Shown piece after piece: positions 1 through 64,000 of a stretch of DNA of 64,000 nt; positions within the stretch are counted from its first letter, which is position 1; every line of letters begins with the position of its first letter. The DNA lies in assembly GCA_011947345.1 (NCBI GenBank), contig JAAVTG010000786.1:1-64000 (forward strand). Direction: 5' to 3'. Source of the stretch: Phytophthora quininea. Its lineage: Eukaryota > Oomycota > Peronosporomycetes > Peronosporales > Peronosporaceae. The position numbers and the translations under genes were made by a program. The notes beneath the pieces were generated by a model, which saw nothing but the letters and a program-made list of their open reading frames with translations, ran no database searches and had not been told where the DNA came from.

Positions 1-552
1 CTCCCCACGCCCTCGGAAATCTGCCTCTGCTCGCTCACACCAACCTACACCACAAGCCCACGCACACCAACCTACACCACAAGCCCACGCACACGCTGCA
101 TACCACCATCTGTCTGCACCGCCCTGCACTGCCCACAGCGGACGGCAGATCCATTCTTCGCCGTGAGACGTCGCTCTTTCCACTACCCGTCTCGTCGGCG
201 CGGTCGCAGGCCACCGCTGCGCGTTTGACGCGGCTCGTCGGCACGAGCACATGATGCAATGCACACAAGGTGAGACCAGCCACGACACCCAATCTCGCGC
301 AGCTGTGGGACGTTATGCCGAGAGACGTCGCACAGATCGCCTCGAAGTCTCCGCGGAGAGTGTATGTGCCTGGAGATAGAGCGTGCGCCAGAGCAGCACC
401 GAGCACCGAGCACCGAGCACCGAGCACCGAGCACCGAGCACCGGGTAGCCGGGCGTGGGGCTTGATGTGGGGCTTGATGTCGCGGAGCTGCTGTTCAACG
501 TGTGCACGTGTGCATGTGTGTTTCTTGAGCGAAGGGGAAGAAAGAGCAAAGT

Positions 553-625
553 TTCCCACACCGGGACTCGAACCCGGGTCTGCTGGGTGAGAGCCAGCTA
601 TCCTAACCGCCTAGACTATATGGGA
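553..625 (-). tRNA. tRNA-Glu(CUC), left array copy 1
   Basis: A 73-base cloverleaf: acceptor TCCCATA pairs with TGTGGGA, discriminator A, anticodon stem GCTGG/CCAGC around loop CTCTCAC, giving anticodon CUC (Glu, codon GAG). The T-arm is CCGGG-TTCGAGT-CCCGG. Internal Pol III A box (TAGTCTAGGCGG) and B box (GGTTCGAGTCC) are intact. No intron and no encoded CCA. The 3' flank has only T3 runs. Confidence 0.97.
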
Positions 626-1192
626 AGGCTGGACGTCATACTCCCCACGCCCTCGGAAATCTGCCTCTGCTCGCTCACACACCAACCTACACCACAAGCC
701 CACGCACACCAACCTACACCACAAGCCCACGCACACGCTGCATACCACCATCTGTCTGCACCGCCCTGCACTGCCCACAGCGGACGGCAGATCCATTCTT
801 CGCCGTGAGACGTCGCTCTTTCCACTACCCGTCTCGTCGGCGCGGTCGCAGGCCACCGCTGCGCGTTTGACGCGGCTCGTCGGCACGAGCACATGATGCA
901 ATGCACACAAGGTGAGACCAGCCACGACACCCAATCTCGCGCAGCTGTGGGACGTTATGCCGAGAGACGTCGCACAGATCGCCTCGAAGTCTCCGCGGAG
1001 AGTGTATGTGCCTGGAGATAGAGCGCGCGAGCAGCACCGAGCACCGAGCACCGAGCACCGAGCACCGAGCACCGAGCACCGGGTAGCCGGGCGTGGGGCT
1101 TGATGTGGGGCTTGATGTCGCGGAGCTGCTGTTCAACGTGTGCACGTGTGCATGTGTGTGTTTCTTGAGCGAAGGGGAAGAAAGAGCAAAGT

Positions 1193-1266
1193 TTCCCACA
1201 CCGGGACTCGAACTCCGGGTCTGCTGGGTGAGAGCCAGCTATCCTAACCGCCTAGACTATATGGGA
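1193..1266 (-). tRNA. tRNA-Glu(CUC), left array copy 2, T-arm insertion
   Basis: 74 bases. One extra base on the 5' side of the T-arm gives CCGGAGTTCGAGT and breaks the five-pair T stem. The anticodon arm is intact. Probably non-functional, unless the extra base is a sequencing error. Confidence 0.85.
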
Positions 1267-1819
1267 AGGCTGGACGTCATACTCCCCACGCCCTCGGAAA
1301 TCTGCCTCTGCTCGCTCACACACCAACCTACACCACAAGCCCACGCACACCAACCTACACCACAAGCCCATGCACACGCTGCATACCACCATCTGTCTGC
1401 ACCGCCCTGCACTGCCCACAGCGGACGGCAGATCCATTCTTCGCCGTGAGACGTCGCTCTTTCCACTACCCGTCTCGTCGGCGCGGTCGCAGGCCACCGC
1501 TGCGCGTTTGACGCGGCTCGTCGGCACGAGCACATGATGCAATGCACACAAGGTGAGACCAGCCACGACACCCAATCTCGCGCAGCTGTGGGACGTTATG
1601 CCGAGAGACGTCGCACAGATCGCCTCGAAGTCTCCGCGGAGAGTGTATGTGCCTGGAGATAGAGCGTGCGCCAGAGCAGCACCGAGCACCGAGCACCGAG
1701 CACCGAGCACCGGGTAGCCGGGCGTGGGGCTTGATGTGGGGCTTGATGTCGCGGAGCTGCTGTTCAACGTGCACGTGTGCATGTGTGTTTCTTGAGCGAA
1801 GGGGAAGAAAGAGCAAAGT

Positions 1820-1892
1820 TTCCCACACCGGGACTCGAACCCGGGTCTGCTGGGTGAGAGCCAGCTATCCTAACCGCCTAGACTATATGGGA
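1820..1892 (-). tRNA. tRNA-Glu(CUC), left array copy 3
   Basis: Same 73-base sequence as copy 1, with intact arms and anticodon CUC. The 3' flank is T3 only. Confidence 0.96.
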
Positions 1893-2453
1893 AGGCTGGA
1901 CGTCATACTCCCCCACGCCCTCGGAAATCTGCCTCTGCTCACACACCAACCTACACCACAAGCCCACGCACACCAACCTACACCACAAGCCCACGCACAC
2001 GCTGCATACCACCATCTGTCTGCACCGCCCTGCACTGCCCACAGCGGACGGCAGATCCATTCTTCGCCGTGAGACGTCGCTCTTTCCACTACCCGTCTCG
2101 TCGGCGCGGTCGCAGGCCACCGCTGCGCGTTTGACGCGGCTCGTCGGCACGAGCACATGATGCAATGCACACAAGGTGAGACCAGCCACGACACCCAATC
2201 TCGCGCAGCTGTGGGACGTTATGCCGAGAGACGTCGCACAGATCGCCTCGAAGTCTCCGCGGAGAGTGTATGTGCCTGGAGATAGAGCGTGCGCCAGAGC
2301 AGCACCGAGCACCGAGCACCGAGCACCGAGCACCGAGCACCGGGTAGCCGGGCGTGGGGCTTGATGTGGGGCTTGATGTCGCGGAGCTGCTGTTCAACGT
2401 GTGCACGTGTGCATGTGTGTGTTTCTTGAGCGAAGGGGAAGAAAGAGCAAAGT

Positions 2454-2523
2454 TTCCCACACCGGGACTCGAACCCGGGTGCTGGGTGAGAGCCAGCTAT
2501 CCAACCGCCTAGACTATATGGGA
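2454..2523 (-). tRNA. tRNA-Glu(CUC), left array copy 4, three bases missing
   Basis: 70 bases. Two bases are missing from the variable region and one A from the D arm (GGCGGTTGGATAGC). Anticodon and T arms are intact. Likely a degenerate copy. Confidence 0.8.
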
Positions 2524-3097
2524 AGGCTGGACGTCATACTCCCCACGCCCTCGGAAATCTGCCTCTGCTCGCTCACACACCAACCTACACCACAAGCCCA
2601 CGCACACCAACCTACACCACAAGCCCACGCACACGCTGCATACCACCATCTGTCTGCACCGCCCTGCACTGCCCACAGCGGACGGCAGATCCATTCTTCG
2701 CCGTGAGACGTCGCTCTTTCCACTACCCGTCTCGTCGGCGCGGTCGCAGGCCACCGCTGCGCGTTTGACGCGGCTCGTCGGCACGAGCACATGATGCAAT
2801 GCACACAAGGTGAGACCAGCCACGACACCCAATCTCGCGCAGCTGTGGGACGTTATGCCGAGAGACGTCGCACAGATCGCCTCGAAGTCTCCGCGGAGAG
2901 TGTATGTGCCTGGAGATAGAGCGTGCGCAGAGCAGCACGAGCACCGAGCACCGAGCACCGAGCACCGAGCACCGAGCACCGAGCACCGGGTAGCCGGGCG
3001 TGGGGCTTGATGTGGGGCTTGATGTCGCGGAGCTGCTGTTCAACGTGTGCACGTGTGCATGTGTGTTTCTTGAGCGAAGGGGAAGAAAGAGCAAAGT

Positions 3098-3170
3098 TTC
3101 CCACACGGGACTCGAACTCCGGGTCTGCTGGGTGAGAGCCAGCTATCCTAACCGCCTAGACTATATGGGA
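3098..3170 (-). tRNA. tRNA-Glu(CUC), left array copy 5, altered T arm
   Basis: 73 bases, but this length comes from one inserted and one deleted base on opposite sides of the T stem (GGAGTTCGAGTCCCGTG). T-stem pairing is disturbed while the anticodon arm is normal. The insertion matches that of copy 2, suggesting shared descent or conversion. Confidence 0.82.
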
Positions 3171-3730
3171 AGGCTGGACGTCATACTCCCCACGCCCTCG
3201 GAAATCTGCCTCTGCTCGCTCACACACCAACCTACACCACAAGCCCACGCACACCAACCTACACCACAAGCCCACGCACACGCTGCATACCACCATCTGT
3301 CTGCACCGCCCTGCACTGCCCACAGCGGACGGCAGATCCATTCTTCGCCGTGAGACGTCGCTCTTTCCACTACCCGTCTCGTCGGCGCGGTCGCAGGCCA
3401 CCGCTGCGCGTTTGACGCGGCTCGTCGGCACGAGCACATGATGCAATGCACACAAGGTGAGACCAGCCACGACACCCAATCTCGCGCAGCTGTGGGACGT
3501 TATGCCGAGAGACGTCGCACAGATCGCCTCGAAGTCTCCGCGGAGAGTGTATGTGCCTGGAGATAGAGCGTGCGCCAGAGCAGCACCGAGCACCGAGCAC
3601 CGAGCACCGAGCACCGAGCACCGTAGCCGGGCGTGGGGCTTGATGTGGGGCTTGATGTCGCGGAGCTGCTGTTCAACGTGCACGTGTGCATGTGTGTGTT
3701 TCTTGAGCGAAGGGGAAGAAAGAGCAAAGT

Positions 3731-3802
3731 TTCCCACACCGGGACTCGAACCCGGGTCTGCTGGGTGAGAGCCAGCTATCCAACCGCCTAGACTATATGG
3801 GA
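3731..3802 (-). tRNA. tRNA-Glu(CUC), left array copy 6, D-arm deletion
   Basis: 72 bases. One A is missing from the D arm (GGTTGGATAGC), the same change as in copy 4. The rest is intact. Confidence 0.85.
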
Positions 3803-4379
3803 AGGCTGGACGTCATACTCCCCACGCCCTCGGAAATCTGCCTCTGCTCGCTCACACACCAACCTACACCACAAGCCCACGCACACCAACCTACACCACA
3901 AGCCCACGCACACGCTGCATACCACCATCTGTCTGCACCGCCCTGCACTGCCCACAGCGGACGGCAGATCCATTCTTCGCCGTGAGACGTCGCTCTTTCC
4001 ACTACCCGTCTCGTCGGCGCGGTCGCAGGCCACCGCTGCGCGTTTGACGCGGCTCGTCGGCACGAGCACATGATGCAATGCACACAAGGTGAGACCAGCC
4101 ACGACACCCAATCTCGCGCAGCTGTGGGACGTTATGCCGAGAGACGTCGCACAGATCGCCTCGAAGTCTCCGCGGAGAGTGTATGTGCCTGGAGATAGAG
4201 CGTGCGCCAGAGCAGCACCGAGCACCGAGCACCGAGCACCGAGCACCGAGCAGCACCGAGCACCGAGCACCGGGTAGCCGGGCGTGGGGCTTGATGTGGG
4301 GCTTGATGTCGCGGAGCTGCTGTTCAACGTGCACGTGTGCATGTGTGTGTTTCGAGCGAAGGGGAAGAAAGAGCAAAGT

Positions 4380-4452
4380 TTCCCACACCGGGACTCGAAC
4401 CCGGGTCTGCTGGGTGAGAGCCAGCTATCCTAACCGCCTAGACTATATGGGA
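4380..4452 (-). tRNA. tRNA-Glu(CUC), left array copy 7
   Basis: Intact 73-base copy. The unit to its left has a variant heptamer tract, with an extra cag inside the accgagc repeats near 4250. Confidence 0.96.
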
Positions 4453-5015
4453 AGGCTGGACGTCATACTCCCCACGCCCTCGGAAATCTGCCTCTGCTCG
4501 CTCACACACCAACCTACACCACAAGCCCACGCACACCAACCTACACCACAAGCCCACGCACACGCTGCATACCACCATCTGTCTGCACCGCCCTGCACTG
4601 CCCACAGCGGACGGCAGATCCATTCTTCGCCGTGAGACGTCGCTCTTTCCACTACCCGTCTCGTCGGCGCGGTCGCAGGCCACCGCTGCGCGTTTGACGC
4701 GGCTCGTCGGCACGAGCACATGATGCAATGCACACAAGGTGAGACCAGCCACGACACCCAATCTCGCGCAGCTGTGGGACGTTATGCCGAGAGACGTCGC
4801 ACAGATCGCCTCGAAGTCTCCGCGGAGAGTGTATGTGCCTGGAGATAGAGCGTGCGCCAGAGCAGCACCGAGCACCGAGCACCGAGCACCGAGCACCGAG
4901 CACCGGGTAGCCGGGCGTGGGGCTTGATGTGGGGCTTGATGTCGCGGAGCTGCTGTTCAACGTGTGCACGTGTGCATGTGTGTGTTTCTTGAGCGAAGGG
5001 GAAGAAGAGCAAAGT

Positions 5016-5087
5016 TTCCCACACCGGGACTCGAACCCGGGTCTGCTGGGTGAGAGCCAGCTATCTAACCGCCTAGACTATATGGGA
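5016..5087 (-). tRNA. tRNA-Glu(CUC), left array copy 8, D-arm deletion
   Basis: 72 bases. One G is missing from the D arm (GGTTAGATAGC). The units that follow to the right carry a single 27 bp element instead of two. Confidence 0.85.
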
Positions 5088-5643
5088 AGGCTGGACGTCA
5101 TACTCCCCACGCCCTCGGAAATCTGCCTCTGCTCGCTCACACACCAACCTACACCACAAGCCCACGCACACGCTGCATACCACCATCTGTCTGCACCGCC
5201 CTGCACTGCCCACAGCGGACGGCAGATCCATTCTTCGCCGTGAGACGTCGCTCTTTCCACTACCCGTCTCGTCGGCGCGGTCGCAGGCCACCGCTGCGCG
5301 TTTGACGCGGCTCGTCGGCACGAGCACATGATGCAATGCACACAAGGTGAGACCAGCCACGACACCCAATCTCGCGCAGCTGTGGGACGTTATGCCGAGA
5401 GACGTCGCACAGATCGCCTCGAAGTCTCCGCGGAGAGTGTATGTGCCTGGAGATAGAGCGTGCGCCAGAGCAGCGAGCACCGAGCACCGAGCGAGCCGAG
5501 CACCGAGCACCGAGCACCGAGCACCGAGCACCGGGTAGCCGGGCGTGGGGCTTGATGTGGGGCTTGATGTCGCGGAGCTGCTGTTCAACGTGTGCACGTG
5601 TGCATGTGTGTTTTCTTGAGCGAAGGGGAAGAAAGAGCAAAGT

Positions 5644-5716
5644 TTCCCACACCGGGACTCGAACCCGGGTCTGCTGGGTGAGAGCCAGCTATCCTAACCG
5701 CCTAGACTATATGGGA
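5644..5716 (-). tRNA. tRNA-Glu(CUC), left array copy 9
   Basis: Intact 73-base copy. The heptamer tract beside it is rearranged (gcgagccgagc near 5490). Confidence 0.96.
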
Positions 5717-6239
5717 AGGCTGGACGTCATACTCCCCACGCCCTCGGAAATCTGCCTCTGCTCGCTCACACACCAACCTACACCACAAGCCCACGCACAC
5801 GCTGCATACCACCATCTGTCTGCACCGCCCTGCACTGCCCACAGCGGACGGCAGATCCATTCTTCGCCGTGAGACGTCGCTCTTTCCACTACCCGTCTCG
5901 TCGGCGCGGTCGCAGGCCACCGCTGCGCGTTTGACGCGGCTCGTCGGCACGAGCACATGATGCAATGCACACAAGGTGAGACCAGCCACGACACCCAATC
6001 TCGCGCAGCTGTGGGACGTTATGCCGAGAGACGTCGCACAGATCGCCTCGAAGTCTCCGCGGAGAGTGTATGTGCCTGGAGATAGAGCGTGCGCCAGAGC
6101 AGCACCGAGCACCGAGCACCGAGCACCGGGTAGCCGGGCGTGGGGCTTGATGTGGGGCTTGATGTCGCGGAGCTGCTGTTCAACGTGTGCACGTGTGCAT
6201 GTGTGTGTTTCTTGAGCGAAGGGGAAGAAAGAGCAAAGT

Positions 6240-6312
6240 TTCCCACACCGGGACTCGAACCCGGGTCTGCTGGGTGAGAGCCAGCTATCCTAACCGCCTA
6301 GACTATATGGGA
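6240..6312 (-). tRNA. tRNA-Glu(CUC), left array copy 10
   Basis: Intact 73-base copy, ending the shortest unit (596 bp), which has few heptamers and one 27 bp element. Confidence 0.96.
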
Positions 6313-6863
6313 AGGCTGGACGTCATACTCCCCACGCCCTCGGAAATCTGCCTCTGCTCGCTCACACACCAACCTACACCACAAGCCCACGCACACGCTG
6401 CATACCACCATCTGTCTGCACCGCCCTGCACTGCCCACAGCGGACGGCAGATCCATTCTTCGCCGTGAGACGTCGCTCTTTCCACTACCCGTCTCGTCGG
6501 CGCGGTCGCAGGCCACCGCTGCGCGTTTGACGCGGCTCGTCGGCACGAGCACATGATGCAATGCACACAAGGTGAGACCAGCCACGACACCCAATCTCGC
6601 GCAGCTGTGGGACGTTATGCCGAGAGACGTCGCACAGATCGCCTCGAAGTCTCCGCGGAGAGTGTATGTGCCTGGAGATAGAGCGTGCGCCAGAGCAGCA
6701 CCGAGCACCGAGCACCGAGCACCGAGCACCGAGCACCGAGCACCGAGCACCGGGTAGCCGGGCGTGGGGCTTGATGTGGGGCTTGATGTCGCGGAGCTGC
6801 TGTTCAACGTGTGCACGTGTGCATGTGTGTGTTTCTTGAGCGAAGGGGAAGAAAGAGCAAAGT

Positions 6864-6936
6864 TTCCCACACCGGGACTCGAACCCGGGTCTGCTGGGTG
6901 AGAGCCAGCTATCCTAACCGCCTAGACTATATGGGA
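6864..6936 (-). tRNA. tRNA-Glu(CUC), left array copy 11
   Basis: Intact 73-base copy with only T3 downstream. From here the units alternate between two and one 27 bp elements. Confidence 0.96.
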
Positions 6937-7487
6937 AGGCTGGACGTCATACTCCCCACGCCCTCGGAAATCTGCCTCTGCTCGCTCACACACCAACCTA
7001 CACCACAAGCCCACGCACACCAACCTACACCACAAGCCCATGCACACGCTGCATACCACCATCTGTCTGCACCGCCCTGCACTGCCCACAGCGGACGGCA
7101 GATCCATTCTTCGCCGTGAGACGTCGCTCTTTCCACTACCCGTCTCGTCGGCGCGGTCGCAGGCCACCGCTGCGCGTTTGACGCGGCTCGTCGGCACGAG
7201 CACATGATGCAATGCACACAAGGTGAGACCAGCCACGACACCCAATCTCGCGCAGCTGTGGGACGTTATGCCGAGAGACGTCGCACAGATCGCCTCGAAG
7301 TCTCCGCGGAGAGTGTATGTGCCTGGAGATAGAGCGTGCGCCAGAGCAGCACCGAGCACCGAGCACCGAGCACCGGGTAGCCGGGCGTGGGGCTTGATGT
7401 GGGGCTTGATGTCGCGGAGCTGCTGTTCAACGTGTGCACGTGTGCATGTGTGTGTTTCTTGAGCGAAGGGGAAGAAAGAGCAAAAGT

Positions 7488-7560
7488 TTCCCACACCGGG
7501 ACTCGAACCCGGGTCTGCTGGGTGAGAGCCAGCTATCCTAACCGCCTAGACTATATGGGA
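7488..7560 (-). tRNA. tRNA-Glu(CUC), left array copy 12, with T4
   Basis: Intact 73-base copy. Its 3' flank reads AACTTTTGCTC on the tRNA strand, so this unit has a T4 run, the minimal Pol III terminator, which copies 1-11 lack. Confidence 0.97.
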
Positions 7561-8110
7561 AGGCTGGACGTCATACTCCCCACGCCCTCGGAAATCTGCC
7601 TCTGCTCGCTCACACACCAACCTACACCACAAGCCCACGCACACGCTGCATACCACCATCTGTCTGCACCGCCCTGCACTGCCCACAGCGGACGGCAGAT
7701 CCATTCTTCGCCGTGAGACGTCGCTCTTTCCACTGCCCGTCTCGTCGGCGCGGTCGCAGGCCACCGCTGCGCGTTTGACGCGGCTCGTCGGCACGAGCAC
7801 ATGATGCAATGCACACAAGGTGAGACCAGCCACGACACCCAATCTCGCGCAGCTGTGGGACGTTATGCCGAGAGACGTCGCACAGATCGCCTCGAAGTCT
7901 CCGCGGAGAGTGTATGTGCCTGGAGATAGAGCGTGCGCCAGAGCAGCACCGAGCACCGAGCACCGAGCACCGAGCACCGAGCACCGAGCACCGAGCACCG
8001 GGTAGCCGGGCGTGGGGCTTGATGTGGGGCTTGATGTCGCGGAGCTGCTGTTCAACGTGTGCACGTGTGCATGTGTGTTTCTTGAGCGAAGGGGAAGAAA
8101 GAGCAAAAGT

Positions 8111-8183
8111 TTCCCACACCGGGACTCGAACCCGGGTCTGCTGGGTGAGAGCCAGCTATCCTAACCGCCTAGACTATATGGGA
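8111..8183 (-). tRNA. tRNA-Glu(CUC), left array copy 13, with T4
   Basis: Intact 73-base copy with the AACTTTTGCTC terminator context. Confidence 0.97.
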
Positions 8184-8748
8184 AGGCTGGACGTCATACT
8201 CCCCACGCCCTCGGAAATCTGCCTCTGCTCGCTCACACACCAACCTACACCACAAGCCCACGCACACCAACCTACACCACAAGCCCATGCACACGCTGCA
8301 TACCACCATCTGTCTGCACCGCCCTGCACTGCCCACAGCGGACGGCAGATCCATTCTTCGCCGTGAGACGTCGCTCTTTCCACTACCCGTCTCGTCGGCG
8401 CGGTCGCAGGCCACCGCTGCGCGTTTGACGCGGCTCGTCGGCACGAGCACATGATGCAATGCACACAAGGTGAGACCAGCCACGACACCCAATCTCGCGC
8501 AGCTGTGGGACGTTATGCCGAGAGACGTCGCACAGATCGCCTCGAAGTCTCCGCGGAGAGTGTATGTGCCTGGAGATAGAGCGTGCGCCAGAGCAGCACC
8601 GAGCACCGAGCACCGAGCACCGAGCACCGAGCACCGGGTAGCCGGGCGTGGGGCTTGATGTGGGGCTTGATGTCGCGGAGCTGCTGTTCAACGTGTGCAC
8701 GTGTGCATGTGTGTGTTTCTTGAGCGAAGGGGAAGAAAGAGCAAAAGT

Positions 8749-8821
8749 TTCCCACACCGGGACTCGAACCCGGGTCTGCTGGGTGAGAGCCAGCTATCCT
8801 AACCGCCTAGACTATATGGGA
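8749..8821 (-). tRNA. tRNA-Glu(CUC), left array copy 14, with T4
   Basis: Intact 73-base copy with T4 downstream. It is the last copy before the array ends 175 bp further right. Confidence 0.97.
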
Positions 8822-8996
8822 AGGCTGGACGTCATACTCCCCACGCCCTCGGAAATCTGCCTCTGCTCGCTCACACACCAACCTACACCACAAGCCCACG
8901 CACACGCTGCATACCACCATCTGTCTGCACCGCCCTGCACTGCCCACAGCGGACGGCAGATCCATTCTTCGCCGTGAGACGTCGCTCTTTCCACTG

Positions 8997-9709
8997 AGGG
9001 ACAGAGCTTGCTGATGCGGCCTGTTGGCAATGTTCCGCACGGACTCACCGAGGAGGAGGCCCAGTATGACGACTCCAAGACCCGCCAGTACCTTTGCAAG
9101 GTTTGCTCGGCGTTTTTCGACAAACAACACCGGAGTTCCGAGTCGCGGTTCTATTGCTTGCACTGCTCGGCAGATTTCAACGGCAGAGTGCAGCTCTGCA
9201 ACACCATCCGCCGACCTGAAGAGGGAACACCCTCATGTGTTAGCAGATCTGGCACGACACCTGGAAGAATGGCACAGCGATCCCGCCCTTGAAACGGCGT
9301 AAGATTAGATTCCACCCCATGCACAAGAACAAGGAACAATAAGCAAATACGTACCTTCATTCACTTTCAGCCTTCGTTGGTACGTTTTGCGCGGAGAAAC
9401 TTTTGGCCATTATCTATTTACCAATGGGCAAACGTTTTTGTCATATTGCCAGCGCCACACACCACTCGTTTTGGCGCGAAAAATCATCACTCCGACCAAC
9501 ACTCTCGGAATCACTTCAGAAAGGGTAAAAGAATCGAGAGGCAATTTGCACGGCCATATACATCCTCTAGGCCAATCAGCAACCTTGAATCGCCCGCGTC
9601 AGAAGATATCTGCTGGAAACAGGCTACAAACTGGCTGTCGAGCGACTATACTGAAATCAGGTTTCTCCTTATGCTGTATAATACAGCATAAATAGCGGGA
9701 CTAGAAGGG
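8997..9709 (+). mobile_element. 3' end of a PiggyBac element, cut by the tRNA array
   Basis: The first non-array bases encode the end of a PiggyBac transposase. A cysteine-rich stretch (YLCKVC, then FYCLHC, GRVQLCN) at about 9090-9195 is followed, after a frame change and one stop near 9239, by QIWHDTWKNGTAIPP and a basic tail to about 9342. This matches the C-terminal cysteine-rich domain of oomycete PiggyBac proteins and parallels the one at 51.5-51.7 kb. The element then runs to gaaggg|TTAA at 9710-9713, a PiggyBac-type right terminus. A near-perfect palindrome (atgctgtataatacagcat) lies at 9671-9689. Everything upstream of the cysteine-rich domain is missing where the array begins. Confidence 0.72.
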
Positions 9710-9713
9710 TTAA

Positions 9714-10228
9714 ACTGTTGCGTAAAATCAAGGTTCTGCTGCTTTTGGTCGCGCGAAATGCGCAACCAATACAAGCTTGACTCGTTGTACGAACGATTTC
9801 GAATATACCATGCAGCGGGCGCATGTGCAAAACATCTCTCGGTACCCACGCAGTATGCACGTGATATATCTCAACAGCAGTTCGGTCAACACTGCACTCT
9901 TATCTAACCGCAACAGCCATCGTTGTCTTATTGCCAACAGTGTTGAACACGGACCTTAGTTGCTACGGCAGTGACAGTGATGAATTTGGTACCCACGCAC
10001 TGGCGGCATCTCCGAGGTGGGTGGACGCCAATTTTGAAGTCACAGTCTCCTTTGGTAGATACAATTGCAGCGGGAATGGTGATCTGGAACGGCAACACTT
10101 TTGTCGACAGTTTACAACGGGAACGATTTGCTGGGACGAAACTTTAGTGCCTGCAGTAATTAGTCTACATGAGACATTTTCTGAATGACTTGTTTAGTGT
10201 TACCATGAAGAAGTATTATTTAGATTAT
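9714..10228. other. Gene-free stretch
   Basis: Short open frames only, on both strands, with no recognisable product. I see no RNA gene or clear repeat. Confidence 0.5.
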
Positions 10229-11400
10229 TTATTGGCAAAACTTTAATTTTGATTTTAGAAATAGTTTTGGTGAGCTTGCTAGAATCTGTCGGTGGTGGCC
10301 TAACAGGGCCCAATTCAAAATGCGCTTGATGTTTTTGTGTAATATTCTGCAACGAGGATGCAAGTGTTTTACAGACCAAGTCCCGTCGATCCCAAGCGTC
10401 GTACCATACCGAATCATGGCTTTGTGAGCGTAAGACTTTCCGCTTTTGTCACGCTGTATGTTGATGTCCCGCGCAGATTCATCAGCAAGCTGGAGAAAGA
10501 ACGTTTTGTTGGGGTTTTGAAGATTTCCAGTCCGGGAACTGTTTTTCCTAAAATGTCTTTTTTGCCAGTATTTGTTTTTGATCACCTCCAAATTCTTGCT
10601 TCCCTTTCGATTTTCTCGCGTCCTTGATTTTTGCGATGATAAAGAAGTCCACAGGCTGGCATAGATCTGTTGCATTTGGTGGGGAGAACTTTAGGTCTGG
10701 GTAGAGCGCGGCAAGCTCCTCGGCCCTTCATCTGCGTTGAGATGGCCAGAGCAATTGTCAAGATAAACCACCTGCTTAAATCCTCGTGGATCGACTCATA
10801 TTGCTTTCTCTCCTGCAGATACTCCCGAACAGTCTCTGTGCCATCCATGGCTCTCCTCAAGGGCCGCTCCGGTTTTGGTGTCCGACATAACAAATTTCTG
10901 ATACAAGCCTAATCCATGTTTTTGCAAGAGATATGTTCACTGCTACTAAAACCCGAGTTGCCGGGTCATTTCCAAAGGCAATAGTCTATCGATTCACCTA
11001 CGGCTACCGCATCGTTAAAGTACTAATCAGCTGGTGCGCATTCGTAGGTTCTGTTGATCAAGACCTGAAAGTCCAGCTTGTACGGAGCCCTTCGACATTC
11101 TCTTGAAAAACGGAGCAATACTTTGAGAATTGCCTCAGCGGCTACGATTTCCTTGGCTGTTTTATGCCAGGTCCAACTCAACTGTATAGGATTTGTTATA
11201 TATGACACTGATACCAAAACCGGAGCTGTTCTTGAGGAGAGCCCCATCCATCCTTTCCTACCAGAACGATACCACCCGCCGGATATGTTGTCAGGAGTAC
11301 CTCGGATCGGATACGGCCCCTCAGCATTCACGAAAATCATCATTGGGGAAAAGATGCCCGCACTTGCACTGCCAGAAAATCGAACCAACATAGTAGACTA
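10229..11400 (-). pseudogene. Decayed pogo-like DDE transposase
   Basis: Read on the minus strand, scattered frames match the pogo-like DDE transposase family common in oomycetes, in the right order. First comes NAEGPYPIRG...YRSGRKGWM (about 11250-11340). Next is a catalytic-type DNCSGHLNADEG segment and FSPPNATDLCQPVDFFI (about 10640-10775). Last is the C-terminal NPNKTFFLQLADES...RDKSGKSYAHKAMIRYG (about 10410-10520). At least three frame changes separate them, so no product is expected. I did not find terminal inverted repeats. Confidence 0.68.
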
Positions 11401-12024
11401 CGAAATGCATTGAATTAAACGGGTATCTAATCGCTGTCGTGAATGCTGTCATCCAACCCACTGGTGGAGCTGTCAGCTTCGTCGAAGTACTACCATTGTC
11501 TTCGCTTGAAACCACTTCTTCATTTGCTGCTGCAATTCCTCTATACGATGTCGATATCAGCAATTGGATAACTTTCAGAGGAAACTGTGACTTCGACCAT
11601 CGACCACAATTCCAGCTTTAGTGAATCCGCTGAAGATATCCAGCCGTCCAAGTGGTTTCAACGTGAATATAAGGTCGGAACCGTAGTTTGGTTAATATCA
11701 TTTCTGAGGCTCTTTTTGATCCTGTGTTTCTGCGGCAATCTTAAGGAAATGTGGTCATCAGCTGTATCTCTTTCCTGTTTTAGCGATAAGGACAACAAAC
11801 CGCGACGGCAGTGAAGAAACAGCTTGGTGTGGTCATGGTGGTGTACTTTACAGTTAATTTGTTACCCCCGAAATCTGGTTTCGTCAGCTAACTTAGGTAC
11901 GAGCCCGTGGTTTTCCATGGTATTGGCCACTTCGGCCCCTTGAGTCGTGTAGAGCTGGTGTAAGGTAGGGATGATGAGAGTGATTTGTTTTCGTACGTAA
12001 CTGAATGTCTAAGGTATATTTTTA
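11401..12024. other. Gene-free stretch
   Basis: No convincing gene. A minus-strand frame at 11321-11563 overlaps the upstream end of the transposase relic and may be its continuation, but I cannot recognise it. Confidence 0.45.
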
Positions 12025-12049
12025 CGTCGGCGAGACTCGAACCCGCGCC
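12025..12049 (-). other. Possible tRNA T-arm remnant
   Basis: The minus strand reads GCGGGTTCGAGTCTCGC, a five-pair T stem with one G-U pair around a canonical TTCGAGT loop. No acceptor, D or anticodon arm is present beside it, so at best it is a fragment of a tRNA gene or tRNA-derived SINE. Confidence 0.35.
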
Positions 12050-12278
12050 ATGTGAAGAAACAGTTTGAAGGCGTCTACAGCGAGATCATAAACTGAGCAG
12101 CACTTGAAACAGATATTTTTAGCCGGTGGTGCTGAAGCCGACATAACTAACTGACTGGTAGTGACGAAGACTAAGTAGCTGGTGAAGGGTTTGCTCAAGA
12201 CGCCCTATTTGGTACCTTTGTGTACCATTTTATGTAATTTGTATGTGGCAGTATCACTCAGCTTTCCAACGGAACAGC

Positions 12279-12659
12279 ATGTCGACAGCTCGGAAGCGCG
12301 CTGCCGCCGCCAAGGGCGGTAACGGCGCTGTCGTGGGCTTCGCGCTCATCGTCGCAGCTGGCTTTTTCTCCATCCCGTTCGTGGCGCACTTCAGCAAGGT
12401 CCGTGCCCGGCCGCCGCTTCGTTGTATGTCCTTATCGCTAAACTAACCTATCCCAATTACCGCTTCTGAACAGAGAGGCAACTTCACGGCGCAGGAGAGT
12501 CCGCTGAACGCGTCACAGATCCGCCGCGGAGCGTACGCCAACAGTGGCTCCAGAGACGCTGGCGCCGACCCGGATTGGGACATCAAGACCGGCACCTACC
12601 ACGGCCGCCGCAGCCCCAAGGTGAAAATCGACAAGAGGCTCTCGCATGACGAAGAATAG
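12279..12659 (+). CDS. Small single-pass membrane protein, two exons
   Basis: Exons 12279-12398 and 12474-12659 join through a 75 bp GT-AG intron (12399-12473) that contains a ctaac branch-point-like motif. The product is 101 residues. A basic N-terminus (MSTARKRAAAAKGG) is followed by one hydrophobic segment at about residues 17-37 (VVGFALIVAAGFFSIPFV) and a hydrophilic tail with DPDWDIKTGTYHGRR. I chose ATG 12279 over the in-frame start 36 bp earlier because the lysine-arginine run before the membrane segment then opens the protein. The gene ends 67 bp from the stop of the convergent NAT10 gene. I do not recognise the family; the layout would fit a small organelle or ER membrane protein, but this is inference. 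Confidence 0.75.
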
Positions 12660-12726
12660 AGCATGTGCAGTGATGGATCTATATATTCAGGGGCTTTAGA
12701 GCTACAGCGGCACAGGACGAATCGAT

Positions 12727-15700
12727 CTAGCTGAGATTGGCGTACTTGCTCTTCTTGTTTTTCTTGCTCTTCTTGCGATCGCTCTCGCCGTCGGCCGAGC
12801 GCTTCTTCTGCTTGTGCTCCTTCTTCGACTCCTTCGATTCCTTCGGGGCCTTGTCCTTCTTCTTGCTCTTCACCTGCACGACGGCGCCGCCGTTCTCCGC
12901 CTGCGCGAGAGCGGCGTCCCAGTCGGCGTCGTCGCCGCGCACGGCGTACTTCATCAGGTTGAGACCATCCAGGAGCTTCTGCTGCTGCTTGGCCTTAGCC
13001 TCCTGCGCACCTTGCCGCATCTCCTCGTCAAGCGTCGTCTCAGTGGGAGCCATAGCCTGCGACTGCGCTGCTACCTGCGCCAGCTTTTTGCTGGCAGCAG
13101 ACTCCTGCTCCAGCTGCTTCTCCATCAACTGCTCGATCTGCGTGAGGAACTTGCGCACAGCCTTGTTGAACAGCGCCAGTAGTTGGTTCGACGGCACGTT
13201 CAGCTCCTGCTGGATGACATCCACCGATTGGTGTTGCAGGCCAAGACTCACGAGAATCGCGCGTTGCAGGTACGACAGCGTCATCTGCGGAAGACGTTCC
13301 AGGAAGTACAGGCGTGCCAGCGATGGCACCAAATCCACAATCATGTGGTAGTCCACCATGTTCTTTGCGTACGATTTGAGTCGCTTTGCGTCGTAAGCAG
13401 TCAACACCATCGCTAACTCCACGGGGCTGATCTCACCCGTAGCACTACGGTGTAAAGTGATCTGCTTCTCCCTCTCATTCGTCTCCGCCCTAGCTCCAGC
13501 CTCATCGCTCAGCAGCCCAAGCGCAAGAGCGCACGGAAACTTCGAGAAGTCATAGCTCAACAAGGATGTGAAGCGGCGACGCGAATCGGCCACAAATTCA
13601 TGCAACCAACCGTCAGCAGGAGCTGCCGGCAAGTCGTCACAACGCAAAGAGCGAAGCATGATGGCAGTATGCTCGCCGGTCAGATCGTTGGCAGTCTGGC
13701 GGATGTACACAGAGCGGAATTGCGCACGAGACCAAAAGTTGTGTAGTGGTAGCGTAAGGCCGAACGAAGTACCGAACCAGTGTAGGCGCTCGCATGGTCG
13801 CTCTTCAAGCGGGAGTAGCAGCGGCGGCAGTGCTTTGCGCGGCTTAATTTTCTCTTTGCGCAGCTTCGACTGCTTGTCCTCATCGTCGTCCTCATCGCCT
13901 TCCGGATTGCCTTCATCCTCCTTGGTCTCCGGCTCCGTGTTGTCAACAATGCCACTAGTAATTTCGCCCTGATAGTACTTCGCGAGTAGCTCAACTGCTC
14001 GTGACCCGTAGCCCATGCCAGTCACATCTGGATGCGTGGCGATACGGACGACACGAGCACCTGAGAGTGCAGCGAACTCCGAGTCCTGAAACTGTTGTGC
14101 GACCGTCCACGGAATGAGGTCACCAGACGCACGTTGGCCTCGTGCTAGTTGCGCCTTCACCGATGCCTTGGAAATTTCTCCTTCTAATGCCACTTGCACA
14201 ACGCAAAGGACGTCGGGAAGTTGGCCGGCATTTCCCTGAGCCTCAGCACCCGGTCCCAGCAGAGCGAAGACGTGGTGAGCCGGTGCGTCAGATAGCAACT
14301 GCAGGTCGTTCGGCTGGTTCTTGTAGTGCGAAGACACGTACAGCGCCATTATACGTTGTAGGAAGCTCTCCGAGAGTTTGTGGTACGAAAACAGTGAGTC
14401 GCGGTTCACGTAGTACAGCTCGCAGTCTCGTGGATGCGGCGTGCCAGCCACAAGTCGGTGCGCAGTGTTCGTCGCATCCAGACACAGGAGTGCATTCAGC
14501 CAACGCTCAACCGGGTCATTCGGAGCGTATCGAATAGGTGTCTCCAGCGCCACCTCGCGTAGAACACGTGCCGCAGAGGAGGCACTTCCAGCAGCGGCAG
14601 CATGGGCAGCATTGCTGGCTGCTTGCCAACGCTCCTCGTGCAGTTTCTGCTCTCCCTTACGGCGCTTCTGGTCACCATGAATACTCGCAGCAGCTCGGGC
14701 AGCAGCCTCTCCGGCAGTGCCCTGCTGCTCTCGCAACTTCTGGAGGAGCTTCAACGACAGCGAACGACCAGTACCTTCGTAACCGTTAATGGTAGACGAC
14801 ATGAACACCAGATACGGTCCCAGCAGGTTCTTGACCACCGGTAGCGGGATTGCAGCAGCCTCATCGATAGCCACCAGCTCGGCCTGTGCCAACTTCTCGT
14901 GGTGGGTGGGCTGGATGTACTGAATAGTCTGACGGTGCTCACGGAAAATATTGACACGAACCACGGCGTTGTTGAACTCCGGGTTGGTGCTCTGCACAAT
15001 CTCGTAGTCCAGATGCTCCTTGTACTTGAGTGCGTCAAAGCCCTTGAACACAAAGTCAAACACAGTCTTCAGATTCTCCGGCGTAGGCGCTGTCACGAAG
15101 ATGTTGCTGTATCCGTAGGCCACGGCACCCGCCAGCGCCATACCAAGTGCGGCAGACTTGCCACGACCACGACCTGCCGTCAACGCTACCGTAGATCTCA
15201 GCGTTTTCTCCGAGACAGCCTCGACAAAGGTGAGGATAGCCTTGGCCTGGTCCAACGTACGCGCCTGCTCCACAAGCGCACCAACGGGCTGGGTTTCGCG
15301 CAGAGACGTTTTGAGTTCCTGCAGTTCCAGTTCATCCTTGGTAAGCTCTGTGGCCGGGTCGCGCGGGGGCAGTGGCTCAATCTTGCGCGTGTGCTTGGAG
15401 ATTGGCAGCACGTTGAGCTCATCGTCCAGCACTACACAGCGCTCGCAGGACGCCAGCGAAAGGATGAAGCGCTCGTTGAAGCGCGCCACGACGTCCTGGT
15501 GCGACTCAGTGCGGAAGCGCGCGTGCACGTCCATGCTCATGGTGTAGAGCTGCTTGAGGCTGTCCATGGTGCGCAGCAGCAGCACGACGACGCCGCCGCC
15601 CTCGACCGTCTCGATGGTGCGCGCCATGATGTTGGGCGTGACAGCCTCGAAGTCCTGCAGTACGCACATGCCGTAGGTGCTGCCCAGCACCTTGTGCGTC

Positions 15701-16026
15701 TCCTTGTAGTAGCACCAGCGGATGTCCGTGGAGGCGATGAAGAGCTCGAAGGGATCGTCCTTGCTGGGGTCGTAGAGGCCGCGCTGCTGCTGTTTCTTGA
15801 TCTGGCGCATGCGCTTCTGGCGGTGGGTGGAGAAGCCCAGCTCCTTCTTGTAGCACCACAGCACGCGCGGCCGGGCCTTGACCGCCGCCTTGGACAGGAT
15901 GTAGTGCAGGTTCATGACCTGGTCCTTACCATGGTCGCCCACCAGCACCACGAAGGAACGGAAGTTTTCCTGGATGCAGTTCTCCAGCAGCGTGCGCACG
16001 CGAGCGTCCACTTTCTTCTTCACCAT
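12727..16026 (-). CDS. NAT10: RNA cytidine acetyltransferase, NAT10/Kre33 family
   Basis: An uninterrupted 1,099-residue frame. It acetylates cytidine (ac4C) in 18S rRNA and some tRNAs in the nucleolus, using acetyl-CoA and ATP. Features in order: the N-terminal TmcA-type region starting MVKKKVDARVRTLLENCI with WCYKKELGFSTHRQKR; the helicase-like domain with Walker A GRGRGKSAALG near residue 285 and a DEAAAIPLP Walker B segment; the GNAT acetyltransferase core with VTGMGYGSRAVELL near residue 670; and a lysine-rich C-terminal tail typical of nucleolar proteins. An acidic insert (EGDEDDDEDKQSK) follows the GNAT motif. The frame stays open 84 bases upstream, but ATG 16026 aligns with the family start. 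Family members are about 1,020-1,060 residues. Its upstream neighbour on the same strand ends only 130 bp away. Confidence 0.96.
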   Translation of the reverse strand: MVKKKVDARVRTLLENCIQENFRSFVVLVGDHGKDQVMNLHYILSKAAVKARPRVLWCYKKELGFSTHRQKRMRQIKKQQQRGLYDPSKDDPFELFIASTDIRWCYYKETHKVLGSTYGMCVLQDFEAVTPNIMARTIETVEGGGVVVLLLRTMDSLKQLYTMSMDVHARFRTESHQDVVARFNERFILSLASCERCVVLDDELNVLPISKHTRKIEPLPPRDPATELTKDELELQELKTSLRETQPVGALVEQARTLDQAKAILTFVEAVSEKTLRSTVALTAGRGRGKSAALGMALAGAVAYGYSNIFVTAPTPENLKTVFDFVFKGFDALKYKEHLDYEIVQSTNPEFNNAVVRVNIFREHRQTIQYIQPTHHEKLAQAELVAIDEAAAIPLPVVKNLLGPYLVFMSSTINGYEGTGRSLSLKLLQKLREQQGTAGEAAARAAASIHGDQKRRKGEQKLHEERWQAASNAAHAAAAGSASSAARVLREVALETPIRYAPNDPVERWLNALLCLDATNTAHRLVAGTPHPRDCELYYVNRDSLFSYHKLSESFLQRIMALYVSSHYKNQPNDLQLLSDAPAHHVFALLGPGAEAQGNAGQLPDVLCVVQVALEGEISKASVKAQLARGQRASGDLIPWTVAQQFQDSEFAALSGARVVRIATHPDVTGMGYGSRAVELLAKYYQGEITSGIVDNTEPETKEDEGNPEGDEDDDEDKQSKLRKEKIKPRKALPPLLLPLEERPCERLHWFGTSFGLTLPLHNFWSRAQFRSVYIRQTANDLTGEHTAIMLRSLRCDDLPAAPADGWLHEFVADSRRRFTSLLSYDFSKFPCALALGLLSDEAGARAETNEREKQITLHRSATGEISPVELAMVLTAYDAKRLKSYAKNMVDYHMIVDLVPSLARLYFLERLPQMTLSYLQRAILVSLGLQHQSVDVIQQELNVPSNQLLALFNKAVRKFLTQIEQLMEKQLEQESAASKKLAQVAAQSQAMAPTETTLDEEMRQGAQEAKAKQQQKLLDGLNLMKYAVRGDDADWDAALAQAENGGAVVQVKSKKKDKAPKESKESKKEHKQKKRSADGESDRKKSKKNKKSKYANLS

Positions 16027-16156
16027 GGCGTCCGACAACTTGCAAGCAATGGACGTCCAAGCGATTGGGTATCGAGTTTTCAGCCAGTGAATTTCAACCA
16101 ATGAATACATTTTTGAAAAAAGTGAATAAAATTAAAGAAAAATGGCTACAGCCACT

Positions 16157-17759
16157 TCAACTTGGAGCGCCATCATGAATGGTGTCCTGCACAAGCCCCA
16201 CCGCCAATTCGTCCTCGGACGGGTCGTCAGCCTGGCACAGGTCGTCCAGCCCGAGACGTCCGACCTCGTCGAACTGGTGCAAAAGGAAACGCTTGCGTTC
16301 GGAGTGCTGGTTGGGGCGGTCGGACACGTCTCCTTCGTCCAGGATCTCGTCCTGCAGGATCTCCTCTAGCACGTCCTCCAGCGTCACGATACCCAGCAGT
16401 GTGTGCATATCTCCGCTCTGCAATAAAGTAAATAATGCATTAGAATGGCATTTCGAGACCCCTTTGAAAGGCTGTGCTCTACCGGGTTGATGGTCTGCGG
16501 CTGCTTGACGAGCACCAGGTGCGCGCTCTCCGACTTGAACGTGTGCAGCAGCGCGCTCAGACGACACTCGGGGCCACAGACCGAGTGGTGCGGCCGAAGA
16601 TTTGGAAAAAGTTGGCCAAGGGCGTGCATTCCTACGTTGAGAACCCTCTTAGCCTCGTCATTCGAGCGATGATTTGGAGCACACACGCACCTTTGGGTCC
16701 ACGAAAATGAGGTCCTTGACGTGGATGGTGCCGATGATGTCGTTCACTGAGCTGCCACTGACGAGGATGCGAGAGAAACCACTTGCGAGGATACTGTGAA
16801 TAAGCTCCCGGTCTAATATGGCCGATAGAGGAGCCATGAAGACCTTGTCAACCGGAGTCATGATGCTTCGAGCCGTCTTGCTCCCGAATGTCATAGCGCC
16901 GCGAATGATGCTGCCCTCATCCTTGTCGATCATCTGCTGCTTTTCGTGGATTTCAATGATCTCCGTCAACTACGACAAAACTGTTAGTATGCATTGGCCG
17001 ACTTGATGAGCGCATACCTGTCTCCTCGTAAACACTCTGCCAATGTCTTTCCCCAAGGTGACATCTAAGGCCATGCTAACAGGCTTGGAAAACACGTAGA
17101 AGAGAGCGATCAAGACCCGGACGAAAGGGACCACCTTGCCGCCGATCACTAGTAACAACAGTAAGGACCCCGTCCCAAGGCAAAGGAAACAATCACACAT
17201 AAACCTACCCAGGGCATATCTGGAGCACAGGGCTTGAGGGACGATCTCTCCGAAGATTAGGATGAGCACTGTCGACGCGATAAACCCAAAGAGACCTGCA
17301 CAGCGAAAACCACGACGATCAGCATTAGAACCCAAGGCAGCAACGGTTGTACAGTGCCGCACCGCTGGTGAGGTCAGCGGTGATGATGGACGTGAGCACA
17401 TTGACCGCCACGTTGCCAAGAAGTAGCGTCGTGAGCAGCAAATTGCCATTGCGACGCAAAGGAATAACTTTCTTGGCCGCCTTGCTGTTCATTTTCTCTT
17501 TCTCTGTGGCGTGCTCGTCCTCGCCCGCCGCCACGACGATCTCCAGTCCGATGAGGTCCAGCGACATGAGGCCCAGCCCGAGACCGGCGAACATAGCAGA
17601 GAGCAGCAGCAGCGCTACCAGGGCGCCCACTTGCATGGCGATTTCGCTACCGCTGAGGTCGCCGGCACTCTTGCCGCTGCCGCCGAAGCCGCCGCCATTG
17701 GCCTCCGCTACCCCTAATTGCGTCGTCGCGAGCACTAGTACAGCAGCAACACCACGCAT
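16157..17759 (-). CDS. CNNM-type transporter (DUF21 plus CBS pair), six exons
   Basis: Exons on the minus strand: 17363-17759, 17209-17295, 17018-17148, 16691-16969, 16483-16566 and 16157-16417. They join in frame (1,239 bases, 412 residues) through five GT-AG introns of roughly 48-125 bp. Residues 1-20 form a signal peptide (MRGVAAVLVLATTQLGVAEA). The DUF21 membrane domain follows with SAMFAGLGLGLMSLDLIGLE, NLLLTTLLLGNVAVNVL and the family hallmark GEIVPQALCSRYAL. A Bateman module of two CBS motifs comes next (MTPVDKVFMAP...IHVKDLIFVDPK and GIVTLEDVLEEILQDEILDE). CNNM and yeast Mam3-type proteins handle Mg2+ and related cations at the plasma or vacuolar membrane. The cyclic-nucleotide-binding-like domain of animal CNNMs is absent. 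An upstream in-frame ATG at 17870 exists, but ATG 17759 places the signal peptide at the terminus. Confidence 0.9.
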
Positions 17760-17879
17760 CGCTCGCTTCACTGCTGTCACAGTTGCCGTCGTCTTCAACA
17801 GTGACGCCTCAAATAGACTCGACGCTGCTTTTAGATGGAAGCCGATTATTAATGAAAATCTTCTCAGCATTTACTATAC

Positions 17880-18600
17880 TATGAAGAAGTCGAGGAAGCG
17901 CCCTTGCAAGCAACCATTGTAGACCAGTTCCCGGCGCCAACGTCAACGTCCTGGGCTTCTGAGTGTATAAGTCTTTTCGAGTGACCAGGATAAGGTTGAA
18001 AATTGTTCCCTGAGACTTGTGTAATCAAGAATTTTGTAATGAGTCGTTAGATGATCTTTGTGTAGCAGATCCATTAAACGATTCTGCTATGGTACACTTG
18101 TCGAAGACTGAGGTCGTACCGACCGAGATTCGCCACTTTGTTTAACACCTTATCGAATCGGAATAGTTGATCTCGGGGCGTAGGAATGATCTACTTGGCA
18201 ACTTAGCGCCATTTCGGAAAGTACACAATAGATTTTGGAATGCTCCATAGAATGGCTGTCACACAGCAGGCTGCAATTGTCGGTAAAATTGGCCACATCT
18301 GCGCTTATTTGGCGCCAAACTCCTACGCTTGGCGCCATTGCCGTTGCTACCATGGCCCTCTCCAGCTATTTCAAGCGCGCTCAAGCACTGATAGACGCAG
18401 CATTTCGTTCGCCTGCATTTTAAGCGGTAGCGTTTATCATCAGCACAAGCTTTTGATGCTCACTACAGCTCACTTCTCTTGCGCTTTTTTCCTACCTCCA
18501 GCACCACGCCTAGAACTTGAGCGACCCGTGAACTTACCGAAGAAGCCGTCGAGCAAGGCGTTACCCGACTGACGCAGCTCAATGAAGCCCACCAAACACG
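17880..18600. other. Gene-free stretch upstream of the CNNM gene
   Basis: AT-rich, with only short open frames and no recognisable product. It probably holds the CNNM promoter region at its left end. Confidence 0.5.
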
Positions 18601-19640
18601 ATGTGCTCCACTTGCTCGTGCTGCCGCGAGCGCTGAAAATGATGCTGTCGACTCATTACCTCCTGTGTTCGACTGCTTCCTTCTAAACGGTGGAGAGACT
18701 GTGATGCAGAATACCACTTTCTCGGGAGAAGAGTTCAACCGGCTCTGGCAACTGCCCCAAGAGTACGTGGTGCTTTGGTGGAATGTTGGACGGGGAAAGA
18801 AGTGCAAGTTTGGCTGCAAGAACGTGTAGTATGTCCCGGGTAGTTGTAGTCTGATGAGCAACAGAACACACAACAGTGTGGGAGCTACCCCACAACAATA
18901 TAGCTGAGTGTATTGTATGAAAGCTTCCCAAGCACTTGAGGGCTTGGAAGCAAATCGAGACCTGGCGTTGTAGGTCAGCTACAACGCTCAATGCAATCGC
19001 AAATGTGCAGTTTCACATACAAACTCCATGTTCAGCAACCGGGTCAGGCACTGGCAGCCTAGCCGGTTGCATCGTATGCAGTTCGTGTCCACAACTGGGA
19101 GCTGCTGGACACTTCTGTTATCGAACTCTGGCGCCTGTGCAGTTGGAGTCAAGCTGAAACGCCTGGAATCCACTACAGAACGTGTTGTTCGTCGTGTGGG
19201 CCTCACTCATGCACTGCGGTAAGTGGTGCATTGCCGTCAGTGTCTTTGACATCAACCCACCCACCCACCTTCCAAACGCTGGTGCTAAAATACATAGTGA
19301 TAGCGTCTCCGTACTTGTACGAGCTCATGGTTGAAGACGTCAACGAGAAGTGGACGATGCGTTAGCTCGTGGTCACAGACAAGATCTTCTCCAACTACTC
19401 CTGTGGCCGCTACGCTACCGACGTCATCTTCCGACAGGCGAACATCGCATACGAACTGTGCGAAGGACGTAATATTTACTACAGACAAGTATCGCTGGGC
19501 AAACGTGAACTACGGTATCCTGTTCAAGACGTGCCTGGCGCTCACGAACACACGTGCACCTGAATCCGCTGCACCCAGAAGATGGAGACTCCTACCACAA
19601 TTACTGGGGGCGCCATCGTTCTATTGGTGAAGATGTAATC
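18600..19640 (+). pseudogene. Decayed Harbinger-like DDE transposase
   Basis: Two blocks in the plus strand match the Harbinger-like (DDE_Tnp_4-type) proteins expanded in oomycetes. Block one (18630-18830) reads LPPVFDCFLLNGGET...FSGEEFNRLW...WWNVGRGKKCKF and ends in a stop. Block two (19310-19550) reads YLYELMVEDVNEKWTM, a stop, then LVVTDKIFSNYSCGRYATDVIFRQAN and YYRQVSLGK, corresponding to the CARYATDVTFQQAN region of intact family members. Stops and frame changes run throughout. The piece between the blocks and the third catalytic region are not recognisable. Confidence 0.65.
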
Positions 19641-19649
19641 ACCAGAGGG

Positions 19650-22600
19650 TCGCAAACGGCCGGCCATAATTGTAGCACGACCACACGGCCGAATTGTGGT
19701 CGGCTTTTGCCTGCAACGTCAATAAATGGTTTTTAATAGACCGGATTTGTCTGCAATTGGTTTTGGACGTCTGAAATAGCTTACTACGCCAAGCCCATTC
19801 CACTTTCTTCGTCCGGCTACACGAAGTATGAAACAGCAGCAACATAAATACGTCTCCCACCCCCATGGGCACGTTGTAAGTTCGTCAGCCCGGTATGGAA
19901 GAGGTGTAGCTTGCTAGCGACAGAAAAGGATGTCCTGTAGCGCTGAGTAATATGACGTCGATCAAAGAGGATATTTAGCGAGAACTGCGTACAAAAAATG
20001 AAGGCCAAATTGCGCGCTGCTGTCAGATTCAGGAGCCTCTAGATTAGTTGCTGGAACTTCTTCTGGCATGTGATGGAAAGGAAAGCTGCAACTCGCTTTA
20101 CGTGCAGGACTCGTCTTTCGTGGCAAGCAGAGCGTGCTTTCATGTCTACCTGTTCTTAAGTGCTGAGGGAGCTACTTCGCTTAATTCGCACACCACAAAA
20201 ATATGCTACGTTGCCTTAGCAAACTCCGCTACCAGCTCCATGGATTCACTTGTGAATGGTGGCTTCTTTTAAAAAATGTACGCACAAATTACAATTGTTA
20301 CTGATCGGTCATGGTCGTCCACAATCAATGAACGATTTGTCATGGCCAACCAAATCTTTTAGCTGCCAGAAACAATCAGTTGTGGACGACCACTTTTTCA
20401 CGTTTGCGACCTCTGGTGATCATTAAACGCAAGACAGCGCAAAAGCGTTACCGCAAGCGCCATGAGCTCCACCTCCACAGCATGTTCCGCATCCATCGCG
20501 TCAACCTCATCCCATCGCGTGGTAGTAGAAACAACGCTAGTTGTGAGCATGACAACGAGGAGACTGTTTACAGCAGATGAAGAGTCTCTAGTAGTCTTTT
20601 TCCTTTATGTGCGCCGGACACTCGATTAGTACTGAGTACGGTCTTAGGATACTAAGTTTCTTCGGAAACATCTTAGCTCCGTTTGTTTGTTTCTTTCCTC
20701 ACTACATCTTATTGCAAAAAAAAAAAAACTGCTGGGTATACACAGATACAGAAGCAAATCCCGCAAAAGATCACCTACTCTGTTTGAATTCTACTACATG
20801 TGGTCGTAGAATTGGGCATTGCGTAGGGTATTTGTTTCTTTTGGGGTTTCTACTATTTATTATACCGGTGTGGACCCGGTATCGAGATAACCACCCAATT
20901 CACAGTTCGCAGTTCGGCTTAAATTGTCATTGTCCAGTGGTTACAGATTTTTCGGCATTTCGCTGGAAGACCTTACAGCGATGTGGAAATGAAAATTGAT
21001 TACTGTTTCCCTGGTCAACTTAAAATAACATAGGGAAAAAATCGCGAGATAAGTTTTTCCATGTCCAAGTTGTCGATAAGTCGGCGCACCAACTTACCTC
21101 TAAAACGCGCGGAATCTCTAGGTTTCCTTTTCCTCAAGTCCGTCAGTCGAATGAAGCGCGTTGCCCCAAGACGCAAGGTTCTCAAGCCGGCACCGCAGCT
21201 ACGACGGTGGTAATAATACCCGTGCGACATGAGGAGAAATCCCGCCAAGCTCTAACCACGTCCATATTGCAAGCATGACGAAGCCCCCTCCCCCGTTCAC
21301 TTGAGTTGCCATCTTACTACAAACAATACGAAGTGGAAACTCCGGTTTCAGCACGCAGAGCGGCGAATCTACCGACGAGTCAACTCTACCAAGTCCTGCT
21401 ATCTTTACGATCTCGCTAAAGATCAAGACAAGCGGGTATATCAAATGCCGCTACTCTTGCGAAGACGACAGCAAGGAACGGAGCAACAACCAAGATCACA
21501 CAACTGAGGACTCTCAAGCCGCTCCAGCCCAAGATACCGTTGGTCTGGGGAAGTTCGCCTCAGCAGCCATCAATTCGCCGGCAACTGCGAAACCCGAGCG
21601 GAAGTCCATTGCGAAGGGCAGGGGTAACGCGAAGGTGAAAGCCAAAACGAAGAAATCAGAGGACAAGAACGCAGCAGAAGGTGTAGCTGCCGCAGATGAA
21701 GGAAAAGCGTGAAGTGGACAACCAAACCAACTGCTTTGGTAATTAAAAAATCGAAACGCGTTCATCGGTAGGCTGGCGTATAACTGACTGGTTTCGCCAC
21801 TGCGACACATTATATCGTATGGTAGGTTATCTTAGTTTTATGCATGAGTAGATTGATGGTCAAATGACGTCGTCGTACGCACACTGGTCGTTTGTATGGG
21901 GGGCGGCGGCGTAGCTCAAAACGTATAGCTACAACATATCTAAATAGCGAGCTTTAACTCTTTGTAGAAGCCGGGAAATCGGTAGCAACGTGGCCGTCCG
22001 ATCTAACCTGACGCGAAGCGTAGGCTCTAAGAGCTGAGCCAGCGCGTCGAATGAGTCGGGCGTGCACCGCAGAGTTTTCCGGTATGTTGTTTTTGCTATC
22101 GTTGGGCCTTCAACTATGGGAAGTAGTCCGTACGGATGATGATCTTTTCACTACTGTACTCGTCAGAAGTCATGAGACCTAGGTTAATTTATAAGCTTAT
22201 TATTTTGCCATAGCTTCTTCATTTCTTGTCCGTTCACGATGCCAAAAATATTAATAGCAAGACAGGAGCGCAAGGAATGCTCGTTACCACTTCCTAGTTG
22301 GCAAATGTCGAATAAACCATGGCTGTCCGCGAAGAACTATCGCATGGTCAGCGTACGTTCGTGATCAGGTGCTATAAGTTTTTTTGCGATTGCGAAGGTT
22401 GCAGGGACGTTCCCAGGAATTCGATCACGGGACCTTGTAGCAGAATGTTTTGGCATCGACCACGCGACGGTAACTCGCCATAGGAACGACTACAGCTCTG
22501 ACGAAGAAACAAAACTTGAGGTACTCTCCATATTTTTCTATTCCTTTTACTAAACCGATCTGTGACATTTACCTCCACAATTTATATTCATGCAACCATC

Positions 22601-24099
22601 TTCTCGTGGAACGACTCGGAACTACGACATTAACGTTGTAGCTCCTGTTATCACGGCGTTCGTGGATCAGCAAAAGCGTCTATCACGTCCTGTCAATTCT
22701 CAATTAATCATCGTGGAACTTACCTCCAAGACTGGAGTTATGCTGCAAGCTCGAACAATGCAGCGGCTTTGAAACGATTTAGATCTTCGCTACATTGTTG
22801 ACCGTACAGCATCGCTTTCAGAGCAAAGTATTTGGCGAAAAAACAGACAACTCTATTCGTCTCTCTGGAAAACGTGGGATTGTCAGCCCTCGTTTGCCTG
22901 AGATTTTCTTGGACGAGTCTTGCTGCAATGTGAACCACGTTGCTGGCAAGACATGGCTTTCATCTGACAAAGTCCGGCTAAGCCAAAGCGACAAGGGAGC
23001 TCGATAAGTTCATTTTTGTTTCAATATATATTTGTGAGCTTGCAATGTTTACTCGATAGCAACAACTTCAATTGCGGCTTTCGCAGAGCTTTTCTTGCAT
23101 ATCATACGAATTAAAACTCGGCGGTGCAGGGGTATCAAATGGCAAGGCTCGTGATAGATGGCAGCAGTGCATGCTTCACGCTTTTCGACTTTTATTTAGC
23201 TGTTACGACGAGGTGTCAGAATATTTGTTTCCTTGGCGCCACGCTTCGCTGAGTCAGACCTCCCGGAAATTAATTATACTTGCAAGAGGAAGCTGTGATG
23301 TACTAGGGAAAGTTGTTAGATGACGATGATGGCAGCAATATGCCGCCGCGGAAAAGAGAGCCCAAAAGACTGAACATTGCCAGCTACATTTTCGGGATAA
23401 TCAGAGACGTCCTGAGAGCTATGTCAGCTTCCACGCACCAAGCCTGACAACGAACGTGACAATTCATTCCATTCGCTGCGGTGCAGCTGCGTGTGCAAAA
23501 GATCCCCGAAGGTAGCGCTCTGGTGGATCTTCACCCGTGTAACCTGGCTTTTGGAATCCATTACGAAAGCTGTTGCCTTATATTGTCACCATATCACAGA
23601 AAAATCAGAGTGTTGGAAAGGTGTTAGCAGATCACCAGACTCCCGACTTACCTGTGGTGACGCTTCAATCCGCGACTTGCATCATCGCATTTCTCTCTCG
23701 AATATGGCCAACTCGTCGCGCTTTGCTCACAAGAGCTCGACGGACTTTTCATAAACTCCGTTTTATTTAAAAAAAAGCATGCCTGACCTGATTCTGATGC
23801 AGTTCATAGTCCCTCCTTTTCATTGCGATGCTCCATCCAAATCAAGCGCACGTCGAGGGGACGACGGTCGAGTCCCACGCACGCCCGAGTCAGTCGCAGT
23901 CTCGTCCTAGTCACCACCGAGTATTGACGACGACACCGTTGGTCATTTGCGCCGCGACGCCGCAGCCCCAACAGGAGGCCGGACGGATCTTGACGCACGC
24001 CAATTCCGCCACACGACAGCACAGCCTCGCCGCTGCAGTGTCGCTCATTGCCGCTCACATCCCCCATACTAAGCGACCTCAGCAGCCACTCCAGCCACC
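19650..24099. other. Gene-poor AT-rich region
   Basis: No frame over about 130 residues looks coding and none is recognisable. Visible details: a 12-13 bp inverted repeat (ggtcgtccacaa at 20312 and its complement near 20382), an A12 tract near 20717, and a lysine/alanine-rich frame ending near 21713. Short frames at 22370-22770 read CDCEGCRDVPRNSI and similar, and might be a transposase N-terminus, but I cannot place them. The last ~250 bp are the upstream region of the FYVE gene. Confidence 0.5.
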
Positions 24100-26027
24100 A
24101 TGTCGTCTTCACTGCCGCTCCCCAAAGGCTTCTTCAGTGCGAACGCGCACTTGTCGGAGGACATGCGCCGCCAGTACATCGAGTTCGCCGAGGCCTCTAT
24201 CCGCAAGGTCTTCGCGCTCAGTGACTGCCACAAGAATAGCTGGATCCCCATGCGCGAAAAGAAGGGCGTGGCTGTCTACCGCAACTTCGGCCAGATGCGT
24301 GGCCCCAAGGCCTACAAATCCAACATCGCCGAGGTGGGCTGCAAGGGCCAGCTCTCGGCCTCGCTCGAGCAGGTTGGGCGTGCTTACGCTGCCCACGACG
24401 ACGCGCTCTTCCGACGGCTCATGAAGAAGCTCAATCCTGCAGTCATGGACGCCGCTGTGATCTTCACGGTGGTGCCACGCACGCCGCTCACGCCGTTCCG
24501 CTACATTGGAATTAAATGGTACGCCGTCAAGACGCCCACGCCGATCGTGTCGCATCGCGACTATTGCTGCCTCGAAGTGCAGGACAAGATTGTGGACTCC
24601 TTTGGCAATGAAATGTACGTACGGATCCTCAGCTCCATCGAGGTCAACGAGTGCCCGTCGCTCGAAAACTCGCACGGGCTCGTGAGAGCAAAGATCCTTG
24701 CTGGATACATGTATCGGACAGACCGCGCGGAGCCCGATGTGGTGCGCGTGCATCACGTCGGCCGCTTTGACCCTGGGGGTTATTTCCCCGCGCAGTGGGC
24801 CTTCAAGACCGCGGAATCACAACTTGTGAACAGCGTCGTGCAGATCCGGCGCATCATAGACAAACAACAAATGAACGCCTGCACCTTCGTAGACAAACGG
24901 CAGTGGGTGCCCAACCATGAGCGTTTGCACTGCGCCGTGTGCAGCAGGACCTTCGGGACATTCCGGCCGCGCCACCATTGCCGTAGTTGTGGCGAAGTCA
25001 TCTGCGGCAAGTGCAGCGTGTTCAAGTCGGTCGAGGTGCCCGGCACAACGCTCAAGAATGTTCGAATCTGCTCTGTGTGCAACATGGGCGTGCAGAAGGC
25101 TGGCGGACAGGAAGACGACAGCAACATGTCGGATATTTCTACATCATCAGTTACGTCGAGCAGCACGATTGCCCACAACGAGATGAACTTGATGGATCTC
25201 TATATGGCCAACGGCGGCGGGCCGCGCACTCCGTCGGCGTACTCGGACGCATCAGTGCAATCTAACCTCTCCATGCGCTCGACAACCTCCACTCGGTCAG
25301 TCTGCGATGCCCGAGGGAGAGCTCATAGCCATGCTCGCGGCGCTCGTACTCCCGGCTCCTTCTTCAATGAGAACAACACCCCACGGTCATATATCGCCAA
25401 CAATCTCACACCTCGAAGCGGCTTTGGTGTTGGGTCTGGTCCTCCGACGCCACAATCGGGAGCGAGCAGCGCTGCAACGACGCCGTCAGCAGCGAGGGGT
25501 CTCTATCAGCTGCAAATGTCGTGGCAGCAGCCGCCATCACGGCGCAGCGTTTGTCCAGCTTCAAGGAGAACCCCGTGGATATTGGCTACTTGCGGGATTC
25601 CATGCGCGAGTCGATCCAGGGCACCCCCGCGCCGACACTGCCGCACGAACGACCCGAAGATCCGACGACGCCCTGGCCCCCTGCCAAGATGCCCCGACTG
25701 GAGACCGAGGAGACTGCAGACGTCGACATGGAGGCAGACGAGCAGGAGGAGGTGGAGACGAAGCCGGCTGTGCCATTGACGACCGAGGTCCTGGACAACC
25801 AACAACGAGCGCTGGCGGTGCAGGTGCCGACGGTAGAGCGCATCTCCGAGAGTCCGTTCGAGCAATCGAGCCGTGCATCGTCGTCGGCGCTGCGCTTCAG
25901 TGCGGACAAGGTGGAGACCACCAGCACAACGAACGCGTCCAGCGGCGGTATCCGCCCGTTCTTTAGTGGGATTCTGTCGCGCGTGCGCGGCGGGTCCGTC
26001 GAGAAACCCTCACAACGGGGCGTCTGA
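24100..26027 (+). CDS. START-like plus FYVE zinc-finger protein, with a frame change
   Basis: The N-terminal ~240 residues (MSSSLPLPKGFFSANAHLSE...) form the START-like lipid-binding region found before FYVE domains in oomycetes. The FYVE finger at about residues 268-328 shows CAVCSRTFGTF, then the signature RPRHHCRSCGEVICGKC, then ICSVC, giving eight cysteine/histidine ligands for two zinc ions and the basic patch that binds PtdIns3P on endosomes. A Ser/Thr/Pro-rich tail follows. Near 25480 the natural reading moves to another frame: TPQSGASSAATTPSAARG stops making sense and SLSAANVVAAAAITAQRL takes over, continuing to the stop at 26025-26027 (PSQRGV). A short intron or a one-base assembly error would explain this; I cannot place an intron with confidence. 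Oomycetes have many START-FYVE paralogues, so no specific role can be given. Confidence 0.88.
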
Positions 26028-26280
26028 GCGGCGGTGGCAGCGGAGAGATCTTGCCCTCGTCGAAGAGTCCCGCCCAGCAGCAGCAACAGCAACAGGTCAC
26101 CAGCAGAGAGCAGCCGAGGCTCAGACTCAGCAGCCACATGAGAGAGCGCCGGCGACGGAGGGGGCGCCGAGGAAGTCCGAGGGTGTCCGCTCAAATAGTT
26201 TTTGTAACCTTATCATTGTTTCATAATCAACCCCATGTACTACCAGTAGACTCCTTCCTGCTGCAGCTCCCAGCTCGATG

Positions 26281-28381
26281 TCACCACTCGCGCTGGTTGT
26301 TGACTAGCGACGGATAGTACACTGGTTTCGACGACACTTGCCTGCGCTTCTCCGTCTCCTCCATGACGCAGTGCTTCTGATGAAGCATGCTCTCAAGCTT
26401 GCGCGCTCCGTCCAAAAAGTAACGCGACTGCATGCGCAGTTTGGCCACGAGGAGCTTCTCCTGTTGAAGAGCTTGTGCCGCCGTCTCCAACTTTTCGCGG
26501 TCTTGCTCGAGCATCATCGCTCGCTGTTCGCTTCGCTCTGAGCGCTCGGTGAGGGCCTTTACCAGCATGCGCAACTTGTCGCACTCGGCTTCGCACTCGT
26601 GGAACTCCTGTGCTCGCTGTGCCAGCGTCTGAGACCGTTCTAGCGTCTCACGACCGAGTGCCGCCAGCTCAGTACGGCGCCGCTCGACAGCTATCTCCTG
26701 TTCTTCCAGCCGCCGGGCTCGCTGCTCGACGTATGCGGAGTGGGCTTCTAACTCAACGCGCTCGTCCGCAAGCTCGGATCGCCGCGCGTCCAGATCGCTG
26801 CTCTTGGCCTCCATTTTGCCGCGTTCCTCATCAAAGCGAGCGCTGTTGCGAGCTGCCGAGGCCAGCAATTCACGTCGCTGCTCGTCGACAGCTTCACGTT
26901 CGCGCGCGATCTACAATCCCCAAGACATACGTCAAGCCAAGTCGGTCACGCACAATTTGCCAGTGAAGAAAAAGCTTACCCGGTCCACTTCGTCCTGTAT
27001 CCGTCGTTCAGCCCGCTGCTCAGCTTGGTGCTTTGCTTCAGTTGCGCGCGAAAGCTCTGCTGCGTGGGTCATCGCCTCCTGTGCTGCACGAGATTCCAGG
27101 TCGCGCATTTGCTTATGCAACGCAGCCTGGAGCTTTTCAAAGCGCTCTTTTCAGCTTCAACCACGCGCTTGTGCACTTCAGGGAGTGTCTGACGCTCAGT
27201 AGTTCGCGCTGCAACCTCTTCGGCAAGCGCACGACGTGCGGCATCGACATCTACGTTGCATTTGTGCTCCAAAACTTCGAGCTGCACGCGATGATGGCCT
27301 TTTAATTTCTCGATACGTTGCTCCGACGCTAACTTCGCGTTCACAGCGTCCTCGAATCCGCAGGTGAGCTGATGAAAGTCTCCCAGAGCTGTCTGTAGCT
27401 TCTCTGCAAGAACGATATTCCGTCCTTCAGCCTCGTGCTTCTCTCGCTCCACGCTCTGCATCGCGCTGCGCGCTTCCCTTAGCTCGTCGTGCAACTTCTC
27501 GATTCGGCGGTCTCTTTCTTCAATCGATGCCACTGCCGCCACGAGCTCTTGCTGTACGCGTTCAGCTGCGCGTTCATGCTCACGTCTCCGATCAGCAGCT
27601 CGTCGGCGCTTTTTCTCGATACGCGACTTGCGCATTGTCAGTTCCTCGCGCGCTCGACGTAGTGACGCCTTCAGCTCGCGCTCTTTCCAGGCCAGCAGAG
27701 CGTTCTTCTCACGCAGCTCTTCGACTTCATCTTCAAACTTGCTTTCAACCTTGCGTAGTAGCAGCGAAAACTGTTTGCTCTGCATGGTGGCGATGGCCTC
27801 GGCTTCTTCCTCCGCAACCGAAGCAAGAGCCTTCCTCGGCAAGACTTTACTTTCCGCTACTGAAGAACGGGTTTCGGTGGAGAGAAGGAAGTTGGCGGCT
27901 TGAAGATCATTGACCGGCTGCGGCGCAGGTCGGAACGGAGGAGAATCTCGTGCAGCTCTTACTGAAAGATCGACAATGAGTGCGTGGCGGCTACTCTGGC
28001 TCAGCTGGCTTTGAGACCGTCGACTCTCCTCCTCAAAAGAAGTTTCGTCGTAGTCGTACACTGATCCATCGTCCGACTGAAGCGGTGGGGGTCGTGCGCT
28101 GCTGTTGCTGATCACCGAGCGCGTAGGTGACTGCTCCTCGCCGCTGTTTTGGCCACCGGCCGACGTTCTTCCTCCTCTTCGAAGTCGACACTGTAGCCGT
28201 CGTCGTCTTCCTCATAGTTATCCGAGACGGCAATTCGAACCTGGTGCTGCTGTTGCTTTGGCGCCGCAGGAGCAGCTTCGACGCTCTCTGCAATCTCGCT
28301 GGCGATATCGCTGCCGCCGTCCCCGATATTCTCCCCGACGTCAGACTCCACCTCGAAGGCGTCGGAGTCATCGCTGTACAT
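26281..28381 (-). CDS. Coiled-coil protein
   Basis: The minus-strand product begins MYSDDSDAFEVESDVGENIG, with acidic, low-complexity sequence to about residue 100. From about 27900 leftward it is almost entirely Glu/Arg/Lys/Ala/Leu-rich heptads, that is, a long coiled coil ending QVSSKPVYYPSLVNNQREW. One clear intron lies at 26911-26979 (GTAAGC...TTGTAG). Two frame changes remain. One is near 28150, where reading shifts to GEEQSPTRSVISNSSARP. The other is at 27134-27145 beside a TTTT run, where one added base restores EKLQAALHKQMRDLESRAA. Both look like single-base errors or decay. The overall shape resembles coiled-coil centrosome or cilium proteins such as FBF1, but coiled coils align easily and I do not assign a name. 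Confidence 0.75.
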
Positions 28382-28384
28382 GGG

Positions 28385-28868
28385 TATTCACGCACGTCTC
28401 CTCGCAGAACGCGAAGTCGCTAGCCGAGCATCTTCCATTCAGAGCCGCTTCCCACCAGCACCATCGCAGCTCACACAGCAAGGTAAAGTTAGTAAAAAAA
28501 AAAAATCGAAACGGATCGAGAAGAACGCAGGGTCCAGCAATGGCAAGATGGCAAACTCGAGACGAGACAAATTGGAATAGCGAGAAAGCCAAAGCGACAC
28601 CGGACTCGAGTCCAAGCGGAGGCAGCGTTGGATTTAACATATTGATTTTGGAATATGCGAGAGCGTCGGGAGCCGCAAAGTCCCCAACAAATCTACGCCA
28701 ACGACAGCCACCGAGCCGACTCGACGGCCTGGCACCGGAGAAGACAGCACCATCGTACGGTAGCGCCCAGCCGAGAGCAGGGAGCCAGCGAGCCACGCGC
28801 GCGCCGCGTTGCCACTAGTGCACATTGCTGCCTGCCCACCTGTCCCGATCAGCCCCAGGGCCACCTGT
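28385..28868. other. Intergenic region between convergent-side genes
   Basis: No supported gene. It contains an A13 tract at about 28493 and the upstream region of the coiled-coil gene. Open frames here are short and unrecognised. Confidence 0.45.
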
Positions 28869-29156
28869 TTACTGCTTGGCAGCGTTCGAGTTTGGTCCCA
28901 GCTTCTTGCCGCCCATGCCCGCCACGACGTTCACGAAGCGGCGGTTGTACTGCCAGCGCTTCTTGGCGCGGCCCGTCAGAGCCTTCTTCGAGTCCTCCTG
29001 CTTGGGGACCTTGGGGGTCTGGCCCTTGACCTTACCGGCACGTGCCAGCGAACCGTGGACCTTACCACCACCGCGCAGACGCAGCGACAGGTTCAGCGTC
29101 GTTCCTTCCTGGATGTTGCTGTCCACCACCACGAGCACGCCACAAGAGCAACACAC
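28869..29156 (-). CDS. RPS30: Ribosomal protein S30, with only the tail of a ubiquitin-like leader
   Basis: The C-terminal part is small-subunit protein eS30: [20 protein letters not shown], then [18 protein letters not shown]. Directly before it lies [17 protein letters not shown], the last beta strand and di-glycine end of a ubiquitin-like fusion partner (FAU/ubiquitin-S30 precursors), after which processing releases S30. The beginning of the ubiquitin fold is not in this frame. A candidate splice acceptor (ggtggacag) precedes the NIQEG codons, with the exon start at 29118, so an upstream exon is expected. I find no ubiquitin-like exon in any minus-strand frame of the ~400 bp up to the divergent gene at 29574. 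The listed start (29156) is therefore only the frame limit. Confidence 0.85.
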
Positions 29157-29573
29157 GCAATGTCAGTGACCTGTTCTCTTCCCATCCATCCAGCTTGCTG
29201 TCATGTCGACGGTGTTTTGCAGGAATCTGCGCAGCCATCGCCAGGTGCCAGCCAAAGAGACGCACCTCATGCTTCTTCCTGGTGTTTTCTCGCGGAGAAT
29301 TCCAATGATAGAAAGGTGTGGAAAGCGACCCCAGCCAGTACGCCCACACCACCAATTGACAGGTCCATACAAAAACCAAGATGACCGCCATTTCTACCAA
29401 TCACAAGTTCATATGTATCTGAGTGATGGTCTGCAAAATCTAGTTTTTGGAACAATTTTTGTTATGCGTAGAAAAAAACTAAAATAAGCTGGCCGGTTGA
29501 AATGAAATGACTGTGCCATTTTGGAGTAGCAATTTTCCAAACGAAACATTTCTTGTCCACACAAGCGCGAGCC

Positions 29574-30656
29574 ATGATGCGAGCAGCGACTCGCGCTCTA
29601 GCGGTGCACACGCGGCGGCGTACGACGTGCGTATTGCTCCAAGCGGGACCCTTCTCAACGACTACACCACCGCCGTCCGCAGGTGACGAGCAGGTAGAGC
29701 TGCCCAGTCACATCAAGTTCCGCATGCCGGATCTGGACTTCAAGGTGCCGCTCGAGCAGGAGGGGACGCAGCATCCTGGCGACATTGGGGTCTGATGAGT
29801 TTTGGTGCCTCTGGCAGGCGGTGGGGAGCGGCGCCGCGGAGACGACGCTGACCAAGTGGTACGTGCAGGAGGGCGGCGAGGTGAAGGACGGCACGCATAT
29901 GTGCGAGGTGCGGGGGTTGACTGGCTGGGAGTGTTGGTCGGACTAGCAGGAAAAATAACGATGCAATTGTTTTTACTGTAATGCCTATAGATCGACACGC
30001 CCGACCTGTGCTTCCAGCTTGAGTCCGGAGACGAGGGATTCATCGCCAGGCTGCGTACGTGGGCATATTTTGCTGCAGAAATCTCCATGATGCCGTTGCT
30101 GATCTGCAAATGCTTTGCGATGCTTTTTCTAAAGTTGTGGCCGAGGGCGCCAACAATGTGGCTCCAGGACAGCCACTGGCTATCATTGTGCCCACACAGG
30201 CCGAGATCTCGCCGTTTGTCCAGGCCTTGAAGGAGCACCCGCACTGCATTGAAGGTATGCTCAACTTAACCAACGACAATCTTTTTGCGAGTAAGGTCCT
30301 ACTGTTTTTGTTGTTATGGCGTAGGCTATGTAGAGCCGACAGTTGCAGAGATCGTGGCTGAGGCGGAAGTCGTAGCAACAATAGCAGCAGCTGCTACGGA
30401 AAGCGCTGCATCTAGCGATGTTCTACGCGCGTTGAACAAGCTGCAGAAGGAGGGACGTTTTGAAAATGAGAGTGCACTCAAGGTGCTAAAGTCGCTAGCC
30501 CGTAAGAACGATGAGCAACTGCTCACAACGTACAAGGCCAGCTTTGAGGATGGCGTGATGGAAGAGGCTGCATTTGACAAGGACTTCTTCGTGGAGACAG
30601 CGTTGGAGTTGGCGGAGGAAGCAGCCGGAAAGTCGACCGACACTAGCTCTAGCTAG
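29574..30656 (+). CDS. Mitochondrial lipoyl-domain-like protein without the lipoyl lysine, five exons
   Basis: Exons 29574-29744, 29818-29907, 29991-30054, 30135-30254 and 30325-30656 join in frame to 258 residues, each boundary GT-AG. Residues 1-32 (MMRAATRALAVHTRRRTTC...) look like a mitochondrial presequence. Residues about 48-125 follow the biotinyl/lipoyl fold of 2-oxoacid dehydrogenase E2 proteins: MPDLDFK, TLTKWYVQEGGEVKDG, a hairpin, then ARLLVAEGANNVAPGQPLAIIV. At the hairpin, E2 proteins read E-T-D-K-A; here the sequence is EIDTPDLCFQLES, so the acceptor lysine position is aspartate. The C-terminal ~110 residues are Ala/Glu/Lys-rich helix. There is no E3-binding or acyltransferase domain. 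It could be a structural or regulatory relative of E2/E3BP or of glycine-cleavage H protein; the function is unknown. It is divergent from S30. Confidence 0.82.
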
Positions 30657-30715
30657 CCTGTCTTATATCACGGGGATGAATGGATCGATGACAACTTCTA
30701 TTCACTAAAGGAGTG

Positions 30716-33256
30716 TTAAGCAGCTATCCCATCCAGCAAAACAATTTCGACGCTTTTGGTAACAACTTGCGGTCCTCCTACTCCGGTGAAACCATTGTCG
30801 TCAACTTGAACTGTTATGTGATCGTGAGAACCTGTGCAGCCGTAGCGATCATCACACACATACGCTAGTGTCCCGAAGATTTCTTTGGACTGAGTTACCG
30901 TCGTCGCAAATTCGAGCGTGGACGCGGAGTCTCCATCAACGACTGGGTTGAGAGCTGTTGGGCCTCGAGCAAATACGGGAGGTGGCAGCGTAACTCGAAG
31001 TTGTCCGGCGAGAACTGCGATGCTGACGTACAGAATGCCTTCTGCTGAGTCTGGGTCGTTAATTTCGATTTCTTCCAGCGATACCCACTGTCTCCGAGAA
31101 ATGTAGTAGGTCAGGTTCATGGTGATTGAGGGGCCTCGTTGGCCGCACAGACTTCCGGCAAGCAGCTACGAGCTACGTTGTCCGAACTTGGCTGAGCGTT
31201 CTGAGAAATTAAAGCAGCACGACTGACATAATTATCCGGACAGCCTTGTGAGTCGATTGATTGTTCGAGAATTCCAGCATCGCTGCCCAATATCAACGAT
31301 CCACAACTGCACTCCCGCCCCAGGTTCGACCATCCTTTAGAGCATTTCAGCGATTTTGACAGGTCTTCCCATTGCTGTTCGATCGGCAGCGCATCGGAAA
31401 TACTGGGTGTAGTATCGTCGATTCTGATTTCGAGGTCAGTATCTCGGCCCAGGTAAAAGAAATTCGCCGTCTTGGATGGAATGCTCACGAGTGCGTGTGC
31501 GGCAAGCTGAATATCCAATGAGGCTGCATTAAGCTCCACGATTTCGTCTGACGATGGAAATATCTTTGTCGTTCCAGTTTGAGACCCATCCGACTGCCAG
31601 AATTCCATTTGTTGATCACGCCCAGCTTGAGCTGCAAAACCATCCTGGCCGATAGTGTGTTGACGCTATTTAGTATCGTGAGATAACTTGGTTGCGATCC
31701 CGTTGCGCCTGGTGCAAGATCTATCAGCATCGAAGTTCCAGACGAAGATCCATCGGTAACCCACAACTCAGCTCCGTAGACACCGTCGTTCGCCTGGAAA
31801 AACACTTTGTTCGCAAATGAGGTTAAAAACCTGGGTGTGAGCCAGCAGCACCAGGGCGAATATCAGAGACGAGAACCGTTCCCGCACGAGTGCCATCGGT
31901 TGCCCAGAGCTCAGCTCCATGCACACAGTCATCAGCTTGAAATAGTAGCAATGGTGAGCCCAGCGAAGGGTTGATCACTGCAAAATTCCGAGGCGAAGAC
32001 GACTTCGCTCCAACACAAATGTCCAGCAACAATCCCGTCCCCAGTGTGGTGTGCTGATTATCTGTGTATTCAAAGCGCGACTCGCCATCCGAAAACCATA
32101 ACTCTCGACCATAGGCTTGCGTTTTTGCTGAGAAGAATACCCGCGAATTGAACGCCGTTAAAAATCGCGGCTCTGAGCTGCTAGAGCCAAATTCAATGTC
32201 AGCAACCAACACTGTGCCGTCGCGAGTGCCATCCGTCATCCATAACTCGGATCCAAAAGCCGTCGAGCTTGCCTGGAAGTAGAGATGCTGGTTCAGCTCG
32301 ACAAAATGGGAGGGATTGGATCCTTCAGGTTCTGGCGAAATTCTAGCGACACGCTTCGTGCCGGCTGCAGTACCATCAGTCGCCCACAGTTGTGTGCCCC
32401 ATGCTGCTTGATATGTTGGAGATTCGCGATAACACACGATGCCAGCAAAAAGATCCGTTTGGAACCCCGTGTCTAAGCGATAGGAATCTTGAAAACCTGC
32501 GTGCTTGAAAGCTCCTGTTGTCTGGATGGCAAAGGCAAAAAGTGTTATCATGGTGGAAGTAAAGCGACGAGAGGAAGACACACCTTCGAATCTGAGAAGC
32601 GGAAATATTTTCGCGTTCGTCCTCCCCACTCGTAGCCGCTCCATCCACACTGATCGAAGTAAGTAAAAGCTTCGTCGCTGTATTCTTCCAGCTGAGTCGT
32701 GCTGACGAACATCTTGTGGGCTTCAGATGTTGATACCCAGCGAAACCCTACAGGGCAATCGTAAGTCTGTGTACAGTTTAAAGAAATGGTTAGAACATGG
32801 ATGTTGCGAGGTGATGATACTTGCTCTACAGAACCTCATCAAGATCCCACACATTCTGCTCGGCCACTGCAAAATCACGTTGGAATCGACAGAGCTTTGT
32901 CGAAAGCTTTGGCATGCGTCTTGGTAGTCTTCCTTGACCATCCACGATAATTCGGGGCCTTCAGCTGAAAAATAGATTCGATTGTCCTTGGAGAATGGAG
33001 TCAAATGCGACGGCTGTGATGCACCCACGCCCGGGTAGATATCCTTCAACACTAGCGTGCCTGCTGCTGTTCCATCGCTGTACCAGAGTTCTTGGCCGAG
33101 ATCGGGATCTCGCCCGCTGAAAAGCAGGTATCCGTTGTGCGATACAAGATTGGATACAGCGAGCCCTGTAGAACCCGTCGTCTGGAGGATACAGCGAAAG
33201 CGTGTGCTTGATTCACTCGCAAGAAGATCGGCAATCACGATACTCCAGATGTGCAT
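30716..33256 (-). CDS. ELWxTDGT-repeat protein, with frame changes
   Basis: The minus strand encodes at least six copies of a ~45-residue unit centred on ELW-x-(T/S)DGT-xx-GT: ELWYSDGTAAGT, QLWATDGTAAGT, ELWMTDGTRDGT, ELWFSDG, ELWATDGTRAGT, ELWVTDGSSSGT and a degenerate EFWQSDGSQTGT. Each is preceded by a strand like LYFQA or VFFSA. Such repeats occur in large secreted or surface beta-propeller-like proteins. One intron is clear (about 32521-32583), and another probably ends near 32749. Three frame changes are needed: at 31825-31829 (a T run on the coding strand one base short), near 31660, and near 31150 before the C-terminal CGQRGPSITMNLTYYISRR. The C-terminal ~135 residues are a beta-rich domain. 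This may be a pseudogene or an error-affected gene; the true start is uncertain. Confidence 0.7.
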
Positions 33257-33626
33257 GCTGCACTCGTAAAGAAATAACTAGCGACGGTTCAAACTCATTT
33301 TGGCTTCACGCGATTTTCAAATAGGTTTGCACGATATTTGAAGCATAGATAATGAATTTATATGTATACTGGGATAGAAAGCAACCGAAGTGCTGAGAGC
33401 ACAGCCCAACAAGGATTAATTGCGTGGCGTATGGCCGTATGGTCCAAAAACCGGTACTCGGACACGAGTAAAATACTGTTGAATACAAATGACCAATCAT
33501 AGAAGAATGTAACATTATCTCGGCCAATGAAAGTCTCTTAAATATCATTTTAAAATTTGGACAATTCGGACATATTTTGTCCGAGCATTTTGATGATATA
33601 TTGCTATCACATATTTTTGTATAAAA
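33257..33626. other. AT-rich flank
   Basis: No gene seen. It separates the ELW-repeat gene from the inserted MITE. Confidence 0.5.
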
Positions 33627-33628
33627 TA

Positions 33629-34325
33629 GGGGGTCGAACCTGCAAAATCCCAAAAACTGAGCAGAGTATCTCCCAAATTGTGAGCAAGAAAAGTGCGCAG
33701 ATGTGAGCCAAAACGAGTGTGTGTGGGGGGTCTCACATTCAAACTTCGTACTTACATTAAAAAAAAACTATACTACCTCGGGAGGAAGCCCTCCCCACCT
33801 CTATGCAAAAGAAGGAGAGGACGGCGCGCTATGGCGACAGCTACGCTGTATTTACCCCTCCACCGCGCTCGAATGTATTAATGTACACATTCCTCTTCCC
33901 TTCCGAATACCTAGCATAAACTGATTAGGTGTAGATATCGCTACAACACGTGCCAGCGTTGCCTTTCCATTGATGCGTGTAGCTGCTCTAGAATGCCCCT
34001 ATTTTGCGCTCCTACATTCATACAAATTGCACCGAAGGCACCCAGGCTGAAGTGCTTGCTCGTGCCTCCATATACATGCTCGCACGGGTGGCAGGGACGC
34101 TATCTGGGCCGAGATTTGCCTTCCACGGCGGAGCATGGGCACCATGCAGGTGCCGGTAGCATCGGTCATTTTCTTGGCGTCGAACTCGAGCTTCGAAATG
34201 AGCTGCTCATTTGAAAAAAAAAAACTCAGGAGGTGGCTTATTTTTAAAATGAGCAGAAAATCTCCCAAAACGTGAGCATAGGTAATCCAAAAATGTAAGC
34301 ACTATTTTTGCCAGGTTTGACCCCC
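33629..34325. mobile_element. ~700 bp Tc1/mariner-type MITE with TA target site
   Basis: The ends are inverted copies: GGGGGTCGAACCTGCAAAA at 33629 and, on the opposite strand from 34325, GGGGGTCAAACCTGGCAAAA. Both sides are flanked by TA (33627-33628 and 34326-34327), the target duplication used by Tc1/mariner elements. Just inside the ends are two direct copies of a ~29 bp block (TGAGCAGA..TCTCCCAAA...GTGAGCA) at 33658 and 34250. The middle has no transposase frame. A minus-strand frame (34035-34215) reading QLISKLEFDAKKMTDATG is unrecognised and could be captured sequence. Confidence 0.65.
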
Positions 34326-34329
34326 TAAT

Positions 34330-35158
34330 GGAAGTCATATAAATAAAACTACTGTTATCATTCGGACGTGTATCGATTTAGAAGGGGCGACTGGACGGAG
34401 ACATCAGCCAGTCGTGAATTGGAGATGTCAGCAAAAGCTCTGGTCGCAGGTAACTCGCAGCGAGCGCGCATAATGATGCTTAACGCGTCCGAGCGGCTCG
34501 CAGGGTCGCAAAACATGACGGTAAAATATGTGTGCTCATTTATAGCGAATGATGAATCTGGTGGTGTTTGCATTGTTTTGGATAAGTTTGCTATGTATTT
34601 AGCTTTTAAGGAAAGTTCTAAGGGATTATAGCTATCAAATAATTCGGTTGCTAGCTACTTTGGTAACGTAAATAATCATCTCCTGGAACTGTATCCTGTA
34701 CTACGCGCTGTTACAGGCCGAAAGCTCCAAAAGATTGGTGCAATTCTCAGAAGCATTGTGCCAAACGGGGCACCGACTTCACGCAACAAGCCCCGCCGTG
34801 CGCGAAGAAGGATTTACTAGCTCCCGTGAGCGTAATCTACAAAGGAGAGGGGAAGGAAAATGACTACAAGGTTGCTGGATTTTTGTGTTTGCTACGGTAT
34901 TTGCTGGGGCGCTCGTCTGATGCGGTTTGTCTTCTAAAGAGCCAAGTGGCAGTTATCTTGGTAATTGTTCTAACGTTACTTTGAAGAAACTACAGCTAAA
35001 GGTGGATTTTTGCGTGGTCTAGATGGTTGTCTGTACATTCAGTTCAAAAGAATTAAGTCTGGCCAATACCGAGGTGCTTCGCTTTTCACGACTTCACTGA
35101 TTATTCGACGAGTCCTGTGCAGGCTGTAGCTGTCTCTGTCGCTGCAATAATGGAGATC
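34330..35158. other. Gene-free stretch
   Basis: An 87-residue plus-strand frame (34368-34631) has no recognisable similarity. Otherwise nothing is supported. Confidence 0.45.
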
Positions 35159-37835
35159 TCACCGAGTCGGGCTCTTCTGGACCATTCCCCGCGATGCAGA
35201 GACAACCAGTACCCCCATGGATGAGACGCCGCTGTTGGATTTGCTCGAAGGCCAGGCCGCCGGTTGCTGTGTGGGTGGAATAGATGCTACTGCCGAGACA
35301 AAACGCAAGCCAACCATTGATGCGACCGGGAGTTGGTACGCGAAAGCCTCTCTTCTGCATTGCTGGTGTTCAAGGCTACTCCCCATAGCACGCCAATACT
35401 TATTTCCACAGATCTCAAAAACCAATCACAAGGGTAATTAGATAGGGAGCGCAAAGAAATTCTTCCTTGCTGCCTCATCTCATTTTGGCGAAGCGCCGAT
35501 TCAAGCTGATCAGAAGATATTTTGTCATATTCTCCAAACAGACCAAGATAACGCTTGCAACTCAGAGAAATTCGCAGGAACATCTTTTGTGTAGATGGCC
35601 GGTCGAACGCTACGAGAAAGAAAGTTGGATCTTCAGCAAAACGTCTAGAACTTAGCAAACTGTAGTGCTTGATACACGCATCTTGGGAAACTTTAATTTG
35701 GCGTTTTTCACCTGGGTGTCCTTTTCCGTAAGGGAACAAATGCAGAAACATTTCGCGTAAATCGTACCATCCGAATCGCGAGCAAAGCTTGAAGAATGCT
35801 GGGCAAGAAAACGGCGGTCAGAGGCGGCATTCGCACCCTCCGAAGCGGGTGGGTTGTGATTAACATCATTCACAAAAACTAGGTCACGCTCGACAATCTG
35901 ACATTCGTCCTCTGTAGAGTTGACGTGAACCGCGTCGCTGTTGATTCCTACGCGCTCTTGATCGTGGTCGACTTGTTCGACTTGATCTGAGTCAGACGCT
36001 GTATCAAATAAGCCCTGGGAGTCTCAACATCGCCACATTGGTGAATTGGAATATTCGCGTAAAAGGATTGTTTGCTTTATAAAATTGAAGAAGGGCTTCA
36101 ACTTTAACCCCGCGATCACGATGTAAATGGCGTATTTTTGACAATTGTAGTTATGTTAGAGATCCAGCCAGAACAACCTTATACGAACCGCATTTATCTA
36201 GGGATCGAGGAAACAATAGAGCAGGAGGTCCAGGCGTTGCGTCGAAAGCCATACAGTGCGATCTGATAGAGCGATGGATGCCTCCCCGCATTACACGAGT
36301 CAGAGCCACAACTGATACAATCTGCGTCATCAAGCGTTCCACTAACGTCGTATCAAATACCGTTGGAGGCATTAAACCAATGTAGAACCCATTGCGAATC
36401 GCGAACTTTGGCAACACACCACGGGAAAGGTCCGACTCGCAAACAGTGCAAACGCGAAAATGTACAAGTGTGGCGAAGCGCAATCACGAAATCGTCTGCG
36501 ATCAGCTAGCACACGGCGCCCAGACTACCGACTAACGGAGGGGTACTCCGATCGTCCGTGAAGGGGATGCTGAAGTCTTCTCACCTTGTGTACCCGTCGG
36601 TTGGGCCAGCTCTGCTCCTCGGGAAACTCGAGAGGATGTGCAGTTGCTGCAAGATGAACCGCCTTGGCGCGGCACGAGACTGTTGGAAGCTGCGCGGAAA
36701 CTCTTCACGCAGCCGCCGGTGGTGGGGTGACAGCTCCGACCGAGTAGCTCGAGGTCGGGGTTGACGGGGTTGCCTTGGTTGGGTGTGTACCCAGGGGTTT
36801 GTCCTTTCCAATGGGGCTCTTGCGAGCACTTGACCGCTTCCTGTAGCGCGGGCTTGAGGGGTTGAGGGTGATCACCGGCCACAAATCTCCGGGGCCTTAG
36901 CAACAGCGAGGGTGGGCCAATATACTTCCCGTGCCCCGATGACCGCTTGTGTACTAGAAGGCAAAATCGACTCTCCGTTTGTTCCTTATGCTTCCTCCTT
37001 GCCTATCCTGTAGCCTACATCGTTCCTACGTGGCCTTGCGTCTTACTTGATTCATTCCCTTCGCATCCCGCCTGAAACTGGCCGCACCGTAGGCCTCCAT
37101 ATAATAAACTCCGTCACATCATGTCCCGACCTGAGTTCCATCATACACCATTGGTGATCGCAGTCGATGAGTGATGGTCGCCGTTCATGATCGCCATCGT
37201 TGAATGATGGTTCGCTGAATGATGGTAACCATTCCTGATCGCGGTCCGTGAGTGAAGGTCAGATCTGAACCCATATCAGGAAGAATCCAGTGGGCGTCTC
37301 TTCGCGTGACTACCCATCACTCAACAGTCGCGTTTTCTCCAGGCCGCTTCTCCACACAAGTCCACCATGAGAACAATGGAGTATTCCTTTCGCGGACAGA
37401 AGCATACCATCAAACACAAGGTCGATCACTCCACAGTCGTAATGATTTACAAGCGATGCCGGTAAACTAAGGTCGGGGAGATTAAGAAGCGCACGCATAT
37501 TATCCAACAAAAGCTCATCATTAGTCGGCACAGCACGGCTTTGATTCGCAATACCCAGCAATCACAAATTGCACACACACATTCATCGAGTCGGGCAGCA
37601 CCCAATGAAATTTGAAGACGACGGAGAACGTCGTTTTGGACCTCGGAAGATATTGGCTCCAGATGTATTTTTTCAATGGGAGGGTCTTGCACAGCTTGAT
37701 TTTCGCATCGGCGACGTTAGTATTCGCGGGCTTTGCGCAGCAGCTGGTTTTCGTCAGACTCAGTCGCGTGAGCGCGACATCTCTTGACTGCAGCTCGAGG
37801 TTTCTCTTTTCAGACGCCATGAGCAAGTAATTCAA
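35159..37835 (-). pseudogene. Helitron relic B: DUF6570 and Helitron N-terminal region
   Basis: Minus-strand blocks parallel the plus-strand Helitron at 42 kb. From the 5' side: a basic N-terminus (about 37800); DVLRRLQISLGAARLDECVCA (37630), matching KVLEELRVALGAFGLDEMVRA in the other copy; LPASLVNHYDCGVIDLVFDGM (about 37450); and, after the inserted element 36469-37356, VCTVCESDLSRGVLPKFAIRNGFYIG...LVERLMTQIVSVVALTRVMRGG, which is the DUF6570 core. Further on comes MFLHLFPYGKGHPGE...VSQDACIKHYSLLSSRRFAEDPTFFLVAFD (35751-35600), a Helitron-like N-terminal motif set. Several frame changes are present, and there is no HUH nickase or helicase before the remnant ends near 35.1 kb. Confidence 0.8.
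36469..37356. mobile_element. Solo-LTR-like insertion inside Helitron relic B
   Basis: The 888 bp block begins TGTGGCGAAGCG and ends CGCTTCTCCACA, so it has TG...CA termini with a 12 bp imperfect inverted repeat. It is flanked by the direct repeat CAAG (36465-36468 and 37357-37360), extendable to ACAAGT by shared bases. Removing it with one flank copy restores the Helitron frame exactly: GGLV joins HFRVCTVCESD. A TATAATAAA-like motif near 37098 would fit an LTR promoter or polyadenylation site. A cut-and-paste MITE is the alternative. Internal frames (36532-36903) are unrecognised. Confidence 0.72.
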
Positions 37836-37851
37836 AACAGCAAAGCAATAT

Positions 37852-38160
37852 TTACATTGGTTGTGTACGCTTTAAAGCTCGTTCTAAGTCTTTGTCCGCC
37901 AAACGGTGCTCCTCGTCCAGTTTTTCAATAACTTGGGTCACTATGTCTGCATCAAGCTTGGCTTCACGAATGACAGAAGAATGGACAGTCTTGTCTAGAA
38001 CACCGGCAAATCGTCGCGCTTTACCCGGATCAAACAGCAATATATTCGAGAAATCTCCACGCTTTCGAAAACAGGATTCGCAATATACTTCTCCGACAGG
38101 GCAGACGTCCGCACACTTAGCACAGCAACTGTCGTCGTTTCGTCGCCTTTTCGAACCCAT
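37852..38160 (-). CDS. 102-residue cysteine-rich protein upstream of Helitron relic B
   Basis: An intact frame MGSKRRRNDDSCCAKCADVC...YCESCFRKRGDF, with cysteines spaced like a small zinc ribbon (CAKC...CESC), followed by a helical region rich in Asp/Lys/Leu (KLDADIVTQVIEKLDEEHRL). It lies 17 bp upstream of the Helitron reading frames on the same strand, so it may be an element-encoded protein or its first exon. I do not recognise the family. Confidence 0.45.
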   Translation of the reverse strand: MGSKRRRNDDSCCAKCADVCPVGEVYCESCFRKRGDFSNILLFDPGKARRFAGVLDKTVHSSVIREAKLDADIVTQVIEKLDEEHRLADKDLERALKRTQPM

Positions 38161-38769
38161 ACAACGCTACCGGAGACAGAGTAGTAGCGCACACTCAGCT
38201 GCCGACTCAATCTATCTCCTATCGGAGTGTGTCGGGCATAACGTGAGGATTGCAGCAACGGGAGTCTGTTGGGACCAGCAGGCTATCGGAATGAGAAGGC
38301 GACAAAAAGCGATGAGGATAGTAACAAAGCCCTTTGTCAGTACTCGTATATGGTTAATATCCAGCTGGATACGTACCAGCGTCAGGAGTACAAAATGCGA
38401 GCTTGGGAAGCGGATACACATCGGAATCGGCGAGCGCGGCGGCGAAGAGCAAATTCGAAAATGATAAGATTCAACTCAACGCCTATCGGTAAGTAGTCAC
38501 TTTTTATCAAATACAACTTGACGGCAAAGAACTAAGGTAAGTGTCGCAGGAAATTCATCAAAAGGTCGATTTCTGTCACTTAAAGTAGTAGTCAGGTGCC
38601 GTAAACAAAATGCAAAAAGCACAACCACAACTCAAATCTTCCCAGTAACATCACAGCTACCACAATCCAGGTACCCCAATTTTTACGTTTACAGAATATT
38701 GAAAATACCGTGGAAAGGCCCCAGAAATAAGCTGCATCGGAATGCCGTCGAAAGTCCCCAGTAAAGGTG

Positions 38770-39650
38770 TCTTCGTCTCTTACCACTGCTCCGGCTACGT
38801 TAGCATTTCATCTTTTGTCGAGAACAAGCATGAACTTCCGGTGCAGCATCAGCGGTAAACAGCCGCGTTCATCGCGTACTCCTGACCCTTCACGAAAAGA
38901 AATCGAAGAGACGAAGAAGGAAACACTGAGCGATGTCACGAAAACTTCTCAGGACGGAGCTGTTTTGGTTTGCGAGGTCATCGACACGGCACCGACGACA
39001 AACAGTCTCAAACCGACGAAGATGTCGTCAACGCCATATATTTCTCCGCTCGAGCGCCTGAAAAGATTTGTGGCGACCAAATGCAAGATCTACTAACAAT
39101 TACCTCCGTTGAGGATCTCCAAGTCTACATTCGAGTCAACGAAAAAGAATTGGAGACAGCTCGGGCAGAAATCCTGTGAAGGGACGCTTAGTTTGGACTT
39201 CGAGTCATGTGGTGAAGACGGGCGATCTCGCGCGTTTGCACCTAATTGATCTTCAAGCACCGGAGTCTCTTGCTGCAATGCAAGCTGCCTTCCGTTCAGA
39301 TTACGAGCAGGATTATCTATCGGTGGATCAACTACTGATCACGGCTACCATTTTTGGTGTTACCGCTGAAACGCCTGGAATCCCACCTAAAGGCTCCATA
39401 GTGGCAATCCGGAAGCCTGCGAAGTTGCGCCTGTTCATGGACAAGGCGTGTCAGCTCGCCTCAAAACGAACGTGCTGTCATTCGAGACTGCGCAAGACCA
39501 CTCGTAACCAGTCTGTCCGTAACAATACTTTCGGAAGGCAAAATTTATCCTTACATGCAGTTGCGTCCACACAAGATGGAGCTAATGACAAACCTGCAGG
39601 TTTTCAAGGTTACCGACAAGTCTGTTTGGGGAACTCATCTTTCGTCGCGA
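38770..39650 (+). pseudogene. Helitron-associated accessory protein, copy P
   Basis: Plus-strand frames contain STPYISPLERLKRFV (39030-39075) and, in another frame, KGRLVWTSS...LARLHLIDLQAPESL followed by SVDQLLITATIFG and PPKGSIVAIRKPAKLRLF (39176-39445). The same blocks in the same order occur in the minus-strand gene at 40969-41693. At least one stop (39177) and a frame change separate the parts. The alternation of short hydrophobic strands with a G-(S/D)-(I/V)-x-x-(I/F) turn is reminiscent of an OB fold, but this is only an impression. Confidence 0.45.
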
Positions 39651-39811
39651 GCAAACAATTATTTTCTTTGCAATACAATTTAATTGTTTTTACCACAATA
39701 CGCGTTGTCCACACTTGCATCACCGAGGTGCGCTCACAACTCCATTGGACTTGTGTCGATCACTACTGCTCCATATTCGACAAGCTACTTGCTGCATGCT
39801 GCTATCACTGT

Positions 39812-40475
39812 TCAGGCTACCACGGGCTTGCGAATCATCACCTTCTGAGCAAGGAACACCGCCTCGATAGGCATCTCCCTGCTCAGATCACCATGTGCTG
39901 TCCGTCTTCTCCAGGATCTCGTCGAAGTTCTCCATGACTCAATCTTCGAGCTGATCTCGGTACCGTGGCGGCGGGGACCCAGCACCTTGCGGATGTTGTC
40001 GAGGTCCTGGACCGTGCGCACGAACGACGCCGAGATGTAGTCGATGCCGTGCATCAGACCGAAGCTCACGAAGTCGTCCTCGTCCTTCTCGGCCAGGGTG
40101 GGCAGAAGCACCTAGCACCTTGCAGCCGGGCAGGTTCATGTTCTTGCGCTCGCCCAGGGTGGCCGTGTTGTTGGCGCGGGCAATGATGCCGTCCGCGTTC
40201 ACCTTGTTCACCACCAGCACCAGCGAGACGTAGGCCACCAGCACCGTGCCGCCAACCTTCACGGACTGCTGGTACGAGCACGCCATCTTGGTCTCGTCAC
40301 CGAGGAACTCATAGTCTGCGGTCAGCTCGATCAGAGCGCCCTCCAGGATCGTCATCTTGTCGTGATTCTTGAGAAAACCCGTACGGGTTTCAGGGCCCTT
40401 GGTGTCCAGCATGGCCACGTTCTTGATGGGGCGCTTCGCCGGGGTGGTGCGCAGGCGGTTCAGGCACGCCGACAT
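39812..40475 (-). pseudogene. Pyruvate kinase fragment
   Basis: The minus strand reads NVAMLDTKGPETRTGFLKN, then TADYEFLGDETKMA, then ERKNMNLPGCKVL, and after a frame shift LPTLAEKDEDDFVSFGLMHG, IDYISASFVRTVQDLDNIRK and MPIEAVFLAQKVMIRK. These are the A- and B-domain segments of pyruvate kinase in order. The shift is a clean 7 bp tandem duplication (agcacct twice, 40107-40120). A second lesion removes the conserved GIMVARGDL region. The N-terminus and the whole C-terminal half are missing. It is a dead gene piece, lying between two Helitron relics. Confidence 0.88.
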
Positions 40476-40479
40476 GCGG

Positions 40480-40968
40480 TGAGGGGTGGTGCGTCCGCCA
40501 CCAGCGTGCTCAACTGGATTGCAGTGCCCACATTAATCTACAATACAAATTTAGTGCCCTGTTGACTACCCAAAAGGCCTCGTTTCGCGTACCTTGTGGT
40601 CGCCATTGCGACGCTCACGCACATGCACACACCAGAGATCTTCGGTGCCCTCATTGAGATCGTTACCCGAAAGTGGCGATGGATGCGGAATGTTGACACA
40701 ATGTCGCGCAATTATACGATGTTGTACTAATGTTACTCGATTACATCCGCCGCGCTGCCCCAAACGATTGCGCACCGGACGGGGACGTCCGGGGTTCGAC
40801 ATTCGTGTGAACTTTAGGAATAGCAAGCGTGCGTTGTGGGCAGTGTGTTGTGAGAGATATGACGTATATTGTGGGTTGCGAGAAAAGAGATAGTTACGCA
40901 GGAGCTATTTCAGTTTGGGCCAGTTTGTTTTTGATGTCTTCTTCACGGGTCGGGCGGTGTTACAGTGG
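40480..40968. other. Gene-free stretch
   Basis: Short frames on both strands, none recognised. It lies between the pyruvate kinase fragment and the 3' end of the accessory gene. Confidence 0.45.
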
Positions 40969-41693
40969 TTATGGCGTTGAGCTTGGTATCGGCTTGACAG
41001 CAGTTTTGTATAGTCGAAGCTTGGTGGGCGTGAAAATCATGACATCACCAGGTGTCGGTAAGCGTTGGTTGCGGATGTCGACTTCACATGGGGACGCAGT
41101 GATAAGGTACTGATTCGTGATGAAGGCGTCGTCGGACTGCGCTTTTGGAATTCCTGTAGCAGCAATACCAGTGAGTGAATAGAGCATAGTCGATTTGTTA
41201 GTTGATATAGATGAGTGTTGCATACTTGTTGTCGCTGATTCAGTGGCTCTGGGGCTTGGACTTCACCTAAGTACAGTCGAAGGAAGTGTAGTCCCTTGTT
41301 TGTGTCTGGGGTGATCCATAACAATCGCGCTTTGATCGGATGCTGGCAGGCACTAGTGAATCGCTGACGTAGTGACTGCTGATGAGATCTCGAAGGTCTG
41401 TTGGAAATATTTGAGTAAGCGTCAGCTTTATGGATGTTGTTTTGCATAAGTTACCTTTGATCGTGTCGATGACTTGTTTGGGATGTTCGCTCATGGCCTT
41501 CTTTAGCTTCTTAAGCGGTGACTCGTATTGTTCTTTGTCGTGATTTGGTGCATCCTGTTAAGAAATGAAATTGGAGTGCCAGAAAGTTAATAGAGCAATG
41601 GCGGCTTCATCCGATACTTACAGGAAGTGGTGCAGCTGCTGAAGCAGACTGCGTGGAGGTGCTGGAGTCTTTGTTGTGCCGCTTTAGCGGCAT
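40969..41693 (-). CDS. Helitron-associated accessory protein, copy M, multi-exon
   Basis: The first two exons are clear: 41622-41693 (MPLKRHNKDSSTSTQSAS...) and 41455-41554 (DAPNHDKEQYESPLKKLKKA...), with GTAAGT and GTAAC donors and ..AACAG acceptors. Exon 3 begins at 41397. Spliced directly it reads LRDLISSHYVSDSLVPASI and stops at 41267. The conserved continuation (HPIKARLLWITP, then FLRLYLGEVQAPEPL) is in the next frame, so either a further splice or a base error is missing. The last part (ITNQYLITASPCEV, PTPGDVMIFTPTKLRLYKT, stop at 40969) matches copy P again. The gene diverges from the Helitron that starts at 42062. Confidence 0.5.
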
Positions 41694-41699
41694 GTTTGA

Positions 41700-42061
41700 C
41701 TTGTGCGTTGTGGTGGATATTCGTGAGTGAGCATTCGCTCGTTTTGCAGTGCGTGTGCGTCTTATCTCACGGATGAAATGACTATGGGACTCGACAGTGC
41801 GTCATCTAGGAACGAGGTTTGTTGTGGGCGGCATTCGTGAATGCGTTGTGCTTATGTTTGTATCGGCTTGCTGTGGTGTGCATTTTACCGTTGAAATGCT
41901 ACGGGACTGGACGGTCCCTCATGGGTGAGCAACCATCGCAGCCTGGACGGTGAATGCATTGTGTTTGTGTTTTTATAGGCGGTGGGACGAGCAGCATGGA
42001 GTGGAGTGGAGTGTTGTTATTGAAGCTCTCACCGTTTTTAGTTTGGTTACAGAGTTGAAGT
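41700..42061. other. Shared upstream region of divergent genes
   Basis: This ~370 bp interval separates the minus-strand accessory gene from the plus-strand Helitron frame. It would contain both promoters. It carries two loosely similar segments around tgaaatgactatgggactcga (41787) and tgaaatgctacgggactgga (41891). Confidence 0.4.
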
Positions 42062-43010
42062 ATGCAGCGCACCGACAGCGCAGAGGAGAAGCAAGCGGAA
42101 CGGCGACGTCGAAATACTGAGGCTGTGCGTCGGAACCGTGTGCGACAGACGCTTGAAAATCGACAAAGGTGCCAACATCAAAGTTGCATTCGGCAGCAAA
42201 ACAAACGACAGCGTTCATCCGCAGCCGCAACTTCAGCTCGGCCGAGTCAGGTGTCTTCGAGTGTCGTTGCTGAAGATTATGGTCCAGTGCATCCCATTGC
42301 TGGCTGGATGGACAACGGCGTCCCATGACTGCGTCCTGTGTTGACCGTGACGCAGAGGAAAGTGCTTGAAGAGTTGCGTGTCGCTTTAGGTGCGTTTGGC
42401 TTGGACGAGATGGTGCGTGCTGCGTGTGATACCTGGGTGCTTAGCTCGCGTTGTCATATGGTGGACATCTTCGACATTGAGCAAATTGATGAGATGCGAC
42501 GTCTTTTATGTTGTCGAGGCGAAAATTTTCCGTCATCGTTGGCAAGTGAGTACGATTGTTCTACTCTCATTCCCGAACTTGAGAGTATTCTGCTGTCAAA
42601 GGCTGGCGTCGACAGCGTGAGTCGAGGTCTGCGTGTATGTGATCTGTGTGGCGATAGTTTGAGCAAATCTCAAGTGCCAAAGTTTGCGATTAAGAACGGC
42701 TTCTACGTTGGCTCGCTGCCCACCCACCTGCTCGATGCGACACTACCGGAGCGTCTTATGACTCAGTTGATCTCTGTTGTGGCGGTCACAAGGGTTATGC
42801 GTGGCGGCGCTCATCGTGCGATTCGGTCTCATTGTCTTACTTTCGATGCGACGTCAGGGCCAGCGGCGACATTGCTACCTGTGCATACGCGTGAGGTGTC
42901 GACCTATCGAGTTGTGCTGGCAGGATCGTTCACGACTATTCAGCAAGCACGAAGCCGGAAGATGCATCGTGTGCGACGGCAAGTAGTTGACGACCTCCTG
43001 CTCTATTATC
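42062..43010 (+). pseudogene. Helitron N-terminal and DUF6570 region
   Basis: A basic, glutamine-rich start (MQRTDSAEEKQAERRRRNTE) is followed after a frame change near 42330 by KVLEELRVALGAFGLDEMVRA, LRVCDLCGDSLSKSQ and the DUF6570 core PKFAIKNGFYVGSLP...LPERLMTQLISVVAVTRVMRGG...HCLTFDATSGPAATLLP. DUF6570 commonly precedes the Helitron-like N-terminal domain. The frame then runs without a stop into LINE ORF1. Confidence 0.75.
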
Positions 43011-43078
43011 GCACTCAGATAATCGTTTTTGCACGCTACCTGTCAAGACGAACCCTAACCCCTCTTCTGCGAAGAACA

Positions 43079-45141
43079 ATGTCGTCGATGGCGGATCACC
43101 TGCTCTCGCAGCAGTACTCGCGCCTCGGTAAGCCGGACGCCTCGCTGCTATCGGAACCGCAACTGTCGGATAAAGATGCAGCACAATTCGTAGAAGCGTA
43201 CGAGCGCAATGACTCTTCGGAATCAGACTATCTAGCGCTGGTAACGGAGACGCGCCCATTTACGCCGCCGCCAACGACTCACTCGGTGATCATTGACAGC
43301 GGAACCTACTGCTCGACTGTGGCGATGCCCATCGTCTTCAAGTCGTTTATTCAAGACCATGCCAACCCTGTTGTGAAAGAAACGCTGTCTCGACATGAAG
43401 TGGTTCTGGTGGAGAAAATATCCTTTGGAGTCCTCGTCCACGTCAGGTCGAGTGAGGCTGAACGAGCTTGTCCGCCAAGAGGTTATGCTTCTCGGCAGCT
43501 ATTTAAGATCAAGCGTCGATCCCCATTGGTGAACAAGTTCTATCTGGACAGTTTTGGAATCAGGTCGACGGAAATGGCCAACGCATTGTTCATGAGCTTC
43601 GCGGCTCTTGGAGCAAGGCCTTTGTTCCTGACGCCGAGAGATGTCAATCTGGACGCTCAAGTAACGACGCCTACTTGGCGTTTCTACTTTGGCCAAGAAC
43701 AACCCCGCCATGCTTAGTTGTGAGCGGTTTTGTGATGAATCAGTTGGCCTATGGGAGAAAGTTTTACCTAGCGCGCGGAAGACGCTCGCTAGCGCCTCCC
43801 CAACGTGCAAGTGGATTCAAACAATCCCCGTATGCCGTTAAACTGCCCGTTGCACCTGTCCAGCACCTTGCTACAGCTCATGCGAGTAAAGCAGCAAAAG
43901 CTGGTGAAAAGAGAGCTTCTCTCCCACCGTGAATTGAAGGTGGCGTCAACTCCTCCGGCCCACCCGAAGAAGTCTTCCAAGCTCCAAGGTACCTTGAACC
44001 GGGAGAAAACCTTGTGTGAAGATGAGGCCACGTTTGCCACGCCGGGGATGCCGCGTCCTACTTGCCGTCAAAACCCAGAAGTTGATGAGTCGGAGAGGAT
44101 GCAGATGGACACAGAAATGGCGTCGGTATCCTGTGCCTCCAGCGCCTCTAGCGAGGACGATGTTGATATGGCCCGTCAGCTCGAGTCAGGCTTCAAACGA
44201 AATGAGCGCTCGTTCGCGGATAAAAATCCCTTTGTCGCTTTGGAAACTCTGGATTATGAATTTGAGGGCTTTGAACCAGACGTCCCGCAGGAAATGACAC
44301 CCGGAATACTTATCGTGCCGAAGTTGACTGCCACCAAAGCTGCACCAGAACCACTACCAACTAAAAGACGCACTGCCAATCTGGAAAAACCGGTCAAGCC
44401 GACACTGGTGCCAGAAGAAACAATCCTAGTCTCCGCTGAAGAGACCTCCCTCGAGTCTCGAAGTGATCGCGTTGTCCAGAACATGCAGCATTTTGACCAA
44501 GTTCAAGAGTTAATGAAGACCTCCAAGAACATGGACAAGGTGCGTGAGTCGATGCGAACCTTCCCGACGGCGTGGTCCACGGTGGTTTGTAGTGATCTTG
44601 CTCAAGATGAACAGAATTTCAAGGAAATCACTGACATCCACCTGTTAAACCGCATCCTTGCTGCTAATATGGGAGCAAACAAGGCTATGTCCTCCCATCA
44701 ACGCGCGGTGGCGTCCTAATTACCGCTAGGAAAGACTCGCCAAAGTTACATGCAATTCCTTGGGACCGCAGTGGCTGGCAAACCGGCTCATGTGAAGGAC
44801 CAGGGGAAATACTGCGATTACTCAGCAGTTTCGAACTGCTTCTCATGAGCACTTGTCCGTTTGTCTTTGGATCTCAGGAATGGTTGAAATATCTGGCTGG
44901 GCAATCTGACCCTGTTATCCCAAACACGGAAGGACAATTCCTTTCGGATGCAATGATCCTTCTCTTATTAAGATCGCGACTTGGGCACCTTTTGATGATC
45001 AAGCTTTGCGAGCTGGTGCCCACAAGTGTTATTCTGGCGAGCATTCAAGCATTGGGTGCCAACGATTTGTCGCCAAACGACCTGCCTATGGTCTCGTTGG
45101 AGTACCTATCGCCCGAGATGAGGGCGGACACTGAAAACTAG
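43079..45141 (+). pseudogene. LINE ORF1, broken
   Basis: The product starts MSSMADHLLSQQYSRLGKPD and includes KRRSPLVNKFYLDSFGIRST and RPLFLTPRDVNLDAQVTTPT, motifs I associate with ORF1 of oomycete LINEs. The frame is lost near 43690-43716, resumes at 43805 and runs to 44719 with a Ser/Glu-rich middle and a helical end (NMQHFDQVQELMKTSKNMDK). It continues in a third frame at 44845-45141 to the stop just before ORF2. ORF1 proteins bind the element RNA. Confidence 0.5.
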
Positions 45142-45142
45142 G

Positions 45143-45370
45143 ATGACAGAACCGCCAGACATCGGACAATCCTGTAAAATATTGACATGGAATGTGCATG
45201 AAGTGAAAGATGGCGGACAAAATATCATCTCACCACACCTCAAGCACTACTACTTTTCCTGTATACAAGAAACTACATTCAAAGACCAACATCAAGCCAA
45301 GCGATTCAGCTATCTGGTGAACCAACATTTTAGCGGTCGAGTATATATGTCTGACAAGAACGGGGCTGCA
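45143..45370 (+). pseudogene. LINE ORF2, endonuclease start only
   Basis: ATG follows the ORF1 stop with a single base between. The frame reads CKILTWNVHEVKDG...FSCIQETTFKDQHQ, the N-x-x and Q-E-T metal-binding motifs that open the endonuclease/exonuclease/phosphatase domain of LINE ORF2. The reverse transcriptase is absent: after GRVYMSDKN the sequence passes in frame to Helitron-type sequence. Confidence 0.6.
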
Positions 45371-47680
45371 AAAACGACTGAAGCGTATCAACTTTGGGAA
45401 CCCACGAGATCGAGCTTCGTTTGTCAGGTCATGGCCAACATGGATGATTTTTACTGCGTCGAGAAGCAAGCAAAAGAGGTTGCGGTGGCCAGTGCAGATG
45501 ACGATTTCGTCAATGCACCCGGTGGAGAGGATGACATCACCGGCACGCGTGATGAAGTGGACACCATGGGTGATGGCGTCGGCACTCGTGCGGCAGTCGA
45601 AGAAGGTCCGCCGGATGATCAACTATGCTTGCTATCCGACGACGGTATGATTGAAAACGAGCTCCCGATATTTTGCACATCCACTCGAGGCAACGATACT
45701 GCCGTCTCGGACACGTTTCGCCCATTGCTCACGTCAGTTGATGAGTCAGCGGCGAGCACGTTTGTCTCTTTAAGGCAGTCGACCTAAACAGCAGCTGTCA
45801 CAGACTTCACGGTCGACGAGCTTAACCAGTGGCTTGAGCGGTCGTCGACCGATGAATCGCCACCTTCCGAGCCCTGCTATAGCGAAAACCCGACCGAAGT
45901 GATTCAGCTGCTCTCGGATGCGCTCGATGCTGCGGTCGCAACATGGGCGCCAAGCGATCGGCAGCAACTCCGCCCAACCGTTGCGAACTATGCATCGATC
46001 ACCGACGTCTCAAGAGCATTCACGCTTAATCGACGCCAGCACGCTGCCTTCGTAATCATTGCGACTGCCCTATTAGGGCGGTTTCTGCAGCAGGAGCAAG
46101 CAGGACTCGATCAAGCCAGTGGCTGCGATGACAACCGCGACTTTGAAGCACAACTCCTCGATGATCAACTGCTCATGTTTCTCGGAGGTGCTGGCGGCAC
46201 CGGGAAGAGCCGCGTCATCGACGCAGTCAGCGTGTTCTGCGCGAGTTGGCAACGCGAGAGCTCGCTCGTAAAGACTGCTCTGACAGGAAAGGCTGCCACG
46301 CTAATCGACGCGCGCACACTTGCAAGCTTCCTTATGAGCATCGAGCACGCAATCCAAGACAAGACTTTCGCTCCGCTCGACGCACTCATCATTGACGAGG
46401 TCTCGACGATGACCAAGCTCGACTGGCTGAAGCTTGATAAGCTGCTGCGACGATACAAGCAAATGCCCGGCGTGCCGTTCGGCGACGTGCTCATCGTGCT
46501 TGTCGGCGACTTCCTGCAGATGCCGCCGGTCGGTAGCGATGCTATTTTTGTGGACCCCACGTGCAAGTCGCACCCAACCACAGCGAACATCGAGGGCTTC
46601 GAACTCTGGCGACGATTCAAGGTCATCATCATACTCGAAGAGTCGATTCGGCTCCGCAGCGACCCCCGAGTGGGGCGACGGATGCTCGAAGGCGCGGATT
46701 GGCGAGTGGACGGATGAGTTCGTCGCCATTATCAACAGCCGCGTCGTGCAGCCTCCTGAGGCCGAGACCGATGCCGAGCTCGCTCTGAAAGCCGGCGTAC
46801 TTGTGACTCCCGAGAATGCAAAGCGCCTTGCCATCAACAACGCGTTTGTCACGTAGACGGCGACGCAGCTACCGTCCCAAGCGTTTCCGATACGCGTGGT
46901 TGCCAACTTTAAGGGTGCGCTGAATGCGCTCAGCCGCAGCGATGTTGCAATGTGCTCGGCTTGCCCGACAATCGCTTTGGGCGCATGGCTCCATACTTGG
47001 ACTTGATCGCGGGTATGCCGGTCCAGGTCACGCAGAACGTCGGCACAGCGAAAGGCGCCGCGAACGGCACACTTGGCACGCTCGAGAGCGTGCATTTCCA
47101 GCGCGAGCCACCGACGACGTTCCGGCTCGTGCGAGATGGTGCGACCAGTATGGTCGTGCAGCTGCCTAGCCAGCCTCCTGACTACGCACTGCTGCGTCTC
47201 CCTCGACCACGCGCCATGCCGATCCGCCCCGGTATGGATTCCGAGCTCTTTCCCGTGCTCTTCGCAACGGATCCGTACAAGAAGTCGAATATATCGCTTC
47301 CGCTGGCGCCTGACAGTCAGCGCCGCTACCTCGAAGTCAAACTCCAGCAATTTTCATTCGTGTGCGCCGTTGGCTCTACAGTCTACAAGGTGCAGGGTGA
47401 AACGCTGCAATCCATGGTCGTAGTCCACTGGATGTCAACCAACAATCTCGTCAACAAGCCCCAGCAAAGTTGCTTGGTCGTGTCGCGGGTCACTAGCCGA
47501 AATGCGTTCTACTCGCTGACACCTTTCACCCCCAAACTCGCGAAGTGGTCGAAACCACCAGCAAATGCACTAGCTGAAGAGAAGCGACTCAATGAACTCA
47601 GCGCGCTTACAATGGCTGCTTTGCCATGTTTCGCCAGCATCAGTGAAAGCACGATCAACAGCAGCAGCACGATCGAGTAA
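45371..47680 (+). pseudogene. Helitron Pif1-like helicase, broken
   Basis: An acidic linker (VDESAAS...) precedes the helicase. Motif I is LGGAGGTGKSRVIDA (about 46174-46215). It is followed by ALTGKAATLI, Walker B ALIIDEVSTM (about 46383-46412), GDFLQMPPVG (about 46507-46530), and, after frame loss at about 46680 and a stop at 46853, NVGTAKGAANGTLGTLESV and VYKVQGETL in the C-terminal block ending at 47680. These are superfamily 1B (Pif1) motifs as in Helitron RepHel proteins. Stops also occur at 45785 and 46715. The 3' part (46952-47680) is one clean frame of 242 residues. Confidence 0.8.
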
Positions 47681-47689
47681 TGACGGCAA

Positions 47690-48343
47690 CGCTCCGCTAC
47701 CCCATCGGCGCTGACGCGTCGTCGCAGCTGTAAACCGAGTGTTGTAGTAGTAGCTAAGCTCACCAACCAATTCCATCAAAATGCGCCAAAGTAGCTCAGC
47801 TGTGTCTTGGTGATCGAGAAGCGGCTGACCGGCTCTGACCACGACGAGGTCCACGCATCGCTGGAGGCTGACTCGCTCGTGGAGTAGCGAACCTCCCACA
47901 CCGGCGTCCTGACAAACCACCATCACTCTGATACGAACCACGAGGAGTGCCTCCGGTTGCGCGACGGGTGCTTGAACGTTTCTTGAAGGTCGTTCGATGA
48001 CGTGACAAAGCTCCGGGGCGGCACCAACGAACGTTCTACGAACTTCGTACTGCGAATATGAGAGCAATTCATGATCTGGCGTAAGCTGGTTCCTTCAGGG
48101 CCGTGGCCAAGATGCTGTGAAAAAATATTCGACAATTCGTCACCATCGGCATGGTAGAAGCCACGGAGATCCACAGTGCATTTTCATCCAGTAAATTCTG
48201 CGTTTCTTAATTATACACATGTATAACTCTGGGTGCTTGATGACCCTAAAGTTGGATCCACTTTGCCCTGATGCTTTTTGAGACCCGCAACAATCTAAAG
48301 TATGTGCAAACTTAAAGGTGTTTTCGACTATTTAACGGGTGCC
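47690..48343. other. Gene-free flank between Helitron and PiggyBac
   Basis: No supported gene. The 3' end of the Helitron should lie here, but I see no convincing CTRR terminus. Confidence 0.45.
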
Positions 48344-48347
48344 TTAA

Positions 48348-51300
48348 CCCCTTGCCTGGACCTTACACGTTAACAGCGTTTTCTTAACGTGGACCATACA
48401 CGTTAAGAGAGACTACACTAGTTTTTGTATGGGGTGTTACAAATTTCAAGTCAACGAGGGGTAGGCAGCGAACCCACTCCCTCCCACTACTCGCATAGAT
48501 GATGCCATTGGAAAGACCCGTTGTGCTAGCGATCGTCCAACACCTGCTTTTCTCGTTACCGATTAGACAGGGTGAAACGGTCGCCACTCATTCCCTCACT
48601 TTCAGATTCTCTCTCGGACACAGACGCCCCGCTGCCCCGTAAAATGGCGTTTCGCGCACGCTGGCGCGAACTGCGGAAAGCTGGGTGGGCCGCCAAGCGA
48701 CCAACGGGGTTGTCTGTCGACTTCACTTATGTGGAGCCAGGGAAGACGAGGAAGGACGTCCGTAGGAAAGATTATTTCGTCGAAGAAGAAATGATGGAGT
48801 ACCTGGATCAGATCGACCTCGGTAAGGCTGGTTACTAAACACAAGCGCCCAAATCACAGTTCTAGCGTCCTGTGCGATGTAGCGGAGGCTGAAGCTGAAG
48901 AGAGCGCGAACAAGACGCCCATTGACTCGTCTCCCGCAGCAGCGGAAGGTATCGGCGATACACGTGAATGTACCTCCCACACCCAAGTCAACAGTTCCTG
49001 CCAGTCGACACCTGCGGAACAAGCTGTCACAGAGCAGCCCGATGTGGAAGCAGACATTCAAGCTTTTCCCGATGCAGCTCATGCTAATAATCGCCGCGTT
49101 GGCATCTCGGGTGCGTACGTGTATGGTACAAGATAAACTGGTTCTCATATCATCTATCCTGTATGTTATCTTGGCTCAGACACTCCCGTCGGTTGTCGAA
49201 GTCTTGACACGGCATTTGACGACGTGGATGGAGTCAGCGTCGCAACAGAAACTTCTGTTCCTGCTGAGAACGCCCCGGCGAACGAGGTATCTGGTGGCAA
49301 CGTTGCTGGCGATGGCAACACTTGCCATGGTTAGTGTAACATGTACATGCATGTTATTCCGTGTTGCTAACTTGTATCTTCTGTTTGTACTACTATATAC
49401 GATGTCAATCATATAGACGCTGTTGATGACCGTAAGAAGTTTGCGTCGTTCGACTCCGATGCGGAAACGACGATGGAGATGATGACACAGAGTCCGTTGA
49501 CGGTTTGGACGCTGAAAACGTACAGCTGCCCGTTCCTCCTGAGCGAAGGTTTGATGCTGACTTCGTCGCTGCAGTTAGCGGGATGGCCAACATCGAGTCG
49601 GGCACTGTATCGGATGTCTTCCTGAAGGAGCTAGCCGCCGACGGTTGGTCGAGCAAAGAGACGTACGAACCCCACGACTACCTCACGGAGCCGTATCAGC
49701 CGCGCCCGGCTGGTTCGATGCAAGAGGACTACCCTGACTTGTATGCGGGTGAATCGGGACCAACTGCCAAGGCTGGACAAGCTGCTGCGACTCCAGCGGG
49801 AGCTTTCTTTATTTCTTACAACCTGGACTCTGGGAACGTATCGCTGCTGAATCAAATGATTACTTTGAAGATAAAGTTGACGAGCGTGATCAAGGGCAGC
49901 ATGCAAATCAAATTGCACGGAAGCAGAGGCATCCCGAGTTCGTCATCAAGTCACGTCCGCAGATTTGAGAATATCTGCAAAAGGAGAAGGTCATAACGGC
50001 TAGGGAGCTGTGCGTGTTCATCGGGTTGTTGATCGCTCGATCAATAGCCCCCAACAAGGAGAAACTAGCAAACCATTGGCGAACGACGGACGATGGAGCA
50101 ATTCCTCGCGGTTGCTTTGGGCAATTCATGACCCGCGACCGCTTCATGCACGTGTCCAGGAATCTACATTTCAGCTCCAACAGCGATGGACGAGCCCAAA
50201 CCGATCGTGCTTGGAAGTTGAGACCGGTGGTCGACGCACTGCAACGTCGCTTTGCTGCTGAGTTTATCGCTCCACCCATAATGGCTTTTGATGAAGCTGT
50301 ACTTTCGTCTCGATCGACGTTCAACAGAATGAGAGTTAACCTGAAAGACAAGCCCCATAAACGGGGTACAAAACCTTTCATCCTGTGCTGCTCCAAGTCG
50401 GCGTACTACATCCGGTAAGCTGTGAGCGTGTCTTAGGATGCGCTCCATTTTTTTTTTTGGCTTCAAAGTTCTCTTATCCCGTAAGGTCCAAACTAATGTG
50501 AGATCTATCTTGTATAATACAGTTTTGAAGTGTATTGCGGCAAGAAGGAGAGAGGAGGCGTATCCAGCTCCACAGATGACAAGACAGGTCCAGCGGCGGT
50601 TGTCCGCAATATCAAAAAGGTGTTTGGTGCTTCTTCAACATCGAATGGCAAGATGCGGCTCTTCGTCATGGACAATTACTACTCTTCAGCGCCGTTATAC
50701 ATGGAGTTGCTCACAATGGGCTTCTATGCGATTGGTACTGTGCGATCCGATCGTCTTGGCCTCTCCTCGGAGCTCTTCCCGAAGAAGAAGAAGGGCGACA
50801 AAAGGCTCCGCCCAAGACTCCGAAGAGTCGACCCAAAAATATCGAGCGAGGTACATTCATCTCATCTAATGCGTTGCAGATCCCCAACCTGCGAGTTCTG
50901 CGCTGGTGGGATACACGGGCTGTGCACGTGCTGAGTACTGGTGGAAGCCTGGTGAAGGATCGAATTCTGCGTCGCGATAAAATGACAGGAGAACAACAAG
51001 AGGTGGCGTGCCCTCGTGTTGTGAAAGACTACCAGACTTACATGGGCGGAGTGGACGTACACGATCAGCTGCGTCTACAACGGCAAGTGCTTCTAACCTA
51101 TACATACACGCTATTTCTGGTGCTAATCATGTATTGTGCTTGCTGCAGGTACTCACTGCAACTCTGCATCAAGTACAAGAAATACTACAAGTCTCTCTTT
51201 CTCGGTCTCATCGATCTAGCGATCATCAATGCGTACATTGTCTTCAATGCTGTTCGCGCTGCCAAGAACCTTTCTAAAATACACCACGTCAAGTTTTTGA

Positions 51301-52275
51301 AGCTGCTGCATTTTGGGCTGTGCCAACTCCGCGAAGAAGACTGGGATACACTGCGCGATGACGAGAACCTGCAAGGAACGCCTTCCAGAGTCGATGAGGT
51401 CGTCCGGCGCGGGAGAGCTACCCACCAGCCGGTCATAAACGACGAATGGCGTGTTGGCAACAACAACAATGGCAGGAAGCGACGTACACGCGTCTGCAAG
51501 GTGTGCTCGATTCTGAGAGGTACGGATGGAGCTCGCGGCGGCGACTCTTCCGTTTACTGCAGCACATGCAAGCTGCAAAGCTCGTCAAAGAAGCCCCTGG
51601 CATGGCGCGTTTTCTCTGTGATAAGCAACGACATGCAGTGAACGGAGTCCCAATGAACTGCTTCGACATCTGGCACCGGGCCTGGTGGAACGGTACGCTG
51701 CGTCCCCAGTCAGGGAGCCGCCACATTAGAGCTCGGACACCTGCAGCGCGGCCGCTGGAAGCAGACGGAAACGAAGTAACTGGGGACAGCGCGAGTGAGT
51801 GCGAGAGCAATCAATTGAAGAGTCGGCGGCGAGTCAAGGTCGTTCGCAAAAACGCGCCCGCGAGTACTGCCGAAGGTGTGGCAGCCTCGTCGACGGACTG
51901 ATCAGCTGATTGCGCCCGGCGATTGATATCGCGTTTTGTATGACCTCTAATCACGTGATTTTGCTCTTTCTCGTGTGTATTTTGCTGATACGACTTTGCA
52001 CGTCACTCGCCCGTTTTTCACATCTCTCTGCATCGCCTATGAACTGTAGTATACACGTTATCACTCAAAACGCGTAGTTGCAGCACCGGAATCCTGGGAC
52101 CATACACGATAGTGCTGAATGCTACCATCAGAGAAAAGGTTTAGTGCGCGGCTATCCAATAGACAGGATAACAAAACATGTAGTGCTTTATATTGAAACC
52201 CTTGCCCGCAGATACACAATAGCATTTCGAGGGTTTAAGTTGATGGGGGACGAAATCGGTCTCGGGCATAAGGGG
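48348..52275 (+). mobile_element. Nearly full-length PiggyBac element
   Basis: The left end is TTAA|CCCCTTGCCTGGACC (TTAA at 48344-48347). The right end is ATAAGGGG|TTAA (TTAA at 52276-52279). So ten bases TTAACCCCTT are mirrored and the TTAA target duplication is intact. Subterminal blocks of the form TGGACC(A/T)TACACGTTAA occur twice near the left end (about 48356 and 48391), with a related tgggaccatacacga near the right end (52097). A transposase gene with introns fills the interior on the plus strand. Confidence 0.82.
48572..51901 (+). pseudogene. PiggyBac transposase gene with introns, decayed
   Basis: An N-terminal segment MAFRARWRELRKAGWAAKR (48644) is followed by an acidic linker in several exons and the DDE core. 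All three catalytic aspartates are visible: FDEAV (50290), MDNYYSS (50670) and GGVDVHDQ (51050-51065). The C-terminal cysteine-rich finger reads CKVCSILRG...YCSTC (51497-51570). Introns are clear at about 49110-49170, 49324-49416, 50416-50521 and 51087-51148. Decay: frame changes near 48850, 49465 and 49810, a stop near 49967, and a frame change after the finger, where FLCDKQRHAVNGVPMNCFDIWH continues in the other frame to 51901. It is probably inactive, but recently so. Confidence 0.8.
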
Positions 52276-52355
52276 TTAAGGGATTCCTTAAATGTAATGG
52301 CCTTCCCATGTAGTTATAACAGCTGCCTATTAGGGTATAAAACTTCTCACCTACA

Positions 52356-52428
52356 GTCGACGTAGTGTAGTGGTTATCACGTCTGCTTTACACGCAGAAG
52401 GTCGCCGGTTCGAACCCGGCCGTTGACA
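52356..52428 (+). tRNA. tRNA-Val(UAC), single copy
   Basis: 73 bases: acceptor GTCGACG pairs with CGTTGAC, discriminator A, anticodon stem TCTGC/GCAGA around TTTACAC, giving UAC (Val, codon GUA). The T-arm is GCCGG-TTCGAAC-CCGGC. A T5 run follows at about 52448. TATAAAA lies about 20 bp upstream. This is a normal solitary tRNA gene, unlike the arrays on either side. Confidence 0.96.
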
Positions 52429-52429
52429 C

Positions 52430-52835
52430 ATTATGCTAGTCTTCGCTTTTTCTGGCCTTCGCGTCCAGGAGAAAATCATGATAAATCTGATAATCGTATG
52501 AAAAACTTGAATTATATCGTAAAGTACCTGTGCCAAGTGGCGTTTTTATACCCGACTTAATTAAGTACGAACCTCAACTCGAGCTGGCGAAAACGCGATG
52601 ACCTAGACTTTCCAGGACACTTCAGCATTGAAGGGCATATCCTCTCAAAGCGGAAGTCTTTAGCTAAGGAAACGCCTTGGGGCCATAAAGTCCATCAGAC
52701 GGCCCCAAAAAAAAAAAAATGTTAAACCGCGACGTATATCGACATTCTATGCAACAAAGTCATGATATGCACAAAGATGCTCTAAACTGTAGAACATGTT
52801 ACAAATTTTATCCTTAACTTACAATTGCTCATTCC
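52430..52835. other. Spacer between tRNA-Val and the right array
   Basis: No gene. It contains a GC stem (ggggcc...ggcccc, 52679-52706) followed by A13. I see nothing else. Confidence 0.5.
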
Positions 52836-52869
52836 CTCACTCACTCACTCACTCACTCACTCACTCACT
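52836..52869. repeat. (CTCA)n microsatellite
   Basis: About 8.5 perfect copies of ctca, ending ten bases before the first array unit. Confidence 0.97.
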
Positions 52870-53195
52870 GTCCTTGCACACCAAGAGCGCGCAGCCAGCG
52901 CTGGGGTCGGCGACAGCGCCGTGGATCTGCTGAGAGACTGCGGTAGCTATCGTCGCGCGTGTAAGCGGCCTGTTGTCACCAACGAAAGTCGGGCTGGCGA
53001 TCCGTCTAGCGGTGAGTGGTCTTGGTTGCCACGGAGTACGGGGCCGATCTAGTGCGTCGGCGAGCGTGTGTCGGGGAGGAACGGGCGCGCGTTGTGGTGG
53101 GGACCACGCGTGCAGATGTGTGTGTGTGGTGTGCGACGCGTTGTAGCGCGTGTAGAGCGCTTTGTTGGGAGGTAAGGGTTGTTACGAGAAGGTAC

Positions 53196-53268
53196 TCCCA
53201 AATAGTCTAGGCGGTTAGGATACGTGGCTTTCACCCACGCGACCCGGGTTCGAGTCCCGGTTTGGGAA
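53196..53268 (+). tRNA. tRNA-Glu(UUC), right array copy 1
   Basis: 73 bases: acceptor TCCCAAA/TTTGGGA, discriminator A, anticodon stem CGTGG/CCACG around CTTTCAC, giving UUC (Glu, codon GAA). The T-arm is CCGGG-TTCGAGT-CCCGG; A and B boxes are intact; there is no intron. TC then T4 follows the gene. Confidence 0.97.
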
Positions 53269-53831
53269 TCTTTTACTGTATCCACGCCCTTTATGTTGCT
53301 CGTTGAGGCGAACGGGCTGGTCCATCCTATGGCTTCTCCGGCCGTCTGCGCTGCGACTGGCTCGGACCGCGGCCGTGTGTTTGCCGCAGACGACGCGCGA
53401 ACAAGTACGCGACTGGTTGCAGCGGAAAACCGACCACCGACCGATGGTCGAGCTAGCCTCACCACCAAGAGCGCGCAGCCAGCGCTGGGGTCGGCGACAG
53501 CGCTGGGGTCAGCAACAGCGCTGGGGTCAGCGACAGCGCTGGGGTCAGCGACAGCGCCGTGGATCTGCTGAGAGACTGCGGTAGCTATCGTCGCGCGTGT
53601 AAGCGGCCTGTTGTCACCAACGAAAGTCGGGCTGGCGATCCGTCTAGCGGTGAGTGGTCTTGGTTGCCACGGAGTACGGGGCCGATCTAGTGCGTCGGCG
53701 AGCGTGTGTCGGGGAGGAACGGGCGCGCGTTGTGGTGGGGACCACGCGTGCAGATGTGTGTGTGGTGTGCGACGCGTTGTAGCGCGTGTAGAGCGCTTTG
53801 TTGGGAGGTAAGGGTTGTTACGAGAAGGTAC

Positions 53832-53904
53832 TCCCAAATAGTCTAGGCGGTTAGGATACGTGGCTTTCACCCACGCGACCCGGGTTCGAGTCCCGGTTTG
53901 GGAA
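53832..53904 (+). tRNA. tRNA-Glu(UUC), right array copy 2, T3 only
   Basis: Intact 73-base copy, but its 3' flank reads tctttactg, so the T run is three bases. Confidence 0.96.
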
Positions 53905-54450
53905 TCTTTACTGTATCCACGCCCTTTATGTTGCTCGTTGAGGCGAACGGGCTGGTCCATCCTATGGCTTCTCCGGCCGTCTGCGCTGCGACTGGCTCGG
54001 ACCGCGGCCGTGTGTTTGCCGCAGACGACGCGCGAACAAGTACGCGACTGGTTGCAGCGGAAAACCGACCACCGACCGATGGTCGAGCTAGCCTCACCAC
54101 CAAGAGCGCGCAGCCAGCGCTGGGGTCGGCGACAGCGCTGGGGTCAGCAACAGCGCTGGGGTCAGCGACAGCGCCGTGGATCTGCTGAGAGACTGCGGTA
54201 GCTATCGTCGCGCGTGTAAGCGGCCTGTTGTCACCAACGAAAGTCGGGCTGGCGATCCGTCTAGCGGTGAGTGGTCTTGGTTGCCACGGAGTACGGGGCC
54301 GATCTAGTGCGTCGGCGAGCGTGTGTCGGGGAGGAACGGGCGCGCGTTGTGGTGGGGACCACGCGTGCAGATGTGTGTGTGTGGTGTGCGACGCGTTGTA
54401 GCGCGTGTAGAGCGCTTTGTTGGGAGGTAAGGGTTGTTACGAGAAGGTAC

Positions 54451-54523
54451 TCCCAAATAGTCTAGGCGGTTAGGATACGTGGCTTTCACCCACGCGACCC
54501 GGGTTCGAGTCCCGGTTTGGGAA
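54451..54523 (+). tRNA. tRNA-Glu(UUC), right array copy 3
   Basis: Intact 73-base copy with T4 downstream. The spacer that follows has three 15 bp elements. Confidence 0.97.
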
Positions 54524-55070
54524 TCTTTTACTGTATCCACGCCCTTTATGTTGCTCGTTGAGGCGAACGGGCTGGTCCATCCTATGGCTTCTCCGGCCGT
54601 CTGCGCTGCGACTGGCTCGGACCGCGGCCGTGTGTTTGCCGCAGACGACGCGCGAACAAGTACGCGACTGGTTGCAGCGGAAAACCGACCACCGACCGAT
54701 GGTCGAGCTAGCCTCACCACCAAGAGCGCGCAGCCAGCGCTGGGGTCGGCGACAGCGCTGGGGTCAGCAACAGCGCTGGGGTCAGCGACAGCGCCGTGGA
54801 TCTGCTGAGAGACTGCGGTAGCTATCGTCGCGCGTGTAAGCGGCCTGTTGTCACCAACGAAAGTCGGGCTGGCGATCCGTCTAGCGGTGAGTGGTCTTGG
54901 TTGCCACGGAGTACGGGGCCGATCTAGTGCGTCGGCGAGCGTGTGTCGGGGAGGAACGGGCGCGCGTTGTGGTGGGGACCACGCGTGCAGATGTGTGTGT
55001 GTGGTGTGCGACGCGTTGTAGCGCGTGTAGAGCGCTTTGTTGGGAGGTAAGGGTTGTTACGAGAAGGTAC

Positions 55071-55143
55071 TCCCAAATAGTCTAGGCGGTTAGGATACGT
55101 GGCTTTCACCCACGCGACCCGGGTTCGAGTCCCGGTTTGGGAA
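55071..55143 (+). tRNA. tRNA-Glu(UUC), right array copy 4
   Basis: Intact, T4 downstream. The spacer carries the long TG tract. From here the units settle to two 15 bp elements. Confidence 0.97.
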
Positions 55144-55670
55144 TCTTTTACTGTATCCACGCCCTTTATGTTGCTCGTTGAGGCGAACGGGCTGGTCCAT
55201 CCTATGGCTTCTCCGGCCGTCTGCGCTGCGACTGGCTCGGACCGCGGCCGTGTGTTTGCCGCAGACGACGCGCGAACAAGTACGCGACTGGTTGCAGCGG
55301 AAAACCGACCACCGACCGATGGTCGAGCTAGCCTCACCACCAAGAGCGCGCAGCCAGCGCTGGGGTCGGCGACAGCGCTGGGGTCAGCGACAGCGCCGTG
55401 GATCTGCTGAGAGACTGCGGTAGCTATCGTCGCGCGTGTAAGCGGCCTGTTGTCACCAACGAAAGTCGGGCTGGCGATCCGTCTAGCGGTGAGTGGTCTT
55501 GGTTGCCACGGAGTACGGGGCCGATCTAGTGCGTCGGCGAGCGTGTGTCGGGGAGGAACGGGCGCGCGTTGTGGTGGGGACCACGCGTGCAGATGTGTGT
55601 GTGGTGTGCGACGCGTTGTAGCGCGTGTAGAGCGCTTTGTTGGGAGGTAAGGGTTGTTACGAGAAGGTAC

Positions 55671-55743
55671 TCCCAAATAGTCTAGGCGGTTAGGATACGT
55701 GGCTTTCACCCACGCGACCCGGGTTCGAGTCCCGGTTTGGGAA
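55671..55743 (+). tRNA. tRNA-Glu(UUC), right array copy 5
   Basis: Intact, T4 downstream. Short TG tract upstream; first short member of the ~1,201 bp dimer series. Confidence 0.97.
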
Positions 55744-56272
55744 TCTTTTACTGTATCCACGCCCTTTATGTTGCTCGTTGAGGCGAACGGGCTGGTCCAT
55801 CCTATGGCTTCTCCGGCCGTCTGCGCTGCGACTGGCTCGGACCGCGGCCGTGTGTTTGCCGCAGACGACGCGCGAACAAGTACGCGACTGGTTGCAGCGG
55901 AAAACCGACCACCGACCGATGGTCGAGCTAGCCTCACCACCAAGAGCGCGCAGCCAGCGCTGGGGTCGGCGACAGCGCTGGGGTCAGCGACAGCGCCGTG
56001 GATCTGCTGAGAGACTGCGGTAGCTATCGTCGCGCGTGTAAGCGGCCTGTTGTCACCAACGAAAGTCGGGCTGGCGATCCGTCTAGCGGTGAGTGGTCTT
56101 GGTTGCCACGGAGTACGGGGCCGATCTAGTGCGTCGGCGAGCGTGTGTCGGGGAGGAACGGGCGCGCGTTGTGGTGGGGACCACGCGTGCAGATGTGTGT
56201 GTGTGGTGTGCGACGCGTTGTAGCGCGTGTAGAGCGCTTTGTTGGGAGGTAAGGGTTGTTACGAGAAGGTAC

Positions 56273-56345
56273 TCCCAAATAGTCTAGGCGGTTAGGATAC
56301 GTGGCTTTCACCCACGCGACCCGGGTTCGAGTCCCGGTTTGGGAA
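56273..56345 (+). tRNA. tRNA-Glu(UUC), right array copy 6, T3 only
   Basis: Intact cloverleaf with T3 downstream. Long TG tract upstream. Confidence 0.96.
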
Positions 56346-56871
56346 TCTTTACTGTATCCACGCCCTTTATGTTGCTCGTTGAGGCGAACGGGCTGGTCCA
56401 TCCTATGGCTTCTCCGGCCGTCTGCGCTGCGACTGGCTCGGACCGCGGCCGTGTGTTTGCCGCAGACGACGCGCGAACAAGTACGCGACTGGTTGCAGCG
56501 GAAAACCGACCACCGACCGATGGTCGAGCTAGCCTCACCACCAAGAGCGCGCAGCCAGCGCTGGGGTCGGCGACAGCGCTGGGGTCAGCGACAGCGCCGT
56601 GGATCTGCTGAGAGACTGCGGTAGCTATCGTCGCGCGTGTAAGCGGCCTGTTGTCACCAACGAAAGTCGGGCTGGCGATCCGTCTAGCGGTGAGTGGTCT
56701 TGGTTGCCACGGAGTACGGGGCCGATCTAGTGCGTCGGCGAGCGTGTGTCGGGGAGGAACGGGCGCGCGTTGTGGTGGGGACCACGCGTGCAGATGTGTG
56801 TGTGGTGTGCGACGCGTTGTAGCGCGTGTAGAGCGCTTTGTTGGGAGGTAAGGGTTGTTACGAGAAGGTAC

Positions 56872-56944
56872 TCCCAAATAGTCTAGGCGGTTAGGATACG
56901 TGGCTTTCACCCACGCGACCCGGGTTCGAGTCCCGGTTTGGGAA
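56872..56944 (+). tRNA. tRNA-Glu(UUC), right array copy 7
   Basis: Intact, T4 downstream, short TG tract; exactly 1,201 bp after copy 5. Confidence 0.97.
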
Positions 56945-57473
56945 TCTTTTACTGTATCCACGCCCTTTATGTTGCTCGTTGAGGCGAACGGGCTGGTCCA
57001 TCCTATGGCTTCTCCGGCCGTCTGCGCTGCGACTGGCTCGGACCGCGGCCGTGTGTTTGCCGCAGACGACGCGCGAACAAGTACGCGACTGGTTGCAGCG
57101 GAAAACCGACCACCGACCGATGGTCGAGCTAGCCTCACCACCAAGAGCGCGCAGCCAGCGCTGGGGTCGGCGACAGCGCTGGGGTCAGCGACAGCGCCGT
57201 GGATCTGCTGAGAGACTGCGGTAGCTATCGTCGCGCGTGTAAGCGGCCTGTTGTCACCAACGAAAGTCGGGCTGGCGATCCGTCTAGCGGTGAGTGGTCT
57301 TGGTTGCCACGGAGTACGGGGCCGATCTAGTGCGTCGGCGAGCGTGTGTCGGGGAGGAACGGGCGCGCGTTGTGGTGGGGACCACGCGTGCAGATGTGTG
57401 TGTGTGGTGTGCGACGCGTTGTAGCGCGTGTAGAGCGCTTTGTTGGGAGGTAAGGGTTGTTACGAGAAGGTAC

Positions 57474-57546
57474 TCCCAAATAGTCTAGGCGGTTAGGATA
57501 CGTGGCTTTCACCCACGCGACCCGGGTTCGAGTCCCGGTTTGGGAA
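57474..57546 (+). tRNA. tRNA-Glu(UUC), right array copy 8
   Basis: Intact, T4 downstream, long TG tract; 1,201 bp after copy 6. Confidence 0.97.
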
Positions 57547-58072
57547 TCTTTTACTGTATCCACGCCCTTTATGTTGCTCGTTGAGGCGAACGGGCTGGTC
57601 CATCCTATGGCTTCTCCGGCCGTCTGCGCTGCGACTGGCTCGGACCGCGGCCGTGTGTTTGCCGCAGACGACGCGCGAACAAGTACGCGACTGGTTGCAG
57701 CGGAAAACCGACCACCGACCGATGGTCGAGCTAGCCTCACCACCAGAGCGCGCAGCCAGCGCTGGGGTCGGCGACAGCGCTGGGGTCAGCGACAGCGCCG
57801 TGGATCTGCTGAGAGACTGCGGTAGCTATCGTCGCGCGTGTAAGCGGCCTGTTGTCACCAACGAAAGTCGGGCTGGCGATCCGTCTAGCGGTGAGTGGTC
57901 TTGGTTGCCACGGAGTACGGGGCCGATCTAGTGCGTCGGCGAGCGTGTGTCGGGGAGGAACGGGCGCGCGTTGTGGTGGGGACCACGCGTGCAGATGTGT
58001 GTGTGGTGTGCGACGCGTTGTAGCGCGTGTAGAGCGCTTTGTTGGGAGGTAAGGGTTGTTACGAGAAGGTAC

Positions 58073-58145
58073 TCCCAAATAGTCTAGGCGGTTAGGATAC
58101 GTGGCTTTCACCCACGCGACCCGGGTTCGAGTCCCGGTTTGGGAA
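58073..58145 (+). tRNA. tRNA-Glu(UUC), right array copy 9
   Basis: Intact, T4 downstream, short TG tract; 1,201 bp after copy 7. Confidence 0.97.
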
Positions 58146-58674
58146 TCTTTTACTGTATCCACGCCCTTTATGTTGCTCGTTGAGGCGAACGGGCTGGTCC
58201 ATCCTATGGCTTCTCCGGCCGTCTGCGCTGCGACTGGCTCGGACCGCGGCCGTGTGTTTGCCGCAGACGACGCGCGAACAAGTACGCGACTGGTTGCAGC
58301 GGAAAACCGACCACCGACCGATGGTCGAGCTAGCCTCACCACCAAGAGCGCGCAGCCAGCGCTGGGGTCGGCGACAGCGCTGGGGTCAGCGACAGCGCCG
58401 TGGATCTGCTGAGAGACTGCGGTAGCTATCGTCGCGCGTGTAAGCGGCCTGTTGTCACCAACGAAAGTCGGGCTGGCGATCCGTCTAGCGGTGAGTGGTC
58501 TTGGTTGCCACGGAGTACGGGGCCGATCTAGTGCGTCGGCGAGCGTGTGTCGGGGAGGAACGGGCGCGCGTTGTGGTGGGGACCACGCGTGCAGATGTGT
58601 GTGTGTGGTGTGCGACGCGTTGTAGCGCGTGTAGAGCGCTTTGTTGGGAGGTAAGGGTTGTTACGAGAAGGTAC

Positions 58675-58747
58675 TCCCAAATAGTCTAGGCGGTTAGGAT
58701 ACGTGGCTTTCACCCACGCGACCCGGGTTCGAGTCCCGGTTTGGGAA
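58675..58747 (+). tRNA. tRNA-Glu(UUC), right array copy 10
   Basis: Intact, T4 downstream, long TG tract; 1,201 bp after copy 8. The spacer after it has the one-base variant ctcgaccgcgg. Confidence 0.97.
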
Positions 58748-59275
58748 TCTTTTACTGTATCCACGCCCTTTATGTTGCTCGTTGAGGCGAACGGGCTGGT
58801 CCATCCTATGGCTTCTCCGGCCGTCTGCGCTGCGACTGGCTCGACCGCGGCCGTGTGTTTGCCGCAGACGACGCGCGAACAAGTACGCGACTGGTTGCAG
58901 CGGAAAACCGACCACCGACCGATGGTCGAGCTAGCCTCACCACCAAGAGCGCGCAGCCAGCGCTGGGGTCGGCGACAGCGCTGGGGTCAGCGACAGCGCC
59001 GTGGATCTGCTGAGAGACTGCGGTAGCTATCGTCGCGCGTGTAAGCGGCCTGTTGTCACCAACGAAAGTCGGGCTGGCGATCCGTCTAGCGGTGAGTGGT
59101 CTTGGTTGCCACGGAGTACGGGGCCGATCTAGTGCGTCGGCGAGCGTGTGTCGGGGAGGAACGGGCGCGCGTTGTGGTGGGGACCACGCGTGCAGATGTG
59201 TGTGTGTGGTGTGCGACGCGTTGTAGCGCGTGTAGAGCGCTTTGTTGGGAGGTAAGGGTTGTTACGAGAAGGTAC

Positions 59276-59348
59276 TCCCAAATAGTCTAGGCGGTTAGGA
59301 TACGTGGCTTTCACCCACGCGACCCGGGTTCGAGTCCCGGTTTGGGAA
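59276..59348 (+). tRNA. tRNA-Glu(UUC), right array copy 11
   Basis: Intact, T4 downstream. The following spacer combines the ctcgaccgcgg variant with gctgggtcgg, a pairing seen again only after copy 15. Confidence 0.97.
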
Positions 59349-59891
59349 TCTTTTACTGTATCCACGCCCTTTATGTTGCTCGTTGAGGCGAACGGGCTGG
59401 TCCATCCTATGGCTTCTCCGGCCGTCTGCGCTGCGACTGGCTCGACCGCGGCCGTGTGTTTGCCGCAGACGACGCGCGAACAAGTACGCGACTGGTTGCA
59501 GCGGAAAACCGACCACCGACCGATGGTCGAGCTAGCCTCACCACCAAGAGCGCGCAGCCAGCGCTGGGTCGGCGACAGCGCTGGGGTCAGCGACAGCGCT
59601 GGGGTCAGCGACAGCGCCGTGGATCTGCTGAGAGACTGCGGTAGCTATCGTCGCGCGTGTAAGCGGCCTGTTGTCACCAACGAAAGTCGGGCTGGCGATC
59701 CGTCTAGCGGTGAGTGGTCTTGGTTGCCACGGAGTACGGGGCCGATCTAGTGCGTCGGCGAGCGTGTGTCGGGGAGGAACGGGCGCGCGTTGTGGTGGGG
59801 ACCACGCGTGCAGATGTGTGTGTGGTGTGCGACGCGTTGTAGCGCGTGTAGAGCGCTTTGTTGGGAGGTAAGGGTTGTTACGAGAAGGTAC

Positions 59892-59964
59892 TCCCAAATA
59901 GTCTAGGCGGTTAGGATACGTGGCTTTCACCCACGCGACCCGGGTTCGAGTCCCGGTTTGGGAA
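59892..59964 (+). tRNA. tRNA-Glu(UUC), right array copy 12
   Basis: Intact, T4 downstream. The following spacer has a rearranged 15 bp tract (gtcagcgcgtcagcg). Confidence 0.97.
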
Positions 59965-60501
59965 TCTTTTACTGTATCCACGCCCTTTATGTTGCTCGTT
60001 GAGGCGAACGGGCTGGTCCATCCTATGGCTTCTCCGGCCGTCTGCGCTGCGACTGGCTCGGACCGCGGCCGTGTGTTTGCCGCAGACGACGCGCGAACAA
60101 GTACGCGACTGGTTGCAGCGGAAAACCGACCACCGACCGATGGTCGAGCTAGCCTCACCACCAAGAGCGCGCAGCCAGCGCTGGGGTCAGCGCGTCAGCG
60201 ACAGCGCTGGGGTCAGCGACAGCGCCGTGGATCTGCTGAGAGACTGCGGTAGCTATCGTCGCGCGTGTAAGCGGCCTGTTGTCACCAACGAAAGTCGGGC
60301 TGGCGATCCGTCTAGCGGTGAGTGGTCTTGGTTGCCACGGAGTACGGGGCCGATCTAGTGCGTCGGCGAGCGTGTGTCGGGGAGGAACGGGCGCGCGTTG
60401 TGGTGGGGACCACGCGTGCAGATGTGTGTGTGTGGTGTGCGACGCGTTGTAGCGCGTGTAGAGCGCTTTGTTGGGAGGTAAGGGTTGTTACGAGAAGGTA
60501 C

Positions 60502-60575
60502 TCCCAAATAGTCTAGGCGGTTAGGATACGTGGCTTTCACCCACGCGACCCGGGTTCAGAGTCCCGGTTTGGGAA
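60502..60575 (+). tRNA. tRNA-Glu(UUC), right array copy 13, T-loop insertion
   Basis: 74 bases. An extra A in the T loop (GGGTTCAGAGTCCC) enlarges the loop and breaks the B box, so transcription and folding should suffer. T3 downstream. Confidence 0.85.
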
Positions 60576-61099
60576 TCTTTACTGTATCCACGCCCTTTAT
60601 GTTGCTCGTTGAGGCGAACGGGCTGGTCCATCCTATGGCTTCTCCGGCCGTCTGCGCTGCGACTGGCTCGGACCGCGGCCGTGTGTTTGCCGCAGACGAC
60701 GCGCGAACAAGTACGCGACTGGTTGCAGCGGAAAACCGACCACCGACCGATGGTCGAGCTAGCCTCACCACCAAGAGCGCGCAGCCAGCGCTGGGGTCGG
60801 CGACAGCGCTGGGGTCAGCGACAGCGCCGTGGATCTGCTGAGAGACTGCGGTAGCTATCGTCGCGCGTGTAAGCGGCCTGTTGTCACCAACGAAAGTCGG
60901 GCTGGCGATCCGTCTAGCGGTGAGTGGTCTTGGTTGCCACGGAGTACGGGGCCGATCTAGTGCGTCGGCGAGCGTGTGTCGGGGAGGAACGGGCGCGCGT
61001 TGTGGTGGGGACCACGCGTGCAGATGTGTGTGGTGTGCGACGCGTTGTAGCGCGTGTAGAGCGCTTTGTTGGGAGGTAAGGGTTGTTACGAGAAGGTAC

Positions 61100-61171
61100 T
61101 CCCAAATAGTCTAGGCGGTTAGATACGTGGCTTTCACCCACGCGACCCGGGTTCGAGTCCCGGTTTGGGAA
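61100..61171 (+). tRNA. tRNA-Glu(UUC), right array copy 14, D-arm deletion
   Basis: 72 bases. One G is missing from the D arm (GGTTAGATACG), the counterpart of the lesion in left-array copy 8. T3 downstream. Confidence 0.85.
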
Positions 61172-61694
61172 TCTTTACTGTATCCACGCCCTTTATGTTG
61201 CTCGTTGAGGCGAACGGGCTGGTCCATCCTATGGCTTCTCCGGCCGTCTGCGCTGCGACTGGCTCGACCGCGGCCGTGTGTTTGCCGCAGACGACGCGCG
61301 AACAAGTACGCGACTGGTTGCAGCGGAAAACCGACCACCGACCGATGGTCGAGCTAGCCTCACCACCAAGAGCGCGCAGCCAGCGCTGGGGTCGGCGACA
61401 GCGCTGGGGTCAGCGACAGCGCCGTGGATCTGCTGAGAGACTGCGGTAGCTATCGTCGCGCGTGTAAGCGGCCTGTTGTCACCAACGAAAGTCGGGCTGG
61501 CGATCCGTCTAGCGGTGAGTGGTCTTGGTTGCCACGGAGTACGGGGCCGATCTAGTGCGTCGGCGAGCGTGTGTCGGGGAGGAACGGGCGCGCGTTGTGG
61601 TGGGGACCACGCGTGCAGATGTGTGTGTGGTGTGCGACGCGTTGTAGCGTGTGTAGCGCTTTGTTGGGAGGTAAGGGTTGTTACGAGAAGGTAC

Positions 61695-61766
61695 TCCCAA
61701 ATAGTCTAGGCGGTTAGGATACGTGGCTTCACCCACGCGACCCGGGTTCGAGTCCCGGTTTGGGAA
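61695..61766 (+). tRNA. tRNA-Glu(UUC), right array copy 15, anticodon-loop deletion
   Basis: 72 bases. One T is missing from the anticodon loop, leaving six bases (CTTCAC). It should not decode normally. T3 downstream. Confidence 0.85.
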
Positions 61767-62308
61767 TCTTTACTGTATCCACGCCCTTTATGTTGCTCGT
61801 TGAGGCGAACGGGCTGGTCCATCCTATGGCTTCTCCGGCCGTCTGCGCTGCGACTGGCTCGACCGCGGCCGTGTGTTTGCCGCAGACGACGCGCGAACAA
61901 GTACGCGACTGGTTGCAGCGGAAAACCGACCACCGACCGATGGTCGAGCTAGCCTCACCACCAAGAGCGCGCAGCCAGCGCTGGGTCGGCGACAGCGCTG
62001 GGGTCAGCGACAGCGCTGGGGTCAGCGACAGCGCCGTGGATCTGCTGAGAGACTGCGGTAGCTATCGTCGCGCGTGTAAGCGGCCTGTTGTCACCAACGA
62101 AAGTCGGGCTGGCGATCCGTCTAGCGGTGAGTGGTCTTGGTTGCCACGGAGTACGGGGCCGATCTAGTGCGTCGGCGAGCGTGTGTCGGGGAGGAACGGG
62201 CGCGCGTTGTGGTGGGGACCACGCGTGCAGATGTGTGTGTGGTGTGCGACGCGTTGTAGCGCGTGTAGAGCGCTTTGTTGGGAGGTAAGGGTTGTTACGA
62301 GAAGGTAC

Positions 62309-62381
62309 TCCCAAATAGTCTAGGCGGTTAGGATACGTGGCTTTCACCCACGCGACCCGGGTTCGAGTCCCGGTTTGGGAA
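62309..62381 (+). tRNA. tRNA-Glu(UUC), right array copy 16
   Basis: Intact, T4 downstream. Confidence 0.97.
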
Positions 62382-62907
62382 TCTTTTACTGTATCCACGC
62401 CCTTTATGTTGCTCGTTGAGGCGAACGGGCTGGTCCATCCTATGGCTTCTCCGGCCGTCTGCGCTGCGACTGGCTCGGACCGCGGCCGTGTGTTTGCCGC
62501 AGACGACGCGCGAACAAGTACGCGACTGGTTGCAGCGGAAAACCGACCACCGACCGATGGTCGAGCTAGCCTCACCACCAAGAGCGCGCAGCCAGCGCTG
62601 GGGTCGGCGACAGCGCTGGGGTCAGCGACAGCGCCGTGGATCTGCTGAGAGACTGCGGTAGCTATCGTCGCGCGTGTAAGCGGCCTGTTGTCACCAACGA
62701 AAGTCGGGCTGGCGATCCGTCTAGCGGTGAGTGGTCTTGGTTGCCACGGAGTACGGGGCCGATCTAGTGCGTCGGCGAGCGTGTGTCGGGAGGAACGGGC
62801 GCGCGTTGTGGTGGGGACCACGCGTGCAGATGTGTGTGTGGTGTGCGACGCGTTGTAGCGCGTGTAGAGCGCTTTGTTGGGAGGTAAGGGTTGTTACGAG
62901 AAGGTAC

Positions 62908-62980
62908 TCCCAAATAGTCTAGGCGGTTAGGATACGTGGCTTTCACCCACGCGACCCGGGTTCGAGTCCCGGTTTGGGAA
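62908..62980 (+). tRNA. tRNA-Glu(UUC), right array copy 17, T3 only
   Basis: Intact cloverleaf with T3 downstream. Confidence 0.96.
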
Positions 62981-63507
62981 TCTTTACTGTATCCACGCCC
63001 TTTATGTTGCTCGTTGAGGCGAACGGGCTGGTCCATCCTATGGCTTCTCCGGCCGTCTGCGCTGCGACTGGCTCGGACCGCGGCCGTGTGTTTGCCGCAG
63101 ACGACGCGCGAACAAGTACGCGACTGGTTGCAGCGGAAAACCGACCACCGACCGATGGTCGAGCTAGCCTCACCACCAAGAGCGCGCAGCCAGCGCTGGG
63201 GTCGGCGACAGCGCTGGGGTCAGCGACAGCGCCGTGGATCTGCTGAGAGACTGCGGTAGCTATCGTCGCGCGTGTAAGCGGCCTGTTGTCACCAACGAAA
63301 GTCGGGCTGGCGATCCGTCTAGCGGTGAGTGGTCTTGGTTGCCACGGAGTACGGGGCCGATCTAGTGCGTCGGCGAGCGTGTGTCGGGGAGGAACGGGCG
63401 CGCGTTGTGGTGGGGACCACGCGTGCAGATGTGTGTGTGTGTGTGCGACGCGTTGTAGCGCGTGTAGAGCGCTTTGTTGGGAGGTAAGGGTTGTTACGAG
63501 AAGGTAC

Positions 63508-63580
63508 TCCCAAATAGTCTAGGCGGTTAGGATACGTGGCTTTCACCCACGCGACCCGGGTTCGAGTCCCGGTTTGGGAA
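63508..63580 (+). tRNA. tRNA-Glu(UUC), right array copy 18, T3 only
   Basis: Intact cloverleaf with T3 downstream. The following spacer again has the ctcgaccgcgg variant. Confidence 0.96.
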
Positions 63581-64000
63581 TCTTTACTGTATCCACGCCC
63601 TTTATGTTGCTCGTTGAGGCGAACGGGCTGGTCCATCCTATGGCTTCTCCGGCCGTCTGCGCTGCGACTGGCTCGACCGCGGCCGTGTGTTTGCCGCAGA
63701 CGACGCGCGAACAAGTACGCGACTGGTTGCAGCGGAAAACCGACCACCGACCGATGGTCGAGCTAGCCTCACCACCAAGAGCGCGCAGCCAGCGCTGGGG
63801 TCGGCGACAGCGCTGGGGTCAGCGACAGCGCCGTGGATCTGCTGAGAGACTGCGGTAGCTATCGTCGCGCGTGTAAGCGGCCTGTTGTCACCAACGAAAG
63901 TCGGGCTGGCGATCCGTCTAGCGGTGAGTGGTCTTGGTTGCCACGGAGTACGGGGCCGATCTAGTGCGTCGGCGAGCGTGTGTCGGGGAGGAACGGGCGC

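Follow-up and report, generated by a model that had tools for sequence, protein, structure and literature searches.

Two outward-reading tandem arrays of glutamate tRNA genes at a single locus of an oomycete genome, with different copy numbers between contigs

In the 64,000-nucleotide stretch analysed here (the window; bases 1–64,000 of contig C779, 104,157 bases long), the genes of the two tRNA-Glu isoacceptors form two tandem arrays. With a probability of about 0.9, we regard them as tRNA arrays of the ordinary Pol III type, which expand and are kept homogeneous by unequal exchange, in an organisation common in this genome. The Glu-tRNA genes detected in the assembly share one locus whose alleles differ greatly, which is a new detail.

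In the window, ARAGORN detected 14 Glu(CTC), one Val(TAC) and 18 further Glu genes, 33 tRNA genes in all. Every one of the 31 Rfam matches at the gathering score is a tRNA; they comprise the Val gene and all CTC and TTC copies except those at 2454 (leaving 13 of 14 CTC) and 61695 (leaving 17 of 18 TTC). The 14 genes of the tRNA-Glu(CUC) array occupy positions 551..8822 on the minus strand, in units of 596–649 bp (13 units) holding a single tRNA gene each, and the array continues past the left end of both the window and the contig. The tRNA-Glu(UUC) array, represented in the window by the first 18 of its 53 genes (53196..63580, plus strand), likewise holds one tRNA gene per unit of 595–636 bp (17 units) and closes within the contig at 85458; its copy at 61695 has lost one base, so that ARAGORN reads the anticodon as 'tc'. 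Pairwise identity within each array in the window is 97.3–100%. The ARAGORN counts confirm the original prediction, which had counted 14 CUC genes on the minus strand and 18 UUC genes on the plus strand, one per unit of about 600–650 bp, and had both arrays extending beyond the window. Both arrays read outward from an intervening gene-bearing segment of ~44 kb on C779 and ~57 kb on a second contig, C543. A lone tRNA-Val(UAC) gene, absent from the original prediction, lies at 52356..52429 on the plus strand (ARAGORN; Rfam 69.9 bits) and precedes the UUC array by ~0.77 kb; on C543 it also stands upstream of that array (1002655).

The intervening segment contains an uninterrupted reading frame for a NAT10/TmcA-type RNA cytidine acetyltransferase (12727..16110, minus strand; Pfam PF13718, PF13725, PF08351, PF05127). 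The encoded protein is 94% identical to a Phytophthora nicotianae protein and 83–93% identical to those of the other Peronosporaceae listed, which identifies the host, as judged from this protein, as an oomycete of the Phytophthora group and bears out the earlier assignment to the oomycetes. GAG and GAA codons number 65 and 16 in this reading frame, and the four other reading frames counted are less skewed (12:7, 20:16, 7:6 and 10:10).

Contig C543 repeats the pair of arrays, order and orientation unchanged, and outside them it aligns with C779 in 13 blocks, each 800 bases or longer, with 90.4–99.4% identity. Its arrays lie at 0.94–1.01 Mb of a 1.94-Mb contig, more than 0.9 Mb from either contig end, and both end within the contig, with 11 CUC and 14 UUC copies, all 25 of them exact. 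The claim that both arrays belong to a single chromosome segment is borne out by this contig: two contrary cases raised along with it, an artificial join and a location of the arrays on different chromosomes, were checked, and both arrays were found on C543 together with the shared flanks. Since C543 independently repeats the pair and its flanks, an artificial join or a merger of unrelated contigs is ruled out for the arrangement. A subtelomeric location, also suggested earlier, is contradicted by the internal position of the arrays and ruled out on C543, while C779 is too short to inform. The two contigs are probably haplotypes of one individual.

A core pattern of the Glu tRNA (at most two mismatches) has 169 matches in the assembly, 64 on the plus and 105 on the minus strand, and all of them fall in the array pieces of five contigs (C779, C543, C33, C32 and C814). 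As assembled, the complete UUC array has 53 copies on C779 and 14 on C543, a difference of about four-fold, and CUC copies number at least 14 on C779 (up to the contig end) and 61 on the fragment C814, compared with 11 on C543. The 61 copies of C814 include three evenly spaced 'SeC' calls of ARAGORN, whose spacing suggests damaged Glu copies, and a fuzzy tRNA search points to a possible additional copy at 490. That search recovers almost exclusively exact copies and misses copies with indels (it found nine of the 14 CTC copies of C779), and the ARAGORN counts were therefore used. Exact matches to the full tRNA pattern were found for 44 of the 53 TTC (full-length) and nine of the 14 CTC copies on C779, for 27 of 29 on C33, seven of 11 on C32 and 35 of 61 on C814. 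C32 aligns with C33 (97.6% identity, 271 gap bases over 12.3 kb), so one of them may be a duplicate. Copy numbers taken from the assembly may be too low for C543, through collapse, or too high for C779 and C814, through inflation; the single-base gains and losses in many tRNA copies of C779 and C814 resemble consensus errors and could also be real decay.

As had been predicted, the arrays are separate and their spacers unrelated. The CTC and TTC consensus units have one strong match in common, the tRNA (78 bp, 88%), the next best being 20 bp long, and a common origin of the spacers was rejected, as just 8–30 bp matches exist beyond the tRNA. After unit spacings outside 550–720 bp had been dropped, 13, 51, 10, 13, 27, 8 and 60 units were kept for the consensus sequences, and the mean pairwise identity of units is 98.8–99.8% in each of the seven array pieces, with 96.0% for the lowest single pair. 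Among columns filled in 70% of both groups, the consensus spacers of C779 and C543 differ at 13 of 508 (CTC) and 18 of 512 (TTC) sites, or 2.6–3.5%, and these differences are near-fixed, no column having a minor variant in at least two copies on both contig sides. The tRNA consensus is identical between the two contigs (0 of 74 CTC and 0 of 72 TTC sites differ), which, set against the spacers (0/146 vs 31/1020 sites, Fisher P 0.025), is a weak test of constraint. The CTC consensus units of C33, C32 and C814 show no substitution relative to that of C779.

Spacer minisatellites are also characteristic of each contig group. A 7-bp minisatellite (AGCACCG) of the CTC spacer, found by TRF for example at 395..443, has a run length of 4–8 in 13 units of C779 and 2 in 10 units of C543, and the core of an 18-bp minisatellite of the UUC spacer (TRF, for example at 53480..53557) occurs 2–4 times in each of 51 UUC units of C779 and 0–1 times in 13 units of C543. 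Nowhere in the CTC consensus unit do four T follow one another, so its Pol III terminator is non-canonical; set aside from the terminator count were the AT-rich pair of genes in L043, the four genes in L041 and L042 that are mitochondrion-like, Ala genes running directly into His, and second copies of listed families.

Furthermore, at least 11 other isoacceptors are arrayed in the same genome, among the matches listed. A B-box pattern revealed these arrays; ARAGORN assigned the tRNA type of between one and a few units on each contig, the spacing was taken from the pattern matches, and the genome-wide number of arrays is a lower bound. Monomeric arrays were found for Tyr, Asn, Leu(AAG), Leu(CAA) and Asp, and dimeric ones for Gly+Gly, Gln+Gln (C86) and Ala+His; typing of the piece C50:42200-42500 yielded no tRNA. 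Pieces of C41, and C8 beyond its Tyr array, hold tRNA genes without a visible array, and both the lone Val gene of the window and, on C41, a pair of Arg(CCG) genes are unarrayed in the pieces covered, so not all tRNA genes are arrayed. The pattern GGTTCGAACCC, which is partly palindromic, was uninformative (49 matches vs 41 in the control).

In regard to the mechanism, the two glutamate isoacceptor genes would each have been amplified into their own monomeric tandem array at one locus. Each unit bears a single tRNA gene that includes an internal Pol III promoter, so every copy could in principle be transcribed singly, and the arrays would supply tRNA. Unequal crossing-over or gene conversion, taking place mostly inside a haplotype, could let the arrays expand and contract while keeping them uniform.

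Alternatively, selection on dosage could have amplified both isoacceptors independently for an unusually high need of tRNA-Glu. The amplification of both, the confinement of the detected Glu genes to one locus and the excess of GAG in the NAT10 reading frame, which agrees with many CUC copies, are in line with such selection. Nevertheless, we consider it unlikely: Glu-specific amplification was rejected as the main reading once the B-box pattern and ARAGORN typing revealed arrays on other contigs, and these arrays, together with the P. infestans precedent, make an interpretation confined to Glu too narrow and leave the original idea of glutamate-specific selection without support. For P. infestans, moreover, the text gives just a modest correlation of codon use with the number of genes (R = 0.41), and the most expanded families, Pro and Ser, bind infrequently used codons (PMC9584435). 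The several-fold copy difference between C779 and C543, if the assembly is right, also speaks against tight tuning.

It appears quite improbable that the arrays do a mainly structural job around the 44–57 kb segment, for instance by forming a chromatin boundary, by nuclear anchoring or by controlling replication forks. The pair faces outward on both contigs, a human tRNA repeat at 1q23.3 is implicated as a boundary (PMC4041453), and a structural role is also considered in the P. infestans paper (PMC9584435), but the position on C543 is internal and not subtelomeric, and among the matches listed no other outward-facing pair is apparent. It would be a long shot to see in the detected cytosolic Glu set, with its one locus, two outward arrays and several-fold size difference between haplotypes, a single adjustable and fast-evolving domain of Glu-tRNA dosage and chromatin around the 44–57 kb. 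Least probable is an assembly artefact in which repeats were collapsed, expanded or misjoined; copies off the exact tRNA pattern are found mainly on contigs other than C543, and C32 and C33 may be duplicates, but C543, with the same pair and flanks, all copies exact and both arrays closed, largely refutes an artefact of arrangement.

Ordinary Pol III arrays evolving by unequal exchange are the preferred reading, and such organisation is common in the host genome and in P. infestans and is not peculiar to glutamate. The locus offers a two-haplotype view of Phytophthora-type array evolution, with spacers diverging between contigs and near-uniform within them around a constant tRNA consensus. Natural haplotypes of this kind make it testable whether array size matters for translation.

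In Phytophthora infestans, tRNA genes were described in 2022 as lying largely in tandem arrays, isoacceptor pairs included, and the arrays of strain 1306 have mono-, di- and trimeric units whose length is a few hundred bp (the Cys unit has 513 nt), nearly identical to one another in monomeric arrays confined to one chromosome; read depth supports them, unequal crossing-over was proposed, and many tRNAs lie on unplaced contigs suspected to be divergent haplotypes (PMC9584435). The present arrays resemble them in that units of similar size follow one another head to tail and are near-identical in single-locus monomeric arrays, and the arrayed Gln CTG/TTG pair of that species has a counterpart in Gln+Gln on C86. 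In the passages of that paper covered here, as distinct from its figures and its supplements with the per-family map, there is no description of a Glu pair forming two separate outward arrays at one locus, nor of spacers fixed in a haplotype-specific manner. No description of such an outward Glu pair was found in the literature searched, which comprised texts without figures or supplements and few subscription papers. The Glu pair is thus a well-documented instance of an array organisation already reported for Phytophthora, and not a new kind.

Outside the oomycetes, the original prediction had pointed to Entamoeba, and this likeness holds for the tandem tRNA units and the variable spacer repeats. 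According to the text of PMC2652664, Entamoeba units carry up to five tRNA genes each, in E. histolytica and E. dispar the spacers contain short tandem repeats variable in number, repeats are mostly uniform within an isolate and differ between isolates, and almost all tRNA genes of E. histolytica are arrayed, making up more than 10% of the genome. The variable repeats correspond here to the 7-bp and 18-bp minisatellites, although Entamoeba is an unrelated lineage and the likeness is at most convergence. The human tRNA variable-number tandem repeat at 1q23.3 shares a large allelic range (9–43 per allele), but its units measure 7.3 kb and bind CTCF, whereas those described here are ~600 bp (text of PMC4041453). 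Tandem tRNA units are likewise present in Arabidopsis, in the Ser/Tyr (SYY) cluster, which the available text describes as silenced in most tissues (PMC12308677), and in the Cys cluster with its 0.4 kbp units (PMC10701932). Both have been compared across ecotypes, and the Cys cluster differs from the Glu arrays described here in having four genes.

ARAGORN predicted 33 tRNA genes in the window: 14 tRNA-Glu(CTC) genes on the minus strand (551-8822), one tRNA-Val(TAC) gene at 52356 (plus strand) and 18 plus-strand tRNA-Glu genes (53196-63580), 17 of them typed TTC and one, at 61695, missing an anticodon base. The original prediction's counts of 14 CUC and 18 UUC genes are exact. Rfam backed 31 of the 33 genes at gathering score, with 46-62 bits across 30 matched Glu copies, and units measured 596-649 bp in the CTC array (13 units) and 595-636 bp in the TTC array (17 units). 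The window covers bases 1-64000 of contig C779 (104157 bases). With the rest of this contig added, the plus-strand array comprises 53 genes, three with a damaged anticodon, and ends at 85458, followed by 18.7 kb of other sequence; the CTC array runs to the left contig end without reaching an edge. Across the assembly (87.2 Mb, 993 contigs), the exact full-length TTC pattern had 58 matches, 44 on C779 and 14 on C543, a second contig with both arrays, and the CTC pattern had 89 (C32 7, C33 27, C543 11, C779 9, C814 35). A Glu core search allowing up to two mismatches, outside which any more diverged Glu gene would fall, gave 169 matches (64 plus, 105 minus), all in these five contigs and equal in number to those in the fetched pieces.

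On C543 (1.94 Mb), 11 CTC genes (939906-946487, minus), a tRNA-Val(TAC) gene (1002655) and 14 TTC genes (1003490-1011278, plus) were found by ARAGORN, with the exact tRNA pattern in all 25 Glu copies. Outside the arrays, C779 and C543 share 13 collinear blocks (alignments of at least 800 bases, 90.4-99.4% identity) interrupted by one-sided stretches, and the inter-array distance is 44.4 kb versus 57.0 kb. Since C543 carries both arrays with flanks aligned to C779, the two are linked, and their proposed placement on one chromosome segment stands. The opposite edge of the CTC array lies on C33 (29 CTC genes) and C32 (11). C33 matches the C543 flank at 98.8% over 10.8 kb, fails to align for the next ~4.3 kb, and matches again at 90.8% where the array begins; in the sequence past its first 38 kb, C32 spans this boundary at 90.7%. 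C814 (40 kb) is almost wholly array, with 58 Glu and three damaged copies (1794-39705). From these alignments we infer that the C543 and C779 versions are allelic, with 11 CTC and 14 TTC genes assembled for the C543 haplotype, against 53 TTC genes and, if C814 is right, at least 61 CTC genes for the other. A 7.3 kb stretch of C779 (40768-48042) is absent from C543, which is nearly continuous at 996176-996182, suggesting a heterozygous insertion; inside it lies an ORF with DUF6570 (42410-43717), presumably Helitron-like. A 9.4 kb stretch (982169-991612) is found only on C543, opposite window 35332-35334. Another ORF (50982-51641), 0.7 kb from the Val gene, has a weak match, slightly under the Pfam cut-off, to DDE_Tnp_1_7, which we take to be piggyBac-like.

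The CTC consensus units of C779, C33, C32 and C814 show no substitutions among them. Compared with C543, their spacer has 13 differences in 508 sites; the TTC spacers of C779 and C543 differ at 18 of 512, against 0 of 74 and 0 of 72 in the tRNA consensus, which weakly suggests constraint on the tRNA (Fisher P 0.025). Spacer differences are near-fixed between contig groups, and among 64 TTC and 118 CTC units no column carried a minor variant in at least two copies on both sides. Spacer minisatellites agree with this pattern: a 7-bp repeat forms runs of 2 in 10 of 10 C543 units, 4-8 in 13 C779 units, 2-10 on C33, 4-6 on C32 and 3-8 on C814, and an 18-bp core occurs 0-1 times per unit on C543 (13 units) versus 2-4 times on C779 (51 units). 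Such a pattern is what exchange inside each haplotype would give. Together with the tandem arrays reported from a chromosome-scale assembly of Phytophthora infestans 1306 (PMC9584435), it points to unequal exchange, which would amplify and homogenise the arrays.

tRNA genes are transcribed by Pol III from internal promoter boxes. As judged from sequence, most units keep an intact gene with these boxes, so single units could be transcribed on their own; an Arabidopsis Ser/Tyr tRNA cluster is described as silent in most tissues (PMC12308677). Four consecutive T occur nowhere in the CTC consensus unit. A run of at least three T followed by GC, up to 14 bases downstream of the tRNA end, was seen in 9 of 15 hand-picked flanks (window CTC units and array loci L027-L044), and might be a short Pol III terminator motif; in C779:9001-52000 GC followed 63 of 534 T-runs, a count not strictly like that of the flanks.

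The original prediction invoked selection for glutamate tRNA dosage, or a subtelomeric, boundary or replication-fork role. Array formation is not peculiar to glutamate. A B-box pattern gave 1102 matches versus 154 for a control pattern, and the first 100 listed included further regular arrays, typed from one to a few units each. Besides Asp(GTC) on C304 (at least 17 matches), these were, with matches among those listed, Tyr(GTA) on C8 and C815 (14 and 8), Asn(GTT) on C549 and C606 (31 and 21), Leu(AAG) on C235 and C342 (18 and 14), Leu(CAA) on C118 (9), and dimeric arrays of Gly(TCC)+Gly(CCC) on C38 and C39 (29 minus-strand matches on C38), Gln(TTG)+Gln(CTG) on C86 (31) and Ala(AGC)+His(GTG) on C266 and C279 (25 and 7 His B-box matches). 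In both typed units of the latter (L035, L036), the Ala and His genes lie 1 base apart, looking like a dicistronic tRNA transcript. Unarrayed genes also exist, such as a lone Val and an opposed Arg(CCG) pair in a piece of C41. On C389 (145 kb), an AT-rich tRNA-Lys/Ala pair recurs ~36.6 kb apart (103450-103750 and 140050-140350); this contig probably consists of several assembled copies of the mitochondrial genome. A Glu-specific dosage role is no more than a possibility, as are a chromatin boundary role and a replication role, and whether tRNA arrays help organise chromatin is a question raised in PMC9584435. The position of the arrays on C543 is incompatible with a subtelomeric role.

The term "glutam" is absent from the main text of PMC9584435, figures and supplements aside, and we make no claim that this pair is new to the literature. 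That article gives 380 to 8,606 tRNA genes per long-read oomycete assembly. The NAT10-like protein encoded in the window shares 94% identity with a P. nicotianae protein, which by sequence places the organism within the oomycete group of PMC9584435. Given the array precedent in P. infestans and a host of the same group, the Glu arrays belong to an already known type of tRNA tandem array.
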